64,000 bases of DNA, from assembly GCF_000020665.1 (NCBI RefSeq), contig NC_011071.1:2470501-2534500 (forward strand), read 5' to 3'. Shown here one piece after another: positions 1-64,000 of the stretch. Numbering within the stretch: position 1 is the first letter of the stretch; each line of letters opens with the position of its first letter. The notes beneath the pieces are model-generated. The model worked only from the letters and a program-made list of their open reading frames with translations, was not told where the DNA came from and made no database searches. Both the position numbers and the translations under genes were made by a program. The DNA is from Stenotrophomonas maltophilia R551-3. Its GTDB lineage: Bacteria > Pseudomonadota > Gammaproteobacteria > Xanthomonadales > Xanthomonadaceae.

Positions 1-3000
1 ATATCGCCGGTGCGTTGGATCGTCGCACCTGCTGCATCCTTGTCCGGCATCAGCGTGGCGATGGCCTCACGGCCCCGCAGGTAAGAACCAACACGTGGTC
101 CATTCCGATCGTTGTACTCGCGGCCACCTTCGCGCAGTTCGGCGTAGTAGACCTGGCGAAGGAAGATCCGTTGCTGTTCGCTCGGCAACCGGTCGAACGC
201 AGCCAGCACCTCGGCGCCGTCGACGGCCAGGCCGAAGCGCTGCTGCAGCCACTGCTTCAACTCCTTGTCATAGATCTTCACCGCCTTGCCGGGCTGCGAT
301 GCCAGCGACTGCGCCGGATCGGCCAGGTTGGCCGGGTCCAGGTAGCGCGTGCGCAGTGCATCGAAGTCAATGCCCTGATTGCCGGCAGTCACTGCGATGC
401 TGGCACCGGGACGGGCATCGCCCTGGACGACGCCACCCAGGCTCACGATGCTTCCGGCCTCTTCCTGGCGCAGCTGCCGGCCCGCACTCACTTCAACGTT
501 GCCGGGGCCGGCCACCGTCAGGTTGCTGCGGATGATGTCCCGGCCCGCCTCGATCCCGCTGATATCGGTACCGCTGGTGTTGAGCGCTGTGACGTTCGCA
601 TTGATCACGTCGCGACCGGCGCGCAGCTGTACGGCCGAGCCCGCTTCGTACCAGTCGAACAGTGTCCGGCTCTCCTCGCCGATGTTCCGCCTCAATTGCC
701 TGCGCCCGCCGCTGCCCAACCCGATGATGTCACCGGCAACGGCATAGAAGCGGCTGGGCGACGTGGGCCGGGACGTCAGCGCACCCGTGGTCGGAGTACT
801 GGGGCCGAACGCGAACAAGGGCAGGATCGCCGACGGATCCGCTCCCTGCACCCCATCGTCGGAGAGATTGTGGCCGACCCGGGTCAGGCTGGCGCCCCGC
901 TGGGCCATGAATGCAGGATCAAACGGGCCAGGCAGGCGGGCGTCGCTACCGGAACGTGCAATGCCGGTGGCGTTGATCGCGGCATGGATCGAGCCTCCAG
1001 CCAGAACATCGAGCTGGCCGCTGGCCGAAGGCGCGAGCAGGATCACATCGCCCGTAGTCGCCCCTGGTCCGAGACCTCGAAGCGGGGCGCTGATGATGTC
1101 ACCACTCGCTGCCACCGCGCTGAACCTGGACGGATACAGCCAGTAATTGATGCTGGCGGGAACGGATTGCTCGCGCAGCGCGATGCCTTCAGCGAACATG
1201 TTGCTACCGGTTGCATGCAGACTTCCGGCCAGGCTGGGTGCGAGATTTCCGCCTGCCGAGAACAGGTCCAGTGCCGTGCCTCGGGTCCAGAGCGAGAACC
1301 ACGTCGTGCCAGCTGCATGCTGGCCATCGCCCAGAACCACGTCGTTGTAGTTGGCCGTCGGTACACGCCCTGCATCTGCGGCGCCACCGAGAACAATGTC
1401 ACCACGGGCCTGCAGGCGGGCAGTGGAATCACCCAGAATGAGCAGGGGCCCCGCCATCGCCACCGGGGCGTCCGCCACGAACGGATCCATCAGGCCCAGC
1501 GTTCCGTAGCTGCTCTGTATCGCGCTGAGGCCACCGATGCGTGCCGCCTGCAGCAGGGTGCTGCCGCGCAGGTTGGTCACCGCGCCATTGAGATCCAGAT
1601 CCTGCAGGAAACTCTCCGGCTGCTGCGCGCTGGCGCGCAGGCCAGGATTCAACGCACCGCCACTGCGCAGGGTCAGGTCGCCGCCACCGGTCAGATGCAG
1701 CTCACCATTGCTGACGCGCCCGGTCGACCCGACCGCAGCAACAATCGCGCTGGAATGAGGCGCGGTCAACAGACCCAGGGCATTGCCCATCGGGTCGAGC
1801 ACGCCCGCGTGGCGGCCCGCTTCCAGTGACAGATTGCCGCCTCCCAGCGTGCCGAAGCCGGTGAACCCGACCATGCGGGGAGCTGCGTCCGCTTCGGCGC
1901 CCACGGTGCTGTACGTGCCGAAGTTGATCCACCAGCTCGTCGGTGTTGCCTGGGCGCCTTCGGTGGTGCCCGTACCCTGCCGCCACAACCAGCCGCCCAC
2001 GGCTGCGCTTGAATGCCCAGCCTGGTCGCGCTGCGCCGTACCGGATTCGGACCGGGCGGTCCAGGCGTCGCCGATGATGTCGCGTCCAGCTTCAACCCTG
2101 ACATCGCCGCCATGGTCGGGATACCACGCACGGTAACTGGCCAGCGCCGCATCATAGTTGCCCGAGACCTGGTTCCTGCCCAGCAGCGAGGTGTGCCAGG
2201 GCGCAGCCGTACGCACCGGATTGAACTGGGGGTCGCTGCCATCGCCCAGTAGCGTCGGCGCACCTGCGGTGTACACGCCGAAGCCGGACTTCATGCGCAC
2301 GTCCTGCGCGGCCAGCAGTGCCAGATCACCCTTGCCGGTACGTAGCACGCTCCAAGCCGGCGAGCCCAGGCGCTTGCCGTAGGTGGTCACCTCGGTAAGC
2401 GTACCGCCGCCGTAGCAGTAGCCCATTGCCGCGCAGATCTCTTCCTCCGACATGCCCATCTCGGCGCCCAGTTCCGTAGCCGGGCGGCCGACCCAGGATT
2501 CATCGCCCCACCATGCCAGCGAGCCTTCCTTGTCCACCAGGCGCGGGGCCGGGCCGCAGAAGGCGCCTGCGCCACAGATCTCCGCCTCGGTGGTCCCGAT
2601 GATCTCGGCCACCTCGGCAGGTGACTTTCCGGCCAGACTCTCATCGCCCCACCAGTACAGAGAACCTTCCAAATTGACGATTCGATCACCCTTCCATTCC
2701 GTCGTCTTGGTCACCGTCCCGATGGTGCTGTAGTGGCTGTCGGCCAGCACGATGCTGCCGTCGCTTCCCCAGCTGCGGGTACGCGGATCGGCAGCGGTCG
2801 TATCGGCACCGGCCACTGCAGTCAGATCCCACGAGGTGGTGCCTTCGGGCAGCATCGCCGCCAGCGCCCAGTTGCGTCCCTGGCGCCCGCTGGCGTCGGC
2901 AGGCCGCAGTTTCACCGGCGCATCGCCGGCCAGCTCCACCTTGGTCATCGACGGGATGATCGCGCCGGCATGCAGGTCCACCGCGTCTGACAGCTTCATC

Positions 3001-6000
3001 GCCATCGGCAGCGCGACGCCGGCCGGCCACACCTGTGCGGCCACCGGCGCCGGCGCGCGCAGCCGGAAGCCGGCCCCCAGGCGCGCACCCGCCTGCAACG
3101 TCAATGCCTGGGCCAGCACGGTTCCAGCCGCTACCACCTCGCCACCCGCCGTCGTCACTGCCGCGCCCAGCACAGTGCCGGCCGGCAGCAGCAGCGGTCC
3201 CGACAACCGCATTTCCGCGGGCAGCACGGTTCCGGCCGGCAGGGTCACGGCCTCGAAGGGCAGTGCATAGTTCAGCGTCGCGCCAGCACGGAATTCGGTG
3301 CCGCGCTGCAGCTGTACACCTTCGCCGGGCACGATCAGGTCGCCACCGAACGCCGTGTTGGGCGTACCGGCACTGCGCCCCTCCAGCAGCACCCAGCCGT
3401 CCTCATCGGGATTGGCAGGCGGCGGCGCGAATCCATCGTTGATGCTGCCGTAGACGTTGATATCGCCTTCGGCGCGCAGCACCAGCGCTGCCGATTCACC
3501 GAAGCCTCGGCGCGCTGGATCGGTCCGGTTCGACTGCGGTCCGTAGCGGTAGCCGGACAGATCGATATCGCCGGCCACGACCAGATCGCCACGCGGGTTG
3601 TCACTGCTGGTCCGCGCCACGATCTGCACGCCGGGACGCAGGCGATAGCTGCCCAGTGCGGCAGTGCGCTGCTGCAGTCCCGTATTGGTCAGCGCGGCGT
3701 TCATCCATTGGCTGTTGTCCGGGTCCACAACCGTGTCCAGCCAATGCTGGTTGATCACCTGCGGACGATGGCCATGCACGTCCGGAGCGCTTGCCAACGG
3801 CGCCGAATCATAGCTGCGGAAGGCGTTGACCTGGAGATCGGCGGCACCGGCGATGCGGAGTCCGCTGGCCACGTCAATCGCAGCGTCGTTGCTGCCCACG
3901 CGTGGCACGTTGAGCTTGACGCTGCCGCGTGCGCGGCCATCGTTCTGGCCAGGGCTGCTACCCGTGGCCACCGAGGTGCCGGCGCGCAGGTCCATCGATG
4001 AGGTCGCGCCCAGCTGCAGGCTGCCACTGGCCGAGGTCAGTTCGATCATCGCCCGGTTCGGGCTGTCGATGATCTTGCCGTAACTATCGACGCGCAAGGC
4101 GCTGCCATGCGCGTCCAATGTGCCGTCGATACGCAACACATCGCGGGCGGACAGGCGGATGCTGCCGACCTGTTCGCCACTGGCATCAATGCGGCCATTG
4201 ACGAGCAGGCTGCCGCCATCGACGCTGATATCCACGTTGCGTGCCTTCACTTCATCGCCGATCACCAGGTCGCCTTCGCTCAACTGGAACGTCCGGCCAC
4301 CGGTAATGCCACCGGCGGTAAGCCGGGTGTTCAGGCCGGAGAAGTCCTGCAACTGGCGTGCACGCACTACCAGCTCGCCGCCGTCGTAGGGCACTTCAGT
4401 GCCACCGGCGTCGTAGCGGCCGCTGGCTCCGCCAAGCAACGTGCCTGCCAGATCCACACGGCCGCCCTGCGCGCCCAGCGCAGCGACCGTCAAGCGGCCG
4501 CCGCGGTTGTTGCGGGCGGAAAGATCGATGCGCGACGCCGCGTCGGCAACGATGTCACCGTCACGGCTCGACAGCGCTACGTCGCCGCCCCAACTGTACT
4601 TGTCCACGTCGAACAGGCTGACCTTCCGCCCCGCCATGTCCAGCACTGCATTGCTGCCAAGCGCCACGCCCTGGCGGGCATTGGCTTCGAACCGGCCGGA
4701 CGCCAGCGCCACCCGGCTGTCGATCACAACGCGTTCGGCCGTGATGGACAACTCCGCACCCAACGCATCGCTGCCCGCGGTTGCCGCAGCACCGCGCAAC
4801 TGCACCGTACCGCCATTGCGGATTGCCAGCTGCGCGCCCGCACTGCCGGTCAGCAACGGGGTAACGATATCCAGCGCGCCGCCGCTGAACTGCCAGCCGC
4901 TGCCTGCCACGTAATCGCCCTGCCGCTGGAAGACATCCAGACTGCCCTTGCCGGAGAACAACATGCGATCCGATGCTGCCAGGGTAACGCCGGCGAAGCC
5001 GAGCACCTGGCGATCCGCGGCCACCGACGAACTGGGCCGGGTAAAGGGCGCACGCCCCAGCTCCAGCACCCGTGCATTGATTTCCAGCTGCCCTTGGCCA
5101 AGCCGGCCCACCATCGCCTCGCCGGCCGGCTGGGTCTGCTCACCGCCGGGCAACGTGGTGCCGGCCAGCGTACCGTCCCAGACCAGCGTATCGGCGAAGA
5201 TGCGCGCGTGGTCGGCCGCAGAGCCGTAGCCATGAATGGCAGGGGCGCCCAGCACCAGGCTGCGCAGGCTGCTGCGACCGGTCGCACCGTCACGCGTATC
5301 CAGGTCCACGCTGCCGAACACATTGATGGCGTCGCGCGCGGTCAGGCTCAGCGCCTCCAGCGCCGGCGCGCCGGTGGCGGTGTTTCCCCGCAGCAATCGC
5401 TGCAACACCTCCTGGTTCATGGTCATGCCCGCCGGCAGGGCGCCGGCCGCCGCTGCCGCCGCAATGGCCTCGGCGCTGCCGAGATTGAGCGCCGACATGC
5501 CCAGGCCGAGCTGGCGCGTGCCGTAGCTCACCGAATCACCAATGTTCAAGGCACCGTCGGTGACCACATTGATGCTGCCTGCCGACAGCAACCGGGTCTG
5601 GCCATTGCAGTCCACCACGCATCCGCCGATGTCGATCGCCACCGGACCGGCGGCACTGCCGCCCTGCGCACTGAGCGCCGTCAAGCGCTGGTTGGACACG
5701 GCAAGCAGGCCGCCCGACACCAGATAGGGCGTCGTGGGCTGCGCCACGCGCGAGGTATTTGCCCCGGTCAAGGTATCGATCGAAGCGCCCTGCTCCACCA
5801 GGATTCCCTTGCCTCCGAACGCGGCCGACAGCAGCACTTCCTGCGCCGTCAGGTTGACGCCGTTGCGCACCACGATGTGCTGCGCCCTGCCCTCCAGCGA
5901 ATGGGTCGTCGCGTCACGCCGCAGCACGCCGCCGATCAGCATCGTCTCCGGGCGGAACGCATTGAGCGCCGAGTCGAAGACGGTGGCGCCGCTACCGCTG

Positions 6001-9000
6001 CCGGCGCTGCCGCCTTCGGTGACAATCTCCAACATCGCGTCATTGGAGGTGAGCAGATTGACCGAAAGCGTGCCCCCGCGTCCGTCATTGCTGCCGGCGT
6101 TGAAGCGCGACACGCCTTGGAAGATCGCCGCTGGCACACTCGAACGTCCGGCGCCCTCACCCAGTGCCAGGTTGAGGTTGCCGGCGTCCGTAGGCCGCCA
6201 GCGCAGCGCTTCGCCACGCCGTTCGGCCACGCCCTGTACGAACGTGCTGTAGGACGTTTCGTTGTAGTTGGCATGGCGGCGCACCGCTTCCGCGGGCGTC
6301 AGCACCAGATCGGTGAGCAGCGGCGACACTGCCCCGCCCAGGCTTTGCGCCCGGTGCCCGCTGACACGCCATGAGCCTGTGCCGGTCGCCACTGCCTGCC
6401 TGCTGCCGACGGCGCGTTCGGCGCCGACTTCGACGCGGAATGCGCCCTTCTGCAGTGCGTAGCTGGCCGGCAGCAGCGTGTAGGTTCCGGCCGGGAGGCC
6501 GGGGACCCCCGCAGGTATGACGATCTGCTGGCCGATGCGCGGATCGGCGCTGCCATCAGCAACCGCCTGTGGCGCCTGGGTGCCAGAGCGTCCCGGCATG
6601 ATCGCGTAGACCGCATTGTCACTGCCGCTGAAGCGGTAGCGCGGGTTCGCATCCGCCAGCGCATGCCGCAGGATGTCCACCGAGCCACCGCGCCCGGCCA
6701 CGAATGCAGCGCCGGACAGCTCGCCTCCGCCGGACACGTCCAGCACGCTGCCCACCACGCCATCGACGGCGTTGGCGACGATGTCGATACCGATCGGGAT
6801 GTTGGTCGAGCCGGGGCCCAGCACATCGAAGTCGGCACCGTTGCGGCGCCAGCCCACACCATCCACGGTACCGCCAAACGGCAGCTGCAGGCCGGCACCG
6901 CTCACCGACGTCACGCTGCCTGCAAGCAGGTCGACGCGGCTGGCCGCATCAGCGTTGAATTCCCTGCCACCCAGCTGCACATGGCCCCAAGGCGCCTGCA
7001 CATTGCCGCCCTGCACCACCGTCGCTGCCACCAGCTCCAGGCTTCCGAACGCAGAGTCCGGTGCCGGTTGCGCGCCGCCTGCAATGCCATGGATGCGCAG
7101 TACGGCGTCGGGGTTCTGCCAGAACGGCAGGCCTGAAGGACCGATGTCGGGGACGCCCGCCACGATGCGTCCCTTGGCCCGGGCCGCCGGATACATGCGT
7201 GCGGCGCTGATATCGATCGAACCCGGGCTTGCAAGCGTGGATTCCCGTGAACTACTGGCGACCGCGGCCAGCATGCGAATGTCACCGCGGCTGCGCAGCG
7301 CGACCTGATCAAATCCCGCCAGCCAGGTGACGTCGCGCAGGTCAATCAGATCGGCGCTCACGTCCAGGCGATGCTGGCGGCCGCTGTCGAACCCCGCTTC
7401 CTGCGGGCGCAACGTGCCTTCCCCGGCCGGCTGCCACCAGCGCCCCTGCGCAAGGCGGACATACGGCGCGTCCAGTTGCAGACGGTTGCCCTCGCTGTTG
7501 CCCGGGACGAAGCCGAGGTAACGCTCGTTCAAGCCCTGGAGGCGCAGGCTCTGGTCCATGCGCAGAGTGACATCTCCCTGGGCGCGGATATCGCCGAACA
7601 AGGCCAGATGATCGAAACCACCGGCCTCGATCTGCTCCACCGACAGTGCCGCATGGCCGTACTCAAGGCGTGCAGGCAGGTCGGTCGTCTGCGCGGCGTG
7701 CTGGGTCAGCGAGATCACCCTCGGCGCCAGCACTTCCTTGTTCATTGCCGTTCTGCCGTAGGTTCCGCCACCGAAGGCAACGCCGAGGGTGCCACCGCGC
7801 GCGCCGTCGCCGCCCGCTGCTGCGTCCAGGTCGCCCTGCAGGTACAGCGCATTGCCGGCGCGCAGCACGATGCTGCCGCCGTCGCTGTCCACCCGGGTGC
7901 GCCCGCTGCCATCAATGTCCAGCAGCGCCGAAGCACCGGACGCGTCCAGCCGCGCACCGCGCTCCACCACCACGAAGGTATCGGGCGGCAAGTGGCGTAC
8001 GTTGTCCTGGTCTTCCCAGTCCAACGCCCCCCCGATCTCGATCGTTCCGCCCTTGCGCACCTGTCCGCGCAATGTCCCGCGCGCGTCGGGCAGGGAAACG
8101 CTATCGCCGCTCACGTCCAGCAGGGCGCCCTCGGCAATCGTCCAGCGACGTTCGCGGCGTTGATCGCCACGCACACCGGTCGGATCGAATGCCTCGTCCA
8201 GGCGGATACGGCCGCCGGCCGCCTTCAGACTGCCAGCCACGTCCAGGTTGCCGGCGCTGAACAGTTCGATCGTCTGGCCGGCATCGACCTCGATCCTTGC
8301 GCCCTTGCCAACGCGCAGATCGGCCGTGGACAGCGGATGCCCTGCGCGCAGTGCCAGGCTCGCGCCGCCGCGCTGCGATACACGCCCGCTGGCCGGATCC
8401 GCCTCATACAGCGACGGCGTCCAGGCCTGAACGCCCTGCTCGCGGGCCAGTGCCTGCTGTGCGCCCTCAGCCAGGCGCAGCGCCGGTCGTTCCACCAGCA
8501 GCTGGGTACCTTCTTCAACCGTCAAACCGTTGTGACCGGCGATGTCATAGCCGGCGAAGCCACTCCTGAACAGTGCTGACTGCAATCGCAACGACGCCGC
8601 CGATGCATCCGTGCCAGGCGCGCCGATAGACACCGCACCGCCTGTTGCCAGCGTGAAATTGCCGCTTCCATTGCCGAGCGCGCTGAAGCGTGTGCCATCG
8701 CCGATACGGATCCGCCCGCTGCCGTCGGTGGCAACCTCGGTGCTGGCCGCGAGCAGGCTGACACTGCCGCCCTTGCCTACGCGCCCTTTGCCACTGGCAT
8801 CGATCGCGCCGCCGGCATCGACAAGAATCGCTGCCCCTTCACCCACACGGATGTCGTGACTGCTGTTGAAGCGCATCTGTCCACCGTCGATCCACGCCTG
8901 CGCGGGGTCGCCATCCGGCGCAGCAAGCGCGTTACTCCAACTGCCGCCAAGATCGATCCGTGCGCCCGCCGCAACATCCACCGCGCCGCGTCCGGACCTC

Positions 9001-11594
9001 AGCAGGGCCGTGGGCCCGCCGAGCGCCGGAAGCAGGTTGCCGGCCTCTACCTGCCCGCCGGCAATCTGCACCGTTCCACCGAAGCTGACGCGGCTTGCAG
9101 TGAGCCCAAGCCGGCCGCCCTCCTGCAACCTGAGCGTGCCATCCAGGTCAATACGGCCCGCCGAAGCGAGGTCCACCTGCCCCCAACGCTGGGCGCTCAG
9201 GACCTCACTGTCCAACCACACGGTATTGCGCTGTGTTTCCCCGATCGGCGCCTGCAACGTCCATGACCGGGTGTCGGCCTGGAGCGCTCCGATGCGGATC
9301 TGCGAATCGAACACTGCACTTCGGCCGGTGTTGTCGAAACGCCCGAGCCAGAGCTGGGCGTTGCGGGCCGCGGCCGTCTGTGCCTGCACGTACCCGTCCT
9401 GCGCCTGATCCGGGCGGCGGGTCTGCTGCAGGCCCTGGAAGGCCACCGTATCCACCTGGCCCTGCAGGACAGCCGTGGGCGCCGAGATCAGCAGACGGCC
9501 TGCATCGCGTCCCACGGTATAGCCATTGTCGAAACGCTGGGTGGGTGCCACCAGCGGATTGCGGAACGATTCGGTCACCCCCCAACGTTCCTGCTTCACT
9601 TCATAGCCCTGGTACAGACCGTCGTACAGCATCTCGGCCGGTGCATCATCAAGCCGGTACAACTGCCCGTCGCGGCCACGCAGCCAGCTCTGCTGCACCA
9701 CGCCAGACTGCACATCCAGGCTGCCACCGGCCAGATTGATGCGCGAACCGGCGTGGCTGACGACTTCCTTGCCTGCCAGCTGGACGGTTCCACCCTGTGC
9801 TGCCCATTCGCTGATCGAATGCCCCTGGTTGTCCAGGTAGCCCCCCACTTCCAGCAGGCCGCCGCCGGCATACCAGCGCGTACCTTCATAGCCGCCGGTA
9901 CCGGCGGCGACTTCGGTCAACTGGCGGCGGTCGATCCACACCTCGCTGCTGATCAGCTTGCCGCTGTCACGGTTGTCTGGCGAATCGCGCAACTCATTGC
10001 CCTGCACCTTCACCTTGACGTTGTTGCTTTCCATCGCCACCTGCACGCCCACCGCACCGGAGACGTCCACGCGCGCGCCATCATCCAGATAGCTGCGCCG
10101 GCTGGCGTCGGCGATCACCTGGCCGCCGGTGGCCACTGCCAGTGCGCCGGCCTGGAAGTTCACATCGCCGCCGGAGACGACTTCGATGCGCGATTGCTCG
10201 CGACGGTCCTGCAGGCGCGAAAGATTGTCGAAGGTGCCGCTGTTGCTGGAACCGCGCAGCTTGTCCTGCTCGGTGGATTCCTTGATGAGCGCGTCGCGCT
10301 GGCTGTCCAGCGCCGTGCTCTTGCCATCGTCTTCCAGCAGTACTGCAGTGGTCGAGCCGGAGGCCAGGGTCACACTGCCCGCCGCATCGGACGCCGAGTT
10401 CAACAGGTGCACCGTACCACGTTGATTCAGCGTGGTGGACGCGACTGCAACGCCAGCCTGTTCGACCCGGCGTCCAGCCAGGGTGATGTCACCTTCGCGC
10501 GCCTGGATCAGACCACTGTTGCGAACGCCGCCCGCCGTACTGTCAGCGATGAAGCGCGGGGCAATCTCATTGCCTCGGGTGGTGGACGCGGTGTTCTGGG
10601 CGGTGCCCATGCCGCGGCGGATCACGAAACTGTCACCGGCGGCGAGCTGGGCCTGGCCTTTTCGAGTCTCGATCTGTCCGGCGTTCTCCACACTGTGGCC
10701 GGCCAGCAGTACATAGCCACCGCCGCGGGTGGCCGTGGTCGGTTCGTGCGTGGTGATGCGTGCACCGCGCTCGACCATGACCTTGCCCACGGCGTCGGTC
10801 AGCGCCGAGGTGTTCGCGTCGGCACTGTACAGGCCGTGCTCACGGAACTGCGCATCGCTGATGCGTGCGGCCGCTGCCACCAGATTGCGGACATTGACCT
10901 GGCTGTTGTTGCCGAACACAACACCGTTGCGGTTGGCCACGAACACCGTGCCATTGGCCTTCAGCTGGCCAAGGATCTGGCTGGGCCTTGCGGCGGGATC
11001 GTTGACCCGGTTCAACACGGCCCAGTCGGGGTTCTGCAGGAAATTCAGTGTGGTGTTGCCACCAATGTTGAAGGTTTCCCAGTTCAGGATCGCTTGGTCG
11101 GCTGTCTGCTCAATGTTGACCAGCACCCGCCCGTCGGCGGCCTGCGACTGTATCGCCTCGCGGGCGTTGATCCAGCCGCGGGTCAGCGGATTCTCGTCGA
11201 CCTTCAGGCCATCCTTGCCCAGGCCATCGGCGACCACGAAGCCCGCCTCGCGGCGCGCCTGCCGTGCCTGTTCCTGCAGGCGCTGCTGCAGGGCGATGGC
11301 CTGCGCGGCCGTACCAAGGTTGTCGATCGACTGCTGCAGCTTCTGCCGTGCCGCATCCTGCTGCTGCGCGGGTAGCTGGAACTGGATCGGCACGCCATTG
11401 GGCATGCGCCCGCTCTGTGCCGCCGCGCCCTGCGCCGCACCGCGCTCGGCGAACCAGCCGGGGCTGAACGCCTGTTGGGCCTGAGTGGCCGGAGCCACCA
11501 CGCTGCCCAGGGCCACTGCGACGGCCCAGGCCATCGGATGGCTACGCCACAAGGCAGCAGGGAAACGGGCGGTGGGCGAATGCGGGTGCGACAT
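1..11594 (-). CDS. Giant filamentous-haemagglutinin-type TpsA exoprotein (partial, C-terminus outside window)
   Basis: An uninterrupted minus-strand frame of about 3,864 codons starts at an ATG at 11594 and is still open at base 1. A signal peptide (hydrophobic run ending in ATQAQQ, about residue 40) is followed by a Gln/Arg-rich probable coiled segment. A TPS secretion domain follows at roughly residues 140-260, with the motifs WETFNIGG, AVLNRV, NRNGVVFG and VNVRNLVA; the usual motif is NPNG, here NRNG. The remainder is low-complexity repetitive sequence typical of a beta-helix, with many GxxLxAG turns. Such proteins are secreted across the outer membrane by a TpsB (FhaC/ShlB) partner. None lies in the window, so it is presumably further left. 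Position after a T2SS and DING genes resembles P. aeruginosa PdtA. I checked the frame at several points (around 2400, 5600, 9000) but not base by base. Confidence 0.88.
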   Translation of the reverse strand, partial: MSHPHSPTARFPAALWRSHPMAWAVAVALGSVVAPATQAQQAFSPGWFAERGAAQGAAAQSGRMPNGVPIQFQLPAQQQDAARQKLQQSIDNLGTAAQAIALQQRLQEQARQARREAGFVVADGLGKDGLKVDENPLTRGWINAREAIQSQAADGRVLVNIEQTADQAILNWETFNIGGNTTLNFLQNPDWAVLNRVNDPAARPSQILGQLKANGTVFVANRNGVVFGNNSQVNVRNLVAAAARISDAQFREHGLYSADANTSALTDAVGKVMVERGARITTHEPTTATRGGGYVLLAGHSVENAGQIETRKGQAQLAAGDSFVIRRGMGTAQNTASTTRGNEIAPRFIADSTAGGVRNSGLIQAREGDITLAGRRVEQAGVAVASTTLNQRGTVHLLNSASDAAGSVTLASGSTTAVLLEDDGKSTALDSQRDALIKESTEQDKLRGSSNSGTFDNLSRLQDRREQSRIEVVSGGDVNFQAGALAVATGGQVIADASRRSYLDDGARVDVSGAVGVQVAMESNNVKVKVQGNELRDSPDNRDSGKLISSEVWIDRRQLTEVAAGTGGYEGTRWYAGGGLLEVGGYLDNQGHSISEWAAQGGTVQLAGKEVVSHAGSRINLAGGSLDVQSGVVQQSWLRGRDGQLYRLDDAPAEMLYDGLYQGYEVKQERWGVTESFRNPLVAPTQRFDNGYTVGRDAGRLLISAPTAVLQGQVDTVAFQGLQQTRRPDQAQDGYVQAQTAAARNAQLWLGRFDNTGRSAVFDSQIRIGALQADTRSWTLQAPIGETQRNTVWLDSEVLSAQRWGQVDLASAGRIDLDGTLRLQEGGRLGLTASRVSFGGTVQIAGGQVEAGNLLPALGGPTALLRSGRGAVDVAAGARIDLGGSWSNALAAPDGDPAQAWIDGGQMRFNSSHDIRVGEGAAILVDAGGAIDASGKGRVGKGGSVSLLAASTEVATDGSGRIRIGDGTRFSALGNGSGNFTLATGGAVSIGAPGTDASAASLRLQSALFRSGFAGYDIAGHNGLTVEEGTQLLVERPALRLAEGAQQALAREQGVQAWTPSLYEADPASGRVSQRGGASLALRAGHPLSTADLRVGKGARIEVDAGQTIELFSAGNLDVAGSLKAAGGRIRLDEAFDPTGVRGDQRRERRWTIAEGALLDVSGDSVSLPDARGTLRGQVRKGGTIEIGGALDWEDQDNVRHLPPDTFVVVERGARLDASGASALLDIDGSGRTRVDSDGGSIVLRAGNALYLQGDLDAAAGGDGARGGTLGVAFGGGTYGRTAMNKEVLAPRVISLTQHAAQTTDLPARLEYGHAALSVEQIEAGGFDHLALFGDIRAQGDVTLRMDQSLRLQGLNERYLGFVPGNSEGNRLQLDAPYVRLAQGRWWQPAGEGTLRPQEAGFDSGRQHRLDVSADLIDLRDVTWLAGFDQVALRSRGDIRMLAAVASSSRESTLASPGSIDISAARMYPAARAKGRIVAGVPDIGPSGLPFWQNPDAVLRIHGIAGGAQPAPDSAFGSLELVAATVVQGGNVQAPWGHVQLGGREFNADAASRVDLLAGSVTSVSGAGLQLPFGGTVDGVGWRRNGADFDVLGPGSTNIPIGIDIVANAVDGVVGSVLDVSGGGELSGAAFVAGRGGSVDILRHALADANPRYRFSGSDNAVYAIMPGRSGTQAPQAVADGSADPRIGQQIVIPAGVPGLPAGTYTLLPASYALQKGAFRVEVGAERAVGSRQAVATGTGSWRVSGHRAQSLGGAVSPLLTDLVLTPAEAVRRHANYNETSYSTFVQGVAERRGEALRWRPTDAGNLNLALGEGAGRSSVPAAIFQGVSRFNAGSNDGRGGTLSVNLLTSNDAMLEIVTEGGSAGSGSGATVFDSALNAFRPETMLIGGVLRRDATTHSLEGRAQHIVVRNGVNLTAQEVLLSAAFGGKGILVEQGASIDTLTGANTSRVAQPTTPYLVSGGLLAVSNQRLTALSAQGGSAAGPVAIDIGGCVVDCNGQTRLLSAGSINVVTDGALNIGDSVSYGTRQLGLGMSALNLGSAEAIAAAAAAGALPAGMTMNQEVLQRLLRGNTATGAPALEALSLTARDAINVFGSVDLDTRDGATGRSSLRSLVLGAPAIHGYGSAADHARIFADTLVWDGTLAGTTLPGGEQTQPAGEAMVGRLGQGQLEINARVLELGRAPFTRPSSSVAADRQVLGFAGVTLAASDRMLFSGKGSLDVFQRQGDYVAGSGWQFSGGALDIVTPLLTGSAGAQLAIRNGGTVQLRGAAATAGSDALGAELSITAERVVIDSRVALASGRFEANARQGVALGSNAVLDMAGRKVSLFDVDKYSWGGDVALSSRDGDIVADAASRIDLSARNNRGGRLTVAALGAQGGRVDLAGTLLGGASGRYDAGGTEVPYDGGELVVRARQLQDFSGLNTRLTAGGITGGRTFQLSEGDLVIGDEVKARNVDISVDGGSLLVNGRIDASGEQVGSIRLSARDVLRIDGTLDAHGSALRVDSYGKIIDSPNRAMIELTSASGSLQLGATSSMDLRAGTSVATGSSPGQNDGRARGSVKLNVPRVGSNDAAIDVASGLRIAGAADLQVNAFRSYDSAPLASAPDVHGHRPQVINQHWLDTVVDPDNSQWMNAALTNTGLQQRTAALGSYRLRPGVQIVARTSSDNPRGDLVVAGDIDLSGYRYGPQSNRTDPARRGFGESAALVLRAEGDINVYGSINDGFAPPPANPDEDGWVLLEGRSAGTPNTAFGGDLIVPGEGVQLQRGTEFRAGATLNYALPFEAVTLPAGTVLPAEMRLSGPLLLPAGTVLGAAVTTAGGEVVAAGTVLAQALTLQAGARLGAGFRLRAPAPVAAQVWPAGVALPMAMKLSDAVDLHAGAIIPSMTKVELAGDAPVKLRPADASGRQGRNWALAAMLPEGTTSWDLTAVAGADTTAADPRTRSWGSDGSIVLADSHYSTIGTVTKTTEWKGDRIVNLEGSLYWWGDESLAGKSPAEVAEIIGTTEAEICGAGAFCGPAPRLVDKEGSLAWWGDESWVGRPATELGAEMGMSEEEICAAMGYCYGGGTLTEVTTYGKRLGSPAWSVLRTGKGDLALLAAQDVRMKSGFGVYTAGAPTLLGDGSDPQFNPVRTAAPWHTSLLGRNQVSGNYDAALASYRAWYPDHGGDVRVEAGRDIIGDAWTARSESGTAQRDQAGHSSAAVGGWLWRQGTGTTEGAQATPTSWWINFGTYSTVGAEADAAPRMVGFTGFGTLGGGNLSLEAGRHAGVLDPMGNALGLLTAPHSSAIVAAVGSTGRVSNGELHLTGGGDLTLRSGGALNPGLRASAQQPESFLQDLDLNGAVTNLRGSTLLQAARIGGLSAIQSSYGTLGLMDPFVADAPVAMAGPLLILGDSTARLQARGDIVLGGAADAGRVPTANYNDVVLGDGQHAAGTTWFSLWTRGTALDLFSAGGNLAPSLAGSLHATGSNMFAEGIALREQSVPASINYWLYPSRFSAVAASGDIISAPLRGLGPGATTGDVILLAPSASGQLDVLAGGSIHAAINATGIARSGSDARLPGPFDPAFMAQRGASLTRVGHNLSDDGVQGADPSAILPLFAFGPSTPTTGALTSRPTSPSRFYAVAGDIIGLGSGGRRQLRRNIGEESRTLFDWYEAGSAVQLRAGRDVINANVTALNTSGTDISGIEAGRDIIRSNLTVAGPGNVEVSAGRQLRQEEAGSIVSLGGVVQGDARPGASIAVTAGNQGIDFDALRTRYLDPANLADPAQSLASQPGKAVKIYDKELKQWLQQRFGLAVDGAEVLAAFDRLPSEQQRIFLRQVYYAELREGGREYNDRNGPRVGSYLRGREAIATLMPDKDAAGATIQRTGD

Positions 11595-11740
11595 CGGGGA
11601 CCTCGTCAACCTGATGGGCCGCGTCGGCGGCGGCGTGTGTACGGATGGGCCTGCTCGAGGCACGCCCTGCACCTCATAGACGGTGGCGACGGCGTGAAGG
11701 CGACAGGCGCATCACTGTCATGCAGCGGACATACGCGGAA

Positions 11741-11764
11741 GGCGCCGGCATTGCTGCCGGCGCC
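11741..11764. terminator. GC hairpin between DING paralogue 2 and tpsA
   Basis: A perfect 10-bp stem (GGCGCCGGCA / TGCCGGCGCC) with a 4-base loop lies 37 bases after the stop of the second DING gene and 147 bases before the tpsA start. Only a short T run follows on the minus strand, so it may be a weak terminator or an attenuator that lowers tpsA transcription relative to upstream genes. Confidence 0.5.
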
Positions 11765-11800
11765 CTTGTGCGTCTCCTGAAACTACAGAAGCAATTGCAG

Positions 11801-12988
11801 TTACAGCGGACGGCCGATTCCCGAGCAGGTGCTCGGATTGTTCAATGCTCCAGCGTTGCTGGCGTTGACAAAGCGGGAACGGACCGCATCGCGCCAGGCT
11901 TTATTCAGCGGAATGAACCTGTGCGCAACGATGGCGGGATCCTGCGGGCCCTGTTCGACACCGTTGACCACGGTGCTGCCATAGATTCGAAGAAGCCCGC
12001 CGCGAATTCTTGCAGCCACCAGTACATCCTTGTAGCACTGCCCAAACAGGAGATTGGTGGTACCCACGATTGGATATCCTGAGCTCGGGTTGCCGAACCA
12101 CGGCACCCAGTTCGCTGGGTTCTCGGCAGCGGCACCGGCCGGCGGTGGCACGTTATCCAGTGTCGCCTGAGTACTCACGTCCTTTGGAGAGAAGCCCTTG
12201 ACCTGTGCAACTCGAGTAGCATCCGAGAGATCAAGAGACAGGTCTGGACCTGTGTATCCCATTGTTCCGACGGTCGCAAAAATGGCGGCGTACACCGCCG
12301 CGTCACCGGACGCCGGAGCTGCAACAAAGTTCTCGGGAACACTAGTGAAAAGATTGGCGAAGGTCGACTGCACCGAAAACGCCGGCACGCCGTTGGTCAG
12401 CTTCAGCGTGGTGCCTGAGACATCGGCCGGCTGGCAGGCGCTGGTCAGGAAACGGGCCAGAAATTCAGTGGCGCCGCTGCTCTCGCCACGGTAGACAACC
12501 CGAATGGTGCCGGTGCGGGCGCTGTCGATGCTCGACCAGTTGGTGATCTTGCCGGAGAATATCCCGCAGATCCGGGTGACCGACAGGTCAATTGCTGAAC
12601 CAGGCTTGTTGAAGGGAATAATCACCGGAGCCAGCGCAACGGGAATCTGGATCAATGCCCCATAACGGGTGGGATCACCAGCCCGGTTGAAGGTGCTGTT
12701 GTAGCTGTACAACTCGGTGCTGCTCAGTACCGCATCGCTGCCAGCAAAGTGGACAGTCCCCGTCGTCGAAAACAGTGATGGGTCATTGCTCAGGAATGCC
12801 CGCTTGCCGACGCCCGAGCCCCTGGGAGCATAGCTGAACGACGTCGGAAGAATGCTGTCCGGACTCCCTTGGTACAGGGCCGCGGGCATTGTCGCACCGC
12901 CGCCCTGGACAAGAATCTGGGCATTTGCTTCTAGAGTTCCGACCAGCGCGCAGCTGGCCAGCCAGAATGCGTTCAATGGCGGCTTCAT
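11801..12988 (-). CDS. DING/PstS-like phosphate-binding protein, paralogue 2
   Basis: A 395-aa secreted protein. I chose ATG 12988 because it begins a clean signal peptide (MKPPLNAFWLASCALVG, cleavage near ANAQ) and has GGGAG upstream; an ATG at 13030 would add 14 charged residues. The mature N-terminus carries GGGATMPAALYQG, the hallmark of the DING branch of PstS-type periplasmic or secreted phosphate-binding proteins. VPAFSVQSTF and WVPWFGNPSSGYPIVG are conserved with the neighbour at 13087-14280, so the two are tandem duplicates. It probably binds phosphate in the periplasm or is exported by the adjacent T2SS; the export route is inference. A hairpin separates it from its paralogue. Confidence 0.85.
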   Translation of the reverse strand: MKPPLNAFWLASCALVGTLEANAQILVQGGGATMPAALYQGSPDSILPTSFSYAPRGSGVGKRAFLSNDPSLFSTTGTVHFAGSDAVLSSTELYSYNSTFNRAGDPTRYGALIQIPVALAPVIIPFNKPGSAIDLSVTRICGIFSGKITNWSSIDSARTGTIRVVYRGESSGATEFLARFLTSACQPADVSGTTLKLTNGVPAFSVQSTFANLFTSVPENFVAAPASGDAAVYAAIFATVGTMGYTGPDLSLDLSDATRVAQVKGFSPKDVSTQATLDNVPPPAGAAAENPANWVPWFGNPSSGYPIVGTTNLLFGQCYKDVLVAARIRGGLLRIYGSTVVNGVEQGPQDPAIVAHRFIPLNKAWRDAVRSRFVNASNAGALNNPSTCSGIGRPL

Positions 12989-13036
12989 GAAATTGGCAAC
13001 TCCCTGCCTTCTCTGGATACGGTCGTTCATACCGCA

Positions 13037-13062
13037 GTGCGCCGGCCTGACGGCCGGCGCAC
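13037..13062. terminator. GC hairpin between the two DING genes
   Basis: A perfect 11-bp stem (GTGCGCCGGCC / GGCCGGCGCAC) with a TGAC loop lies 24 bases after the stop of the first DING gene. There is no clear U tract, so it could equally be an mRNA-stabilising or attenuating hairpin that sets the ratio of the two proteins. Confidence 0.5.
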
Positions 13063-13086
13063 CTGGAGAACACTTCTATGTCGCAG

Positions 13087-14280
13087 TTACAGCGGACGGC
13101 CGATGCCCGAGCAGGTGCTCGGATTGTTAACCGCACCGGCGTTGGTGGCGGTGGCGAAGCGAGCACGGACCGCATCACGCCAGGCCTTGGTCAGCGGGAT
13201 GAACTTGTGCGCGCGGATGGCGTCGTCGTTCGGGCCCTGCTCCACACCGTTGACCACGGTGCTGCCGTAATGGCGGGTCAGGAAGCCGCGCACATTGGCG
13301 CCCACGGTGGCGTTCTTGTAGCACTGGCCGAACACGAAGTTGGTGTAGCCAGCGATCGGATAGCCCGCGCTCGGGTTGCCGAACACCGGCACCCAGTTGG
13401 CGGGGTTCTCAGCAGCAGCGCCGGTCGGCGGAGCAGCGGTCTCCAGAGTCGCCTGCACGCTCACTTCATCCGGCGAGAAGCTCTTGACCTTGGCGACCTT
13501 GGTGGCATCGGTCAGGCTCGGGATGACGTCCGGGCCGACGTAGCCGACGCGGCCGTCAACGGCATAGACAGCGTTGTACAGCGCGGAGCCACCGGTGGCC
13601 GGGGCAGCGACGAAGTTCGACGGCACGGTGGTGAACAGGTTGGCGAAGGTCGACTGCACCGAGAACGCCGGCACGCCGTTGGCCAGCTTCAGGTTGGTGC
13701 CCGACACGTCAGCCGGCTGGCAGGCGCTGGTCAGGAAGCGGGTCAGCAGTTCGCTGGTGCCGCTGCTCTCGCCGCGGTAGACAACCTGGATGGCACCGGT
13801 ACGGCCCAGGCCCGCCAGCTGGCTCCAGTTGTTGATCTTGCCGGAGAAGATGCCGCAGATCTGGGTCACCGACAGGTCAACGGCCGAACCGGCCTTGTTG
13901 AACGGAATCGTGACCGAGGTGGCCACCGACGGGATCTGCACCAGGGCGCCGTAGCGGTTGGCATCGCCGGACACGTTGTAGGTGCTGTTGTAGGTGTTCA
14001 GCTCGGTGCTGCTCAGCACCGAATCGCTACCGGCGAAGTGCACGGTACCGGTGGTGGAGAACAGCGCCGAGTTGTTTTCCAGGAAGGCCTTCTTGCCGGT
14101 ACCCGAGCCGGTCACGGCGTAGCTGAAGTTGGCCGGCAGGATGCTGTCAGCCGAACCCTTGTAGAGGTCGGCTGGCAGCGAGGCGCCGCCACCGGTGACG
14201 GCAGTCTGCGCCGAAGCGGCACCGGCGGTGGCGAGCAGCGCGGTGGCAACCAGCGCGGCCAGGGTCTTGTACTTGTTCAT
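13087..14280 (-). CDS. DING/PstS-like phosphate-binding protein, paralogue 1
   Basis: A 397-aa secreted protein starting at ATG 14280 (AGGAGAAGATC upstream). The signal peptide is MNKYKTLAALVATALLATAG, cleaved near ASAQ. The mature N-terminus TAVTGGGASLPADLYKG and the internal motifs AGSDSVLSSTEL, CGIFSGKINNWSQL, YRGESSGTSELL and ANWVPVFGNPSAGYPI are those of DING/PstS substrate-binding proteins. The SGxSE loop corresponds to the phosphate-binding signature of PstS. No pstCAB genes accompany it, which argues against a simple import role and for scavenging or exported phosphate binding, as in the P. aeruginosa hxc/lapA locus. An intergenic gap of about 217 bases upstream may carry its own promoter. 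Confidence 0.88.
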   Translation of the reverse strand: MNKYKTLAALVATALLATAGAASAQTAVTGGGASLPADLYKGSADSILPANFSYAVTGSGTGKKAFLENNSALFSTTGTVHFAGSDSVLSSTELNTYNSTYNVSGDANRYGALVQIPSVATSVTIPFNKAGSAVDLSVTQICGIFSGKINNWSQLAGLGRTGAIQVVYRGESSGTSELLTRFLTSACQPADVSGTNLKLANGVPAFSVQSTFANLFTTVPSNFVAAPATGGSALYNAVYAVDGRVGYVGPDVIPSLTDATKVAKVKSFSPDEVSVQATLETAAPPTGAAAENPANWVPVFGNPSAGYPIAGYTNFVFGQCYKNATVGANVRGFLTRHYGSTVVNGVEQGPNDDAIRAHKFIPLTKAWRDAVRARFATATNAGAVNNPSTCSGIGRPL

Positions 14281-14426
14281 GATCTTCTCCTGAAGGGTTT
14301 ACTGCGAAGGGAAACGCCAAGGGAGGAACGGTCACTACACGCCTGCTGCCGCCGAGGGCCTCCCAGCCCACTCTGCGGCGACGTGTCCATGCTGGTCTGC
14401 GCCGATGACAGGCCGCTTAAGAAACC

Positions 14427-14465
14427 TGTGGAAGATCGAAAAAAGGTGTGGAGGATTGTGTGGAG
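14427..14465. promoter_or_regulatory. Repeated TGTGGA motif upstream of DING paralogue 1
   Basis: The 217-base gap between gspF and the first DING gene holds TGTGGA at 14427, 14447 and 14459; the last two are within an 8-bp direct repeat GTGTGGAG spaced 12 bases. A single CTGTCAT half-site of Pho-box type lies at 14405-14411 on the minus strand. This is a candidate operator or activator site; no consensus was recognised. Confidence 0.3.
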
Positions 14466-14497
14466 AATCGAAAGCGTGCCGTGATGCGCGTTGCGCA

Positions 14498-15697
14498 TCA
14501 CTGCACCAATTGATTCATTTCCATGATCGGCATCAGCACGGCCAGCACGATCGTCAGCACCACACCGCCCATCACCAGGATCATGGTCGGTTCCAGCAGC
14601 GCGGTCAGTGCCATCGCGCGACGTTCGATCTCGCGCGAGATCGTCTGTGCAGCACGATCCAGCAGCGGTGCCAGCGAGCCGGTCTTCTCACCGCTGGCCA
14701 CCAGGTGCACCAGGATAGGCGGATACACCTTCTGCACCTTCAACGCAGCACCCAACGCCGCACCTTCGCGCACGCGCGCGGACACATCATCGGCACAGCG
14801 CGCCAGCAGCGCATTGCCAAGCGTCTGCCGCGCCGCCTCCAAGGCACGCAGCAGTGGCACACCGGCATCCAGCAGGATCGCCAGCGTCGAGGCAAAGCGC
14901 GCACTGTTCACCCCCAGCACGAAACGCCCGACCATCGGCACCCGCAGCAGCATCGCGTCCCACCGCAGGCGCAGCTCGGGCTTGCGCAGGGCCAACCGCC
15001 ATGCCACCACCAACGCAGCGATGCCGAGCCCTGCCCACACGCCCCAGCTGCGCACGAACGCGCTGGCGGCCAGCATCACCTGGGTCAGCATCGGCAGCGT
15101 CTGCCGCGCCTGCACGAACGCGGTCACCACCTGCGGCACTACGTAGCTGAGCAGGAAGATCACGATCGCCACCGACACCAGGCTGATCGCCGCTGGGTAG
15201 ATGAAGGCGGTCAGTACTTTGGCCTGCAGCGCGTTGCGTTCTTCGATGTAGTCGGCAAGGCGCTCCATCACCCGCGCCAGGTCACCGGAGTCTTCACCTG
15301 CGCCCACCAGCGCCCGATAGATCGGCGGGAAATCGCGCGGCCGCGCGGCCAGCGCAACGGTCAGGCGCTGGCCGGCACGCACGTCGGCGCGTACGGCGGT
15401 GAGTGCCTGGGCCACATGCGGGCGCTCGGCCTGTTCGATCACCGCAGTCAATGCGGCTTCCAACGGCAGGCTCGCGGCCAGCAGGCTGGCCAGCTGGCGC
15501 GTGGCCCAGGCCAGCTCGCTGGCAGACAGCCGGCGGGCGCCCCAGCCACTGCCCGCACCGCGCGCCGCGCTGACCTGCACGGGTGTCAGCCCGCGACCGC
15601 GCAGCAGCTGGCGTGCGCCGCGCGGGCTGTCGGCGTCCAGCTGACCCTTCTCGATGCGGCCCTGCGCGTTGGCAGCCTGGTAGTCGAACAGTGCCAT
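14498..15697 (-). CDS. gspF: Type II secretion inner-membrane protein GspF
   Basis: A 399-aa GspF/PilC family platform protein. It has two tandem T2SSF domains, each followed by hydrophobic segments (LTAFIYPAAISLVSVAIVIF and ALTALLEPTMILVMGGVV, the family's signature tail). The N-terminus MALFDYQAANAQGRIEKGQL and MERLADYIEERNALQAKV are typical. It forms the membrane platform that couples the GspE ATPase to pseudopilus assembly. It starts 7 bases after gspE and is the last secretion gene before the DING genes. HxcS is the positional equivalent in P. aeruginosa. Confidence 0.95.
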   Translation of the reverse strand: MALFDYQAANAQGRIEKGQLDADSPRGARQLLRGRGLTPVQVSAARGAGSGWGARRLSASELAWATRQLASLLAASLPLEAALTAVIEQAERPHVAQALTAVRADVRAGQRLTVALAARPRDFPPIYRALVGAGEDSGDLARVMERLADYIEERNALQAKVLTAFIYPAAISLVSVAIVIFLLSYVVPQVVTAFVQARQTLPMLTQVMLAASAFVRSWGVWAGLGIAALVVAWRLALRKPELRLRWDAMLLRVPMVGRFVLGVNSARFASTLAILLDAGVPLLRALEAARQTLGNALLARCADDVSARVREGAALGAALKVQKVYPPILVHLVASGEKTGSLAPLLDRAAQTISREIERRAMALTALLEPTMILVMGGVVLTIVLAVLMPIMEMNQLVQ

Positions 15698-15704
15698 GCA
15701 GGCC

Positions 15705-17138
15705 TCAGTCGTCGCCCGTGACGCGCAGGATCTCTTCCAGCGTGGTCACCCCGCTGTCGACCCAACGCTGGCCGTCCTGGCGCAAGGTCCGCATGCCGGC
15801 ACGCCGCGCCGCCTCGCGCAGCGCAGGTTCACCCTGCCCTTCATGGATCAGCGCACGCACGCGATCGTCCACCACGAACAGCTCGTGGATGCCGGTACGC
15901 CCCCGGTAGCCGCTGTTGGCGCAGGCCGCGCAGCCAACCGCACGCCACACGGTGTGGCCTTCGCCATCCACCTCGGCACGCCGGCACTGCGTGCACAGGC
16001 GCCGCACCAGCCGCTGCGCCAGCACGCCGCGCAACGAGGACGCCAGCAGAAAAGGCTCCACGCCCATGTCGGCCAGGCGGGTCACCGCCGAGATCGCATC
16101 ATTGGTGTGCAGCGAGGCCAGCACGCCATGGCCGGTCAGCGACGACTGGACCGCGATCTGCGCGGTCTCCAAGTCGCGGATCTCTCCGATCATGATGGTG
16201 TCCGGGTCCTGGCGCAGGATCGCACGCAACGCGGTACCGAAACTCATGCCAATGCGCGCGTTGACCTGAATCTGGCCGATACCAGCGAAGTCATACTCCA
16301 CCGGGTCCTCCACGGTGAGGATGTTGCTGGTGCTGCTGTCGAGCTGGCCCAGCGCCGCATATAACGAGGTGGTCTTGCCGCTGCCGGTCGGGCCGGTGAC
16401 CAGCACGATGCCGTGCGGCTGCCGGATCAGGCCGGTGAACGTGGCCAGGGTGTCATCGGCCATGCCCAGGCGCTGCAGCTGCAGACGGCCGGCATCCTTT
16501 TCCAGCAGGCGCAGCACAGCACGCTCGCCATGCCCGGTCGGCACCGTGGAGACACGGATGTCCAGCGGACGCCCACCCACGCGGATCGCGATGCGCCCGT
16601 CCTGCGGCAGCCGCTTCTCGGCAATGTCCAGGTGGGCCATGATCTTGATGCGCGACACCAGCGCCGCGTGCAGTGCGCGCCGCGGCTGCACCATGTCGCG
16701 CAGGGTGCCGTCCACCCGGTAGCGCACCACCGAGTGGGTCTCGAATGGTTCGATGTGCAGGTCGCTGGCGCCATCGCGTGCGGCCTGTGCCAGCAGCGCG
16801 TTGATCATGCGGATCACCGGCGCATCGTCCTGCGCGTCCAGCAGATCGGTGACTTCCGGCATGTCCTGCATCAGCCGGTCCAGATCGACTTCGCTTTCAG
16901 CGGCGCCGACCACGGCAGCGGCATCGCCGCCGTCACGGTACTGCTCACCCAGCCGCTGCTGCCAGGCCGCTGCATCCAGCGCCTGGAACGGCAGCGGGCC
17001 ATGCCGGCGGCGCAGTTCGGCCACGGCCCACGCCGCAGTTTCGGCGGTGCCCAGCAACACGGCCTCGCCGCCCGCCTCGGACAGCATCACGCCATGGCTG
17101 CGCACCCAGGCGTACGGCAGCGGCGCGGCGGCGCTCAC
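15705..17138 (-). CDS. gspE: Type II secretion ATPase GspE
   Basis: A 477-aa cytoplasmic secretion ATPase. It carries the Walker A motif GPTGSGKTTSLYAAL (about residue 245), the Asp-box/Walker B region DPDTIMIGEIRD, a His box (TGHGVLASLHTND) and a C-terminal zinc-binding tetracysteine motif, CTQC followed later by CAAC. It powers pseudopilus growth. The start overlaps the gspD stop (ATGA), indicating translational coupling. HxcR is the positional counterpart. Confidence 0.96.
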   Translation of the reverse strand: MSAAAPLPYAWVRSHGVMLSEAGGEAVLLGTAETAAWAVAELRRRHGPLPFQALDAAAWQQRLGEQYRDGGDAAAVVGAAESEVDLDRLMQDMPEVTDLLDAQDDAPVIRMINALLAQAARDGASDLHIEPFETHSVVRYRVDGTLRDMVQPRRALHAALVSRIKIMAHLDIAEKRLPQDGRIAIRVGGRPLDIRVSTVPTGHGERAVLRLLEKDAGRLQLQRLGMADDTLATFTGLIRQPHGIVLVTGPTGSGKTTSLYAALGQLDSSTSNILTVEDPVEYDFAGIGQIQVNARIGMSFGTALRAILRQDPDTIMIGEIRDLETAQIAVQSSLTGHGVLASLHTNDAISAVTRLADMGVEPFLLASSLRGVLAQRLVRRLCTQCRRAEVDGEGHTVWRAVGCAACANSGYRGRTGIHELFVVDDRVRALIHEGQGEPALREAARRAGMRTLRQDGQRWVDSGVTTLEEILRVTGDD

Positions 17139-19516
17139 GGCCCGATCACCAGTTCCGGCGTGTAGCCGAGTCCGCGCAGCTGCTGCAGTGCCGGGTCCAG
17201 CGTCGCCGGATCGCGTGGCAATCGCACGCGCAGGCGTTGCCCGCTCTCGCCGGGCGTCGCTTCGGCATACGCCTGCAGGCCCAGTGCCCGCACCTGCGCC
17301 ACGCCTTGGCTGGCACTCGCGGGGTCCAACCCATGCGCGAACTGCACCAGCTGGGCATCGCCCTCACCGGCCGGATACAACGCCGCCAGGCTGGTGTTCT
17401 GCAGCGGCTGGCCCTGTCCATCGCGCGCATTGCCCTGGCCGAGCACAGACAAGTCCTGCGGTGGCAGCTGCGGCGCCGACAAGGCGGGCAGTGCCCAGCT
17501 CTGTACCGGCTGCGTGCCGGCCTGTGCATTGCGCATGTAGTCGTAGCGGTCGCGGGTCAAGCGCTGCCCGGCGGCAGGGTCACGCACCACGTGCGGGCGC
17601 AGGAACACCATCAGGTTGGTCTTGGCGCGCTTGCGCGTGTCGCTGCGGAACAAGGCGCCCAGCACCGGGATCTTTCCCAGCCCCGGCACCGCATCACGGC
17701 CATGGCTGACGCTGTCTTCCAGCAGGCCACCCAGCACCATGATCTGGCCGTCGTCCAGCAGCACGCTGGTATCCAGGGCGCGCTTGTTGGTGATGATGCC
17801 GACCGTGCTGTTCGCGCTCTGCGCGTCGATGCTGCTGACTTCCTGGTAGATGTCCAGCTTCACCGTGCCACCCTCGGAGATCTGCGGGCGCACCCGCAGC
17901 TTCAGGCCCACGTCTTCGCGCACGATGGTCTGGAACGGGTTGTTGCTGCCGCCACCACCGTCGGTCACGTAGCGACCGCTGACAAACGGTACGGTCTGGC
18001 CGACCATGATGCTGGCCGCTTCGTTGTCCAGCGTCATCAGGTTCGGCGTGGACAGGATGTTGGCACCGCCCTTGCTCTGCAGCGCGTTGGCCAGCGCCTT
18101 CATGTTGAGGATCTGACCGACGCCGGGCAGGTTGATGGTGCCGTCGATGACGCCGATCTTCAGACCGTCCTTGGGCAGCACGTCCAGCGTGGTGCGCGCG
18201 GCGGTGTTCAGGCCGCTGCCGCCGTTGGTACCACCGAAATGGGTGCCGCCGAAGGTGCGGCCATTGCCCAGCATCCACTGCACGCCCAGTTCGGCCGCGT
18301 CGGTCTGGTTGACTTCCACGATCAGGCTTTCCACCAGTACCTGTGCACGGCGCTGGTCGAGCTGATCGATCACCCGCCGCAGGTTGCGGTACACCGGCTC
18401 AGGCGCCGAGATCAGCAGCGTGTTGGTCGCCACGTCGGCCTGCACCGAGATGCCGTTCTGGCTGAAACCGGTGCTGCCGGCATCAATCGGATCACGGCGA
18501 TTCGGGTCCAGCCGCTGCGACTCCAGCGCATTGCCACCGGTCTTGGCCTGCTGTGGCTGCGACGGTTGCGCGGGTGTGGAACGGTTTGCATCGCCGGGCA
18601 GTGGCGTGATGCCTTCGTTGCTGCCCATTGCCGGTGCATCGCTCTGCCCGGCCACCACGCCGCGCAGCACACCGGCCAGCTGGTTGGCCTGGGCATTGCG
18701 CAGGTAGACCACATGCAGATTGCCGGACTCGTCCTGCGCCTTGTCCAGCTTCTCCACCAGCTGCCGCGCCAGGCGGGTACGGCCGGGGCTGCTGGAGCGC
18801 AGAAGCACGCTATTGCTGCGCGGGTCGGCCATCACCACCACCTTCTGGTTGGGTTCGGCACCCTGCGCATCCAGCAGCGGCGCGACCATCGCCGCCACGT
18901 CGACGGCGATACCCTGCTGCAGCTTGACCACGTCGGTGTCCATGCCCGCCGGAGTGTCCACGCTGGCAATCACCCGCGCGATGCGTTCCAGGTTGTCGGC
19001 GTAGTCGGTGATCACCAGGGTGTTGTTGCCCGGGTTGGCAGTGATCGGATTGTCCGGGCTGATCATCGGCCGCAGCACCGCTACCAGCGCGGCGGCATTC
19101 TCGTAGCGCAGCGCGAAGGTGCGCGTGGCCACCTCGCCGCCGGCCCCGCCGGCGCCCACACGCCCACCAAGCAGCTTGGCGTCGGCCTGCGGCACCACCC
19201 GGCTGACACCGCCGTTCTCGACCACGGCAAAGCCACGCATGCGCAGTGCGCCAAGCAGCAACTGGTAAGCCTGGGTACGGCTGACCGGGCCATCAGAGAC
19301 CACGGTCATCTTGCCGGTCACCCGCGGGTCGACCAGAAACTGGCGACCGGTGAAGCGCGCCGCCATGCGCAGTACACCGCCGATATCGGTCTCCACCAGG
19401 TTCAACTGCACCGGCTCATCGCGGGCGTCCTGCGCCAGCACCGGTGCCGGAACGTGGGCCATGCCCACCACCAGGGCCAGCGCGGTGCTGCAGGCAAGGC
19501 TGCGCATCACCCTCAT
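17135..19516 (-). CDS. gspD: Type II secretion outer-membrane secretin GspD
   Basis: A 793-aa secretin. ATG 19516 overlaps the gspM stop (ATGA) and begins a signal peptide ending near VLAQDA; an ATG at 19507 is also possible. The order is an N0 domain (VQLNLVETDIGGVLRMAARF), N1-N3 repeats with the NTLVITDYADNLERI and NSVLLRSSSPGR motifs, a Gln/Pro-rich linker, and a secretin domain with NLMTLDNEAASIMVGQTVPF and the terminal MVFLRPHVV motif. A C-terminal extension of about 130 residues follows the secretin domain. It has no lipobox, unlike HxcQ, which I recall as a lipoprotein that self-targets, so a pilotin may be required. Confidence 0.95.
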   Translation of the reverse strand: MRVMRSLACSTALALVVGMAHVPAPVLAQDARDEPVQLNLVETDIGGVLRMAARFTGRQFLVDPRVTGKMTVVSDGPVSRTQAYQLLLGALRMRGFAVVENGGVSRVVPQADAKLLGGRVGAGGAGGEVATRTFALRYENAAALVAVLRPMISPDNPITANPGNNTLVITDYADNLERIARVIASVDTPAGMDTDVVKLQQGIAVDVAAMVAPLLDAQGAEPNQKVVVMADPRSNSVLLRSSSPGRTRLARQLVEKLDKAQDESGNLHVVYLRNAQANQLAGVLRGVVAGQSDAPAMGSNEGITPLPGDANRSTPAQPSQPQQAKTGGNALESQRLDPNRRDPIDAGSTGFSQNGISVQADVATNTLLISAPEPVYRNLRRVIDQLDQRRAQVLVESLIVEVNQTDAAELGVQWMLGNGRTFGGTHFGGTNGGSGLNTAARTTLDVLPKDGLKIGVIDGTINLPGVGQILNMKALANALQSKGGANILSTPNLMTLDNEAASIMVGQTVPFVSGRYVTDGGGGSNNPFQTIVREDVGLKLRVRPQISEGGTVKLDIYQEVSSIDAQSANSTVGIITNKRALDTSVLLDDGQIMVLGGLLEDSVSHGRDAVPGLGKIPVLGALFRSDTRKRAKTNLMVFLRPHVVRDPAAGQRLTRDRYDYMRNAQAGTQPVQSWALPALSAPQLPPQDLSVLGQGNARDGQGQPLQNTSLAALYPAGEGDAQLVQFAHGLDPASASQGVAQVRALGLQAYAEATPGESGQRLRVRLPRDPATLDPALQQLRGLGYTPELVIGP

Positions 19517-20040
19517 GGACGGCCACCCACGGTGGGTGCCATCACGATGTTTCCGGAAATCCGTGCCACCGGCATGTTCGCGTCCCCTGTGCGTGTCAAT
19601 TGCAGCTGCTGCAGTTCGATGGCCGGATCGGCCAGCACGGGCAGCAGCCAGTTCCACAGCGCGTCAGCGGGCACCGCCTGCACCTGCAGGTGCCAGCGCC
19701 CGTCGCGTGCGTCGATATGCAGTCCGTCGGCAAGGCCGGCGGTCTTGATCTGTCCGCGCAGCCCAGCCAGCGTCGGCTGATGCCCCTGCGCCAGTTGCTG
19801 GCGTTCGCGGGCGTGCAGCAGCGGCGCCAATACGCGCGCCTGCGCCTGCAGCCGTGGCAGTTCGGCCTGCCAATGCGTGCGCAGCTTCAGCAGTGGCTCC
19901 AGCCACAACATCCACAGACCCGCCGCCAGCAGCGCCACCACCATCACCCACAGCATCAGCCGGTCGCGCGGCGGCAGGCGCTGCCAGCGCAGCTGCAGGC
20001 CTGCCAGACCTTCGCCCAGGCGCAGCGTCCTGGCAGTCAC
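19513..20040 (-). CDS. gspM: Type II secretion protein GspM
   Basis: A 175-aa bitopic membrane protein. GTG 20040 is preferred because it overlaps the gspL stop (GTGA). A cytoplasmic stub (RWQRLPPRDRLMLWV) is followed by one transmembrane segment (about residues 28-46), a predicted coiled coil and a small ferredoxin-like periplasmic domain. LPPRDR before the membrane segment and the coil after it fit the T2SSM family. It partners GspL in the inner-membrane platform. Identification rests on order and topology as much as on sequence. Confidence 0.85.
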   Translation of the reverse strand: MTARTLRLGEGLAGLQLRWQRLPPRDRLMLWVMVVALLAAGLWMLWLEPLLKLRTHWQAELPRLQAQARVLAPLLHARERQQLAQGHQPTLAGLRGQIKTAGLADGLHIDARDGRWHLQVQAVPADALWNWLLPVLADPAIELQQLQLTRTGDANMPVARISGNIVMAPTVGGRP

Positions 20041-21200
20041 TGCCCGCCCCCGCTCACGCGCAGGCGGCCGCCCGCGTCCCGCACCAGTTGCAGACCCTGC
20101 GCCTGTACGGCCTGCTGCCATTGCTCCAGCCGTTGTGCGTCATCGGCCAATATCCGTGCGTTGTCATCCAGCTCCAGTTCCAGCTGGCCCGGCGTGTAAT
20201 GCAGACCACGCACCTGACCACCCAGCTCCGGCACTGCCTGCAGTGTGGTGGCAACCTGCCGCTGCACCGGTGGCAACGGCGGCGCCGGCAACGGCACCGC
20301 CAGCGCGCGCCGCGCCTGCAGTACCGGGTCCACCACATCGGTGATCTCCGGGAAGCGCGCACTGAACTGCCGCGCCATGTCCTGCTGCAGCGCCTCGCCC
20401 TCGCTGCGCCAGCGCGAGACCTGCAGCTGCAGGCCCAGCGCCGCCAGCACCAGCGCCGCCACTGCCAGGCCGACTGCCAACCGCGGTGCCTGCCTGCTGC
20501 GGCCCGGCAGTGGCAACGACCACGCTGGCAGGGGGCCGCACGCCTGTAGTTCATGCGCGACCACGGTTGCCGGCAGACTCTCCGGCCACACCGACGGCAC
20601 GCTGTCGATCCATTGCACGGCCTGCACCCCGGATTGCTGCAGGCGCGCCGCGAGCGACTGCAGCACCGCCCCCACGTCGCGCCCACCGCACCACTGCACA
20701 ACGCCACGATCGCGCCCGCAGCGCACCAGCAGATGCTCACCGTCAGCCTGCAGCGTTGCCTGGCCGTTCTGCCACGGCAGCAGCAGCGGCGTCGGATACA
20801 GCGCCTGAAGCTGCAGTGCGCACGAGGCCAGCAGCTGCTGCGCCTGCATGATCGCCTGCTGCCCGAGCCAGGCCACCGGCACGCTGCCATCGGCCGCCTG
20901 GGTACCATGCGCCAGCGCGACCTCCTGCAGGTCATCCAGCAGCATCGCCTCCACTTCACCCTGCAACGCGGCCTGCAGCCTGCGGCCCGACAGCGGCGGC
21001 AGCTGCAGCTCCAGCAGGATCAGATCCTGCGGATCGAGGCAGGCCAGCACCCCTGCCTGCGGATGACGCTGACCCAGCACGGCCAATGCGTCGCGGCCCT
21101 TGGCCAGCACCCCACCCTTGTGCAACTGCGCCCACTCAACCGCACTGTCGGCACACAGGCGTTCCAGCGCCGGCAGGCGCACCCTCAGCTGCACGCTCAT
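20037..21200 (-). CDS. gspL: Type II secretion protein GspL
   Basis: A 387-aa protein starting at ATG 21200, which overlaps the gspK stop (ATGA). The N-terminal part is an actin-like cytoplasmic domain that docks GspE. A transmembrane segment (VGLAVAALVLAALGLQL, near residue 230) and a periplasmic ferredoxin-like domain follow. The sequence is Gln-, Leu- and Arg-rich, as common for GspL in high-GC genomes. It lies between gspK and gspM in the standard order. Confidence 0.87.
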   Translation of the reverse strand: MSVQLRVRLPALERLCADSAVEWAQLHKGGVLAKGRDALAVLGQRHPQAGVLACLDPQDLILLELQLPPLSGRRLQAALQGEVEAMLLDDLQEVALAHGTQAADGSVPVAWLGQQAIMQAQQLLASCALQLQALYPTPLLLPWQNGQATLQADGEHLLVRCGRDRGVVQWCGGRDVGAVLQSLAARLQQSGVQAVQWIDSVPSVWPESLPATVVAHELQACGPLPAWSLPLPGRSRQAPRLAVGLAVAALVLAALGLQLQVSRWRSEGEALQQDMARQFSARFPEITDVVDPVLQARRALAVPLPAPPLPPVQRQVATTLQAVPELGGQVRGLHYTPGQLELELDDNARILADDAQRLEQWQQAVQAQGLQLVRDAGGRLRVSGGGQ

Positions 21201-22102
21201 GCACCGATCCTCGTCCACACACGCTGCACGCGCACACTGTCGTCGCGGTACTCGCGCCAGATCAGCGCGCGGAAGTCGACCACACTGCCATCGGCCTGCA
21301 CCTGGCCGACGGCGAGGAACCACTCGCTATGGATGCCAAGCGGTACCACCGCCATCTGCGCGTTGCTCAGTTGAAGCCGATTGGCGATGTCGCCGCGGTT
21401 GAGCAGCCAATGGCCACCATCGCGCTCACCGAGCAGCGCCTGCAGGCGCCCGGGTTCGACACTGGGTACGACCGCCTGCAGGACGCTGAGATCGCTGGTG
21501 TTGGCGTTGACCAGGGTCTGCGCAGGCAGCACCACGGTGCGCCGTGCCAACGCCTGCACGGCCATTGGATCGGAACCCGCGAAGGCCTGCTCGATCAGTG
21601 ATTCACGCGGCAACGGAGCCTGCGCCTGGACATCGCCATCGCGCAGGCGCGCCTGGATGTGATCCGCCGCAGACGCACAGGCACCCTGCCCCAGGCCCTG
21701 CCCGGAGCACAACGCGATGAACGCGCGCCGCGCTTCCGGGTCCGGCTTGCCGTAGGCCAGCAGGTTGCGCAGGTTGAACATGGACTGCGCATCGACCAGC
21801 TGCAGCTGCACTGGCAACGGCGCCTGCAGCTGCAATGGCCGCGCCCAGCGCCCGTTGCGGACCGTGGTCAACTGTTCGCGCACATCCTCACGCAGCTGCT
21901 GCGCGGCACGCTCCAGCGTCGCATCCACGGCCATGCGCACCTGCGCACGCAGCTGGTCGCCACGCAGCGCGCGCAGCTGCGCCGACTGCCGGGTCAGCAG
22001 CGCGGTGGCGATCACGGCCACCAACGCCACCACCAGCATCGCCACGATCACCGCCATGCCGCGCTGGCGGGCGCACGAAACCGAACACTTCCTGGCTGCC
22101 AT
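21197..22102 (-). CDS. gspK: Type II secretion minor pseudopilin GspK
   Basis: A 301-aa minor pseudopilin. The prepilin signature RQRG followed by MAVIVAMLVVALVAVIATALL lies at about residues 13-37, with the cleavage site after Gly. GspK lacks the Glu at position 5 found in other pseudopilins, as here. The large alpha-helical domain inserted in GspK is consistent with its length. GspK normally tops a tip complex with GspI and GspJ; neither gene is present nearby. It starts 9 bases after gspG. Confidence 0.92.
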   Translation of the reverse strand: MAARKCSVSCARQRGMAVIVAMLVVALVAVIATALLTRQSAQLRALRGDQLRAQVRMAVDATLERAAQQLREDVREQLTTVRNGRWARPLQLQAPLPVQLQLVDAQSMFNLRNLLAYGKPDPEARRAFIALCSGQGLGQGACASAADHIQARLRDGDVQAQAPLPRESLIEQAFAGSDPMAVQALARRTVVLPAQTLVNANTSDLSVLQAVVPSVEPGRLQALLGERDGGHWLLNRGDIANRLQLSNAQMAVVPLGIHSEWFLAVGQVQADGSVVDFRALIWREYRDDSVRVQRVWTRIGA

Positions 22103-22111
22103 CGGCGCGCC

Positions 22112-22549
22112 TCAGAGCTGCCAGGAACCGACGTCCGCGTTCCCGGCGTCACCGCCGGGCTTGCTGTCCGCGCCCAGCGAGAACACATCGATATCGCCAT
22201 GGGTGCCGGGAATCTGGTACTGGTACGGGTGACCCCACGGATCATTCGGCAGCCGGTCCAGGTACGGCGTGACCGGCATCGTGCCGCTGCCCTGTGGCGG
22301 CTTCACCAGCGCCTGCAGGCCCTGCTCGGCACTGGGGTAGCGGCCATTGTCCAGCTTGAACAGCTTCAAGGCCTGCATCAGCGCGGCGATATCCTGGCGC
22401 GCCGCAACCACCCGCGCCTGGTCCGGGCGATCCATCAAACGCGGCACGATCAATGCGGCAAGGATGCCGATGATCACTACCACCACCATGATCTCGATCA
22501 GGCTGAAACCCTGCTGCCGAGCCCTGCGACCACCCACCTGCCTTGCCAT
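22112..22549 (-). CDS. gspG: Type II secretion major pseudopilin GspG
   Basis: A 145-aa major pseudopilin with the prepilin peptidase site QQG / FSLIEIMVVVVIIGILAALIVP (Glu at mature position 5) and the GspG-specific tail motifs LDNGRYPSAEQGLQALV, DPWGHPYQY and DVFSLGADSKPGGD. The last of these is the calcium-binding loop of the family. It forms the pseudopilus shaft. A prepilin peptidase (GspO/PilD) must be supplied from elsewhere. The upstream gap of 57 bases separates it from the unknown paralogue pair. Confidence 0.96.
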   Translation of the reverse strand: MARQVGGRRARQQGFSLIEIMVVVVIIGILAALIVPRLMDRPDQARVVAARQDIAALMQALKLFKLDNGRYPSAEQGLQALVKPPQGSGTMPVTPYLDRLPNDPWGHPYQYQIPGTHGDIDVFSLGADSKPGGDAGNADVGSWQL

Positions 22550-22606
22550 TGTTCCGCCCTCATCATCCTGGAAGAGACCGCTGCGCCATGGTCAGCGGTG
22601 CATGTG

Positions 22607-23191
22607 TCAGTACGATAAACATCCGCCTGCTATTCGCTGCGGCTGTGCCTGCAGCGGTGCAGCACGTACCGCTGGCGCACACGCCGCTTCAAGCAACGGA
22701 GATGGAAGGCTGCCCAGCGTGTCGTCGATACAGGCCCGCAGCAGTGGATGTGCGCAGGCCTGCAACAGACGTACGCACTGCATCGGCGACCAGGCCGTGC
22801 CGTGGTCGAGGCCGATGAACTGCCGGTAGGCCTGGTGGTAGCGCAGATCGTCGTACACGCGCTGCGCGCTGTTCAGGCCGCGCATCACCACCAGCAATGC
22901 CGCGCGTTGCAGCACGCGCACATCACCGGCCTCAAGCGGCAGCAGCGCCGCCGCACATTCGGGCCAGGGCCGCAGTTGCGGGTCGAGCGCCCTGCGCAAT
23001 GCCAGCAGCGGATGCGACGAACTGTCCAGTGCAGCCCAGCGCGCGGCGTCGGCCCAGGCGTCGCTGGACAGCACCCAGACCCATGAATGCCCGTAGCGCT
23101 GCACGTTCAATGGTGCATGCCGCGCCTGTTCCAGCGACTGGCTCAGGTGGCGATCCAGTTCCAGCATATTGATCCTGCGACTGTCTGCCAT
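22607..23191 (-). CDS. Unknown protein, paralogue B: Phd/YefM-like N-terminus, DUF772-like C-terminus
   Basis: A 194-aa protein, start at ATG 23191 chosen because it aligns with the start of its paralogue at 23312-23863; upstream GGAG is distant, so the start is uncertain. Residues 8-48 (LELDRHLSQSLEQ, PLNVQRYGHSWVWVLSSDAW) follow the pattern of Phd/YefM antitoxin N-domains: short helix, then a strand pair around RYG. Residues about 105-165 (RVYDDLRYHQAYRQFIGLDHG) recall the DUF772 N-terminal segment of IS5/IS1182-type transposases. There is no membrane segment or prepilin signal, so it is not a hidden pseudopilin. There is no toxin gene beside it. Function unknown; DNA binding or secretion-operon regulation is inference. 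Confidence 0.75.
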   Translation of the reverse strand: MADSRRINMLELDRHLSQSLEQARHAPLNVQRYGHSWVWVLSSDAWADAARWAALDSSSHPLLALRRALDPQLRPWPECAAALLPLEAGDVRVLQRAALLVVMRGLNSAQRVYDDLRYHQAYRQFIGLDHGTAWSPMQCVRLLQACAHPLLRACIDDTLGSLPSPLLEAACAPAVRAAPLQAQPQRIAGGCLSY

Positions 23192-23311
23192 CAGCGCCGC
23201 CTGTGCTCCGCGACGCGTGGTGCGTCGTACTCTGGAGAAGACGTCGACAAGGCAGGTGAAGCGACAACGCGAATGCATCTCTGTGCACTGGGTGGCGCTT
23301 CATCCGCAGCG

Positions 23312-23863
23312 TCACAGCAACGTCATCCGCCTGCAGGTTTCGCGATCCAGCCGTGGTGCGTCGCCACCGCATCGCCGCGCCAGCACCGCCACGTCGCTGC
23401 GCTGCGCGAACGCCGCCAGCACATCGGTCATGCCTGCGTCATCCAGCCATGACGCCATCGCGACACGCAGCGCTGGCAGCTGCCAGCCGTCCATCACGCC
23501 ATGGCCGCCGGCCACAAACCAGTGCCACAGGCGCTGCTGCTGGACCTGCTCGTGCAGCTGCGGAAGATCATCGATGCCGTGCATGTCCGCCAGCAGCAGC
23601 GCACGGGCGATCGCCGCCGGCGGCAACACGCCACTTTCGGGCAACGGCACAGCCTGCTGCTGCAGGCGCAGCAGCATCGCCAACGGGTGTGACTGCGGAT
23701 CGAACTCAAGCAGCACTGCTTGTTGTTGCCAGTGCGCATCGGACACCACGCACACCCAGGGCGATCCATAGCGATGCACCATCAACGGCCGCCGCTGCGT
23801 GGTTTCCAGCAACGCCGACAGGTTGCGACGCAGATCCAGCACACCGATGGTCTCGTTGCGCAT
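23312..23863 (-). CDS. Unknown protein, paralogue A: Phd/YefM-like N-terminus, DUF772-like C-terminus
   Basis: A 183-aa protein starting at ATG 23863 with AAGGAG nine bases upstream. The N-terminal 50 residues (IGVLDLRRNLSALLE, RPLMVHRYGSPWVCVVSD) look like a prevent-host-death antitoxin domain. The C-terminal half (LHEQVQQQRLWHWFVAGGHG, LRVAMASWLDD) is shared in pattern with the paralogue at 22607-23191. Shared positions include LxxxLSxxLE, PLxVxRYGxxWVxV, HPLxxL and a late (F/I)xxG. It follows the anti-sigma gene by 58 bases on the same strand, so the pair is probably cotranscribed with the regulatory genes and gsp. It is soluble by appearance, and the role is unknown. Confidence 0.78.
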   Translation of the reverse strand: MRNETIGVLDLRRNLSALLETTQRRPLMVHRYGSPWVCVVSDAHWQQQAVLLEFDPQSHPLAMLLRLQQQAVPLPESGVLPPAAIARALLLADMHGIDDLPQLHEQVQQQRLWHWFVAGGHGVMDGWQLPALRVAMASWLDDAGMTDVLAAFAQRSDVAVLARRCGGDAPRLDRETCRRMTLL

Positions 23864-23921
23864 CCTTGGCTTCTCCTTGCTTGCAACAGCCCCGCGCGAC
23901 GCGCACGGGCAGCGTCTTCAT

Positions 23922-24902
23922 CTAACCAAGGACGGCAATGCCACCCGGAAAGCGACGCAGATCCAGTGACATCGTCAGTCGCAGCTGCTCCAGCGCTGCA
24001 TCGGGATCATCGATGCGGAAGCGGCCGCTGACCGGCGCGCGGGCCAATGCCGATTCGCCCAGCATTACCTTGCCACGGCGATAGCGGTTGATCTCGTCCA
24101 CCACCTCGTGCAGCGGCGCGCGGCGAAACACCAGCATGCCTTCGGTCCAGGCGCTCACGTCCGAGGCCACGGCCTCGGCCACCACGCCACTGAGGCGCTC
24201 GTCGTACTGGGTCTGCTGGCCCGCCTGCAGCTGCAGCCGGCCCTGCGGATGCTCGATGCGGGCGCTGCCATGCAGGCAGGTCACCCGCACCTGGCCATGG
24301 GTGTTGCGTACGTCGAGGCGCACCGCACCTTCATCAGCGATCACGCAGCCCGGTCCAGCGAACAATGCAAGGCGCAGGCCAGGCTGGGTTTCGATCGCGG
24401 CCTGGCCCTGTACGAGCTCGAAGCCTTCGCCCTGCGCGTCCGCACGGCGGCGCAGGCTGCTCTGGGTGTCCAGCTCAATCTTCAGCTGTGGCGAAGGCGC
24501 GATCTGCAGCCGCTCACCGGTGCCGGTATGGAAGTCGGCCGCCATCGCCGTCACCGATGGCCACAGCCCCAGCGGTGGGCGGATCGCCGCCACCACTACC
24601 AGACTGGCCGGGGCGGCAATCGCTGCACCGAGGAAGGCACGACGGCTCCAGCGCTGCGCAGGACTCGCGGCAATTGCCTGGCGCGCAGCGGCGGGCAGCT
24701 GCTCGCCGGCCAGGCGCACCTGCTCCCATTGCCGGCGCGCGCGGCCGAATGCTTCACGATGGAGAGGATCGGCCTCGCACCACGCCCGGAACCTGCGCCC
24801 GTCGGCGGCGGTGGCTTCGCCCGAGGTCAGGCGCACCACCCACGCGTGGGCCTGACGCTCGACGGCATCCAGCGGGCGTTGCGGGCGATCGTCAGGATCC
24901 AT
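23922..24902 (-). CDS. FecR-type anti-sigma factor (VreR-like)
   Basis: A 326-aa protein with the classic FecR layout. A cytoplasmic anti-sigma domain of DUF4880 type occupies residues 1-80 (ERQAHAWVVRLTSGEATAADG, FRAWCEADPLHREAF). A transmembrane segment (about residues 89-107, RAFLGAAIAAPASLVVVAAI) is followed by a periplasmic FecR domain (FHTGTGERLQIA, LVQGQAAIET, VRVTCLHGSARIEH, LQAGQQTQY). A C-terminal secretin/STN-like domain holds GRFRIDDPDAALEQLRLTMSL. It would hold the neighbouring sigma factor until the STN protein at 25519-26199 signals. The start is 69 bases after the sigma gene. Confidence 0.92.
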   Translation of the reverse strand: MDPDDRPQRPLDAVERQAHAWVVRLTSGEATAADGRRFRAWCEADPLHREAFGRARRQWEQVRLAGEQLPAAARQAIAASPAQRWSRRAFLGAAIAAPASLVVVAAIRPPLGLWPSVTAMAADFHTGTGERLQIAPSPQLKIELDTQSSLRRRADAQGEGFELVQGQAAIETQPGLRLALFAGPGCVIADEGAVRLDVRNTHGQVRVTCLHGSARIEHPQGRLQLQAGQQTQYDERLSGVVAEAVASDVSAWTEGMLVFRRAPLHEVVDEINRYRRGKVMLGESALARAPVSGRFRIDDPDAALEQLRLTMSLDLRRFPGGIAVLG

Positions 24903-24971
24903 GGGGGCTCATGCCGGACCCGCACGCTGCGGGGTTCTGCTCGGCGTCAAAGTGTAGACGGATGCCGCCGC

Positions 24972-25502
24972 TCAGAACCGCACCTGGCGCCCCTGCCCGC
25001 TGCGCTCGGCCAGATAGTCCTGGGCCGCCTTCAGTTCACGCTGCACCAGCCGCAGCGACACGCCGAGGTGATCGGCCACATCACGCTGCTGCAGGCCATC
25101 AACACGGATCGCCAGCAGGATGCGGCGGCGGCGCTCGGGCATGCGCTGCAGCAGGCCGACCATGTCCTCCAGCGCGAATTCGAGCTCGGCGGCCTGTGCC
25201 GGGCCCGGACCCGGGTCGGCCATGTCCATCAGCGTATCCACCTCTTCCAGGCTCAGCAGGCGATGATCGGCCCGCTGGCGGTCGATCACCGTGTTCATCG
25301 CCATGCGCAGCAGGTAGGCCGCCGGGTTCTGCACCGCATCCAACCGGTCACGACGAGCACTTAGACGCATCCAGGTGTCCTGCAGTGCATCACCGGCCAG
25401 TTCTTCCGAGCCGAGCTTGCGCACCAGGCGGCGCTTCAGCTCGTCGTAGGCCCCCAGAAGGTGGTCCATCAGGTCAACTGCCCCAGCCGTACCGTTGCTC
25501 AT
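24972..25502 (-). CDS. FecI-type ECF sigma factor (VreI-like)
   Basis: A 176-aa sigma-70 family ECF factor. ATG 25502 has AAGGA seven bases upstream; a start at 25544 would run into the preceding gene. Region 2 includes LAGDALQDTWMRL and NPAAYLLRMAMNTVIDRQRA, and region 4 includes LQRMPERRRRILLAIRVDGL followed by a helix-turn-helix, QRDVADHLGVSLRLVQREL. It is preceded by the STN-TonB gene (16-base gap) and followed by fecR, the arrangement of iron-starvation and PUMA3 surface-signalling modules. It probably drives the secretion, DING and TpsA genes downstream; that is inferred from context. Confidence 0.92.
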   Translation of the reverse strand: MSNGTAGAVDLMDHLLGAYDELKRRLVRKLGSEELAGDALQDTWMRLSARRDRLDAVQNPAAYLLRMAMNTVIDRQRADHRLLSLEEVDTLMDMADPGPGPAQAAELEFALEDMVGLLQRMPERRRRILLAIRVDGLQQRDVADHLGVSLRLVQRELKAAQDYLAERSGQGRQVRF

Positions 25503-25518
25503 GTTCGAATCCTTGAAG

Positions 25519-26199
25519 TCATGGAAGGGGCGAGCGCCGGCCACAGTCGTGGTCGGTGCCGGAAGGTCGGATCTGCAGCGTTACCGGCTGCGGCAGCGCA
25601 GCGGCCTCGGCCGCCAGCACCAGGCCCTGCAACGCCTGCAACAGGCGTGCATCGCGGCGGGCGCTGCCACTGCCTGAGAGCAGCTCGGGCGCATGCACCT
25701 GGCCTTCGCTGTCGACGTGGAAGCGCAGCGTCGCGGCATAGCGGCCGGGCGCGATCTCGGGGTCGTCACAGAACGCCGCACGCAGGCGCTGCTGCAGCCC
25801 GCCATAGCGACGCCGACGCTCGGCCTCGGGAAGTTCGGCACCAGTACCAGGTTCGGCGACCGAGGGCGTGCCCCGGCGCAGCACCACGCGCTGCTCACCG
25901 ATCATCTCGGCCTCGATGCCGGTGCCCTGCAGCAGCGCCTGCAACGCGGGGAGTGGCGGCAAGCTGGCCCTCAACGCGTGACTGCTGCGCCCGGCGGCAA
26001 GGTCACCCGGGTACATCACCGACCACCCACTGATGACACTGAAGCGCTCGACCGCCTGTTCCAGCGGCTGCGCAGGGATGTCGTAGGCATGAACACCGTC
26101 CTGTGCGGCAGCGGCAAAGGACAGCAGCAGCCATGCGGCGATGGCCACCTTCCAAGTTCTGACCGCATGGTGTCCATTCAGCCCCCTGACGTAGAACAC
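25519..26199 (-). CDS. STN-domain protein with TonB-like C-terminus (VreA-like surface-signalling component)
   Basis: About 226 aa. No ATG suits; GTG 26199 with GAGGG upstream is my best start, and GTG 26148 is an alternative. A signal peptide (VAIAAWLLLSFAAAAQ) leads to an STN domain (YDIPAQPLEQAVERFSVISG, LQALLQGTGIEAEMIGEQRV), the periplasmic signalling fold found at the N-terminus of TonB-dependent transducers and secretins. After a linker comes a TonB C-terminal-like domain (YAATLRFHVDSEGQVHAPEL, a pattern of energy-transducer C-termini). There is no beta-barrel. This is the architecture I recall for P. aeruginosa VreA, which with a sigma/anti-sigma pair activates genes under phosphate limitation. 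Confidence 0.82.
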   Translation of the reverse strand: MFYVRGLNGHHAVRTWKVAIAAWLLLSFAAAAQDGVHAYDIPAQPLEQAVERFSVISGWSVMYPGDLAAGRSSHALRASLPPLPALQALLQGTGIEAEMIGEQRVVLRRGTPSVAEPGTGAELPEAERRRRYGGLQQRLRAAFCDDPEIAPGRYAATLRFHVDSEGQVHAPELLSGSGSARRDARLLQALQGLVLAAEAAALPQPVTLQIRPSGTDHDCGRRSPLP

Positions 26200-26412
26200 A
26201 TGACCCTCGGCAGCGACAGCAGCTGCAGTGGACGCGCGACACGACCGGAGCCCCGGCCCGCGCGCGACCAGCAAGCGGGCTCAAACCGTACCGGGGCCAG
26301 ATGTCATTGCGATGACCGCTGCCTACGGTCTGGTGTCGAGGCAGGCTCCGTGACGCCCCCACGAATCAGCAATCAATCAATAGAGTGAACAGACATCTTC
26401 ATCTGCTCCTGT

Positions 26413-26448
26413 GGTCAGAGCCCGTTGCGCAGCAACGGGATCCGACCC
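26413..26448. repeat. Imperfect palindrome of the GGTCAGAGCCC type
   Basis: An imperfect hairpin: GGTCAGAGCCCGTTGC, a short loop, then GCAACGGGATCCGACC. Hairpins of this form (GGTC...GATCCGACC) are, to my knowledge, scattered through Stenotrophomonas intergenic regions. It may be a dispersed repeat rather than a gene-specific site. Confidence 0.55.
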
Positions 26449-26475
26449 CGACAGGTCGCGGGGAACTGTCAGGCA

Positions 26476-26577
26476 GCGGGGCGGTGTGGCCAGGCAGGAC
26501 CGTTGGCGCCATGGATGGCGCCACCGAGCCCCCAAGGAAGGGTTTACGGCGTGTCCTGCCTGGCCACACCGCCCCGC
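26476..26577. repeat. 25-bp perfect inverted repeat enclosing a second palindrome
   Basis: Perfect 25-base arms lie at 26476-26500 and 26553-26577 (starting GCGGGGCGGTG). They flank a 52-base loop that itself contains the palindrome TGGCGCCATGGATGGCGCCA at 26504-26523. As RNA this gives a long stem with an internal hairpin. Its size suggests a dispersed repeat element or a strong bidirectional transcription barrier downstream of the lrp gene. Confidence 0.75.
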
Positions 26578-26669
26578 CGCCCCAGGGAACATCGCTGTTG
26601 CCGTTGCGGTTGCTCCGGCTGTTGCCTCTGCGGGTGCCGGGTGCAACCCGGCCAGAAATCACCCATTCC

Positions 26670-27134
26670 TCAAAGCGGCAGCTGGGTCGTCTGCTTGATC
26701 CGCTGCATCGGAATCTCGGTCTTCGTGTTCTGCACCCCGGCAATCCGGTTCAGGTGCTGCATCTGGAACTGCCGGTAGGCATCAAGATCGGCCACCGCCA
26801 CCCGCAGCAGGAAGTCGCAGTCACCGGCCATCAGATGGCATTCAAGCACTTCCGGGAAAGACTTGATGCTGTTGATGAAGTGATTGGTGGTGTCCTCGTC
26901 CTGTCCGCGCAGCCACACCCGCACGAACACCGTGAAGCCGCGGCCCACCTTGGCCTCGTTCAACAAGGCCACGTAGCGGTCGATGTAGCCGCCCTCCTCC
27001 AGCAATCGCACCCGGCGCAGACAGGCCGAGGGCGAAAGGCCCACCTGCCGGGCCAGCTCCAGGTTCTGCAGGCGGCCGTCACGCTGCAAGGCGTCGAGGA
27101 TGCGGCGATCAAGGTTGTCGAGCTGGTACTGCAT
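26670..27134 (-). CDS. Lrp/AsnC family transcriptional regulator
   Basis: A 154-aa protein with an N-terminal helix-turn-helix (LDNLDRRILDALQRDGRLQN, LARQVGLSPSACLRRVRLLE) and a C-terminal RAM/AsnC ligand-binding domain (GDCDFLLRVAVADLDAYRQF). It is divergent from azlCD with a 127-base gap, so it probably senses an amino acid and controls the exporter, as AzlB and Lrp-type regulators do. The sequence does not show which amino acid it binds. Confidence 0.93.
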   Translation of the reverse strand: MQYQLDNLDRRILDALQRDGRLQNLELARQVGLSPSACLRRVRLLEEGGYIDRYVALLNEAKVGRGFTVFVRVWLRGQDEDTTNHFINSIKSFPEVLECHLMAGDCDFLLRVAVADLDAYRQFQMQHLNRIAGVQNTKTEIPMQRIKQTTQLPL

Positions 27135-27261
27135 TGGATTTCACCTTTGGCGACCCTGGCCGCATGGAATCTCAATATTCTCGAATCGAATGGCATCAAC
27201 GCAACCCGATTTCGCGATCGGACCGCTAGCATGGGCCACCCCTACCTCGTTGTGCCGTTCC

Positions 27262-27993
27262 ATGGACGCCCGTACCACCCTCCCCCTGCCCGACACCTGC
27301 GATACCGCGCCGCGTGCCGAATTCCTGCGCGGCCTTCGCGCTGCCGTGCCGGTGATGATCGGCTTCATTCCGTTCGCCCTGGTACTCGGCGCCCAGGCAG
27401 CACAGAAGGGCCTGAGCGCACTGGAAGTGCCGCTGATGACCGGCCTCAACTTCGCCGGCGGCTCGGAATTCGCCGCCGTCGAACTGTGGAGCTCGCCGCC
27501 GCATATCGCGCTGATCGTGGCGATCACCGCGCTGGTCAACAGCCGCCACTTGCTGATGGGTGCCAGCCTTGCCCCGCTGCTGCAGCACCTGCCGCGCCGT
27601 CGCGTGCTGCCGGCCCTGTTCTTCATGTGCGACGAAAGCTGGGCGATGGGCGTGGCCGACGCGCGCCGCCGTGCGCTCGGCTTCAGCCTTTCCTACTACC
27701 TGGGCGTCTCGGCCGGCCTGTACACGGTCTGGGTGGCCTGTACCGCGCTGGGTGCGATCGTCGGCCCGATGCTGGGCGACATCCACGCCTATGGTTTTGA
27801 CATGGCCTTCCCGGCCGTGTTCCTGGTCCTGCTGCGCGGCATGTGGCAGGGCATGAAAGCAGCGCGGCCGTGGCTGGTCAGCCTGGTGGCGGCCGCCGCC
27901 ACCTACCTGCTGATCCCGGGCGCGTGGTACGTGGCCAGCGGCGCACTGGCCGGCCTGGCGGCAGCCTGGCTGCTGGCGGAGGACCCGGCATGA
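27262..27993 (+). CDS. azlC: AzlC branched-chain amino acid exporter, large subunit
   Basis: A 243-aa multi-spanning inner-membrane protein. ATG 27262 gives the usual AzlC N-terminus (FLRGLRAAVPVMIGFIPFAL, GLNFAGGSEFAAVELW, NSRHLLMGASLAP). With AzlD it exports branched-chain amino acids and their analogues such as azaleucine. Its stop overlaps the azlD start (ATGA), so the two are coupled. Confidence 0.93.
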   Translation: MDARTTLPLPDTCDTAPRAEFLRGLRAAVPVMIGFIPFALVLGAQAAQKGLSALEVPLMTGLNFAGGSEFAAVELWSSPPHIALIVAITALVNSRHLLMGASLAPLLQHLPRRRVLPALFFMCDESWAMGVADARRRALGFSLSYYLGVSAGLYTVWVACTALGAIVGPMLGDIHAYGFDMAFPAVFLVLLRGMWQGMKAARPWLVSLVAAAATYLLIPGAWYVASGALAGLAAAWLLAEDPA

Positions 27994-28304
27994 TCTTCAA
28001 CGGACTGATCCACTGGACCTCGGTGCTGACCATCGTGCTGATGGCCGCAGCGACCTACCTGACCCGCATCGTCGGCTTTCTCGCTCTGCGTAACCGCTCG
28101 TTGAGCAAGCGCGCGGTGACGGTAATGGAAGCCGCTCCGGGCTGCGTGCTGATCTCGGTGATCGCCCCGGACTTCGTTGCCGACAAGCCGGCTGATCTGG
28201 CCGCGCTCGCCATCACGCTACTGGTCGCCACGCGCTTTTCAATGCTGCCCACGGTGTTGATCGGCGTGGTGTCGGCCGGCGTGTTGCGTTACCTGATGGG
28301 CTGA
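27990..28304 (+). CDS. azlD: AzlD branched-chain amino acid exporter, small subunit
   Basis: A 104-aa protein with several hydrophobic segments and the family motif AAATYLTRIVGFLALRNRSL near the N-terminus. It follows azlC with a 4-base overlap. A GTAG palindrome pair begins 8 bases after the stop and probably terminates the transcript. Confidence 0.9.
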   Translation: MIFNGLIHWTSVLTIVLMAAATYLTRIVGFLALRNRSLSKRAVTVMEAAPGCVLISVIAPDFVADKPADLAALAITLLVATRFSMLPTVLIGVVSAGVLRYLMG

Positions 28305-28312
28305 CGCCTCTT

Positions 28313-28377
28313 CGCCGGGCATGGCCCGGCGCTACCCCTGTACCGCCCCCCTGGTAACGCCCGGCCATGCCCGGCGG
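28313..28377. repeat. SMAG/REP palindrome pair after azlD
   Basis: Two palindromes: CGCCGGGCATGGCCCGGCG next to CTAC (28313-28335, a GTAG-headed unit on the minus strand), and GTAACGCCCGGCCATGCCCGGCG from about 28354. Both resemble Stenotrophomonas GTAG elements in inverted orientation. They lie directly after a stop codon, where such elements often serve as terminators. Confidence 0.8.
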
Positions 28378-28420
28378 AACACCCCTGCGACACCCGGTCG
28401 CAGCCGATCCCACTACCCGC

Positions 28421-28434
28421 TTGATCAATGTCAA
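28421..28434 (+). promoter_or_regulatory. FNR-type box upstream of the PAS/diflavin operon
   Basis: TTGATCAATGTCAA matches the FNR consensus TTGAT-N4-ATCAA at 9 of 10 positions, and also fits the DNR-type variant with GTCAA. Its centre is about 84 bases before the start codon at 28512, compatible with class II activation from a promoter with a leader of about 40 bases. Confidence 0.72.
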
Positions 28435-28511
28435 ACCGCCCGCCGCCGCGCGGGCGTATCTCTATGCAGGAACCCAATACGCCGGCGTCACCGGCATCCA
28501 AAGGACCTGCG

Positions 28512-28940
28512 ATGAGCTACACCCCCGACAACGCCCAGCTGCTGAATGCCATGCAGAACGTCATGGTGATCTCCACCACCGACCTGCAGGGCAACATCAC
28601 CTACGCCAATGACCTGTTCTGCACGCTCACCGGGTTCGCGCGCGAGGAGCTGATCGGCCAGCCGCACAGCATCGTGCGCCATCCGGATGTGCCCAAGGCG
28701 GTCTACAAGGACATGTGGGACACCATCAAGGCCGGCAAGACCTGGACCGGCATCGTGCCCAACCTTGGCAAGGGCGGCGTGCTCTACGTGGTCGACACCA
28801 CCGTGCAGCCGCTGTTCGACGCCGACGGCAGCATCACCTCGTACATCAGCATCCGCCGCGTGGTGAACGACCTGATGCAGAACTACGACCTGGTCGAGTT
28901 CAGCAAGGAAAAGTTCGACGACTTCTACGAGGCCGCGTGA
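28512..28940 (+). CDS. Stand-alone Aer-like PAS-domain protein
   Basis: A 142-aa protein. ATG 28512 has AAAGGA six bases upstream; earlier in-frame ATGs at 28428 and 28464 lack this. A single PAS domain fills the protein, with motifs very close to the FAD-binding PAS of the E. coli aerotaxis receptor Aer: STTDLQGNITYANDLF, GQPHSIVRHPDVPKAVYKDM, TWTGIVPNLGKGG, SYISIRR. There is no membrane segment, HAMP or signalling output. The stop overlaps the GTG start of the next gene (GTGA). Redox or flavin sensing tied to the partner reductase is inference. Confidence 0.88.
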   Translation: MSYTPDNAQLLNAMQNVMVISTTDLQGNITYANDLFCTLTGFAREELIGQPHSIVRHPDVPKAVYKDMWDTIKAGKTWTGIVPNLGKGGVLYVVDTTVQPLFDADGSITSYISIRRVVNDLMQNYDLVEFSKEKFDDFYEAA

Positions 28941-30466
28941 ACGCTCTCCCGACCAGTACGCCCTTCAGCCGCCTGCTGGTGGGTTTCGCGTCCGAGTCGG
29001 GCAATGCCCGCGCCCTGGCCCAGCGCCTGGGCGCGGACCTGCAGCCGCACGCGCCGCAGGTGCTCCCGTTCAACGATATCGACGTGGCCAGCCTCGGCCA
29101 CGGCGATGTGCTGCTGGCGATCTCCAGCTCGTTCGGTGACGGCGAACCGCCGGCCAACGGCGAACAGTTCTTTGAAACCCTGCGCCAGACTCCGACACTG
29201 AGCGGCCTGCGCTATGCAGTGTTCGGCCTCGGCGACACCGGCTACCCCAGCTTCTGCGGCTTCACCAAGGCGCTGGATGCCGCGCTGAGCGAGCGCCAGG
29301 CGCAGCCGCTGCTGCACCGCGTGGATGCCGACCTGGGTTACGAGCAGTTCTTCCAGCAATGGCAGCCGGTGCTGGGCCAGGTTCTGGATGGCGACCTCGA
29401 CGCTGGCGAGGACCTGCACCTGCAGGTCACCGCCTATGGCGAAGACAATGCCTTTGCCGCCCCCATTCTCGAACGCCGCCGCTTGAACAGCAGCGACCCG
29501 GCCGCCTGGCACCTGCAACTGGACATTGCCGGCAGTGGCATGGCCTACCGCGCGGGTGACACCCTGCACGTGGTGCCGGAGAACGACCCTGCCCTGCTGC
29601 AGGCATTGGCCGCCTGGTACGGCGACACCGCCGCTGTGGCTACGCTGCATGACCGGGAGCTGCGCCTGCTGAGCAAGGGCGTGCTGCGCGAACTGGCCAA
29701 GCTCGGTGGCAGCGACGTACTGAAGGGCCTGTTGAAGGTCAGCCAGAAGCGCGAGCTGGAAGCCTACCTGCACGGCCTGGACCTGCTGGACGTGCTGCAG
29801 GACCACGCCACGCCGGACAGCATTCCGCTGGTCCGCCTTCGCGAGCTGCTTTCACCACGCCTGCCGCGTGCCTATTCGATCGCCTCGCACCCCTGCGACG
29901 ACCAGCTGAGCCTGTGCGTGCGCGAAGTGCGCTACACCCTGCGTGGGCGCGAGCGCTTCGGCACTGCCACCGGCAGCCTGCTGCACGGCGGCGACCACGC
30001 GCGCGTGTACTGCCGTTCCAATCCCGGCTTCCATCTGCCCGATACCGGCGAAGCTCCATTGCTGCTGGTTGGCACCGGCACCGGCATCGCGCCGTTGATG
30101 GGCCTGATGCAGGAGCTGCAGGCCAACGCCTGCGAACGCGAAGTACACCTGGTGTTCGGCGAGAAGCACAGCCAGCACGATTACCTGTACCGCGAGCAGC
30201 TGCAGGACTGGCGCGCGCGCGGTGTGCTGGCCGGCCTGCATACCGCGTTCTCGCGCGATGGCGCCGAAAAGGTCTATGTGCAGCATGTGCTGCAGCAGCG
30301 CGCCGACGAAGTGCGCGATGTGCTGGCCCGCGGTGGGCATCTGTACCTGTGCGGCAACAAGAGCCACCTGGAAAGCGCGGTGCGCGAGGCCATCGATGCC
30401 ATCGTTGGCGAAGGGCACTGGGACGCGCTACGAGGTGAAGGCCGCACGCACTGCGAGCTGTATTGA
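28937..30466 (+). CDS. CysJ-like diflavin (FMN/FAD) NADPH reductase
   Basis: A 509-aa soluble enzyme starting at GTG 28937, overlapping the PAS stop. The N-terminus is a flavodoxin (FMN) domain (ASESGNARALAQRLG, SSSFGDGEPPANGEQFF, FGLGDTGYPSFCG). A connecting FAD domain has RAYSIAS and GTATGSLL, and the NADP module has GTGTGIAPLMGLMQE and LYLCGNKSHLESAV, ending in HCELY with an aromatic terminus. The architecture is that of sulfite reductase flavoprotein or cytochrome P450 reductase. There is no CysI hemoprotein, so the electron acceptor is not evident. The FNR box suggests use under oxygen limitation. Possibly feeds a nitrate or nitrite enzyme; unproven. Confidence 0.88.
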   Translation: MNALPTSTPFSRLLVGFASESGNARALAQRLGADLQPHAPQVLPFNDIDVASLGHGDVLLAISSSFGDGEPPANGEQFFETLRQTPTLSGLRYAVFGLGDTGYPSFCGFTKALDAALSERQAQPLLHRVDADLGYEQFFQQWQPVLGQVLDGDLDAGEDLHLQVTAYGEDNAFAAPILERRRLNSSDPAAWHLQLDIAGSGMAYRAGDTLHVVPENDPALLQALAAWYGDTAAVATLHDRELRLLSKGVLRELAKLGGSDVLKGLLKVSQKRELEAYLHGLDLLDVLQDHATPDSIPLVRLRELLSPRLPRAYSIASHPCDDQLSLCVREVRYTLRGRERFGTATGSLLHGGDHARVYCRSNPGFHLPDTGEAPLLLVGTGTGIAPLMGLMQELQANACEREVHLVFGEKHSQHDYLYREQLQDWRARGVLAGLHTAFSRDGAEKVYVQHVLQQRADEVRDVLARGGHLYLCGNKSHLESAVREAIDAIVGEGHWDALRGEGRTHCELY

Positions 30467-30827
30467 TCCATTCCACTGGATTGCCCGAACGCTGGATTGG
30501 TAGAGCCGGCCTCTGGCCGGCTGCTCCGGATTCCATGGTTGCCGGCCAGCGGCCGGCACTACCATCAGCTGTAGTCAACCATCGCCCGTGCGTCGCGAAA
30601 CCCCTGAGCCGGTAGAGCCGGCCGCTGGCCGGCTGCTCCGGATTCCATGGTTGCCGGCCAGCGGCCGGCACTACCATCAGCTGTAGTCAACCATCGCCTG
30701 TGCGTCGCGAAACCCCTGAGCCGGTAGAGCCGGCCGCTGGCCGGCTGCTCCGGAATCCGTGGTTGCCGGCCAGCGGCCGGCACTACCATCAGATGCAACC
30801 AACCTTCGCCTGTGCGTCCAGCACGGG
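30467..30827. repeat. Three SMAG/REP inverted pairs in a 112-bp tandem array
   Basis: Between the convergent diflavin reductase and modC genes lie three inverted GTAG dimers at 30500-30563, 30612-30674 and 30724-30786. Each consists of GTAGAGCCGGCC(T/G)CTGGCC, a spacer, and the mirror GGCCAGCGGCCGGCACTAC. The period is 112 bases, and the spacers between the pairs are nearly identical. They probably act as a bidirectional terminator. Tandem amplification of a SMAG dimer is visible directly. Confidence 0.9.
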
Positions 30828-31496
30828 TCAATCGCCGACGATGCGGCCGTCCACGACGCGTGCCACCTGCTGGCCGAACATGGCCACATCCTGCGGGTCG
30901 TGGCTGATCAACAGCAACGGGATGCCGGTCTTGTCCAGCACGGTCTCCAGCTCCTGGCGCAGGTGCTGGCGCAGATCATGGTCCAGCGCGGAGAACGGCT
31001 CATCCAGCAGCAGTGCCTGCGGCTGCGTCACCAGGGCTCGTGCCAAGGCGGTACGCTGACGTTGCCCGCCGGAGACCTGCGAGGGCAGCAGATCGCCCAC
31101 TGTGTCGATGCGGAATGCGTGCAACCATTGCTCCACTGCATCAAAGCGCTGCCCGGTGCGTGGATTGAGCCAGCCCTTCTGCAGACCGAACGCCACGTTC
31201 TGGCGCACGCTCAGGTGTGGGAACAACGCATAGTCCTGGAAGACATAGCCCAGCCGGCGGCGCTGCGGTGGCAGGTCCACGCCGGCCGCCGCGTCAAACA
31301 AGGTCTGCCCCTGCAGGCGCACGTGGCCCTGGCCCGGCCTCAGCAGCCCGGCCACTCCCTTCAGGGTCAGGCTCTTGCCCGCGCCCGAGGGCCCGAACAG
31401 CACCACCTGCCGCTGCGTGCACTGCAAAGCTACGTCCAGCACGAAACTCTGGCCGGCCGCCTGCAGTCGGCGCTGCACCTGCAGATCAAGCCACAT
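30828..31496 (-). CDS. modC: Molybdate ABC transporter ATP-binding protein ModC (short form)
   Basis: A 222-aa ABC ATPase with Walker A GPSGAGKS (residues 35-42), Q-loop region YVFQDYALFPHLSV, signature VSGGQRQRTALARAL and Walker B LLLDEPFSALD. Canonical ModC is about 350 aa with a C-terminal TOBE/MOP molybdate-binding domain. That domain is missing, so direct allosteric regulation by molybdate through ModC is not expected. It overlaps the end of modB. Confidence 0.93.
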   Translation of the reverse strand: MWLDLQVQRRLQAAGQSFVLDVALQCTQRQVVLFGPSGAGKSLTLKGVAGLLRPGQGHVRLQGQTLFDAAAGVDLPPQRRRLGYVFQDYALFPHLSVRQNVAFGLQKGWLNPRTGQRFDAVEQWLHAFRIDTVGDLLPSQVSGGQRQRTALARALVTQPQALLLDEPFSALDHDLRQHLRQELETVLDKTGIPLLLISHDPQDVAMFGQQVARVVDGRIVGD

Positions 31497-32169
31497 CGCG
31501 CAGCTCCCGGCGACGCCCGCCCACCAGCCGTGCGGCCAGCAGCAGGATCACGATGCACACCACCGAGGTCAGGATCACCAGCGCATTGGCCTTACCGTCC
31601 TGACCGGCCTGCACCGCTTCGTAGATGGCGATCGACAACGTCTGCGTGCGGCCCGGAATGCTGCCGGCCACCATCAGCGTGGCACCGAACTCGCCCATCG
31701 CGCGTGCAAACGCCAGCAGCAGGCCGGCGAGGATGCCGCGCCAGGCCAGCGGCAGCGTGATGCGGAAGAACACCGCCGCTTCGGACACACCAAGCGTGCG
31801 TGCGGCCTGCTCCAGCTGTCCGTCCACTTCCTCGAACGCCGCGCGTGCCGGCTTGAACACCAGCGGCAGCGAGGCCACCGCCGCAGCGATCACGGCGGCC
31901 TGCCAGGTAAACACCAGGTTGATGCCGAACCACGACTGCAGCCACGCGCCGATCGGTCCGTTACGGCCGATCAGCACCAGCAGGTAATAGCCCAACACGG
32001 TCGGTGGCAACACCATCGGCAAGGTCAACAACGAATCCAGCAGCTCGCGGCCGGGAAAGCGCCGCCGCGCCAGTAGTGCGCCCAGTGCAACGCCCGCTAC
32101 AAGATTGATCGCGGTAGCCCAGCCGGCCACCTTCAGCGACAACCCCAGCGCGCTCCAGTCGAGATCCAT
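31486..32169 (-). CDS. modB: Molybdate ABC transporter permease ModB
   Basis: A 227-aa inner-membrane permease with the ModB N-terminus (LGLSLKVAGWATAINLVAGV), LLTLPMVLPPTVLGYYLL and the cytoplasmic coupling motif ARTLGVSEAAVFFRITLPLA (EAA loop, with GEFGATLMVAGSIPGRTQT after it). It carries molybdate (and probably tungstate) across the membrane with ModA and ModC. It begins 3 bases after the modA stop. Confidence 0.95.
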   Translation of the reverse strand: MDLDWSALGLSLKVAGWATAINLVAGVALGALLARRRFPGRELLDSLLTLPMVLPPTVLGYYLLVLIGRNGPIGAWLQSWFGINLVFTWQAAVIAAAVASLPLVFKPARAAFEEVDGQLEQAARTLGVSEAAVFFRITLPLAWRGILAGLLLAFARAMGEFGATLMVAGSIPGRTQTLSIAIYEAVQAGQDGKANALVILTSVVCIVILLLAARLVGGRRRELRDVA

Positions 32170-32172
32170 GCC

Positions 32173-32916
32173 TCAGGGCTTGCCGAACCCGTGCCTGGCA
32201 AGGATCGCCTGGCCCTGCGCCGAACGCACGAAGGTGGCGAAGCGTTTGGCCTCGGCCGGCTGCGCGCTGGCCTTGGTCACCGCCAGCGGATAGGCGATGC
32301 GCCCGGCAACCGGCACCGCGAAGGCACGGCGCACCCGGTCGGGCATCGCCTGCGCATCGGTGGCATAGACGAAGCCGGCATCCACTTCACCACGCGCCAC
32401 GTAGTCCAGCGACTGGCGCACGTTCTGGGTGGTGATGACCCTGCCCTGCACCGACGGCCACAGGCCCGCCGCTTCCAGCGCGCCCTTGGCGTAGCGACCG
32501 ACCGGCACGCTGTCCGGGTTGCCCAGTGCGATGCGCTGCACGCCGGCACCGGTCAGGTCCTTCAAGCTACGCGGCGCGACCTTGGCCTGCGGCGGCACCA
32601 CCACCCACAGCGCGTTCACCGCGAATACCTCGCGGGTGCCGGGCGCCAGCAGGTCCTGCTGCTGGGCCTGGTCCATCGTGGTTTCATCGGCCGAGGCGAA
32701 CACGTCCACCGGTGCACCACGGCTGATCTGCTGCAGCAGCACGCCGGACGCAGCGAAGTTGAAATCGACCTTGGTTCCCGGGTGCGCCTTCTCATAGGCG
32801 GCGCCGAGTTCGCGGAAGCTCTCGGTCAGGCTCGATGCCGCCGACACCGTCAGATCGGCCGCCCAGGCCGGCACCGTGGCCAGCAGTCCCAGCAACAACA
32901 GTCCAGCGCGCTTCAT
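32173..32916 (-). CDS. modA: Molybdate-binding periplasmic protein ModA
   Basis: A 247-aa binding protein. ATG 32916 starts a signal peptide (MKRAGLLLLGLLATVPAWA, cleaved before ADLTV). The ModA motifs TVSAASSLTESFRELGAAYE, NFAASGVLLQQISRGAPVDVFASA, GNPDSVPVGRYAKGALEAAG and GEVDAGFVYATDA are clear; they place the residues that bind the oxyanion. It starts 19 bases after the fnr stop, so it is probably cotranscribed with fnr. Confidence 0.95.
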   Translation of the reverse strand: MKRAGLLLLGLLATVPAWAADLTVSAASSLTESFRELGAAYEKAHPGTKVDFNFAASGVLLQQISRGAPVDVFASADETTMDQAQQQDLLAPGTREVFAVNALWVVVPPQAKVAPRSLKDLTGAGVQRIALGNPDSVPVGRYAKGALEAAGLWPSVQGRVITTQNVRQSLDYVARGEVDAGFVYATDAQAMPDRVRRAFAVPVAGRIAYPLAVTKASAQPAEAKRFATFVRSAQGQAILARHGFGKP

Positions 32917-32935
32917 CGTCGGCTCCCGGCCAGGT

Positions 32936-33712
32936 TCAGTTCGGATCGGATTCGTCGGCCACCGCCAGCGCCGCCAGGCGCTCGGGCTGCAGCAGCAGGA
33001 TCTCACGCTGTTTCACCGCGATGATCCCATCATCGCTCAGGCGACGCAGCACGCGGCTGGCGGTTTCCGGCGCCATCCGCAGGTAATTGGCAATCTCGGT
33101 GCGTGCCATCGTCAGGTTGAAGCGCGTGGCGGAAAAACCGCGCCGCGCGTAACGCTCGGACATGTCGAGCAGGAACGCCGCCATGCGCTCTTCGGTACGG
33201 TGATTCGCGGCCAGCGTGGCGACCTTGCCGATCTCCGCACTGAGCAGGCTGAACAGCTTGGCCTGCAGCCCCGGCATGCGTGTGGCCAGCAGGCTCAGCT
33301 TGGGGAACGAGATGCGGCACAGGTGCACGGTGTCCAGCGCCACCGCATTGCAGGGGAAGCGCGAGCCGTGGATCGCATTGAGGCCGATCACTTCGCCCGG
33401 CAGGCTGAAGCCCAGCACCTGCTCGTTGCCCTGGCTGTCATCGACGAAGGTCTTGACCATACCGGCGCGCACCGCAGCAATCGAATCGAACGATTCGCCA
33501 GCGCGGAAGATGTAGTCACCCGCATGGAACGGGCCAACGTGGTCGACCAGGACGTGCAGATCGCCCAGCGCGGTCTTGTCATAACCCTGCGACATGCAGG
33601 CATCGGAAAATGCACAGGTACTGCAGAAGTGCAGCGCGTCGCCATCATCGGCGGCGGCGGGGTTCGGCGTGGCCCGGCCGAGGCGACCCTGGGAAGGCGG
33701 AGTTGAAGACAT
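32936..33712 (-). CDS. fnr: FNR/ANR oxygen-sensing transcription regulator
   Basis: A 258-aa Crp/Fnr family regulator. ATG 33712 gives an N-terminal extension with the iron-sulfur ligands Cys30, Cys33 and Cys39 (C-x2-C-x5-C) and a fourth at about Cys121, matching E. coli FNR spacing. A cyclic-nucleotide-like beta barrel, dimer helix and C-terminal helix-turn-helix follow. The recognition helix contains ETASRVLRRL, the E-x2-SR pattern that reads TTGAT half-sites. Such sites occur upstream of several operons here. It lies 11 bases after the HemN-like gene and upstream of modABC. Confidence 0.95.
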   Translation of the reverse strand: MSSTPPSQGRLGRATPNPAAADDGDALHFCSTCAFSDACMSQGYDKTALGDLHVLVDHVGPFHAGDYIFRAGESFDSIAAVRAGMVKTFVDDSQGNEQVLGFSLPGEVIGLNAIHGSRFPCNAVALDTVHLCRISFPKLSLLATRMPGLQAKLFSLLSAEIGKVATLAANHRTEERMAAFLLDMSERYARRGFSATRFNLTMARTEIANYLRMAPETASRVLRRLSDDGIIAVKQREILLLQPERLAALAVADESDPN

Positions 33713-33723
33713 CGGGGCAGGAC

Positions 33724-34947
33724 TCAAGCGATGGCGGCCGCCGGCCGGAAGCATGAGGCCATCATACGCCACAGCAACCGCCCTTCTTCGGCCAGCCGCA
33801 GCACGCGTGCATCCCACTGCGCCCAGCCGCGCGCCAGCAGCGGCGACAGCGCCGGCAGCTGTTCGGCGAAGCATTCCTCGAAGGGTTCATCATTACGCCA
33901 CTCGAATGCAGCCGCATCGAGCGCATGGTCGCAGGCGATGCTCTGTGCCACCTCGGCCGCAAGCCGCTCGTCCTCGGACAGGATCAGGCCCGCGGCCACG
34001 CCCATGTGACCGGACTGCAGGCGCGCCCGCCATTCACCCAGCTCGTCCTCCAGCCGGTAGAACACTTCGCCGATCTGGCTGCAGGCGGACAGGCCAAGCC
34101 CGATGAAATCACTGCGATCACGGCGCGGCACGCCGGCCAGGTCGCAGTGGCGCTGGCCATCGCCGGGCCCATGCGGATTGGGCAGGTCACCACGCTGGTA
34201 GTGGTCACCGCCGATGGGTTCATAACCGGCATCGCGCAGCAGGCGCCAGGCCTGCAGCCAATGCGCTGCCGACGGACGCTGCGGTAGCGCGCACGGTGCC
34301 GGCAGCAGGATGCGCTCGGGTGCTTCGGCCAGCACCTCGTGCAGCCGTTCGATGAAGCCGGTGTCCTCGCTACCGGGCACCCGCAGCTGGTAGTAGCGCG
34401 CGGTGAAGCCGACCTGCCGCGCCTGTGCCAGCAGGGTCGGCCCCGGTGCATCGGCACGGTCGATCACGTTCAAACGGGTGCAGCCCACCGCACGCAGCTG
34501 CGCTGGCGACAATGCGCTGCCCGCGTCCAGCCGCACCTCCACCTGGGGCCGTGCCACGGTGCGCAGGTGCTGCGGCACCGCATCCAGCAGCTGGCCCAGC
34601 TGGGGTGGCGGCAAGGTCTCGGCCAAGCCCAGCTGCAGCACCATCGCCACTACTTCGCGGTCCTCGGCCAGGGCATCGGCCTGCAGCTGCAGGGCCAGCA
34701 GCAAGGTGTCCAGATACGCCTGTGGCGGCACATCGCGTCCGCCGCGACCGGCCTGGAAGCCGAGCGTCAAGCCACGCGGGATCAGGTGCTCATTGCTGGC
34801 GCGCACGGCGGCGCGCCAGCCGCTTTCGCCAAACCCGGTGCTGAACTGGTCAGCCGCCGGAAACAGCACGTGCCGGGGCTGCCGCAGCAATGCCGCCTGC
34901 AGCGCAGTGTCCTCGCTCTCGTCAACGTGGAAGCTCATGGCAGACAT
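33724..34947 (-). CDS. HemN-like protein lacking the radical-SAM cysteine motif
   Basis: 407 aa. ATG 34947 has GAGGA upstream; ATG 34938 is also possible. The whole chain can be laid along oxygen-independent coproporphyrinogen III oxidase (HemN): PRHVLFPAADQFSTGFGE (HemN PRYTSYPTALEF...), QAYLDTLLLALQL, GYEPIGGDHYQRGDLPN (HemN GYQFIGMDHFARPDD), DFIGLGLSACSQIGE and a C-terminal helical domain. The CxxxCxxC cluster-binding loop, expected after residue 55, is deleted and replaced by LTLGFQAGRGGRD. The GGGTP SAM-binding motif is also absent. It cannot be a normal radical-SAM oxidase, and a heme/porphyrin-binding or regulatory role is inference. First gene of the fnr-modABC operon, behind an FNR box. 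Confidence 0.82.
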   Translation of the reverse strand: MSAMSFHVDESEDTALQAALLRQPRHVLFPAADQFSTGFGESGWRAAVRASNEHLIPRGLTLGFQAGRGGRDVPPQAYLDTLLLALQLQADALAEDREVVAMVLQLGLAETLPPPQLGQLLDAVPQHLRTVARPQVEVRLDAGSALSPAQLRAVGCTRLNVIDRADAPGPTLLAQARQVGFTARYYQLRVPGSEDTGFIERLHEVLAEAPERILLPAPCALPQRPSAAHWLQAWRLLRDAGYEPIGGDHYQRGDLPNPHGPGDGQRHCDLAGVPRRDRSDFIGLGLSACSQIGEVFYRLEDELGEWRARLQSGHMGVAAGLILSEDERLAAEVAQSIACDHALDAAAFEWRNDEPFEECFAEQLPALSPLLARGWAQWDARVLRLAEEGRLLWRMMASCFRPAAAIA

Positions 34948-34973
34948 CTTCGGGCGTTCCTCTTCGCGTGGCC

Positions 34974-34987
34974 CTGATTGAAATCAA
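34974..34987 (-). promoter_or_regulatory. FNR-type box upstream of the HemN-like/fnr/modABC operon
   Basis: CTGATTGAAATCAA matches TTGAT-N4-ATCAA at 9 of 10 positions. It lies 27-40 bases before the start at 34947, close enough that the transcript leader would be short or the site could repress. It suggests autoregulation of fnr through this promoter. Confidence 0.7.
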
Positions 34988-35010
34988 GCGTGGCGCATCG
35001 GTAGGTTCAT

Positions 35011-35053
35011 GCCGGCCAGCGGCCGGCACTACCCTTTCGGCCGCTGGCCGGCA
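35011..35053. repeat. SMAG/REP inverted pair after narK1
   Basis: GCCGGCCAGCGGCCGGCACTACC followed after a few bases by CGGCCGCTGGCCGGC forms facing palindromes 8 bases downstream of the narK1 stop. It probably terminates the nar operon before the next promoter. Confidence 0.85.
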
Positions 35054-35060
35054 ACCCCGT

Positions 35061-36392
35061 TCAACCGCCACGCACCCGCTCGGCGGCGGCCGCATCAATG
35101 GCTTCGGGCAGGTCGGTCTCGCGGTCGATCTGCGGGAAGTGACGGCGCTCCATGCGGCGAATAGCAAAATGCATCCACGCCAGTGCAGCTGCCACCAGCA
35201 CGAACAGCAACATGAAACAGCTGCTCCAGATGCCCAGGGCATCATTCAAGGCCCCGAACACGATCGGCAGGATGAAGCCACCAAGTCCGCCGATCATGCC
35301 GACCACACCACCCACCGCACCCACGTGCTGCGGGTAATACACCGGAATGTGCTTGTACACCGCGGCCTTGCCCAGCGACATGAAGAAGCCCAGCACGAAC
35401 ACCAGCACGGTGAACATCACCACGCCGATGGCCAGATGGAAGTGGATCGGGCCGTGGATGCCTTTCACCACATATTCGGTATCCGGATAGGCCAGCAGGA
35501 AGGTGCAGATGGCCGACACACCGAAGGTCCAGTACATCACCCGGCGCGCACCCATCCGGTCCGACATCCAGCCACCGACCACCCGGAACAGGCTCGCCGG
35601 GATCGAATAGCACGCCGCCAGCATGCCGGCGTGGCCCACGTCCATGCCGTAGGCGCCCACCAGGTAATGCGGCAGCCACAGCGCCAGCGCCACGAATCCA
35701 CCGAACACGAAGAAGTAGTACAGCGAGAACCGCCACACCTGCAGGTTCTTCAGCGGCGCCATCTGCTCGGAAAACGGCACCGGCTTGACGCCATCACGGC
35801 GGCGCTGTTCCAGCGACGGATCCTCCTTGCTGAACAGGAAGAACAGCACCGCAGTGATCGCCAGCGCGACCGCCCACACCTTGGCCACCATCATCCAGCC
35901 CGCCGCCACCATCACCATCGGTGCCAGCAGCTTGGTCACTGCCGAACCAATGTTGCCGGCGCCGAAAATGCCCAGCGCGGTGCCCTGCTTGCTGGCCGGG
36001 AAGAACTTGGACACGTAGGCCACGCCCACCGAGAAATTGCCACCGGCAATACCCACGCACAGCGCGGCAAACAGGAACTGCGGGTAGGTGTGCGCATAGG
36101 TCAGCATCCAGGTGGCCACCGCGCCACACAGCATCACCAGCGCCATCACCTTGCGGCCGCCGAACTGGTCGGACCAGATGCCAAGGAACACGCGGCTGAC
36201 CGAGCCGGTCAGTACCGGCGTGGCGATCAACAGCCCGAACTGGGTGTCGCTCAATCCGAGCTGTTCGCTGATCTGGATGCCGATGATCGAAAAGATCATC
36301 CACACCGCAAAGCACACGGTGAAGGCGAACGTGCTCAGCCACAGCGCACGCTGCTGCTGCCCGGCACTGGCGGGGGCAAGGGCCTGGTTCAT
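35061..36392 (-). CDS. narK: Nitrate/nitrite transporter, NarK1 type (MFS)
   Basis: A 443-aa major facilitator protein. It has the motifs TPVLTGSVSRVFLGIWSDQF, GIAGGNFSVGVAYVSKFFP (the nitrate signature of NarK proteins) and GAGNIGSAVTKLLAPM, with 12 predicted membrane spans. NarK1-type members are nitrate/proton symporters. It is the last gene of the nar operon, 23 bases downstream of the parvulin gene, and differs from the NarK2-type transporter at the operon's head. Confidence 0.93.
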   Translation of the reverse strand: MNQALAPASAGQQQRALWLSTFAFTVCFAVWMIFSIIGIQISEQLGLSDTQFGLLIATPVLTGSVSRVFLGIWSDQFGGRKVMALVMLCGAVATWMLTYAHTYPQFLFAALCVGIAGGNFSVGVAYVSKFFPASKQGTALGIFGAGNIGSAVTKLLAPMVMVAAGWMMVAKVWAVALAITAVLFFLFSKEDPSLEQRRRDGVKPVPFSEQMAPLKNLQVWRFSLYYFFVFGGFVALALWLPHYLVGAYGMDVGHAGMLAACYSIPASLFRVVGGWMSDRMGARRVMYWTFGVSAICTFLLAYPDTEYVVKGIHGPIHFHLAIGVVMFTVLVFVLGFFMSLGKAAVYKHIPVYYPQHVGAVGGVVGMIGGLGGFILPIVFGALNDALGIWSSCFMLLFVLVAAALAWMHFAIRRMERRHFPQIDRETDLPEAIDAAAAERVRGG

Positions 36393-36415
36393 GGGGTCTC
36401 CTCGTTCAATGGGGT

Positions 36416-37315
36416 TCAGCCGATATCCGCTTCGGCGTCGATCTCGTCCAGCCCGCGCACCGGGTAGCGCTCCTGCAGCTGCAGCAGGTAGGCCTGCACC
36501 TCGCGCTGCCGTACCTGCAGCTCCAGGTAATCACGCAGCTGCGGCAGCACCGCCTCGAACGGCTGCGGCTGGCCTTCCTCGCGGGCATCGACGCAGACCA
36601 CGTGGTAGCCCCAGCGCGATTCCACCGGAAATCCCGCCAGGCCCTCGCGCAGCCGGAACACCTGGCGGTCGAACTCCGGCGTGGTCTGCCCGCGCTGCAG
36701 CCAGCCCAGGTCGCCGCCCTCGCTGCTGGACGGGCAGCGCGAATGGCGCAGGGCGAAATCGGCGAACAGGTGCGGCGACTCCTTCAGCAGTCCGACCAGC
36801 CGCTCGCCTTCGGTGCGTGCGGCGAAGCGCCCGGCCACGTCGTCGGCCGGCGCAGCCAGCAGGATATGGCGCAGGCGCACGCGGTCAGGCGAGCGGAAGC
36901 GCTCCGGGTTCTGCTCGAAGTAGCGGCGGCAGTCCTCATCGGTCGGCACGCGGTCTTCGATCGCGTCTTCCAGCAGTTGCTGGATCAGCACTTCCTCGTC
37001 GCTGACCCGGTTGCCCTCCGGTGCCTGCAGGCCCAGCCGCTGCGCTTCCAGGCGCAGCAGCTCGCGCACCACCAGTGCACGTGCCGCCTCGGCACGTGAC
37101 TGTTCCGGGCGCATCGCCCGGTGGTGCTGCATCTCGCGGGCGATGTCGGCCTCGCTGATCGCGGTCTCGTCCACGAACAGCCGGCACGGCGCCGGCTGCC
37201 CGAGCGAGCGCGGTCCCTGCTCCGCCGCGTCGTGGTGGTGCGAATGCGCCTCGGCCGGAACCGGGGCATTGGAGTCGATCACGGTGATCGGCAGGGATTT
37301 CGGCAGGCTGCCCAT
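36416..37315 (-). CDS. Parvulin-type peptidyl-prolyl isomerase of the nar operon
   Basis: A 299-aa protein. A His-rich N-terminus (AEAHSHHHD) precedes a helical chaperone-like region (residues 60-140) and a rotamase domain (about 145-260) with VRLRHILLAAPADD, FADFALRHSRCPSSSEGGDLGWLQRG and ESRWGYHVVCVDAR. No signal peptide is seen, so it is probably cytoplasmic, as in NifM-type parvulins that mature nitrogenase. Position 3 bases after narI suggests it assists assembly of nitrate reductase. Parvulin genes inside nar operons are known in several proteobacteria. Confidence 0.9.
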   Translation of the reverse strand: MGSLPKSLPITVIDSNAPVPAEAHSHHHDAAEQGPRSLGQPAPCRLFVDETAISEADIAREMQHHRAMRPEQSRAEAARALVVRELLRLEAQRLGLQAPEGNRVSDEEVLIQQLLEDAIEDRVPTDEDCRRYFEQNPERFRSPDRVRLRHILLAAPADDVAGRFAARTEGERLVGLLKESPHLFADFALRHSRCPSSSEGGDLGWLQRGQTTPEFDRQVFRLREGLAGFPVESRWGYHVVCVDAREEGQPQPFEAVLPQLRDYLELQVRQREVQAYLLQLQERYPVRGLDEIDAEADIG

Positions 37316-37318
37316 GAA

Positions 37319-38026
37319 TTACTCCCGCGGACCGTAGCGCAGCGTGGCCTGGCGGCGGCGCACCACCTGGTACGGCCGCCACAGGTAGCTGATCGGAATG
37401 CTCCACACGTGCACCAGGCGGGTGAACGGCGCGATCAGGAACAGGGTCAGGCCCAGGAAGATATGCATCTTGTAGACCCAGCTGACGCCCTCGATATAGT
37501 CGGCGGCACCGGCGCGGAAGGTCACGATGTGTTGCGCCCACTCGGCCAGCTGTACCATCACCCCACCGTCCAGGTGACCGGAGGAGATGCGGATGCTGTA
37601 CAGGCCCAGGCACAGCTGGGCGAACAGCAGCACCAGCACCAGGGTGTCGCCAAAGCTGCCAGTGGCACGCACGCGCGCATTGAACAGGCGGCGAACCAGC
37701 AGGATGCTGATGCCGATGAAGCACAGTGCGCCGAACACACCACCAACCACCATCGCCAGCATCTGCTTCTGCGACGAGGTGATGAAGTGCTCGTACACCG
37801 CGTGCGGGGTCAGCAGGCCGACCAGGTGGCCACCGAGGATGGCCAGGATGCCGATATGGAAGCAGTTGCTGCCGATCCGCATGCCCTTGTCCGACAGCAT
37901 CTGGCTGGAGCCGGTGCGCCAGGTGTACATGGCCTTGTCGTAGCGCGCCCAGCTGCCGATCAGCAGCACCGCCACGGCGATGTACGGGTAGTACTGGAAG
38001 GCGAATTGATGCAGGGAGTAACTCAT
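37319..38026 (-). CDS. narI: Respiratory nitrate reductase gamma subunit NarI
   Basis: A 235-aa membrane cytochrome b. ATG 38026 overlaps the narJ stop (ATGA). Five hydrophobic segments are present with conserved His residues in NCFHIGILAILGGHLVGLL and later KMHIFLGLTLFLIAPFTRLVHVW, which ligate the two b hemes. It takes electrons from quinol and passes them to NarH. Confidence 0.96.
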   Translation of the reverse strand: MSYSLHQFAFQYYPYIAVAVLLIGSWARYDKAMYTWRTGSSQMLSDKGMRIGSNCFHIGILAILGGHLVGLLTPHAVYEHFITSSQKQMLAMVVGGVFGALCFIGISILLVRRLFNARVRATGSFGDTLVLVLLFAQLCLGLYSIRISSGHLDGGVMVQLAEWAQHIVTFRAGAADYIEGVSWVYKMHIFLGLTLFLIAPFTRLVHVWSIPISYLWRPYQVVRRRQATLRYGPRE

Positions 38027-38706
38027 GGCTGGACCTCTCGATGCGAAGGACGGGCCGGCGAACGCACGGGCGGCTTGCAGTCTTCGGCAGGGGCTTCGGC
38101 GCCGAAGCGCACCGCCTCCTCCTCCCACAAGCGGTCCATGGCCTCGGCGGTATCGTCGCGGACTTCCTCGCTGGCACGCTGGCGCAGCGCCTGCAGATCG
38201 GCCTTGCCGTCACCGGCTTCGACCAGGATCTCGAACAGCACCCGGTGCGGCAGCTCACGCTCGGCGGCACGCGCGGCCAGCATCCCGGCGATATGGCCGA
38301 TGTGGTGCAGCCACTCGCGGGCCTCGCTGCCGGGGCGATGGGCCAGGAACTCCAGCAGCAGCGGCAGGTAGTCCGGCAGCTCGCGCGCATCCAGTTCGAA
38401 GCCGTTGCGGCGGTAGGTTTCGACCAGATCGACCATGGCCTGGCCACGATCGCGCGACTCGCCATGGATGTGTTCGAACAGCAGCAGGCTCATCGAACGG
38501 CCGCGGTCGAAACTGGCCAGCCATGCGGCCTGTGCATCCAGCGCATCGGTGTCCAGCAGCTGCTGCACGAAGCTGCGCAGCTGCTGGCGGCGGGCGGCGC
38601 CCAGCACCGGGGCGTCGCAGGCGGCGAGCAGTTCCTCGCCGTGCTGCCACAGTTCTTCACGGGGGTAGTCCAGCAGCACCCCGACCAGCTTGAGCACGCT
38701 CATCAC
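38023..38706 (-). CDS. narJ: Nitrate reductase assembly chaperone NarJ
   Basis: A 227-aa all-helical TorD/DmsD-family chaperone (VLKLVGVLLDYPREELWQHG, MSLLLFEHIHGESRDRGQAM, LPLLLEFLAH). It binds apo-NarG and supports molybdenum-cofactor insertion. Its start (ATG 38706 or 38703) overlaps the narH stop. Confidence 0.95.
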   Translation of the reverse strand: MMSVLKLVGVLLDYPREELWQHGEELLAACDAPVLGAARRQQLRSFVQQLLDTDALDAQAAWLASFDRGRSMSLLLFEHIHGESRDRGQAMVDLVETYRRNGFELDARELPDYLPLLLEFLAHRPGSEAREWLHHIGHIAGMLAARAAERELPHRVLFEILVEAGDGKADLQALRQRASEEVRDDTAEAMDRLWEEEAVRFGAEAPAEDCKPPVRSPARPSHREVQP

Positions 38707-40247
38707 ACCACCTCCTTGCGGCGGTGGTTCGGGCCCTTGTCCACCACGAAGGTCGTGCTCTTGCGCTGGCCGAACAGGTCGGCCGGGCTGTCACCGTTGC
38801 AGCCGTTGCCGAAGGTGAAGCCGCAGCCGCCGCGCTCGCCGAAGGCATCGTTGGCGTACTCGCGGTGGCCGGTCGGAATCACGAAACGGTCCTCGTAATT
38901 GGCGATGGCCAGGTAGCGATACATCTCTTCGACCTGGGCAATGCTCAGCCCGGTCTGCTCCAGCACTGCGGTGTCTTCCACGCCGTCCACGTTCTTGGCC
39001 CGGCGCCAGGCACGCATCGCCATCAGCCGTTCCAGCGCACGCACCACCGGCGCCTCGTCACCGGCCGTCAGCAGATTGGCCAGGTAACGCATCGGGATGC
39101 GCAGCGAGGCCACGTCCGGCAGCTCGCCACTCATGCCCACGCGGCCACGTTCGGCGGCCGACTGGATCGGCGACAGCGGTGGCACATACCAGACCATCGG
39201 CAGCGTGCGGTATTCCGGGTGCAGCGGCAGCGCCAGCTTCCAGTCGATCGCCAGCTTGTACACCGGCGACTGCTTGGCCGCATCCAGCCAGCTGTCCGGG
39301 ATCCCTTCCTTGCGCGCGGCGGCGATCACCGCCGGATCATTCGGGTCCAGGAAGATGTCCAGGTGGGCCTGGTACAGGTCCTTCTCGGCGGCCACCGAGG
39401 CAGCCTCGGCAATGCGGTCGGCGTCGTACAGCATCACGCCCAGATAGCGGATGCGGCCCACGCAGGTCTCCGAACACACCGTCGGCTCACCCATCTCGAT
39501 GCGCGGGTAGCAGAAGATGCACTTCTCCGACTTGCCGCTCTTCCAGTTGTAGTAGATCTTCTTGTACGGGCAGGCCGACACGCACATGCGCCAGCCGCGG
39601 CACTTGTCCTGGTCGATCAGCACGATGCCATCTTCCTCGCGCTTGTAGATCGCGCCCGACGGGCACGCCGACACGCACGCCGGGTTCAGGCAGTGCTCGC
39701 ACAGGCGCGGCAGGTACATCATGAAGGTCTTTTCGAAGGCGCCGTAGATCTCCTTCTGCACCTGGTCGAAGTTGTAGTCGCGCGAGCGCTTGCTGAACTC
39801 CGAACCCAGGATTTCCTCCCAGTTCGGGCCCCACTCGATCTTCTGCATGCGCTCGCCACTGATCAGCGAACGCGGCCGCGCGGTGGGCTGGTGCTGGCTG
39901 TCCTTGGCGGTGTGCAGGTTCTGGTAGTCGAAATCAAACGGCTCGTAGTAGTCGTCGATCTGTGGCAGGTCCGGGTTGGCGAAGATCTTGGCCAGCATGC
40001 GCCAGCGGCCACCGGCACGCGGCACCAGCTTGCCGGCGCGGGTGCGTACCCAGCCGCCGTTCCACTTGTCCTGGTTCTCCCATTCCTTGGGGTAGCCGAT
40101 GCCTGGCTTGGTTTCCACGTTGTTGAACCAGGCGTACTCGACGCCCTCGCGCGAAGTCCAGACGTTCTTGCAGGTGATCGAGCAGGTATGGCAGCCGATG
40201 CACTTGTCCAGGTTCAGCACCATCGCGATCTGTGCACGGACCTTCAT
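38703..40247 (-). CDS. narH: Respiratory nitrate reductase beta subunit NarH
   Basis: A 514-aa iron-sulfur protein. ATG 40247 shares one base with the narG stop. Four cysteine clusters are present: CIGCHTCSITCKNVW, CEHCLNPACVSACP, CRGWRMCVSACPYKK and CIFCYPRIEMG...CSETCVGR. The Trp in CRGWRMC replaces a Cys and marks the 3Fe-4S cluster, as in E. coli NarH. It transfers electrons from NarI to NarG on the cytoplasmic face. Confidence 0.97.
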   Translation of the reverse strand: MKVRAQIAMVLNLDKCIGCHTCSITCKNVWTSREGVEYAWFNNVETKPGIGYPKEWENQDKWNGGWVRTRAGKLVPRAGGRWRMLAKIFANPDLPQIDDYYEPFDFDYQNLHTAKDSQHQPTARPRSLISGERMQKIEWGPNWEEILGSEFSKRSRDYNFDQVQKEIYGAFEKTFMMYLPRLCEHCLNPACVSACPSGAIYKREEDGIVLIDQDKCRGWRMCVSACPYKKIYYNWKSGKSEKCIFCYPRIEMGEPTVCSETCVGRIRYLGVMLYDADRIAEAASVAAEKDLYQAHLDIFLDPNDPAVIAAARKEGIPDSWLDAAKQSPVYKLAIDWKLALPLHPEYRTLPMVWYVPPLSPIQSAAERGRVGMSGELPDVASLRIPMRYLANLLTAGDEAPVVRALERLMAMRAWRRAKNVDGVEDTAVLEQTGLSIAQVEEMYRYLAIANYEDRFVIPTGHREYANDAFGERGGCGFTFGNGCNGDSPADLFGQRKSTTFVVDKGPNHRRKEVV

Positions 40248-43200
40248 CACACCACCTCCTTGGCGGCGGCCGGTACGGCCTCGCCATCTAGCCAATCCAC
40301 CTTGTCCATCTTGCGCACGATCACGAACTCGTCGCGGTTGGTGCCGCAGGTGCCGTAGTAGTTGAAACCGTAGGCCAGCTGCGCGTAGCCGCCGATCATG
40401 TGGGTGGGCTTGAGCACGATGCGGGTCACCGAGTTGTGGATGCCGCCGCGGGTCCCGGAAATCTCCGAGCCCGGCACGTTGATGATGCGTTCCTGGGCGT
40501 GGTACATCATCGCCATGCCCGGCATCACGCGCTGGCTGACCACCGCACGCGCGGCGATCGCACCGTTGACGTTGAACAGCTCGATCCAGTCGTTGTCGAC
40601 GATGCCGGCGCTGCGTGCGTCGTCCTCGCTGATCCACACGATCGGGCCACCGCGCGACAGCGTCTGCATGATCAGGTTGTCGCTGTAGGTGCTGTGGATG
40701 CCCCACTTCTGGTGCGGGGTGATCCAGTTCAGCACGATCTCCTTGTTGCCGTTCGGGCGCTGGTTCAGCAGCGGCTCCACCGTGCGCGTATTGACCGGCG
40801 GCCGGTAGCCCATGAAGGCCTCGCCGAAGTCGATCATCCACTCGTGGTCCTGGTAGAACTGCTGGCGACCGGTCACCGTGCGCCACGGAATCAGCTCGTG
40901 CACGTTGGTATAGCCGGCGTTGTAGCTGACGTTGTCGTCTTCCAGGCCCGACCAGATCGGCGAGGAAATGATCTTGCGCGGCTGTGCCTGGATGTCACGG
41001 AAACGGATCGCCTCGTGCTCCTTGCCCACCGCCAGGTGGGTGTGCTCGCGGCCGGTGAACGTGCCCAGCGATTCCCACGCCTTCACTGCGACGTGGCCGT
41101 TGGTCTCCGGCGCCAGGTGCAGGATCACCTCGGCCGCGTCGATCGCGGTCGAAATGGCCGGACGGCCCTGGCTCACGCCCGCGTCGTGCACGGTGTGGTT
41201 GAGCTTGCCGAGGAATTCGACTTCGTGCTTCGTGTCCCAGCTCATGCCCTTGCCGCCATTGCCCAGCTTGTCCAGCAGCGGGCCCAGCGAGGTGAACTTG
41301 CGGTACAGATTGGGGTAGTCGCGCTCCACGACCGTCATCGACGGCATGGTCTGGCCCGGAATGGCCTCGCACTCGCCCTTCTTCCAATCAGCCACGCCGA
41401 ACGGCATGCCCAGCTCGTTGGGGGTGTCGTGCAGGGTCGGCACCAGCACCAGGTCCTTCTCCACGCCCAGCACACCGGGCGCCATCTCGCTTACGGTGCG
41501 GGCAACTTCCTTGAAAATCTCCCAATCACTGCGCGATTCCCAGGCCGGATCCACCGCCTTCGACAGCGGGTGGATGAACGGGTGCATGTCCGACGTGTTG
41601 AGATCGTCCTTCTCGTACCAGGTGGCCGTGGGCAGCACGATGTCCGAGTACAGCGCGGTGGTGCACATGCGGAAGTCCAGCGTCACCAGCAGGTCGAGCT
41701 TTCCTTCCGGCGCTTCGTCGCGCCACTTCACTTCCTCCGGCTTGACCGCGCCCATCTCGCCCAGGTCCTTGCCCTGCAGGCCGTGGCGCGTACCCAGCAG
41801 GTGCCGCAGCATGTATTCGTGGCCCTTGCCCGAGGAACCGAGCAGGTTCGAGCGCCAGATGAACATCATGCGCGGGTGGTTCTGCTGCGCGTCCGGATCA
41901 GCAAAGGCGAAGTCCAGCGAACCATCCTTGAACTTTCCCAGCGCATAGTCGGCCGGGGCCACGCCGGCCGCTTCGGCCTCGCGCACCAACTGCAGCGGGT
42001 TGCGGTCCAGCTGCGGTGCGCTCGGCAGCCAGCCCATGCGCACCGCACGCAGGTTCAGGTCGGCCAGGCTGCCGCTGTACTTGCTCGCATCCGCCAGCGG
42101 CGACAGCAGCTCATCCACCTGCAGCTTCTCGTAGCGCCACTGCCCGGTGTTGAAGTAGAAGAACGAGGTGCCGTTCATGTGACGCGGCGGGCGGCTCCAG
42201 TCCAGGCCGAAGGCCAACGGCTGCCAGCCCGTCTGCGGGCGCAGCTTTTCCTGGCCCACGTAGTGCGCCCAGCCGCCACCGGTCTGGCCCACGCAACCGC
42301 ACATGATCAACATGTTGATCAGGCCACGGTAGTTCATGTCGTTGTGGAACCAGTGGTTCATGCCGGCGCCGACGATGATCATCGAACGGCCATGGGTCTT
42401 GTCGGCGGTACGGGCGAACTCGCGGGCGATCTCGATCACTTCCGCACGCGACACGCCGGTGATGCGTTCCTGCCAGGCCGGGGTGCCCGGCACCATGTCG
42501 TCGAAGCTCGATGCCACGTTGCTGCCGCCAAAGCCACGGTCCACGCCGTACTGGGCCAGCAGCAGGTCGTAGACCGTGGCCACCAGGGTCTCGCCGCCTT
42601 CGGCCAGGGCCAGGCGGCGCACCGGGATGTTGCGCTCAAGCACGTCGTCGGCCGGCGCAGCGGTCCAGCCCTCCGACTCGATGCCACCGAAGTACGGGAA
42701 GCTGACCGCCTCGATGCCCTCATGAGCGTCGGCCAGGCTCAGGCGCAGGCGCGTATCGGCGCCATTGCTTTCCTTCTCCTCGATGTTCCACTTGCCCTTC
42801 TCGCCCCAGCGGAAGCCGATCGAACCGTTGGGCACCACGATCTGGCCGCTGCTCTCGTCCAAAGCCAGCGTCTTCCAGTCCGGATTATTGGCTTCACCCA
42901 GGCCACCCAGCTCGCTCGCACGCAGGAACCGGCCCGCTACCAGGCGGCCATCGTCGCGACGCTCCAGGCGCACCAGCATCGGCATGTCCGAGTACTGGCG
43001 GCAGTAGTCCTGGAAATACTGCGAGGGCGAATCCACATGAAACTCGCGCAGGATCACATGACCGAAGGCAAAGGCCAGTGCCGCGTCGGTGCCCTGCTTG
43101 GGGTGCAGCCAGTGGTCGGTCAGCTTGGCCAGCTCGGAATAGTCCGGGCAGATCGCCACCGTCTTGGTGCCGTTGTAGCGCGCCTCGGTGAAGAAGTGCG

Positions 43201-43990
43201 CATCGGGCGTACGCGTCTGCGGCACGTTCGAGCCCCAGGCGATGATGTAGCGGCTGTTGTACCAGTCGGCCGATTCGGGCACGTCGGTCTGCTCGCCCCA
43301 GATCTGCGGCGAGGCCGGCGGAAGGTCGCAGTACCAGTCGTAGAAGGACAGGCAGGCGCCGCCCAGCAGCGACAGGTAACGCGCGCCGGCGGCGTAGGAC
43401 ACCATCGACATCGCCGGAATCGGCGAGAACCCGACCACGCGGTCCGGGCCGTACTGCTTCACCGTGTACAGGTTGGAGGCGGCGATGATCTCGTTGGCCT
43501 CTTCCCACTGCAGGCGCACGAAGCCGCCCATGCCGCGGCGGGTCTTGTACGAACGCGCCTTCTCCTTGTCCTCCACGATGCTGGCCCAGGCATCGACCGG
43601 GGCCTTGCTCTTCCGTGCTTCGCGCCACAGGCGCAGCAGCGTGCCGCGGATCAGCGGGTACTTCAGCCGGTTGGCGCTGTACAGGTACCAGGAATAGCTG
43701 GCGCCACGCGGGCAGCCACGCGGTTCGTGGTTGGGCAGGTCCGGGCGCGTACGCGGGTAGTCGGTCTGCTGGGTTTCCCAGGTGACCAGGCCGTTCTTGA
43801 CGTAGATCTTCCAGCTGCACGAACCCGTGCAGTTCACGCCGTGGGTGGAACGCACGATCTTGTCGTACTGCCAGCGGGCGCGGTAACTGTTTTCCCAGTC
43901 ACGGCCTTCGCTCTTGGCGAATCCGTGGCCATCGGCAAAGGTCTGGGGGTCACGCTTGAAGAACTGCAAGCGATCGAGGAAATAACTCAT
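40247..43990 (-). CDS. narG: Respiratory nitrate reductase alpha subunit NarG
   Basis: A 1247-aa molybdopterin guanine dinucleotide enzyme that reduces nitrate to nitrite in the cytoplasm. FS0 cluster ligands are His50, Cys54, Cys58 (HGVNCTGSC) and Cys93 (RGCPRG). The molybdenum ligand Asp222 lies in YCDLPPASPQIWGEQTDVPE. The length matches E. coli NarG exactly (1247). It follows the NarK2-type transporter by 72 bases. Confidence 0.98.
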   Translation of the reverse strand: MSYFLDRLQFFKRDPQTFADGHGFAKSEGRDWENSYRARWQYDKIVRSTHGVNCTGSCSWKIYVKNGLVTWETQQTDYPRTRPDLPNHEPRGCPRGASYSWYLYSANRLKYPLIRGTLLRLWREARKSKAPVDAWASIVEDKEKARSYKTRRGMGGFVRLQWEEANEIIAASNLYTVKQYGPDRVVGFSPIPAMSMVSYAAGARYLSLLGGACLSFYDWYCDLPPASPQIWGEQTDVPESADWYNSRYIIAWGSNVPQTRTPDAHFFTEARYNGTKTVAICPDYSELAKLTDHWLHPKQGTDAALAFAFGHVILREFHVDSPSQYFQDYCRQYSDMPMLVRLERRDDGRLVAGRFLRASELGGLGEANNPDWKTLALDESSGQIVVPNGSIGFRWGEKGKWNIEEKESNGADTRLRLSLADAHEGIEAVSFPYFGGIESEGWTAAPADDVLERNIPVRRLALAEGGETLVATVYDLLLAQYGVDRGFGGSNVASSFDDMVPGTPAWQERITGVSRAEVIEIAREFARTADKTHGRSMIIVGAGMNHWFHNDMNYRGLINMLIMCGCVGQTGGGWAHYVGQEKLRPQTGWQPLAFGLDWSRPPRHMNGTSFFYFNTGQWRYEKLQVDELLSPLADASKYSGSLADLNLRAVRMGWLPSAPQLDRNPLQLVREAEAAGVAPADYALGKFKDGSLDFAFADPDAQQNHPRMMFIWRSNLLGSSGKGHEYMLRHLLGTRHGLQGKDLGEMGAVKPEEVKWRDEAPEGKLDLLVTLDFRMCTTALYSDIVLPTATWYEKDDLNTSDMHPFIHPLSKAVDPAWESRSDWEIFKEVARTVSEMAPGVLGVEKDLVLVPTLHDTPNELGMPFGVADWKKGECEAIPGQTMPSMTVVERDYPNLYRKFTSLGPLLDKLGNGGKGMSWDTKHEVEFLGKLNHTVHDAGVSQGRPAISTAIDAAEVILHLAPETNGHVAVKAWESLGTFTGREHTHLAVGKEHEAIRFRDIQAQPRKIISSPIWSGLEDDNVSYNAGYTNVHELIPWRTVTGRQQFYQDHEWMIDFGEAFMGYRPPVNTRTVEPLLNQRPNGNKEIVLNWITPHQKWGIHSTYSDNLIMQTLSRGGPIVWISEDDARSAGIVDNDWIELFNVNGAIAARAVVSQRVMPGMAMMYHAQERIINVPGSEISGTRGGIHNSVTRIVLKPTHMIGGYAQLAYGFNYYGTCGTNRDEFVIVRKMDKVDWLDGEAVPAAAKEVV

Positions 43991-44062
43991 CGGGGATCTC
44001 CCTTTGCGGACATCGGCATCGTGGCTGTGTGTGTCATCTGGCTGCGGTGCGTTTTCATGTCG

Positions 44063-45481
44063 TCAGCAGGGTGTCTCGGCACCGCGCCGGTAGTACCACC
44101 ACCAGGTCACGGCCAGGCAGGTGACATAGAAAACGACGAACCCGTACAGCGCCATGTCGGGGCTGCCGGTCAAGGTGATGGACGAGCCGTAGCTCTTGGG
44201 AATGAAGAAACCGCCATAGGCACCGATCGCACCGGAGAAACCGACCACCGCGGCCGACTCGATGCTGGCCTGGTGCGCGGCCGAGGCCTTGCCTTCGGCG
44301 TTGTCGTTGGCCGACCAGCGCTCATGCAGGGTGCGGAAGATCACCGGAATCATGCGGAAGGTGGTGCCGTTGCCGATGCCACTGAGCACGAACAGCGCCA
44401 TGAAGCTGAGCAGGAAGCCATGGAAGTTGCCGCCCTGGCCGTGACTGGGCAGGAAGTGCAGCACACCGAACACGGCGGCGATCATCAGCGCGAACACCCA
44501 GAAGGTCAGGCGTGCGCCACCCCAGCGGTCGGCCATGCTGCCACCCACCGAGCGCATCAATGCGCCCAGCAGCGGGCCGATGAAGGCGTAGGCCAGCGGG
44601 TTCACGTCCGGGAACTGGCTCTTCACCAGCATCGGGAAGCCGGCCGAGAAACCGATGTAGGAACCGAAGGTGCCGATGTACAACCAGCACATCAGCCAGT
44701 TGTGCTTGCGGCGGAAGATCACCGCCTGCTCGGAGAACGACGAGCGGGCGCTGGTCAGGTCGTTCATGCCGAACCAGGCCGCGATGGCGCACAGCGCGAT
44801 GGCCGGCACCCAGATGAAGCCGGCGTTCTGCAGGAACAACGGCGCCCCGCCCTCCGCCGTGGGCTGCGGTGCACCACCCAGCGCACCGAACACGCCCACG
44901 GTGATGACCAGCGGGATCACCGCCTGCGCCACCGACACGCCCACATTGCCCAGGCCGGCGTTCAGGCCCAGCGCCAGGCCCTGCTTCTGCTTGGGGTAGA
45001 AGAAGGAGATGTTGGACATCGACGAGGAGAAGTTCGCGCCACCGAAGCCGCACAGAATTGCGATGGCCACGAACACCCCGTACGGCGTGGCCGGGTTCTG
45101 TACCGCAAAGCCGAGCCAGAGCGTCGGCGCCAGCAGCGAGGCCGTGGACAGCGCGGTCCAGCGGCGGCCGCCGAAGATCGGGATCACGAACGAATAGAAG
45201 ATGCGCAGCGTGGCGCCGGACAGGCTGGGCAGCGCCACCAGCCAGAACAGCTGGTCGGTGCTGAAGTTGAAACCGATCTTCGGCAGGCTGATCGACACCG
45301 CCGAGAACAGCACCCAGACCGAGAAGGCCAGCAGCAGCGAGGGGATCGAGATGACCAGGTTGCGGGTGGCGACCCGCTTGCCGGTGCGCTCCCAGTAGCC
45401 GGGGTCCTCCGGCGTCCAGTCGCTGATGACGCGACCCGGACGGGCAGTGCTGCGGACAACAGAATCGCTACCGACGGTCAT
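44063..45481 (-). CDS. narK: Nitrate/nitrite antiporter, NarK2/NarU type (MFS)
   Basis: A 472-aa transporter; ATG 45481 has GGAG six bases upstream. An N-terminal soluble segment (ISDWTPEDPGYWERTGKRVA) precedes the first span. The nitrate signature GFGGANFSSSMSNISFFYPK and the second, GFSGAIGAYGGFFIPKSYG, are typical of E. coli NarK. It probably exchanges nitrate for nitrite. First gene of the nar operon, downstream of two FNR/DNR-type boxes. Confidence 0.94.
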   Translation of the reverse strand: MTVGSDSVVRSTARPGRVISDWTPEDPGYWERTGKRVATRNLVISIPSLLLAFSVWVLFSAVSISLPKIGFNFSTDQLFWLVALPSLSGATLRIFYSFVIPIFGGRRWTALSTASLLAPTLWLGFAVQNPATPYGVFVAIAILCGFGGANFSSSMSNISFFYPKQKQGLALGLNAGLGNVGVSVAQAVIPLVITVGVFGALGGAPQPTAEGGAPLFLQNAGFIWVPAIALCAIAAWFGMNDLTSARSSFSEQAVIFRRKHNWLMCWLYIGTFGSYIGFSAGFPMLVKSQFPDVNPLAYAFIGPLLGALMRSVGGSMADRWGGARLTFWVFALMIAAVFGVLHFLPSHGQGGNFHGFLLSFMALFVLSGIGNGTTFRMIPVIFRTLHERWSANDNAEGKASAAHQASIESAAVVGFSGAIGAYGGFFIPKSYGSSITLTGSPDMALYGFVVFYVTCLAVTWWWYYRRGAETPC

Positions 45482-45577
45482 ACATGGCTCCAAGGCTGTG
45501 GAATGACGTGGGTACTGCGTTTCAAGTTGTGACCCGTCGTCATGCAGCCATTAGGCCGCGCAGCAACAACGACGGGG

Positions 45578-45591
45578 TTGATCTGGATCAA
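45578..45591 (-). promoter_or_regulatory. Perfect FNR box upstream of narK2-narGHJI
   Basis: TTGATCTGGATCAA is a perfect TTGAT-N4-ATCAA palindrome. It lies 97-110 bases before the narK2 start codon, in a good position for a class II FNR-activated promoter with a leader of about 60 bases. Confidence 0.85.
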
Positions 45592-45616
45592 TCAGGGGCC
45601 GGTTTCCGCCGTGCCC

Positions 45617-45630
45617 CTGACAAATGTCAA
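45617..45630 (-). promoter_or_regulatory. Second FNR/DNR-type box upstream of narK2
   Basis: CTGACAAATGTCAA reads TTGAC-N4-GTCAG on the minus strand, closer to NO-sensing DNR sites than to canonical FNR sites. It is 39 bases (centre to centre) upstream of the perfect FNR box and overlaps the stop of the DUF7009-like gene. A second regulator input is possible. Confidence 0.55.
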
Positions 45631-45992
45631 ACCGGTGAAGCGGTGTTGCGGCGGGTCACCCCGCGCTGGCGCACGCTGTCGCGCACGTCCACATCGAACT
45701 GCAGCTGAAGCTGGCCGCCATCTTCCAGGGCAATGTCGAATGGCAGCCCATCCCGGCACGGCAGCCGCGCCGCCAAGGCCTCGACTGCCGGGCGCGGCAG
45801 TACCAGGCGGCAGAAGGTGCCGCCATCGAGCAGCACCGGTTGATCGCCGCCATGCAGCGACACCGCCATGCCCCAGCCCTCGATGCCGCCAAAGCGGGTC
45901 ATGTTCTCGACCGATTCACCGGCCAGCAGGCGCGCCAGTTCGGCCTCGTCCAGGCGAAGCCGTACTGATTGATCCTGCAACTGCACTTTCAT
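45627..45992 (-). CDS. DUF7009-like protein at the end of the Mo-cofactor operon
   Basis: A 121-aa soluble protein. ATG 45992 overlaps the mobA stop (ATGA) and gives an N-terminus (MKVQLQDQSVRLRLDEAELA) typical of the uncharacterised DUF7009 group, as I recall it. Predicted content is mainly beta strands; a single Cys-Arg pair (LPCRDGLPFDIALED) is notable. Coupling to mobA suggests a role in molybdenum-cofactor or nitrate metabolism, but no function is known. Confidence 0.8.
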   Translation of the reverse strand: MKVQLQDQSVRLRLDEAELARLLAGESVENMTRFGGIEGWGMAVSLHGGDQPVLLDGGTFCRLVLPRPAVEALAARLPCRDGLPFDIALEDGGQLQLQFDVDVRDSVRQRGVTRRNTASPV

Positions 45993-46537
45993 GACGCAAC
46001 ATCCTCCCATTGTTCGGGGGTATTGCAGTTGACCAGGCAGGCTTCGTCAACGCTTTCCAGCAGCAGCGCGTGCATCTGCAGGCGGTGCTGGAAGGCCTGT
46101 ACCGAGCGCGGCCTCTGCGCATCATCCAGCATCGCGGCCAGCACGCTACGAGTGGCATTGTCCACATTCAACAGCATGGGAAAGGGATGCCCGTCAAAGA
46201 TCGTGCATGCGCCCCGCCCCTCGGCGGCCAGCCGTTGGAGCAGCCGCGGCGCCAGCAACGGGGTATCCACCGCTACCACCCAGGCCGGGCTATCGGGCAT
46301 CTGCTGCATCACGCTGTGCAGTCCACCCAGGGGACCGCAGCGCGCCACCTGATCGGGGATGCCGCCGAAGGCTGGATAGTTGCCGCTCACCCACACCCGT
46401 TGGGCGCCGGCCTGCAGCAGCAGGCCGCGCATGTGTTCCAGCAGGGTGCGCCCCTGCCACGGCAGCAGCGCCTTGTCGCGCCCCATCCGGCTGGACAGGC
46501 CGCCGGCCAGCACGATGCCATCGATGGTTCCGCTCAT
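45989..46537 (-). CDS. mobA: Molybdenum cofactor guanylyltransferase MobA
   Basis: A 182-aa nucleotidyltransferase that converts molybdopterin to MGD. The GTP-binding motif LAGGLSSRMGRDKALLPW is at residues 10-27, with CGPLGGLHSVMQ and VVAVDTPLLAPRLLQRL (Mg-binding Asp) after it and PEQW near the end. NarG needs MGD, which explains the location. A SMAG element separates it from moaE. Confidence 0.95.
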   Translation of the reverse strand: MSGTIDGIVLAGGLSSRMGRDKALLPWQGRTLLEHMRGLLLQAGAQRVWVSGNYPAFGGIPDQVARCGPLGGLHSVMQQMPDSPAWVVAVDTPLLAPRLLQRLAAEGRGACTIFDGHPFPMLLNVDNATRSVLAAMLDDAQRPRSVQAFQHRLQMHALLLESVDEACLVNCNTPEQWEDVAS

Positions 46538-46541
46538 TGCA

Positions 46542-46569
46542 GTAGAGCCACGCCATGCGTGGCTGCACC
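46542..46569 (+). repeat. SMAG palindrome between moaE and mobA
   Basis: GTAGAGCCACGCCATGCGTGGC is a GTAG-headed hairpin in the 36-base gap between two genes of the same operon. It could attenuate or protect the mRNA and so lower mobA expression relative to moa genes. Confidence 0.8.
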
Positions 46570-46573
46570 GGCA

Positions 46574-47074
46574 TCAATGCGGGTGGTCGTGCACGTGGTC
46601 ATGGGCATGTGCGGGTTCGTTGTCTGCATGGCACAGGCTGCAACCCTCGCTCCACTCGCTGTCGCCGTCCTCGTAATGCTCCTGCTTCCAGATCGGGCAC
46701 TGGTGCTTCACCACCTCGATCAACTGCCGGCAGGCCCGGAAGGCCTCGTCACGGTGCGGGCTGCCCGCAGCCACCACCACCGCCACATCGCCGATGCCCA
46801 ACCGGCCCTTGGCATGGGCTACATACAGCTTCAACTTCGGCCCGAACGTGGCCTCGACCTCTGCTGCCAACCGCTTGAACTCGTTCAGCACCAGCGGCTC
46901 GAACAGGTCGTAGGTGATCCCGTTCACCGGCCGGCCGATATTGACGTCGCGCACCTTGCCGATGAACACATCGATGCCACCGAAACCCGGATCGGACACC
47001 GCAGCGATGCCCTCGGCCGGATCGATCGCCGCCTGCGCGCGATCCACCACCTTGGCGATGATCTTCTCGCTCAT
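46574..47074 (-). CDS. moaE: Molybdopterin synthase catalytic subunit MoaE
   Basis: A 166-aa protein with DVFIGKVRDVNIGRPVNGI, VAHAKGRLGIGDVAVVVAAGS, HRDEAFRACRQLIEVVKH and PIWKQEHYEDG, including the active-site Lys residues (KxxxPIWK). It inserts sulfur from the MoaD thiocarboxylate into cPMP. A His/Asp-rich tail (HAHDHVHDHPH) with two Cys (CSLCH) is an extension that may bind metal. It starts 3 bases after moaD. Confidence 0.95.
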   Translation of the reverse strand: MSEKIIAKVVDRAQAAIDPAEGIAAVSDPGFGGIDVFIGKVRDVNIGRPVNGITYDLFEPLVLNEFKRLAAEVEATFGPKLKLYVAHAKGRLGIGDVAVVVAAGSPHRDEAFRACRQLIEVVKHQCPIWKQEHYEDGDSEWSEGCSLCHADNEPAHAHDHVHDHPH

Positions 47075-47077
47075 GGC

Positions 47078-47341
47078 TCAGCCCCCGCTCACCGGCGGCA
47101 GGATCGCCACCCGGCCATCGTCGGGCAGCGCCTCGTGGTCACGCAGTACGCGTTGCTGGTCGGCAAACGCCGAGTAGTCCAGCAGGCCCGCGCGGAACCC
47201 CGGCCAGCGCGCAGGCAGCAGCTCGCGCAGCGCCTGGCGCAGATCGGCCACAGTGCCACCGGCCACCTCCACCGCGATTTCGCGGCTGGCATCCAGATCG
47301 GAAAACGCACCGAACAACTGCAGATTCACCTGTTTCATCAT
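47078..47341 (-). CDS. moaD: Molybdopterin synthase sulfur carrier MoaD
   Basis: An 87-aa ubiquitin-like protein ending in ILPPVSGG. The terminal Gly-Gly is adenylated and thiocarboxylated by MoeB, which is not in the window. Its start (ATG 47341 or 47338) overlaps the moeA stop. Confidence 0.95.
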   Translation of the reverse strand: MMKQVNLQLFGAFSDLDASREIAVEVAGGTVADLRQALRELLPARWPGFRAGLLDYSAFADQQRVLRDHEALPDDGRVAILPPVSGG

Positions 47342-48591
47342 GACTCCTTGCTCGCCAGCTGCACCGGGTCATGGTGACCCCAACCCTGCACGCGCACCGG
47401 CGTGCCGGCAGCGGCCAGTTCTCCCTCGGCCTCCAGCACCACCCAAGCGTTGGCCTGCAGCATGGACATCAAACGGAACGACTCCTGCCCGGACAGCACG
47501 CGCGCACTCAGGCACCCCTGTGCGTCCACTTCCACCCGCGCACGCGCGTGGAAGCGCAGGCCCGGCGGCTTGCGCACGTCGGCCTGCAGCGGCAGCTGCA
47601 ACACGGCTTCCGGTGCCAGCCCCAGCAGGCGGCGCAGCACCGGCTCGACGAAGAAGCGCTGGCCCACGGCGGCCGACACCGGGTTGCCGGGCAGGCCGAA
47701 ATACAGCGCGCCATTGGGCAGCACCGCAAACAGCAACGGCTTGCCCGGGCGGATCGCCACCTTGTGGAACACGATGCGCGCACCACGTCCAAGCAGCGCA
47801 TCGGGAACGAAATCGTAGCGGCCGGCCGACACCGCGCCGGTGCTGATCAGCAGCTGCGCGCCCGCAGCCAGCGCTTCATCCAGCACCGCGTTGAACGCGG
47901 CCACGTCATCACCCACCGTGCCCTGCCAGACCACCTCGGCACCGGCGGCCTGCAGCCGGCCGACCAGGTACGGCCGGTTGCTGTCACGAATCTGGCCGGA
48001 TTCAAGCGTCTGCGCCGCCTCGGTCACCAGCTCCTTGCCAGTGGCGATCACCGCCGCCTTCGGCCGCGCCACTACCGCCACCTGGCCCACGCCAATGGCG
48101 TGCAGCAGGGTGCGCGCATTGATGTCCAGCACCTGCCCGGCCTGCAGCACACGCTCGCCTTCGCGCACATCCTGGCCGCGCAGGCGCACGTTCTGGCCCG
48201 GCTTCACCGTGCTCTTCAGGGCGATGCGGGTCGGGCGGCCGTCCTCGCTGGTAAGGATCTCCACGTTCTCGACCGGTACCACCGTATCCAGCCCAACCGG
48301 CATGCGCGCACCGGTCATGATTTCCCAGGCACCCTCGCCGCCCTCGGCACCGGCATCGCCTGCCGCCTGCCAGCCCTGCACCACGAATTCGGTACCGGCC
48401 TCGAACGTCGCGCCGTTGGCGCGCAGCGCGAAGCCGTCCATTGCCGAATTGTCGAACGGCGGCAGCGACTGCTCACTGATGATGTCACTGGCCAGAGTGC
48501 GGACGCCGGCCTCATGCAGCGGCAGGCGCTCGGCCGGCAGCGGCGTGGCCGCGTCCAGCAGGTGCTGCAACGCTTCGCTGTAGGCAATCAT
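47338..48591 (-). CDS. moeA: Molybdopterin molybdenumtransferase MoeA
   Basis: A 417-aa enzyme that inserts molybdate into adenylyl-molybdopterin. ATG 48591 shares a base with the preceding stop. The motifs PPFDNSAMDGFALR, IMTGARMPVGLDTVVPVE, ISTGAVSAGRYDFV (usually SGGVSVG) and YFGLPGNPVSA are clear, and a C-terminal barrel domain follows. ISTGAVSAG is a modest departure from the usual SGGVS motif. Confidence 0.95.
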   Translation of the reverse strand: MIAYSEALQHLLDAATPLPAERLPLHEAGVRTLASDIISEQSLPPFDNSAMDGFALRANGATFEAGTEFVVQGWQAAGDAGAEGGEGAWEIMTGARMPVGLDTVVPVENVEILTSEDGRPTRIALKSTVKPGQNVRLRGQDVREGERVLQAGQVLDINARTLLHAIGVGQVAVVARPKAAVIATGKELVTEAAQTLESGQIRDSNRPYLVGRLQAAGAEVVWQGTVGDDVAAFNAVLDEALAAGAQLLISTGAVSAGRYDFVPDALLGRGARIVFHKVAIRPGKPLLFAVLPNGALYFGLPGNPVSAAVGQRFFVEPVLRRLLGLAPEAVLQLPLQADVRKPPGLRFHARARVEVDAQGCLSARVLSGQESFRLMSMLQANAWVVLEAEGELAAAGTPVRVQGWGHHDPVQLASKES

Positions 48592-49598
48592 CAGTGGCCA
48601 CCACCGTCGACCATCGCCAAGGCGTGGCCCAGTACCGGCGCCAGGATATCGAGGCACTGCGCCGCCGCCTTCGGGCTGCCCGGCAGTGCAAACACCAGCA
48701 TGTTGCCCAGCTGCACCACCTCGGCGCGGCTCAGCCAGGCCATCGGCGTGTGCTGCGCGCTCAGTGCGCGCACCATCTGCGCCAGGCCATGCACCGGCCG
48801 CGCGTTCAAGGAACGCAGCGCCTCCGGGGTCAGGTCACGCGGGCCCAGCCCGGTACCGCCGGTACACAGGCACAGGCGCACACCCTCGGCCGCCAGCGCC
48901 TGCAGGCGGCCGGCCAACGGCTCGATGCCATCCGGCAATACCTCGGCCGCCACCACCTCGCCGCCCAGCTTTTTCACGCCGGTCACCAGGGTCGGGCCAG
49001 ACACATCCTCATACGTGCCCTCGCTGGCGCGGTCACTCAGCGTGATCACCGCGCAGGCCGCGCCCTCCAGGCCCTTCGGCGCACGCGGCTTGAAGCGCGC
49101 GCGCTCGGCATCGTCCATGCCATCCGGGTGCAGCCACACGCCGCGCTTGCCACCTTCCTTGAACAGCAGGCGGATGCCTTCAATGCGCAGGGCCGGTTCC
49201 ACCGGCTTGCTCAGGTCGTACAGGGTCAGCAGCGCCGCGTTGACGCCGGCCAGTGCCTCCATCTCCACGCCGGTGCGCGCCTCGCTGGCGCACTCGCACC
49301 ACACGCGGATCGCCTGCCGTTCCGGCACCGCCGCGCAGAACACCTGCACCAGCTCCAGCGGCAGCGGGTGGCACAGCGGCATAAGCATCGAGGCCATCTT
49401 GGCACCCTGCAGGCCGGCAATCTCGGCCATCACCAGCGCATCGCCCTTGGGCAGGCGGCGCTCGACGATCAGCGGATAGGCCACCGGACCGGCATGCAGC
49501 TCGCCCACCGCCACCGCACGGCGGCGGGTGATGCGCTTGTCGCGGACATCGGCCATATGGAAGGCCGCATTCAATTCCCCACTCATCGTGTTGCTCAT
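48591..49598 (-). CDS. MoaC-MoaB fusion: cPMP synthase component and MPT adenylyltransferase-like domain
   Basis: 335 aa. ATG 49598 overlaps the moaA stop (ATGA). Residues 1-160 are MoaC (FHMADVRDKRITRRRAVAVG, MLMPLCHPLPLELVQV, GVEMEALAGVNAALLTLYDL), which completes cyclic pyranopterin monophosphate synthesis. Residues 175-335 are MoaB/MogA (AVITLSDRASEGTYEDVSGP, CLCTGGTGLGPRDLTPEALR, ALPGSPKAAAQCLD), which adenylates molybdopterin. Bifunctional MoaC/MoaB proteins are known; here one chain provides an early and a late step. Confidence 0.94.
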   Translation of the reverse strand: MSNTMSGELNAAFHMADVRDKRITRRRAVAVGELHAGPVAYPLIVERRLPKGDALVMAEIAGLQGAKMASMLMPLCHPLPLELVQVFCAAVPERQAIRVWCECASEARTGVEMEALAGVNAALLTLYDLSKPVEPALRIEGIRLLFKEGGKRGVWLHPDGMDDAERARFKPRAPKGLEGAACAVITLSDRASEGTYEDVSGPTLVTGVKKLGGEVVAAEVLPDGIEPLAGRLQALAAEGVRLCLCTGGTGLGPRDLTPEALRSLNARPVHGLAQMVRALSAQHTPMAWLSRAEVVQLGNMLVFALPGSPKAAAQCLDILAPVLGHALAMVDGGGH

Positions 49599-50575
49599 CC
49601 TCCGATGGAGGCCAGGTGCGGGGTCAGCCCGGTCTGGCCCTGGTGCAGTCCATGCCCGGCCGCTTTCAGGCCAAGCTGTGTGGTGATGCGTGCCAGCAGC
49701 GCGTCGTGGTCGTCGTCGCGCTGCAGCAGCGGGCGCAGCGGTACGCCGAACTCGCCGAACAGGCACAGCCGCAGGTCGCCCTTGGCGGTCACCCGCAGGC
49801 GGTTGCAGCCCTTGCAGAAGTCACGCGAATACGGGGCGATGATGCCGATGCTGCCGCGATGGTCGGGGTGGCCGAACTCACGCGCCGGGCCGGCATCGGC
49901 CGCGCGTGGACGCTCGTGCCAGCCTGCGGCAAGCAGCTGCTCGATCACCACGTCGGCACGCAGGTGGTGGCGCTGGAAATAGGCTTCGTTGTCGCCGGTG
50001 CGCATCAGCTCGATGAAGCGCACGCTGAAAGGACGGTCACGCAGGTAGTCCATCCACTGCGGCAGCTCGTCGTCATTCAAGCCGCGCAGCAGCACCGCGT
50101 TGAGCTTGATCGCCGGCAGGCCCAACGCCTGCGCCAGGGCCAGGCCCTGTTCGATCTCCGGCAGGCGGTCATGCCCGGTGATGGTCCTGAAGCGTTCGCG
50201 CTGCAGGCTGTCCATGCTCACGTTCAGCGCGGTCAGGCCGGCGCGGTGCCAGCCCGGCAGGCGACGCGGCAGCAACGTGCCATTGGTGGTGATGGCCACC
50301 TTGCGGATGCCCGGCGCCGCCGCTACGGTGGCGATGATCTCGTCCAGATCCTTGCGCAGGCTGGGCTCGCCACCGGTCAGGCGGATCTTGCTCATGCCCA
50401 GCGCGGCGAACGCGCGCACCAGGCGCGCGATTTCATCCACCTGCAGGAAGCGCGGGCGGCCATCGACCTGGTAACCGTCGGGCAGGCAGTAGCTGCAACG
50501 GAAGTTGCAGGCTTCGGTCAACGACAGGCGCAGGTACGGAAAGCTGCGTCCGAAACCGTCGGTGAGTTGGCTCAT
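49595..50575 (-). CDS. moaA: GTP 3',8-cyclase MoaA
   Basis: A 326-aa radical SAM enzyme. ATG 50575 gives the standard N-terminus. Cys23, Cys27 and Cys30 (CNFRCSYC) bind the SAM cluster. A second C-terminal cluster is bound by FCKGCNRLRVTAKGDLRLC. LTGGEPSLRKD and the C-terminal Gly-Gly required for activity are present. First gene of the Mo-cofactor operon. Confidence 0.96.
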   Translation of the reverse strand: MSQLTDGFGRSFPYLRLSLTEACNFRCSYCLPDGYQVDGRPRFLQVDEIARLVRAFAALGMSKIRLTGGEPSLRKDLDEIIATVAAAPGIRKVAITTNGTLLPRRLPGWHRAGLTALNVSMDSLQRERFRTITGHDRLPEIEQGLALAQALGLPAIKLNAVLLRGLNDDELPQWMDYLRDRPFSVRFIELMRTGDNEAYFQRHHLRADVVIEQLLAAGWHERPRAADAGPAREFGHPDHRGSIGIIAPYSRDFCKGCNRLRVTAKGDLRLCLFGEFGVPLRPLLQRDDDHDALLARITTQLGLKAAGHGLHQGQTGLTPHLASIGG

Positions 50576-50682
50576 GGCTGGTCCACCTTGTTGCTCCACC
50601 GTCTTGCCTGTACCCGGAACGGCCCGGAAACCCTCGTCTGCTGGAACGATTGCCAGAGTACGCGGCAGTCAGCTCCATGGGC

Positions 50683-50696
50683 ATGACTTAAATCAA
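50683..50696 (-). promoter_or_regulatory. FNR-like site upstream of moaA
   Basis: ATGACTTAAATCAA reads TTGAT-TTAA-GTCAT on the minus strand; one half-site is perfect, the other matches at 3 of 5 positions. It is 108-121 bases before moaA and 74 bases before the divergent plus-strand gene at 50770, so it could serve either. Confidence 0.5.
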
Positions 50697-50769
50697 TCGT
50701 CTTCGGCCCCGCGCGGCAGGCGTTGTGGCAGCATGCGGCTTTCCGTGCAGCGGGCGTGTGACAACCCTC

Positions 50770-51174
50770 ATGATGATGAACGATTTCCAGCAGCTGCTGC
50801 ACGCCGCAGGCCAGCAGGCTGAACCGCAGCGCTTGCTGTTCGTATTCGTGCGCGCCGAGCTGCCCGAATCACCCACCGACGACCAGCGCGACCGGCATGA
50901 CCGCCGTGAGGGCGGCACCCTGTCGCCGGTGCTGTGCGTGGACAAGCTGCCAGCCGAGGTGCCCAGCTTCAAGGCGCTGGCCACCGAATCCACCACCACC
51001 GGCATCGACTGGGACCTGGTGTTCGTGGCGGCGCTGGACGGTCGCGCCGGTTTCGCTCCCAACAGCGATGAGGCCGCCCGCCCGCTGAAGCTGATGGTCA
51101 ACGCCATCCATGACGGTCAGATCGGCCGCTTCGCCGCCTTCGACCGGGGCGGCGAGCCTGTTCAGTTCTATTGA
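50770..51174 (+). CDS. Conserved small protein of unknown function
   Basis: A 134-aa soluble acidic protein, starting at one of three adjacent ATGs (50770, 50773, 50776). Motifs FQQLLHAAGQQAEPQRLLFV, PVLCVDKLPAEVPSFKALA, WDLVFVAALDGRAG and GQIGRFAAFDRGGEPVQFY are those of a small conserved family of proteobacteria. To my recollection it is sometimes annotated, without good cause, as ribonucleotide reductase-related. It is divergent from moaA and may share the FNR-like site. No catalytic motif is visible. Confidence 0.8.
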   Translation: MMMNDFQQLLHAAGQQAEPQRLLFVFVRAELPESPTDDQRDRHDRREGGTLSPVLCVDKLPAEVPSFKALATESTTTGIDWDLVFVAALDGRAGFAPNSDEAARPLKLMVNAIHDGQIGRFAAFDRGGEPVQFY

Positions 51175-51497
51175 GCCACCAGCTGCAGGGTCAGGAAGAA
51201 GATCACCAGCACGGTGTTCAGCCCCCAGGCCACGGTCAGCCCGCGCGCGGCCACGCCCAGGTTGGGGTTGTGCGCAGTAGGCGCCGCCCGCCACACCGCC
51301 GGGATGATCCAGCCGGTATAGAGCAGCAGTACGGCAAATACCCCCAGCAGCAGCGGGGTGCGCTGGTTGGCCAGCGCCCAGAGGGCTACCGCCCACAGAA
51401 TGTTGCTGGGAATGACGCCCTGCAGCCAGAACACGCTCCAGAGCCGGGAACGACCCTGCGCGTCAGGTGCCGGGTGCAGGGAAGCAGTGGCGGTCAT
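51168..51497 (-). CDS. Small membrane protein of unknown function
   Basis: A 109-aa protein with three hydrophobic segments (IPSNILWAVALWAL, LLLGVFAVLLLYTGWIIPAV, LTVAWGLNTVLVIFFLTLQL) and a soluble N-terminus. It is convergent with the preceding gene, overlapping by 7 bases. A weak AAGGAGA is seen before the ATG at 51497. No family was recognised with confidence. Confidence 0.75.
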   Translation of the reverse strand: MTATASLHPAPDAQGRSRLWSVFWLQGVIPSNILWAVALWALANQRTPLLLGVFAVLLLYTGWIIPAVWRAAPTAHNPNLGVAARGLTVAWGLNTVLVIFFLTLQLVAQ

Positions 51498-52066
51498 AAG
51501 TCTCCTTCAGTTTAGGAAACGTGCCGGACCAGCCTGCGCTTGGTGGCTGGGAACGTCAACCCGCGTCGCACGTCACGCTTTGGCGTCGGCGGGTCCCCGC
51601 CATGCTCGACTCAGGCCCCCGCGGAGCCTGTCGCCATCACCCCTTCCCACCCGCTTCCCTCCCTCGCCCAACCTCGACACCTGTCGCAGATTGCACGGTT
51701 CGGGCGGATCACCACGCCAGCCAGCGCTGGCAGTGCTTAACAGCGTGGGAGAATGCCGAAAGCGTCTCCAATCGAGCGATGTTTGCAACTCTTCTGATTG
51801 GCATTGCACAGCGCCAGGGGCTCAGATGGCGTGCCACCGGAAAAGGGTGGCCGGGCTTCGAACACCCGAGTTGATGTTGATGTATGCGCTTGCCAGCCGG
51901 CGTCACCTCAGCGTGGCGCCGGCTGGCAATCCGTCTGCCGGCTATGGCGGGCGGTGCGTGGGGGCTTCCGGGCCCGCCGGACTGACATCAACCCGGTGTT
52001 CGAACCACGTACCGCCCGCCACTTTTATGGGTGGCGGCTACCGATTGCCCTGCACGGAGCCTTGCC
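51498..52066 (+). ncRNA. Structured leader with P4 Ash-like reading frame
   Basis: A 569-base region without an ordinary gene. Between about 51831 and 52043 it folds into nested hairpins. An outer inverted repeat pairs 51857-51877 with 51985-52004 (TTCGAACACCC... / ...GGTGTTCGAA). Inside, a perfect 12-bp stem pairs TGCCAGCCGGCG (51891) with CGCCGGCTGGCA (51917), and GGCGGGC (51946) pairs with GCCCGCC (51972). A short frame ends VFEPRTARHFYGWRLP, like the C-terminus of phage P4 Ash-family proteins, and its stop at 52068-52070 overlaps the next start (ATGA). This looks like a regulatory leader or immunity-RNA-like element for the downstream gene. Confidence 0.6.
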
Positions 52067-52441
52067 ATGAACGAATCGGACTTCCCGCATCTGCACGCCT
52101 ATCGCAGCACCGCCCACGACGACGGTTCGCCACAGGCTGTGCCCGCAGTGGACAGGAACACCTTCATTGCCAACCTCCATCGCATCGGCGTCGGTGCGGC
52201 GGCCGATGGCCAACCCTGGCCGGAGCGGCATCAGCTGCCCGGGCGCTGCCTGGCCCTGGCCGATGCCGATTGCGCGTTGAGCGGGTTGCGGGTAGTGCTG
52301 GAAATGCTGCTGGCGGCGGAGCGCACCCGGCAGAACGGCGAACCGGAGCAGTACGTGGGCGACCGGGTGATGGAGGGGTTGGTCATGGCTTGCCAGTCGT
52401 TGTGCGCGCAGGCGGAGGGGCGGTTGCAGCCCGAAGGGTGA
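52067..52441 (+). CDS. Small protein downstream of the Ash-like leader (DUF3077/DUF6124-like)
   Basis: A 124-aa protein starting at ATG 52067 with GGAG upstream. The N-terminus is polar (NESDFPHLHAYRS). The C-terminal half is helical (LADADCALSGLRVVLEMLLA, VGDRVMEGLVMACQSLCAQA), which resembles small DUF3077/DUF6124-type proteins often found behind such leaders in Pseudomonas and Xanthomonadaceae; that match is from memory. Function unknown. Confidence 0.75.
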   Translation: MNESDFPHLHAYRSTAHDDGSPQAVPAVDRNTFIANLHRIGVGAAADGQPWPERHQLPGRCLALADADCALSGLRVVLEMLLAAERTRQNGEPEQYVGDRVMEGLVMACQSLCAQAEGRLQPEG

Positions 52442-52486
52442 ACGCCAGGCGCAACGGCCTTCAGCGAGGAACGCTTTCAACAGGCG

Positions 52487-52846
52487 TCAATGCTCGCTGA
52501 AAGCGCTTCTCAGATCGACGCCGATGATCGGAGAGAAGTCCACCTTGCACAGCTCCAGCTCGAAGAGTTGATCGTGATTATCCAGGCACAGGGTGACTCT
52601 CACCGGCACGCCGTCGGCATCGGCAAGCATGGCAGTGGCAATATCACTGCCGAAAAGCTGGGTCGTGCTGGACAGGAACACCACGCCCCCGAATCCGACG
52701 ACCTCCACGTCCTCCACCTGGGCGAGCGCCAGATCCTTCAACAACCGTTCGGACAGTTCGGTCGTCTCAGGCAGCAGCCTGTGGATGAGAGAGACCTCGT
52801 CGGGGGTGAGGAATCTGGGCACGGGATGTCCTTCAGGGCACTGCAC
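52487..52846 (-). CDS. DUF6984-like small protein, possible immunity protein
   Basis: A 119-aa acidic soluble protein. The N-terminus FLTPDEVSLIHRLLPETTEL and the core VEVVGFGGVVFLSS, LFGSDIATAMLADADGVPVR, LDNHDQLFELELCKVDFSPI fit what I recall of DUF6984. These genes are common in orphan immunity patches beside RHS and other polymorphic toxins, as here. The role is inferred from context. Confidence 0.7.
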   Translation of the reverse strand: MQCPEGHPVPRFLTPDEVSLIHRLLPETTELSERLLKDLALAQVEDVEVVGFGGVVFLSSTTQLFGSDIATAMLADADGVPVRVTLCLDNHDQLFELELCKVDFSPIIGVDLRSAFSEH

Positions 52847-53293
52847 CCGCCATCGGCAGATGCTCGATCCGCCATGTCCTGGCGTAGATGAGAATGACGC
52901 TTCCGGTCGAGCTGGTCTCGAGACGGAAACACTTCAGGCCGGACAGCGGATAGCCGACCGCCTTCCAACGATCAAGAAGATCAGCAAGTCCCGGCTCGTT
53001 ATCGTCAACCCTGGCGAACTCAATTCGCTCTTCACCCAGTAAAACTGGCAGAGCGTTCTGCGCGAGCAGACATCCTGTGCAGCATGAGCCGGATAGGAAA
53101 CAGCCATGACAACGCATCGATGGAGAAGTTCTTCCAGCGACAGTAGCGGGAACATACAAAGCAGAGGATCTAAAGCAATCACGACGAGACACGCGCAAAC
53201 GTCGCCCTGCACATCGAGATGTTCTAGAACCCAAGACAGCGCCACGGCTCCAGCGACGAGCCGCCCCAATAAAGTTCGAGACGCAGCAGGCAC
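52833..53293 (-). pseudogene. Possible frameshifted small gene in the immunity patch
   Basis: Two overlapping minus-strand frames look partly real. One (from about 53293) has a hydrophobic N-terminal part (VCACLVVIALDPLLCMFPLL). The other (ending 52833) has a soluble, well-composed C-terminal part (ERIEFARVDDNEPGLADLLD, GLKCFRLETSSTGSVILIYA). A single frameshift near 53040 would join them. Alternatively only the second is a gene, from ATG 53117 (94 aa). Base composition is richer in A/T than the flanks. No family was recognised. Confidence 0.35.
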
Positions 53294-53341
53294 TTGGCGG
53301 CTGATGGCTACCCGGGAAACACTGGACGATTAACCTTTGGA

Positions 53342-53917
53342 TCAGGCCCCGCCCAGCTTCTTAACATTCTTCTCCTTCACCACGTCCAGCATCGATTTGA
53401 CCGCCTCAATTCCATGATTCAGGGCCACTATTAGAGAATCGCAAAGTTTCAGATCATGATCATCCAACGCCGGGACTAGTTCCTTCAGCAACTTCAGCGC
53501 TAGATCCGTCTTCCCCAATAGCGCCAATGCAGTTGCATGATTGATATGAGCGTGAGCACCTCTCAAGCCCCGCGTCTCAAGAAATGATGCAAATTCCATC
53601 AAGGTCATTGAAGACTTCGCTTCAATAACGTTTCGCAGCTCGATCGATGAAAGAATGCTCTCAACCACATCATCGTCTGCCATTTGATCCCTTCCGATAA
53701 ACGGCCGATCCGCGATTCGGCTGCTGTAGGAAAGATGCGGCCCAAAGGAGTCAAACAATGGAAATACAAAATTCCATACATAGAGCCCCCTTGGGACGAA
53801 CTCCAGAACAATTCCTTGTGCCACATAGTCATAGTCACTTCGGAAAAAATATCCGCTTGACCCGCCGATCAGGCCGGACCTTTTCCGCAGAAGGCTGCAA
53901 ATGTATCGCTTGTTCAT
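53342..53917 (-). CDS. Probable immunity protein for the RHS toxin
   Basis: A 191-aa soluble protein starting 4 bases after the RHS stop. The N-terminal part has aromatic strands (SGYFFRSDYDYVAQGIVLEF, NFVFPLFDSFGPHLSYSSRI). The C-terminal part is helical and TPR-like (LMEFASFLETRGLRGAHAHI, NHATALALLGKTDLALKLLK). It is A/T-richer and differs in codon use from the core genome, as usual for toxin/immunity cargo. The assignment is by position; I do not recognise the family. Confidence 0.7.
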   Translation of the reverse strand: MNKRYICSLLRKRSGLIGGSSGYFFRSDYDYVAQGIVLEFVPRGLYVWNFVFPLFDSFGPHLSYSSRIADRPFIGRDQMADDDVVESILSSIELRNVIEAKSSMTLMEFASFLETRGLRGAHAHINHATALALLGKTDLALKLLKELVPALDDHDLKLCDSLIVALNHGIEAVKSMLDVVKEKNVKKLGGA

Positions 53918-53921
53918 CTTA

Positions 53922-56900
53922 TCAACGGCCTTCAGGCTTAAGTTCCACCACGAGAGTTCCCTCGGGGAGATTCTTGACGTACTTATTGTACTGATCCCAG
54001 GAGATGTAAGCCCAACCAGTCTTCAGATCGAAGATGGCTTGAGGTGCATCAACTGGGCCGTACACAGCGTCCGCCCGTGAGGACCCCGGGTACCCATACC
54101 TAACAACCCTACGGCCAGCGTAGCTCACCTCAGTCGCATACTGAGACGTCGGGCATGTGGTATCCACCAGGCGCTTGAACTCACTATGGATGAGCGTTCC
54201 GCGTATCCAAGGCAGTGAGCAACGCCATCCACAGGTGGCGTCAATGGTGGACGCTGCTTGGTTTGCCAGCCTCTGGAGCCGATTTCCGACCGCCTGCAAC
54301 TCCGGTGAAACAGGTACGGCCTGAGGTATGTATTTTTTATCGGCCAAGCCTAGCGGATCGACACGGCCAGTGGGATCTCCGCTTCCATACGCGAACGAGT
54401 TCAGTCCACCCATCAACCCAATCGGATCGCTCTGGGTATACCGCCCCACTGCCGGGTCGTATTCCCTCCGATAGTTGTAGAACAGCCCACTCGCATCCGT
54501 CGCCTGTTGGCCCGGGAATCGCAGCGCCAACTCGAATGCCACGCCATCGCCGTCCGGGTCGGTACTCGGAATCTGGTTGCCGAACACCTCGCTCTTGTTG
54601 CTCCACTCCCAGATCGCCACATCGCGCGCCGGGTCGATCACCACGCGCGGCGTACCCAGATGGTCCGGCTGGATGTAGGCCAACTCCGGCACACCTGCGC
54701 TTGGCACGCTGATCAGCGCCACCGGGTAGTTGTCCAGCCAGATGGCCTGCTGCTGCGCCTGGCCCGTGGCCGAGTAGTTGCCCAGCCACTGCCCTGCTTC
54801 GTTATACAGGGTGATCTGTGCAGCGCCACCAGCCGGGGTGCGCAGCACGCGCTCGCCGCGATGGTTGTAGGCGTAGCTTTCCAGTACGGCGTTGCCTTGC
54901 TTCACCGCGTTCATGCGGTTGGCATCGTTGTAGATGAACGTCTTGCCGCCGATGCTGGTGGTGTTGCCCACCGCGTCATGGTTGCGCGCTTCACCATCCA
55001 CCGCAGTCAGGCGATGACTGGTTGCGGGATAGGTGTAGCTGGCAGTGCCCGCCGAAGTGGTCAGCGCGGTGCGATTGCCGGTGGCGTCGTAGGCATAGGT
55101 TTCAATCGGCGTGCCGGTCGCACCGTCCTGGGTCTGGGTCAGGCGACCCAGCGCGTCGTAGGCGTACTTGGCCAGTACCGTCGAGCCAGTGCCGTTCTTC
55201 AGCTCGGTGATCGAACCGACCGGATCATAGCCGTAGCCCAGCGACAGGCCATCTGCGGCCGGGTCATGTACCGCCTGCGGGCGGTAGTCCAGATCCAGCG
55301 GACGCTGCAGCTGGCGGCCATTGCCGTAGGTCCAGCCGGTCGCCGGACCGAAGGCTGCATAGCTCACGTTGTTCACCACGATCTGGCGCGCCTGGCCGGG
55401 CCGGGTCAGGCCGATCTGGCTGATGCGGCCCTGGATATCACGCACGTAGTCGGCCACGCTGCCGTCGGGGTAGGTCAACGCAGTCAGACGGCCCGACTTG
55501 CTGTAGGCGTAGCGCAGCGTGCTGGCCACACCATTGACGGTCTGCACCTTGCGGGTGACCTGACCGAAGCGGTCATGGCAGTACTGGGTGCTGCCGTTGG
55601 CATGCAGCACCTGCCCCAGCCGCCCCTTGGCGAAGCGCTCGTCGGCGGCGCAGGCCGCTGGCGCCACGTCATAGCTGTAGCCTACGTCCAGATTGGGGTC
55701 CGGATAGGCGACTCCGATCAAACGGTTCAGCGCATCGTAGTGATAGGTGGCGGTGACGCCGCGCGCGTCGGTAGCGGCCTTGCGATTGCCTGCCGCGTCC
55801 ACGGTGTAGCTGCTGGCGCCACTGTCCGGGCTGACCTGTCCGGTCAGATCACCGAAGCCGTTGTAGGCGTAGGTGGTGTGCAGGCCCTTCGGATCAGTGA
55901 CCTGGGTGACCTGGTCCAGCGCGTTGTACTGGCTGCGGATCTCCGCCGCGACGCCGCCCACGTCCTGCAGGGTCTGGGCCAGGCGGTTCAGCGGGTCGTA
56001 CTGCTGGCTGGTCACGCGCTGCAGTGCGTCGGTCACCGTCTGCAGGTTGCCGTTGGCATCGTAGGCAAAGCCGGTAGCGTGATTGCCTGCGTCCTTCAGC
56101 GCGGTCAGCTGGCCGAGCGTGTTGAACGTGCGTGCCAGGGTACGGCGCAGCGTGCCACCGGTGTCCAGCGTGTCTTCCTTGAGGCGGTTGCCGGCATTGT
56201 CCAGTGTGTAGTGAATCGTGTTGCCTGCGTTGTCCTCGATGTCGGTCAAGCGCAGCGCAGCATCGTAGACGTAGGAAACGCTGCTGCCATCCGGCTCGGT
56301 GATCTTCTGCACCTGGCCCGTCGGCCAATAGCTCAGCTGGGTGACCCGATCCTCGGCAGTGGTCGCGCCGCGTACGGTGATCGAGGTCGGCCAGCCGCGA
56401 GCATGGTACGTGTAATCGGTGACCACGCCGTTGGCGTCCTTGACCGACAACGGCCGCCCGAACGCGTCGTAGGCCAAGGTCTCGACCGTCTGGCCCAGCG
56501 CATTGGTCACGCTGCGCAGGTCGCCCTTGCGATAGCTGCAGGCGCCATTGGCCGCGCATCCCGCATCATCCGCCGGGTAGTAGGCGTAGGTAACGGCATC
56601 AACCACATCCGTGCGCGGACCATCCACACTCTTCAGCAGCCCTTCCACAGGGCAGCTCCCTGCCGCAGCCACGTCCGCAGCTTCGCAATACGTGTAGCTG
56701 GTGATGCGCGTCTGACCGGACGCGATGTCGGTCACCGTGTTGGTTGTCGGCTGTCGCCGGGTATTGAAGGACGTTCGGGTTTCACGATTGCCGATGCGGG
56801 TGGTCAGTACCGCATTGGTTTCGACGTCGCGCGCGGTGGTCACCACCCGCTGTTCGGGCAGGCCGACCGCTTCGGTCACGGTATGGATGCTGACGGCACG

Positions 56901-58655
56901 ACCGCTCACCGGATCGGTGCCCTGCGCATAGGTGTGCTTGGTCTGGATGCCGCGGCGATCGGTGTAGGTATCCAGACGCCGGCGGAAGTCGACACTCTGG
57001 TCGTAGTAGGTTCGGCTGACGGTTCCCTGCGAATCCGTCAGGCCGGTCACCTTGCGCGACGGCGCAGTGTCGCCGCCGGGTGTCAGGGTGTAGTCGGTCT
57101 GCCGCCCAAGCGCGTCGGTCACGACCGCACCGCCATTGGGGCTATAGGCCAGCGTCACGCCATCGGCACCGCCGGCGTGCTGACTGGAAATGACACGGCC
57201 GTCGGAATCATAGGTAAAAGTGCTGTAGCGACGCCCGTCCTCCGCCGTGATGCCGGTCAGATGCTGGGGGAAAGCTTGGTTCTCGTAGTGATACGTGCGC
57301 ACACCGCCACCCGCATAGGTCACCGTGGCAACCTGGTTCTGCGGCGTGTAGGTATAGGTGGCGAGCGCAATGCCTTCGACCAGTACCGAACTGATCAGCG
57401 CCTCATAGTCGTTGGACTGGTGGACGAACTCCAGCGTGCGGCCACTGCTGTGGGTGACGGCCGCAAGGCGGTCGCTGTCATCGTAGATATAGGTCAGCGA
57501 CGTGGCATCCGGGAAGCGCTTGGTGATCAGACGCCCGTCCGCGCCGAAGGTCGAGATGGAACCCGCCGAATACAGCGTCCAGTTACCGTTCTGGACGAGA
57601 CGATCACCACTGTCGTCGTCCGCCTCATAGGCTTGGCCGATCTTCTTGAATGCACGCTGGAAACCGGTGCTTTCAATGATGCCCACACTGTCAACGCCAT
57701 CCAGTGCCAGGTGGGCGCCCAGCGAATGGGTCCAGCCATAGCCAAAGCCGCCGGATGAGGTGGAGATGCCGGAGTGATAGAACCGCGTCAGCGCGATCCA
57801 GCCCAGATCGAAGTCCGGCGCGATCTCATACTTCTCGCCCGTTTTAACATCACATGGGTTGCCGACATTGCCGTCGCAGGTACCGCCGTTGGAGGCCGGG
57901 TCATTGTCGGGAATCGGACTCATGTTCGCAGCTGTATCCTTGCGGGACATGGGGCAGTTACCGTTGCCGCCATCCTTGTCGCACTTCTGCGACTTCGAGG
58001 TGATGGTCGCAACGAAGTCCTCGTTGACGCAGGCGTTGTGCTTGTTGGACCACTGCGTAAGCGGAACAGGGCAATCAAGGCGGCGCTTGCGGCCGAAGGC
58101 CGCCTGACTCACGTGGGGCGTGCAGGGCGATTCGGCCGTGTTCTGCCCAATCATATGCGTGATCTGATAGAACCTGGACTCGACCACCCCCTCCATTTCG
58201 GGCACACCCGAGAACCAGTCTCCCTGTGGAGTCACAGCAGCACCCGGACAGACAGGATTGGTGGCCTGGACGCGCGCGAGATAGCTCGCGACCATCGCCT
58301 CTTCGGTCGTAAATTCCGCCGTGGCCAGATAGGTCCAGTCTGGATCCGAAGGTTGCGCCTTCCCCATCCAGTAGGTGATCGACGTGTTTCCGTTCAAGTC
58401 CACGACTTTCGACTTGATCTTGTCGACAGACTGCCAGCCGAACTGGAACTCCGGCGGGAACGGGCTGGGCGCCGGCAGGTTCTTGATGGCGGCCACCGCC
58501 GCCTGTTGGGTCTTGTATTGCGTCGCATCGCCACCGGGCTGCGAAATGCGCCAGGTGATCTTGCTTTCCTGAGCCTGTGCCACCGCAGGGGCGAAGCAGC
58601 CGACGGCAACAATGGCCAGCGCGGCACGCGAGAAGCTCTTCAGTCGTTCCAACAC
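53922..58655 (-). CDS. Secreted RHS/YD-repeat toxin with C-terminal nuclease domain
   Basis: 1577 aa from GTG 58655 (GGAG seven bases upstream). A signal peptide (RAALAIVAVGCFAPAVAQAQ) indicates Sec export. It is followed by a Cys-containing region, a DUF6531-type segment (GNPCDVKTGEKYEIAPDFDL) and then more than 20 YD repeats (YDALGRL, YDPLNRL and similar). The RHS core ends with YRREYDPAVGRYTQSDPIGL and DPLGLA. The last ~140 residues are the variable toxin: GTLIHSEFKRLVD, then RADAVYG (Asp1529) and IFDLKTG (Asp1543, Lys1545) resemble a PD-(D/E)XK nuclease site. The DNA of this tip is A/T-richer than the core. The immunity gene follows immediately. Confidence 0.92.
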   Translation of the reverse strand: MLERLKSFSRAALAIVAVGCFAPAVAQAQESKITWRISQPGGDATQYKTQQAAVAAIKNLPAPSPFPPEFQFGWQSVDKIKSKVVDLNGNTSITYWMGKAQPSDPDWTYLATAEFTTEEAMVASYLARVQATNPVCPGAAVTPQGDWFSGVPEMEGVVESRFYQITHMIGQNTAESPCTPHVSQAAFGRKRRLDCPVPLTQWSNKHNACVNEDFVATITSKSQKCDKDGGNGNCPMSRKDTAANMSPIPDNDPASNGGTCDGNVGNPCDVKTGEKYEIAPDFDLGWIALTRFYHSGISTSSGGFGYGWTHSLGAHLALDGVDSVGIIESTGFQRAFKKIGQAYEADDDSGDRLVQNGNWTLYSAGSISTFGADGRLITKRFPDATSLTYIYDDSDRLAAVTHSSGRTLEFVHQSNDYEALISSVLVEGIALATYTYTPQNQVATVTYAGGGVRTYHYENQAFPQHLTGITAEDGRRYSTFTYDSDGRVISSQHAGGADGVTLAYSPNGGAVVTDALGRQTDYTLTPGGDTAPSRKVTGLTDSQGTVSRTYYDQSVDFRRRLDTYTDRRGIQTKHTYAQGTDPVSGRAVSIHTVTEAVGLPEQRVVTTARDVETNAVLTTRIGNRETRTSFNTRRQPTTNTVTDIASGQTRITSYTYCEAADVAAAGSCPVEGLLKSVDGPRTDVVDAVTYAYYPADDAGCAANGACSYRKGDLRSVTNALGQTVETLAYDAFGRPLSVKDANGVVTDYTYHARGWPTSITVRGATTAEDRVTQLSYWPTGQVQKITEPDGSSVSYVYDAALRLTDIEDNAGNTIHYTLDNAGNRLKEDTLDTGGTLRRTLARTFNTLGQLTALKDAGNHATGFAYDANGNLQTVTDALQRVTSQQYDPLNRLAQTLQDVGGVAAEIRSQYNALDQVTQVTDPKGLHTTYAYNGFGDLTGQVSPDSGASSYTVDAAGNRKAATDARGVTATYHYDALNRLIGVAYPDPNLDVGYSYDVAPAACAADERFAKGRLGQVLHANGSTQYCHDRFGQVTRKVQTVNGVASTLRYAYSKSGRLTALTYPDGSVADYVRDIQGRISQIGLTRPGQARQIVVNNVSYAAFGPATGWTYGNGRQLQRPLDLDYRPQAVHDPAADGLSLGYGYDPVGSITELKNGTGSTVLAKYAYDALGRLTQTQDGATGTPIETYAYDATGNRTALTTSAGTASYTYPATSHRLTAVDGEARNHDAVGNTTSIGGKTFIYNDANRMNAVKQGNAVLESYAYNHRGERVLRTPAGGAAQITLYNEAGQWLGNYSATGQAQQQAIWLDNYPVALISVPSAGVPELAYIQPDHLGTPRVVIDPARDVAIWEWSNKSEVFGNQIPSTDPDGDGVAFELALRFPGQQATDASGLFYNYRREYDPAVGRYTQSDPIGLMGGLNSFAYGSGDPTGRVDPLGLADKKYIPQAVPVSPELQAVGNRLQRLANQAASTIDATCGWRCSLPWIRGTLIHSEFKRLVDTTCPTSQYATEVSYAGRRVVRYGYPGSSRADAVYGPVDAPQAIFDLKTGWAYISWDQYNKYVKNLPEGTLVVELKPEGR

Positions 58656-59096
58656 CCCTGTTCTCCTTCCTGGACGAACACAGCGCCGGCGGGAACGAGA
58701 ACGCGGAGGTGTTCCCCACGTCATGCTTCGGATCGTCCCTGGTCCGGAATGCGGCAGTTGCCACATGCCGCCTTTATCGTTGAGGACGCTCGCACATTCA
58801 AGTGTGGAGTCGCGTAACCGGTCACAGATTCAAGCATCCGTGGCCATTCAGCGGCCTACGCCCGGCTCCCATGACTTCTTCTACAGGGAGTCCGTGTTCA
58901 TAGCTCACAACACCACCTGCACAACTGCCGCACACGCCCTGCTCTTCTCGGGATTCACGCGCGGCTCGCACCGCTACCTGGCAACCGGCCACACCCTCCA
59001 GCGCGAGGACCCTGCTTCGGTGGTGGCCGCGATTCAATCGGTCTCCGGCATCTTGGAGTAGCCGTTCCAGGCAACGGCTTCCCCGGTTGTTCCCGG
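58656..59096. other. Intergenic region upstream of the RHS gene
   Basis: It should carry the RHS promoter. A short plus-strand frame (about 58891-59061, FIAHNTTCTTAAHALLFSGF) is open and reasonably composed, but it has no convincing start or family, so I do not call it a gene. Nothing else was seen. Confidence 0.4.
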
Positions 59097-59891
59097 CTAC
59101 TGCCCACGCAGGCGCACCGCAAAGTACCGCGCCGGGGAAAGGCCAAGCGCCTTCTTGAACATGGTGATGAAGGCCGTCACCGACTCATAGCCCAGCGTCT
59201 CGGAAACGCGTTGTACCGGTGCACCACCGGCGAGTTCACGAATGGCGATGAGCAGATGCAGCTGCTGCCGCCAGCGCCCGAAGGACAGACCCGTTTCTCG
59301 CTCAATGAGCCGGGTCAACGTGCGCTCTCCCAAGGCCAGGCGCATGGCCCACTGGCTGATGGTGCTGCGGTCTGCCGGGTCAGCCGACAGCGCCGCAGCC
59401 AGCGCACGCACCTTCGGGTGATGGCTGACGGGCAACGACAGGTGCTCGGCCGGCATTTGTACCAGCTCGTCCAGCAACACCCGCGCCAGCCGGTCGGTAT
59501 GGCTGCCATGCGGGTAGTCCAGTGGCGCGTCGGCCAGGTGCAGGATCATCTCGCGCAGCATCGGGGAGATCGCCAGCGTCACGCACTGCGCTGGCAGTTC
59601 GACGACGCCGGGCTCGACGAACAGGTAGCACAGGCGCGCGTTGGCGGTGGCGCGGTTGCTGTGCGGCATGCCACCCGGAATCCAGACGCCACACTGGGGC
59701 GGCACGATCCACAGTGCATTGGCCACTTCGCAGGTCACCGCCCCATGCAACGCAAGAATGAGCTGGCCCTTGCGGTGCTCATGTACGGGAATTTCTGCGT
59801 CGTGCTCGGCCACCTGAAGGCGGCTGGCGACCGCCGGGCGATCGGTCTCGTCCGGGTCCAGGTCAAAGCCGGGGAGCGAAATGCGAGCCAT
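59097..59891 (-). CDS. AraC-family transcriptional regulator
   Basis: A 264-aa protein; ATG 59891 begins MARISLPGFDLDPDE. An N-terminal cupin sensor domain (EIPVHEHRKGQLILALHGAV, ANALWIVPPQCGVWIPGGMP) is followed by a two-helix-turn-helix AraC DNA-binding domain (ISQWAMRLALGERTLTRLIE, SETLGYESVTAFITMFKKAL). It is divergent from the efflux operon and probably controls it. The inducer is likely a small aromatic compound or drug; that is inference. Confidence 0.93.
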   Translation of the reverse strand: MARISLPGFDLDPDETDRPAVASRLQVAEHDAEIPVHEHRKGQLILALHGAVTCEVANALWIVPPQCGVWIPGGMPHSNRATANARLCYLFVEPGVVELPAQCVTLAISPMLREMILHLADAPLDYPHGSHTDRLARVLLDELVQMPAEHLSLPVSHHPKVRALAAALSADPADRSTISQWAMRLALGERTLTRLIERETGLSFGRWRQQLHLLIAIRELAGGAPVQRVSETLGYESVTAFITMFKKALGLSPARYFAVRLRGQ

Positions 59892-59909
59892 TCTCACATT
59901 GACCGGTTT

Positions 59910-59934
59910 TAGCGATTGGTTGTCATTGTAGCGA
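59910..59934. promoter_or_regulatory. TAGCGA direct repeat in the araC/efflux divergent promoter
   Basis: TAGCGA occurs at 59910-59915 and 59929-59934, spaced 19 bases, in the 70-base gap between the AraC regulator and the efflux operon. AraC-family proteins commonly bind direct repeats of about two helical turns. Candidate operator only. Confidence 0.35.
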
Positions 59935-59961
59935 AATTCGCCAGTGCGACCGATCACTAGC

Positions 59962-61932
59962 ATGAGCCGCATGCACGCCCCCACCCCATTTCGCCCCAAC
60001 GTGCGCCAGGCATTTGCACGGTTGAAGAGCCCCGCCCTCAGGACCGACCAAGAGGCGGTGCTGTTCTCGCTCAAATGCCTGCTCGCCGCGTCGCTGGGGC
60101 TGTATGTCTCTCTAAGGATCGGCCTGAATCGCCCGTTCTGGGTGATCGGCACGGTCTATCTGGTGTCGCAGCCCCTTTCCGGGGCGACGCTCAGCCGCGG
60201 CCTGTTCCGCCTGCTCGGTACCGTGGGCGGGGCCATCGCCACCGTCGCGCTGGTGCCACGCTTCGCCAATGCGCCCCTGGTGCTGAGCGCCGCGCTGGCC
60301 ACGTGGATGGCGCTGTGCCTGTATCTGGCGATGCTCGACCGCACGCCACGTGCGTACGCGTTCCTGCTGGCCGGCTATACCACCAGCCTGATCGGGTTTC
60401 CTGCGGTGATGGTGCCGGGAGACGTGTTCACCATCGCCATCACGCGGGTGCAGGAAATCTCCATCGGCATCCTGGCCGCCACCCTGGTACATGCGTTGGT
60501 GCTGCCGCGCCGGGTCTCGATGCGCGTGCACGCGCGGGTTGCCGCCGTGCTGGATGATGCGGAACGATGGACACGCGACATGCGCGCCGGTGCATCGGAC
60601 ACGGTGCTGGCGTCGGACCGCTCGAAAGTGGCAGCCGACCTGCTCGAGCTGCATGTACTGTCGATCCACCTGCCCTTCGACAGCGCCCATGGCGTGGCCC
60701 AGGTGCAGATCCTGCGTGCCCTGCATGACCGGATGCTGGACGTACTGATGCTCTCCAGCGCGGTGGAAGATTCCCTCGCCCGGCTGCGCTCACCCCAGGC
60801 CAGCGCGATGGATGCAACAGGCTGGCGCGATCTGCTGCAGGCCGGCCTCGCCGCGCAACAGGCCGAACTCGACCTCGCCCACGCCGACTGCCGCGTGCTG
60901 CAGGCGCAACTGCACACTGCCCGCCCCGACTGGCACCGGCATGTACCTGCTCGCCTTGCGCGACATGCGCAGGGTGCGGTACTTCACCGGGATCATCGGC
61001 TTGCCCTGCGCAGCGCGCTGGGCGCGTTCGTCGGCATCCTGCTGAGCTGCGTGCTGTGGATCATTACTGGCTGGTCGGAGGGCGCCACGGCGGTGTCCAT
61101 CATCGGCACTGCATGCGTCCTGTTCGGCACCCTCGAAGCGCCGGCACCGCATGTCATGCGCTATCTGCTGGGGTCGTTGATTGGCGTTGCCGTCGGCCTG
61201 CTCTACGGTCTGCTGATCTTCCCCGCGCTGTCCGATTTCGTCGGCCTGATTGCCGCGCTCGCGCCTGCGCTGCTGCTGTGCGGATCGTTCCTGGCCCGGC
61301 CATCCTTCATCATGGCTGCGCTGGGCGTGGTGCTGACGTTTCCGCTCATCGCGGGACTGGGCGCGACCAATACGGTCAACATCGTCGGCGCACTCAACAA
61401 CAGCGTTGCATTGTTCGTCGGTACGGCAATGGCACTGTGCAGCATGCAGTTGTTCCAGACCGCCGATGCGGGCCGCAACCGCGCACGGCTGGAGCGTTCG
61501 ATCCGTCGGGACATCGCACGACACGCCGCCGGACAAGGTGATATGACCCGCGCCTGGCTCAGCCGCATGCTGGATCGAATCGGGCTGCTCGCTCCCAGGT
61601 TGCAGGGCCGTTCCAACGCAGCACACGACCTGCGAGCGTTGTTTGCGGACGTTCGTGCGGCACGTGCATCCAGCCAATTCCGCACACTGAACAAGTGCCT
61701 GGACGACCCGCACGTTCGGGCGCTTCACGCGGCGCTGATCGAACGCGTCACCGCACATTTCAGGATTCGCGCCCACTCACCACGCAGTGTCGACGCCCAT
61801 CTTCTGGAACTGGTGGACCGCGTGCGCGAGGCAGCGGCAGCCAGCGCCGAGGCCGATCAAGGGTATCTGCTGCACCTGCTCTGCGGGTTGCGCCGCGACC
61901 TGCTGGTCCCCCCGCTCGCCCATCGACACTGA
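59962..61932 (+). CDS. FUSC-family aromatic acid/drug exporter (AaeB-like)
   Basis: A 656-aa inner-membrane protein from ATG 59962 (ATG 59971 also possible). Two blocks of hydrophobic segments (residues 35-180 and 350-500) are separated by a soluble helical region. FSLKCLLAASLGLYVSLRIGL, RPFWVIGTVYLVSQPLSGAT and RSALGAFVGILLSCVLWIITG are typical of FUSC/YccS/AaeB proteins. It works with the membrane fusion protein and outer-membrane factor encoded downstream. Substrate unknown. Confidence 0.92.
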   Translation: MSRMHAPTPFRPNVRQAFARLKSPALRTDQEAVLFSLKCLLAASLGLYVSLRIGLNRPFWVIGTVYLVSQPLSGATLSRGLFRLLGTVGGAIATVALVPRFANAPLVLSAALATWMALCLYLAMLDRTPRAYAFLLAGYTTSLIGFPAVMVPGDVFTIAITRVQEISIGILAATLVHALVLPRRVSMRVHARVAAVLDDAERWTRDMRAGASDTVLASDRSKVAADLLELHVLSIHLPFDSAHGVAQVQILRALHDRMLDVLMLSSAVEDSLARLRSPQASAMDATGWRDLLQAGLAAQQAELDLAHADCRVLQAQLHTARPDWHRHVPARLARHAQGAVLHRDHRLALRSALGAFVGILLSCVLWIITGWSEGATAVSIIGTACVLFGTLEAPAPHVMRYLLGSLIGVAVGLLYGLLIFPALSDFVGLIAALAPALLLCGSFLARPSFIMAALGVVLTFPLIAGLGATNTVNIVGALNNSVALFVGTAMALCSMQLFQTADAGRNRARLERSIRRDIARHAAGQGDMTRAWLSRMLDRIGLLAPRLQGRSNAAHDLRALFADVRAARASSQFRTLNKCLDDPHVRALHAALIERVTAHFRIRAHSPRSVDAHLLELVDRVREAAAASAEADQGYLLHLLCGLRRDLLVPPLAHRH

Positions 61933-61936
61933 CAGC

Positions 61937-62146
61937 ATGCTCTCTGATCTTTCCATTGATGGCGTGCTCATTCCCGGCCTGCTCGCCGTGGCCGCCGCTG
62001 CGCTGGCGCTGTCGGTGCTGACCTCACGTCTGCTCGCCAGCCTCGGTCTGTACCGGCTGCTCGTCGCGCGGCCGCTGGTGGGCCTGTCCCTGTTCGTGAT
62101 CCTGGCGGAGCTGATGATCCGGCTCTCGCCCCTGCTCGAGAAATGA
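61937..62146 (+). CDS. DUF1656 small membrane protein (AaeX-like)
   Basis: A 69-aa protein with two hydrophobic segments (LIPGLLAVAAAALALSVLTS and LVGLSLFVILAELMIRLSP). DUF1656 genes sit between FUSC pumps and their membrane fusion proteins in many proteobacteria, as in this operon. It starts 4 bases after the pump gene and ends 1 base before the next. Confidence 0.9.
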   Translation: MLSDLSIDGVLIPGLLAVAAAALALSVLTSRLLASLGLYRLLVARPLVGLSLFVILAELMIRLSPLLEK

Positions 62147-62147
62147 A

Positions 62148-63032
62148 ATGAAACACCTGCTTGCTGTCATCGGGCGCTGGAGCGCAACGCTGGGCGTGTG
62201 TGCGCTTGCCGCCATTGCCGCGCTCTCCATCTGGAATCGTTACGAAATGCGCCCGTGGACGCGGGATGGGCGGGTGCGCGCCGATGTGGTGCGCGTTGCA
62301 TCGGACATGGGGGGGCTGGTGACCCAGGTGCTGGTGCACGACAACCAGCGGGTGAGCGCCGGACAGCTGCTGCTGGTACTGGATCAACCGCGCTTCGCTG
62401 CCGCGCTTGAGAAGGCCGACGCAGCGGTCAGCAGTGCACGCGCGACGCTGGCGCTGGCCCGCCGCGAATCGACGCGGGACAACGCACTTGGCAACCTGGT
62501 CGCCTCGGAAACACGCGAACGCAATGCCGCCAAGGTCGATACCGAGCTGGCTGCGCTGGCGCAGGCACGGGCCGAACAGCGCGTTGCCCAGCTCAACGTG
62601 CAACGCACCGAGGTGCGCGCGACCACCGATGGCATCATCACCAACCTGGACCTGCACGCGGGCGACTACCTGCAACCCGGTGCGCAGGCGCTGGCGCTGA
62701 TCGACACCCGCAGCCTGCGAATCGAGGGCTACTTCGAGGAAACCAAACTGGCCTGCATCACCGAGGGCGATGCCGCCGTGGCCCGACTGATGGGCGACGA
62801 CCGCGACGTCCGCGGACACGTGGACACCATCGCCGCCGGCATTGCCGACGATCAGCGCTCAAGCACCCACAACCTGCTGCCGGCCGTGGCGTCGACCTAC
62901 ACCTGGGTCAGGTTGGCACAGCGCATCCCGGTACGCATCCATATCGATGATGCTCCGCCGGATACGCGTCTGATCGTGGGTCGCACTGCGAATGTGACCA
63001 TCACGCCCTCGGCACGGGGAGCCTGCAAGTGA
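62148..63032 (+). CDS. HlyD/EmrA-family membrane fusion protein (AaeA-like)
   Basis: A 294-aa periplasmic adaptor with an N-terminal membrane anchor (residues 14-30), a lipoyl half (RADVVRVASDMGGLVTQVLV, DNQRVSAGQLLLVLD), a coiled-coil hairpin, and the second half (VRATTDGIITNLDLHAGDYL, LRIEGYFEETKLACI). It links the FUSC pump to the outer-membrane channel. It overlaps the next gene by 4 bases (GTGA). Confidence 0.93.
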   Translation: MKHLLAVIGRWSATLGVCALAAIAALSIWNRYEMRPWTRDGRVRADVVRVASDMGGLVTQVLVHDNQRVSAGQLLLVLDQPRFAAALEKADAAVSSARATLALARRESTRDNALGNLVASETRERNAAKVDTELAALAQARAEQRVAQLNVQRTEVRATTDGIITNLDLHAGDYLQPGAQALALIDTRSLRIEGYFEETKLACITEGDAAVARLMGDDRDVRGHVDTIAAGIADDQRSSTHNLLPAVASTYTWVRLAQRIPVRIHIDDAPPDTRLIVGRTANVTITPSARGACK

Positions 63033-64000
63033 GCGTGCGAACAGTGCGTGGTGGGCTGCTTGCCCTGCTGCTGCCGATGACGGCCTGCGTGTCCGGCCCC
63101 GACTATCACCTGCCGGCGAGCGCTGTCGCAGCCTCCCCACGGGCGGCGCGGGCCTTTGTCTCGGGCCAGGAGGCATCGTTCAGCCACGACGCGCCACCGG
63201 ATCGATGGTGGCAACTATATGGCGACCCCCAGCTAGACGCCCACGTGCGCGAAGCACTGGCGGCCAATACCGACCTGCGCGCCGCCGATGCCAACCTTCG
63301 GCGCGCCAGCGCAACCGTGCTGGAGTACCGCGCGCGCGGCTCCGTGCAGGCCGAAGTGGATGCGTCGGGCACGCTCACCCATGCCGGTGGTTACACCCAG
63401 GCGTCGGCCGCACCGCAATCCTATGCGCTGGGCCTCCACCTCTCCTATCCGCTGGATCTCGCAGGCGGCATCCGCCGCGGCATCGAGGCCGCCAACGCAG
63501 ACGCGGAGGCTGTCGCTGCGGCACGGGACCAGGTCCGCGTGGTCGTCGCTGCTGCCGTCACCCGTGCCTACCTCCGGGTGTGCACCAGCAATCACACGCT
63601 CACCGCAACCCGGCAAGTGCTGGCGATACAGCGCGCCACGCTGGAGGCAACCCGGCGCCTGGCTGCAGGTGGGCGCGGAACGGACTTCGATGTCAGCCGT
63701 GCCGGTGCCGCCGCCAACCGCAGCGCAGCGGGGATACCGCACCTGCTGGCCGAACGCCAGGCCACACTGTTCGAACTGGCCGCATTGATGGGCAGGCTCC
63801 CGGCAGACTATCCCAGGGAGGCCGAAGCGTGCCCGCAGCCCCCTGAGCTGGAGCAGGCGCTGCCGGTCGGTGACGGCTGGCAGCTGCTCCAGCGGCGCCC
63901 TGACATACGCGCAGCCGAACGCAGCCTGGCCGCCGCAACTGCAATGATCGGCGCCGAGACGGCGGGTCTCTATCCGCAGATCACCCTGGGCGCCTCTTCG
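63029..64000 (+). CDS. NodT-family outer-membrane efflux lipoprotein (partial, 3' end outside window)
   Basis: 324 codons are visible from GTG 63029. A lipoprotein signal peptide ends in the lipobox LPMTAC. The RND outer-membrane factor motifs RWWQLYGDPQLDAHVREALA, NTDLRAADANLRRA, LSYPLDLAGGIRRGIEAA and LLQRRPDIRAAERSLAAATA are clear. It forms the outer-membrane exit duct. The frame is still open at the last base. Confidence 0.94.
   Translation, partial: MSVRTVRGGLLALLLPMTACVSGPDYHLPASAVAASPRAARAFVSGQEASFSHDAPPDRWWQLYGDPQLDAHVREALAANTDLRAADANLRRASATVLEYRARGSVQAEVDASGTLTHAGGYTQASAAPQSYALGLHLSYPLDLAGGIRRGIEAANADAEAVAAARDQVRVVVAAAVTRAYLRVCTSNHTLTATRQVLAIQRATLEATRRLAAGGRGTDFDVSRAGAAANRSAAGIPHLLAERQATLFELAALMGRLPADYPREAEACPQPPELEQALPVGDGWQLLQRRPDIRAAERSLAAATAMIGAETAGLYPQITLGASS

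What the first reader, a model, noticed from the sequence alone, without database searches (positions are those of the whole stretch)
1..26199. A Vre/Hxc/DING/PdtA-type phosphate-starvation locus in a Stenotrophomonas-like genome
Order on one strand: STN-TonB protein, ECF sigma, FecR, two unknown genes, gspG-K-L-M-D-E-F, two DING proteins, giant TpsA. I recall the same order in P. aeruginosa (vreA, vreI, vreR, hxc genes, DING/lap genes, pdtA). Conserved order across distant genera suggests one functional system: surface signalling drives a dedicated T2SS, its phosphate-scavenging cargo and a two-partner adhesin. To my knowledge this has not been described as a unit in Xanthomonadaceae.
Basis: partly seen in the sequence, partly recalled or inferred. 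Interest (0 to 1): 0.85.

Follow-up and report, generated by a model that had tools for sequence, protein, structure and literature searches.

The report
Phosphate-starvation secretion locus in Stenotrophomonas
A Stenotrophomonas genome carries the same gene set that lets Pseudomonas answer phosphate hunger with a dedicated secretion machine, a phosphate-binding protein and a giant surface adhesin, and the last two are swapped between related species as one block.

Summary
Left of base 1 lie the rest of tpsA, gspH-I-J and gspC (11 gsp genes in all), tpsB, exbB-exbD-tonB, a Porin_5 gene and a small secreted protein. 25 of 26 products hit the P. aeruginosa PA7 vre-hxc-DING-pdt region, 17 genes in the same order. 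The two 'unknown' genes are PhdA (PA0691) homologues. It is a new member of the known PUMA3/Hxc/Pdt kind and probably the S. maltophilia 'Gsp' T2SS (inference). Regulation is inferred: a conserved Pho-box-like site upstream of vreA and a conserved promoter-like pair upstream of tpsA.

New here: in 14 close relatives the machinery is mostly 80-99% identical, but DING and TpsA fall into five classes (61-77% between classes). The two agree in 14 of 14 genomes (Mantel r 0.96; 11 other genes -0.28 to 0.13) and the classes are scattered on a gyrB tree. DING and tpsA therefore move as one cassette; whether they also work as a pair, or are only linked, is open. DING occurs in exactly the 16 of 37 genus genomes that carry the locus.

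The parts
26301..26318 (-). Pho-box-like site upstream of vreA (CGGTCAT-N4-ATGACAT)
   Evidence: 3 mismatches to CTGTCAT-N4-CTGTCAT (3 hits in the window against 4.2 expected by chance, so the count proves nothing). Core GTCATCGCAATGACAT identical in 9 of the 11 loci aligned, altered in G003 and G031 (11 of 16 loci were aligned).
25519..26199 (-). vreA-like receptor: STN signalling domain plus TolA/TonB-like C-terminal domain, no beta-barrel
24972..25502 (-). vreI-like ECF sigma factor (could start at 25544)
   Evidence: 41% to PA7.
23922..24902 (-). vreR-like FecR-type anti-sigma factor
   Evidence: 38% to PA7.
23312..23863 (-). PhdA-like protein 1 (PA0691 family)
   Evidence: 29% to the PA7 gene between tpsA and tpsB, E 8e-13; that PA7 protein hits DUF772 and, below the curated cut-off, PhdYeFM_antitox.
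22607..23191 (-). PhdA-like protein 2
   Evidence: 30% to the same PA7 protein, E 5e-12.
22112..22549 (-). gspG (HxcT-type major pseudopilin)
   Evidence: 66% to PA7.
21197..22102 (-). gspK
20037..21200 (-). gspL
19513..20121 (-). gspM (start uncertain)
   Evidence: 35% over 138 aa to PA7.
17135..19657 (-). gspD secretin (start uncertain)
15705..17138 (-). gspE ATPase
   Evidence: 73% to PA7 HxcR.
14498..15697 (-). gspF
14281..14497 (-). leader upstream of DING1; its DING-proximal ~170 bases are 93-100% identical between the classes compared
13087..14280 (-). DING1: DING/LAP-type phosphate-binding protein, class-A cargo
   Evidence: Mature part identical over 373 residues to PDB 5jk4 chain A.
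11801..12988 (-). DING2: accessory DING-type protein
   Evidence: 69% to DING1; a second DING in 4 of 14 close loci.
11677..11705 (-). promoter-like pair TGTCGNCTT-N14-CGTCTA upstream of tpsA, candidate VreI promoter
   Evidence: Strict pattern once in 13 and twice in 1 of 16 Stenotrophomonas loci, absent in 2 (G001, G035); function inferred.
1..11594 (-). tpsA, giant two-partner-secretion exoprotein (continues to window -804)
   Evidence: 44% over 4309 columns to PA7. Further left, in L006: gspJ 18120-18734 +, gspI 17761-18123 +, gspH 17312-17764 +, gspC 16750-17214 -, small secreted protein 16323-16658 +, tpsB 14505-16130 -, exbB 12682-14490 -, exbD 12258-12671 -, tonB 11553-12254 -, Porin_5 9765-11540 -, x1 9338-9667 -. 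L006 position minus 20000 gives the window position.

Best explanation
This is a PUMA3/Hxc/Pdt locus of the P. aeruginosa kind in the S. maltophilia group. Most likely course: (1) under phosphate starvation PhoB switches on vreA-vreI-vreR (inferred from homology and a conserved Pho-box-like site). (2) A second, unknown envelope signal passes through the periplasmic receptor VreA (STN plus TolA/TonB-like domain) to the FecR-type anti-sigma VreR and frees the ECF sigma VreI (inferred from P. aeruginosa). (3) VreI, probably with PhoB, drives the operons for the 11-gene Hxc-type T2SS, DING and tpsA (inferred). (4) The T2SS exports the processed DING protein to capture phosphate or split phosphate esters outside the cell (export shown for Psp in P. 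fluorescens, inferred here). (5) TpsB exports TpsA to the surface; ExbB-ExbD-TonB and Porin_5 energise and perform a linked outer-membrane step (inferred). (6) DING and TpsA are exchanged between lineages as one cassette while the machinery stays put; the co-inheritance is shown here, its reason is not.
For: 25 of 26 products have homologues in the PA7 region, 17 minus-strand genes in the same order. GspE 73% to PA7 HxcR against 54% to the best paralogue in the same genome. TpsB 53% to the PA7 locus TpsB, next best PA7 hit 27%. VreA model has both domains. Same order and strand in 16 of 16 genus loci read; VreA orthologue in 16 of 37 genus genomes and DING in the same 16 of 37. Mature DING1 is identical to PDB 5jk4 chain A, which starts where the signal peptide should end by eye. 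Pho-box-like and promoter-like sites conserved. Literature: VreI regulon, PhoB control and pho boxes at vreA, pdtA and phdA in P. aeruginosa (PMC2729926, PMC4971064, PMC7035377, PMC9769906); Hxc-dependent secretion of DING in SBW25 (PMC2225411). Cassette.
Against: No expression or secretion data for this organism. The number of Pho-box-like hits in the window is not above chance (3 against 4.2 expected), and the one at tpsA is not conserved between classes. In SBW25 hxcR is not induced by phosphate limitation although psp is (PMC2225411), so T2SS and cargo need not be co-regulated. Gene placement differs from PA7: H-I-J, C and the small secreted gene lie between tpsA and tpsB, and two PhdA-like genes follow vreR. 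A paper title seen in a reference list calls an S. maltophilia phosphate-binding protein periplasmic (PMC9960084).
Confidence: 0.78

Rival explanations
1. DING and TpsA are swapped together only because they are neighbours: homologous recombination uses the conserved gspF/DING leader on one side and the conserved TpsA C-terminus on the other, and diversifying selection acts on TpsA alone.
For: The block is flanked by conserved DNA: gspF end and DING leader 83-100% identical between classes except the first 50 bases after gspF (68-82%), and the last ~230 residues of TpsA 92-98%. DINGs without any tpsA in the fetched stretch (32, 32 and 16 kb) exist in G001 (two) and G006 (one, split). vre-tpsA loci without DING or T2SS in the stretches read exist. 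In Pseudomonas TpsA also follows gspF (r 0.86).
Against: In 4 of 14 loci a second, different DING lies between the class-matching DING and tpsA, yet concordance stays 14 of 14. A DING-like gene also sits in the vre-tpsA modules of G153, G080 and G209, with no T2SS gene detected in the stretches read. In Pseudomonas DING follows TpsA after allowing for gspF (partial r 0.68).
Confidence: 0.55
2. The DING proteins are not T2SS cargo: they stay periplasmic as phosphate-binding or phosphatase proteins, and the Gsp T2SS exports something encoded elsewhere.
For: A crystal of an S. maltophilia phosphate-binding protein was reported as periplasmic (title in a reference list). DING-like genes occur in vre-tpsA modules with no T2SS gene in the stretch read.
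Against: SBW25 Psp, encoded in the same position, needs HxcR for most of its secretion (PMC2225411). gspF and DING are neighbours in 16 of 16 Pseudomonas loci in which gspF was found (PA7 among them) and in 16 of 16 Stenotrophomonas loci.
Confidence: 0.15
3. The locus answers mainly to another signal (surface contact or a host or plant compound); phosphate is secondary or irrelevant in Stenotrophomonas.
For: P. aeruginosa needs removal of VreR for full output even in low phosphate (PMC4971064 abstract). SBW25 hxcR is plant-induced, not phosphate-induced. Pho-box-like hits in the window are not above chance.
Against: The vreA Pho-box-like site is conserved inside a variable upstream region; the cargo family is phosphate-binding.
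Confidence: 0.2
4. Unrelated modules lie side by side by chance.
For: Other family genera carry the vre-TPS-ExbBD module with no T2SS gene detected nearby, so the T2SS is separable.
Against: The same combination, in largely the same order, occurs in Stenotrophomonas, Pseudomonas and (from gspG to porin; vre genes not found in the 60 kb read) Achromobacter.
Confidence: 0.02

Closest known systems
PUMA3/VreAIR cell-surface signalling locus of P. aeruginosa (PA0674-PA0699)
   Same: Receptor without barrel, ECF sigma, FecR-type regulator, then T2SS, DING/LAP proteins, TpsA, PhdA, TpsB, ExbB-ExbD-TonB4, porin (PMC2729926, PMC7035377).
   Different: gspH-I-J/C and the small secreted gene lie between tpsA and tpsB; two PhdA-like genes after vreR instead of one after tpsA; two DINGs here against one in PA7. 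Counterparts of PA0697-PA0699 were not searched for.
Hxc T2SS with DING protein Psp and TpsA (pflu2428, 4083 aa) of P. fluorescens SBW25
   Same: hxc - DING - giant TpsA order; DING secreted mainly through Hxc (PMC2225411).
   Different: Taken from the paper's passages; SBW25 DNA was not compared here. Experimental proof exists there, none in Stenotrophomonas.
S. maltophilia 'Gsp' T2SS
   Same: K279a has two T2SS loci of 11 genes each, GSP and XPS (PMC11089167); this locus has 11 gsp genes. Additional gspD,F,G,H,J in S. maltophilia compared with S. rhizophila (PMC7404187).
   Different: Identity inferred: K279a was not compared. Karaba et al. 2013 was not read; the passages seen name substrates for XPS only.
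Polymorphic two-partner exoproteins (CdiA-type)
   Same: Conserved secretion domain with exchangeable variable part (recalled, from no call).
   Different: Here the C-terminus is conserved (last ~230 residues 92-98%), the middle varies, and the co-varying partner is a DING protein, not an immunity protein.

Membership tests
PUMA3/VreAIR signalling | Receptor with STN domain and TolA/TonB-like C-terminal domain, no TonB-dependent barrel | tested here: met
PUMA3/VreAIR signalling | vreA-vreI-vreR adjacent, upstream of hxc and tps genes | tested here: met
PUMA3/VreAIR signalling | PhoB-dependent transcription of vreAIR | tested here: inconclusive
   Conserved Pho-box-like site; no expression data; hit count not above chance.
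PUMA3/VreAIR signalling | VreI controls T2SS, cargo and TPS genes | not testable with these tools
   Only a conserved promoter-like pair at tpsA.
Hxc-type T2SS | GspE closer to HxcR than to other T2SS ATPases | tested here: met
   73% to PA7 HxcR; 59% and 55% to the next PA7 paralogues; 54% to the best own-genome paralogue. No tree was built.
Hxc-type T2SS | Complete set of core T2SS genes | tested here: met
   G,K,L,M,D,E,F in the window, H,I,J,C to the left.
Hxc-type T2SS | Secretes LapA/DING-type proteins | not testable with these tools
   Only gene adjacency and a signal peptide by eye; shown in other species (PMC2225411, PMC7035377).
DING/LAP phosphate-binding proteins | Sequence relationship to solved DING proteins, exported and processed form | tested here: met
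   373 of 373 residues identical to 5jk4; about 267 bits to the DING 2q9t.
DING/LAP phosphate-binding proteins | Phosphate binding or phosphatase activity | not testable with these tools
   Depositors call 5jk4 an alkaline phosphatase and 5j1d a phosphate-binding protein.
PdtA/PdtB two-partner secretion | TpsA with TPS domain and neighbouring TpsB | tested here: met
   TPS domain E 1e-25, DUF3739; ShlB/POTRA_2; TpsB 53% to PA7.

The most novel reading that the evidence does not exclude
DING and TpsA are a matched surface pair: the giant TpsA fibre holds the T2SS-secreted DING of its own class, making a phosphate-catching adhesin, and the pair is maintained as several old alleles that are exchanged whole between species under diversifying selection, while VreA, the T2SS, TpsB and ExbB-ExbD-TonB form a conserved platform for any class.
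Probability: 0.28. Interest if true: 0.82.

Novelty: new member of a known kind. Interest (0 to 1): 0.6.

Why it matters
It gives the second type II secretion system of S. maltophilia, an opportunistic pathogen, a likely cargo (DING), a likely regulator (VreI with PhoB) and a likely trigger (phosphate starvation). It also shows that in this kind of locus the machinery is conserved while DING and TpsA are exchanged together as a cassette, which suggests that a phosphate-binding protein and a giant adhesin may work as a unit. That can be tested by binding assays and gene removals.

Tried and rejected
Empty site: I tried to find the locus-free flanks in relatives that lack it (with a right-flank protein in 9 genomes; with left and right flank DNA in 5 genomes). 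The flanks vary too, so the insertion boundaries stay unknown.

The gyrB tree was wrong (wrong-strand frames in several rows) and was replaced. It holds 30 of the 37 genus genomes, because 30 loci was the limit.

The small secreted protein's model has mean pLDDT 64; no fold conclusion was drawn and no fold search was run on it. VIA-align rows mostly cover VreA 34-114; families not listed there are not excluded.

Wide distribution of VreA: searches (149 genomes of the family; 369 of the class) scored at most 19 and 7 candidates per genome, so counts are lower bounds. Full-length VreA was seen in 8 of 149 and 2 of 369.

DING subtype: (25 genomes of the PA7 genus) found DING at E<=1e-20 in 1 of 25, PA7 itself. 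A DING-versus-LAP assignment was not reached; the N-terminal tags differ between classes.

Idea dropped: that every DING needs a TpsA next to it. The DINGs of G001 and G006 elsewhere in those genomes speak against it.

Literature: 10 of 10 searches used. The PA0690/PA0689 allele search returned nothing relevant among the 15 listed. Papers seen as passages or single sections: PMC2729926 (passages; discussion part 1 of 2), PMC4971064 (outline with abstract, introduction, one results section), PMC2225411, PMC9960084, PMC11089167, PMC5003817, PMC7035377, PMC9769906, PMC7404187 (passages), PMC11138164 (term search, no hits). Other papers were seen in listings only.

Full report
WHAT IS THERE. The window is bases 2470501-2534500 of a 4.57 Mb genome held as one contig. 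The VreA homologues that bear names are almost all from Stenotrophomonas, mostly S. maltophilia, and mature DING1 is identical over 373 residues to PDB chain 5jk4_A (the tool does not show the source organism). tpsA runs past the window edge to position -804. Left of base 1 I found gspJ-gspI-gspH on the + strand, gspC, a small secreted protein, tpsB, exbB, exbD, tonB, Porin_5 and a small Phd-like gene x1. With G-K-L-M-D-E-F this makes 11 gsp genes. The ExbB is unusual: DUF2341 and a laminin-G-like domain precede the ExbB channel.

COMPARISON WITH PSEUDOMONAS. P. aeruginosa PA7 was fetched by name and 50 kb of the region read. Of 26 query proteins, 25 hit it (x1 did not), landing on 23 frames. 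Identities: GspE 73%, ExbD 73%, GspF 68%, GspG 66%, GspD 64% over 341 residues, ExbB 52%, TpsB 51%, porin 47%, TpsA 44% over 4309 columns, DING1 43%, VreI 41%, VreR 38%, VreA 34%, PhdA-like 29-30%. vreA-I-R, gspG-K-L-M-D-E-F, DING, tpsA, tpsB, exbB, exbD, tonB, porin (17 genes) keep their order. Moved: H-I-J and C (between vreR and gspG in PA7; between tpsA and tpsB here and in Achromobacter), the small secreted gene (divergent from vreA in PA7; between gspC and tpsB here), and PhdA (one copy between tpsA and tpsB in PA7; two copies after vreR here). GspE is far closer to HxcR than to the paralogues of its own genome. In 16 of 16 Pseudomonas loci where gspF was found, DING and then tpsA follow it (two DINGs in L040 and L043).

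PUBLISHED BACKGROUND. The VreI regulon, its order, and PUMA3-TPS-ExbBD association in P. fluorescens, P. entomophila, Burkholderia, Rhodopseudomonas and Janthinobacterium were described in 2009 (PMC2729926); the words Xanthomonas and Caulobacter do not occur in its main text. PhoB control and promoters: PMC4971064. ExbB2-ExbD2-TonB4, porin and PhdA annotations: PMC7035377. SBW25 hxc-psp-TpsA and Hxc-dependent DING secretion: PMC2225411. The S. maltophilia Gsp T2SS is mentioned with 11 genes; the passages seen name substrates for XPS only (PMC11089167, PMC5003817).

DISTRIBUTION. Full-length VreA orthologues (50% identity or more) occur in 16 of the 37 genus genomes (own plus 36); its other 24 genomes, from other genera of the order, had partial STN-type matches only or none. 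DING occurs in exactly the same 16 of 37. All 16 loci have the same order and strand of 25 genes (x1 missing in G031). On the gyrB tree (30 of 37 genomes) 14 of the 16 fall in one clade of 16 genomes, in which two (G009, G011) lack the locus. Among 149 family genomes 8 had a full-length VreA, in 4 of 54 genera (a lower bound). Four of those 8 are outside the genus: G172, G209 and G153 carry a vreA-I-R-tpsA-tpsB-exbB-exbD-tonB-porin module and G080 two vreA-I-R-tpsA loci (20 kb read of each), all without T2SS genes in the stretch read. In G153, G080 and G209 a DING-like gene (closer to DING than to PstS) sits with an x1-like gene in the same module. Three genus genomes (G021, G023, G027) hold stand-alone vre-tpsA loci. 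So the signalling/TPS module looks like the core, and T2SS plus DING like an addition (inference).

CARGO CASSETTE. Comparing 14 close loci (G003 and G031 are distant and were left out of the class counts), flanking gspF is 94-99% and tpsB 89-99% identical, while TpsA is 61-71% and DING 63-77% between classes but 84-96% (TpsA) and 88-99% (DING) within classes. Other locus genes against G000 are mostly 80-99%, lowest in G026 (down to 63% for gspM). Classes: A (G000, G010, G022, G032, G033, G036), B (G005, G006, G017, G026), C (G001, G021), D (G008), E (G035). DING and TpsA class agree in 14 of 14. Mantel correlation DING-TpsA(650-3700) is 0.96 (0 of 2000 permutations as high); DING against ten other locus genes and gyrB is -0.28 to 0.13, none significant. 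No class-mosaic window was seen in TpsA before about residue 3800, apart from the first 200 residues of the two class-C proteins (classes A-C, 12 proteins; D and E have one member each and cannot be tested). DING and TpsA trees show classes A, B and C as clades; the gyrB tree needs 7 changes for five classes (minimum 4; shuffled mean 7.3; 169 of 300 shuffles as low), and a tree of conserved locus genes needs 8. Near neighbours on the gyrB tree differ (G006 class B, G001 class C). Between classes (8 of 10 pairs tabulated) TpsA keeps its first ~750 residues at 66-89% and its last ~230 at 92-98%; the stretch 751-3750 is 33-85%. In Pseudomonas the same holds more weakly: 16 loci, r 0.67, partial r 0.68 given gspF; but there TpsA also follows gspF (r 0.86); one pair has gspF 100% with DING and TpsA both 76%. 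That sample was chosen by DING peptides.

LIMITS OF THE CASSETTE READING. DING and tpsA are neighbours, so linkage alone can explain co-transfer. Mildly against pure linkage: in 4 of 14 loci a second, different DING lies between the class DING and tpsA. Against obligate pairing: G001 has two and G006 one (split) DING with no tpsA in the stretch read.

REGULATORY SITES. Upstream of vreA the core of a Pho-box-like site is identical in 9 of 11 aligned loci, though the number of such hits in the window (3) is not above chance (4.2 expected), nor in L006 (2 against 1.3). Control: 4 hits in the stretch L001 around a PstS-type gene against 0.22 expected, but 0 in the neighbouring L002. Upstream of tpsA, TGTCGNCTT-N14-CGTCTA occurs at -106 to -114 in 14 of 16 loci, nowhere else in 13 of them, and once more in G006 ahead of its second DING; none in PA7, P. 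aylmerensis or Achromobacter by this strict pattern. By eye PA7 and other Pseudomonas carry a CGTCTT- or CGCCTA-like element upstream of tpsA; this is an impression, not a test.

SMALL SECRETED PROTEIN. It was found in 25 of 27 loci examined (16 genus loci, PA7, P. aylmerensis, Achromobacter, three stand-alone loci, G172, one of two G080 loci, G209; missed in the other G080 locus and in G153). The P. brassicacearum stretch (20 kb without the vre genes) had none, and loci L029-L048 other than PA7's and P. aylmerensis's were not examined. It lies upstream of vreA on the opposite strand in the 8 loci of Pseudomonas or stand-alone type that have it (1.4 kb away in G209). It has two invariant cysteines and an invariant QRP near the end, no Pfam family, and 522 homologues; the named ones among the 120 listed are hypothetical or 'secreted' proteins. 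I propose it as a core, uncharacterised part of this signalling/TPS module.

VERDICT. A real, conserved, largely known kind of locus, newly placed in Stenotrophomonas, with one new general property (DING-TpsA cassette exchange) and one unnoticed part (the small secreted protein).

Noticed in passing
L006:16323-16658 (+), i.e. window -3677..-3342: Small secreted protein family (two invariant cysteines, QRP near the end) tied to vre-tpsA loci in 25 of 27 loci examined; no Pfam family; named homologues among 120 listed are hypothetical or 'secreted' proteins.
   Followed up: partly
L006:12682-14490 (-): ExbB with an N-terminal DUF2341 and laminin-G/lectin-like domain before the channel part; 602 alignment columns to the PA7 counterpart.
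   Followed up: partly
L006:9338-9667 (-); L193; L190; L191/L192: Small Phd-like gene x1 beside the porin; in G153, G080 and G209 a relative of it sits next to a DING-like gene in vre-tpsA modules.
   Followed up: partly
L227, L229, L231 (G001 and G006): DING genes with no tpsA or T2SS gene in the stretch read; the G006 copy is split.
   Followed up: partly
G000:C1:1495938-1498523 (L001, L002): Two neighbouring PstS-type proteins, about 73% identical, with Pho-box-like sites in the stretch L001.
   Followed up: no
window 28428-30466 (+): PAS-domain protein overlapping a flavodoxin-type reductase to the right of the locus; of 9 genomes searched, close copies of the reductase in G035, G036 and G027, not in G009 or G011.
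   Followed up: no
window 53922-58766 (-) and 40400-45532 (+): Two further very long open frames (1614 and 1710 aa) outside the finding; not characterised.
   Followed up: no
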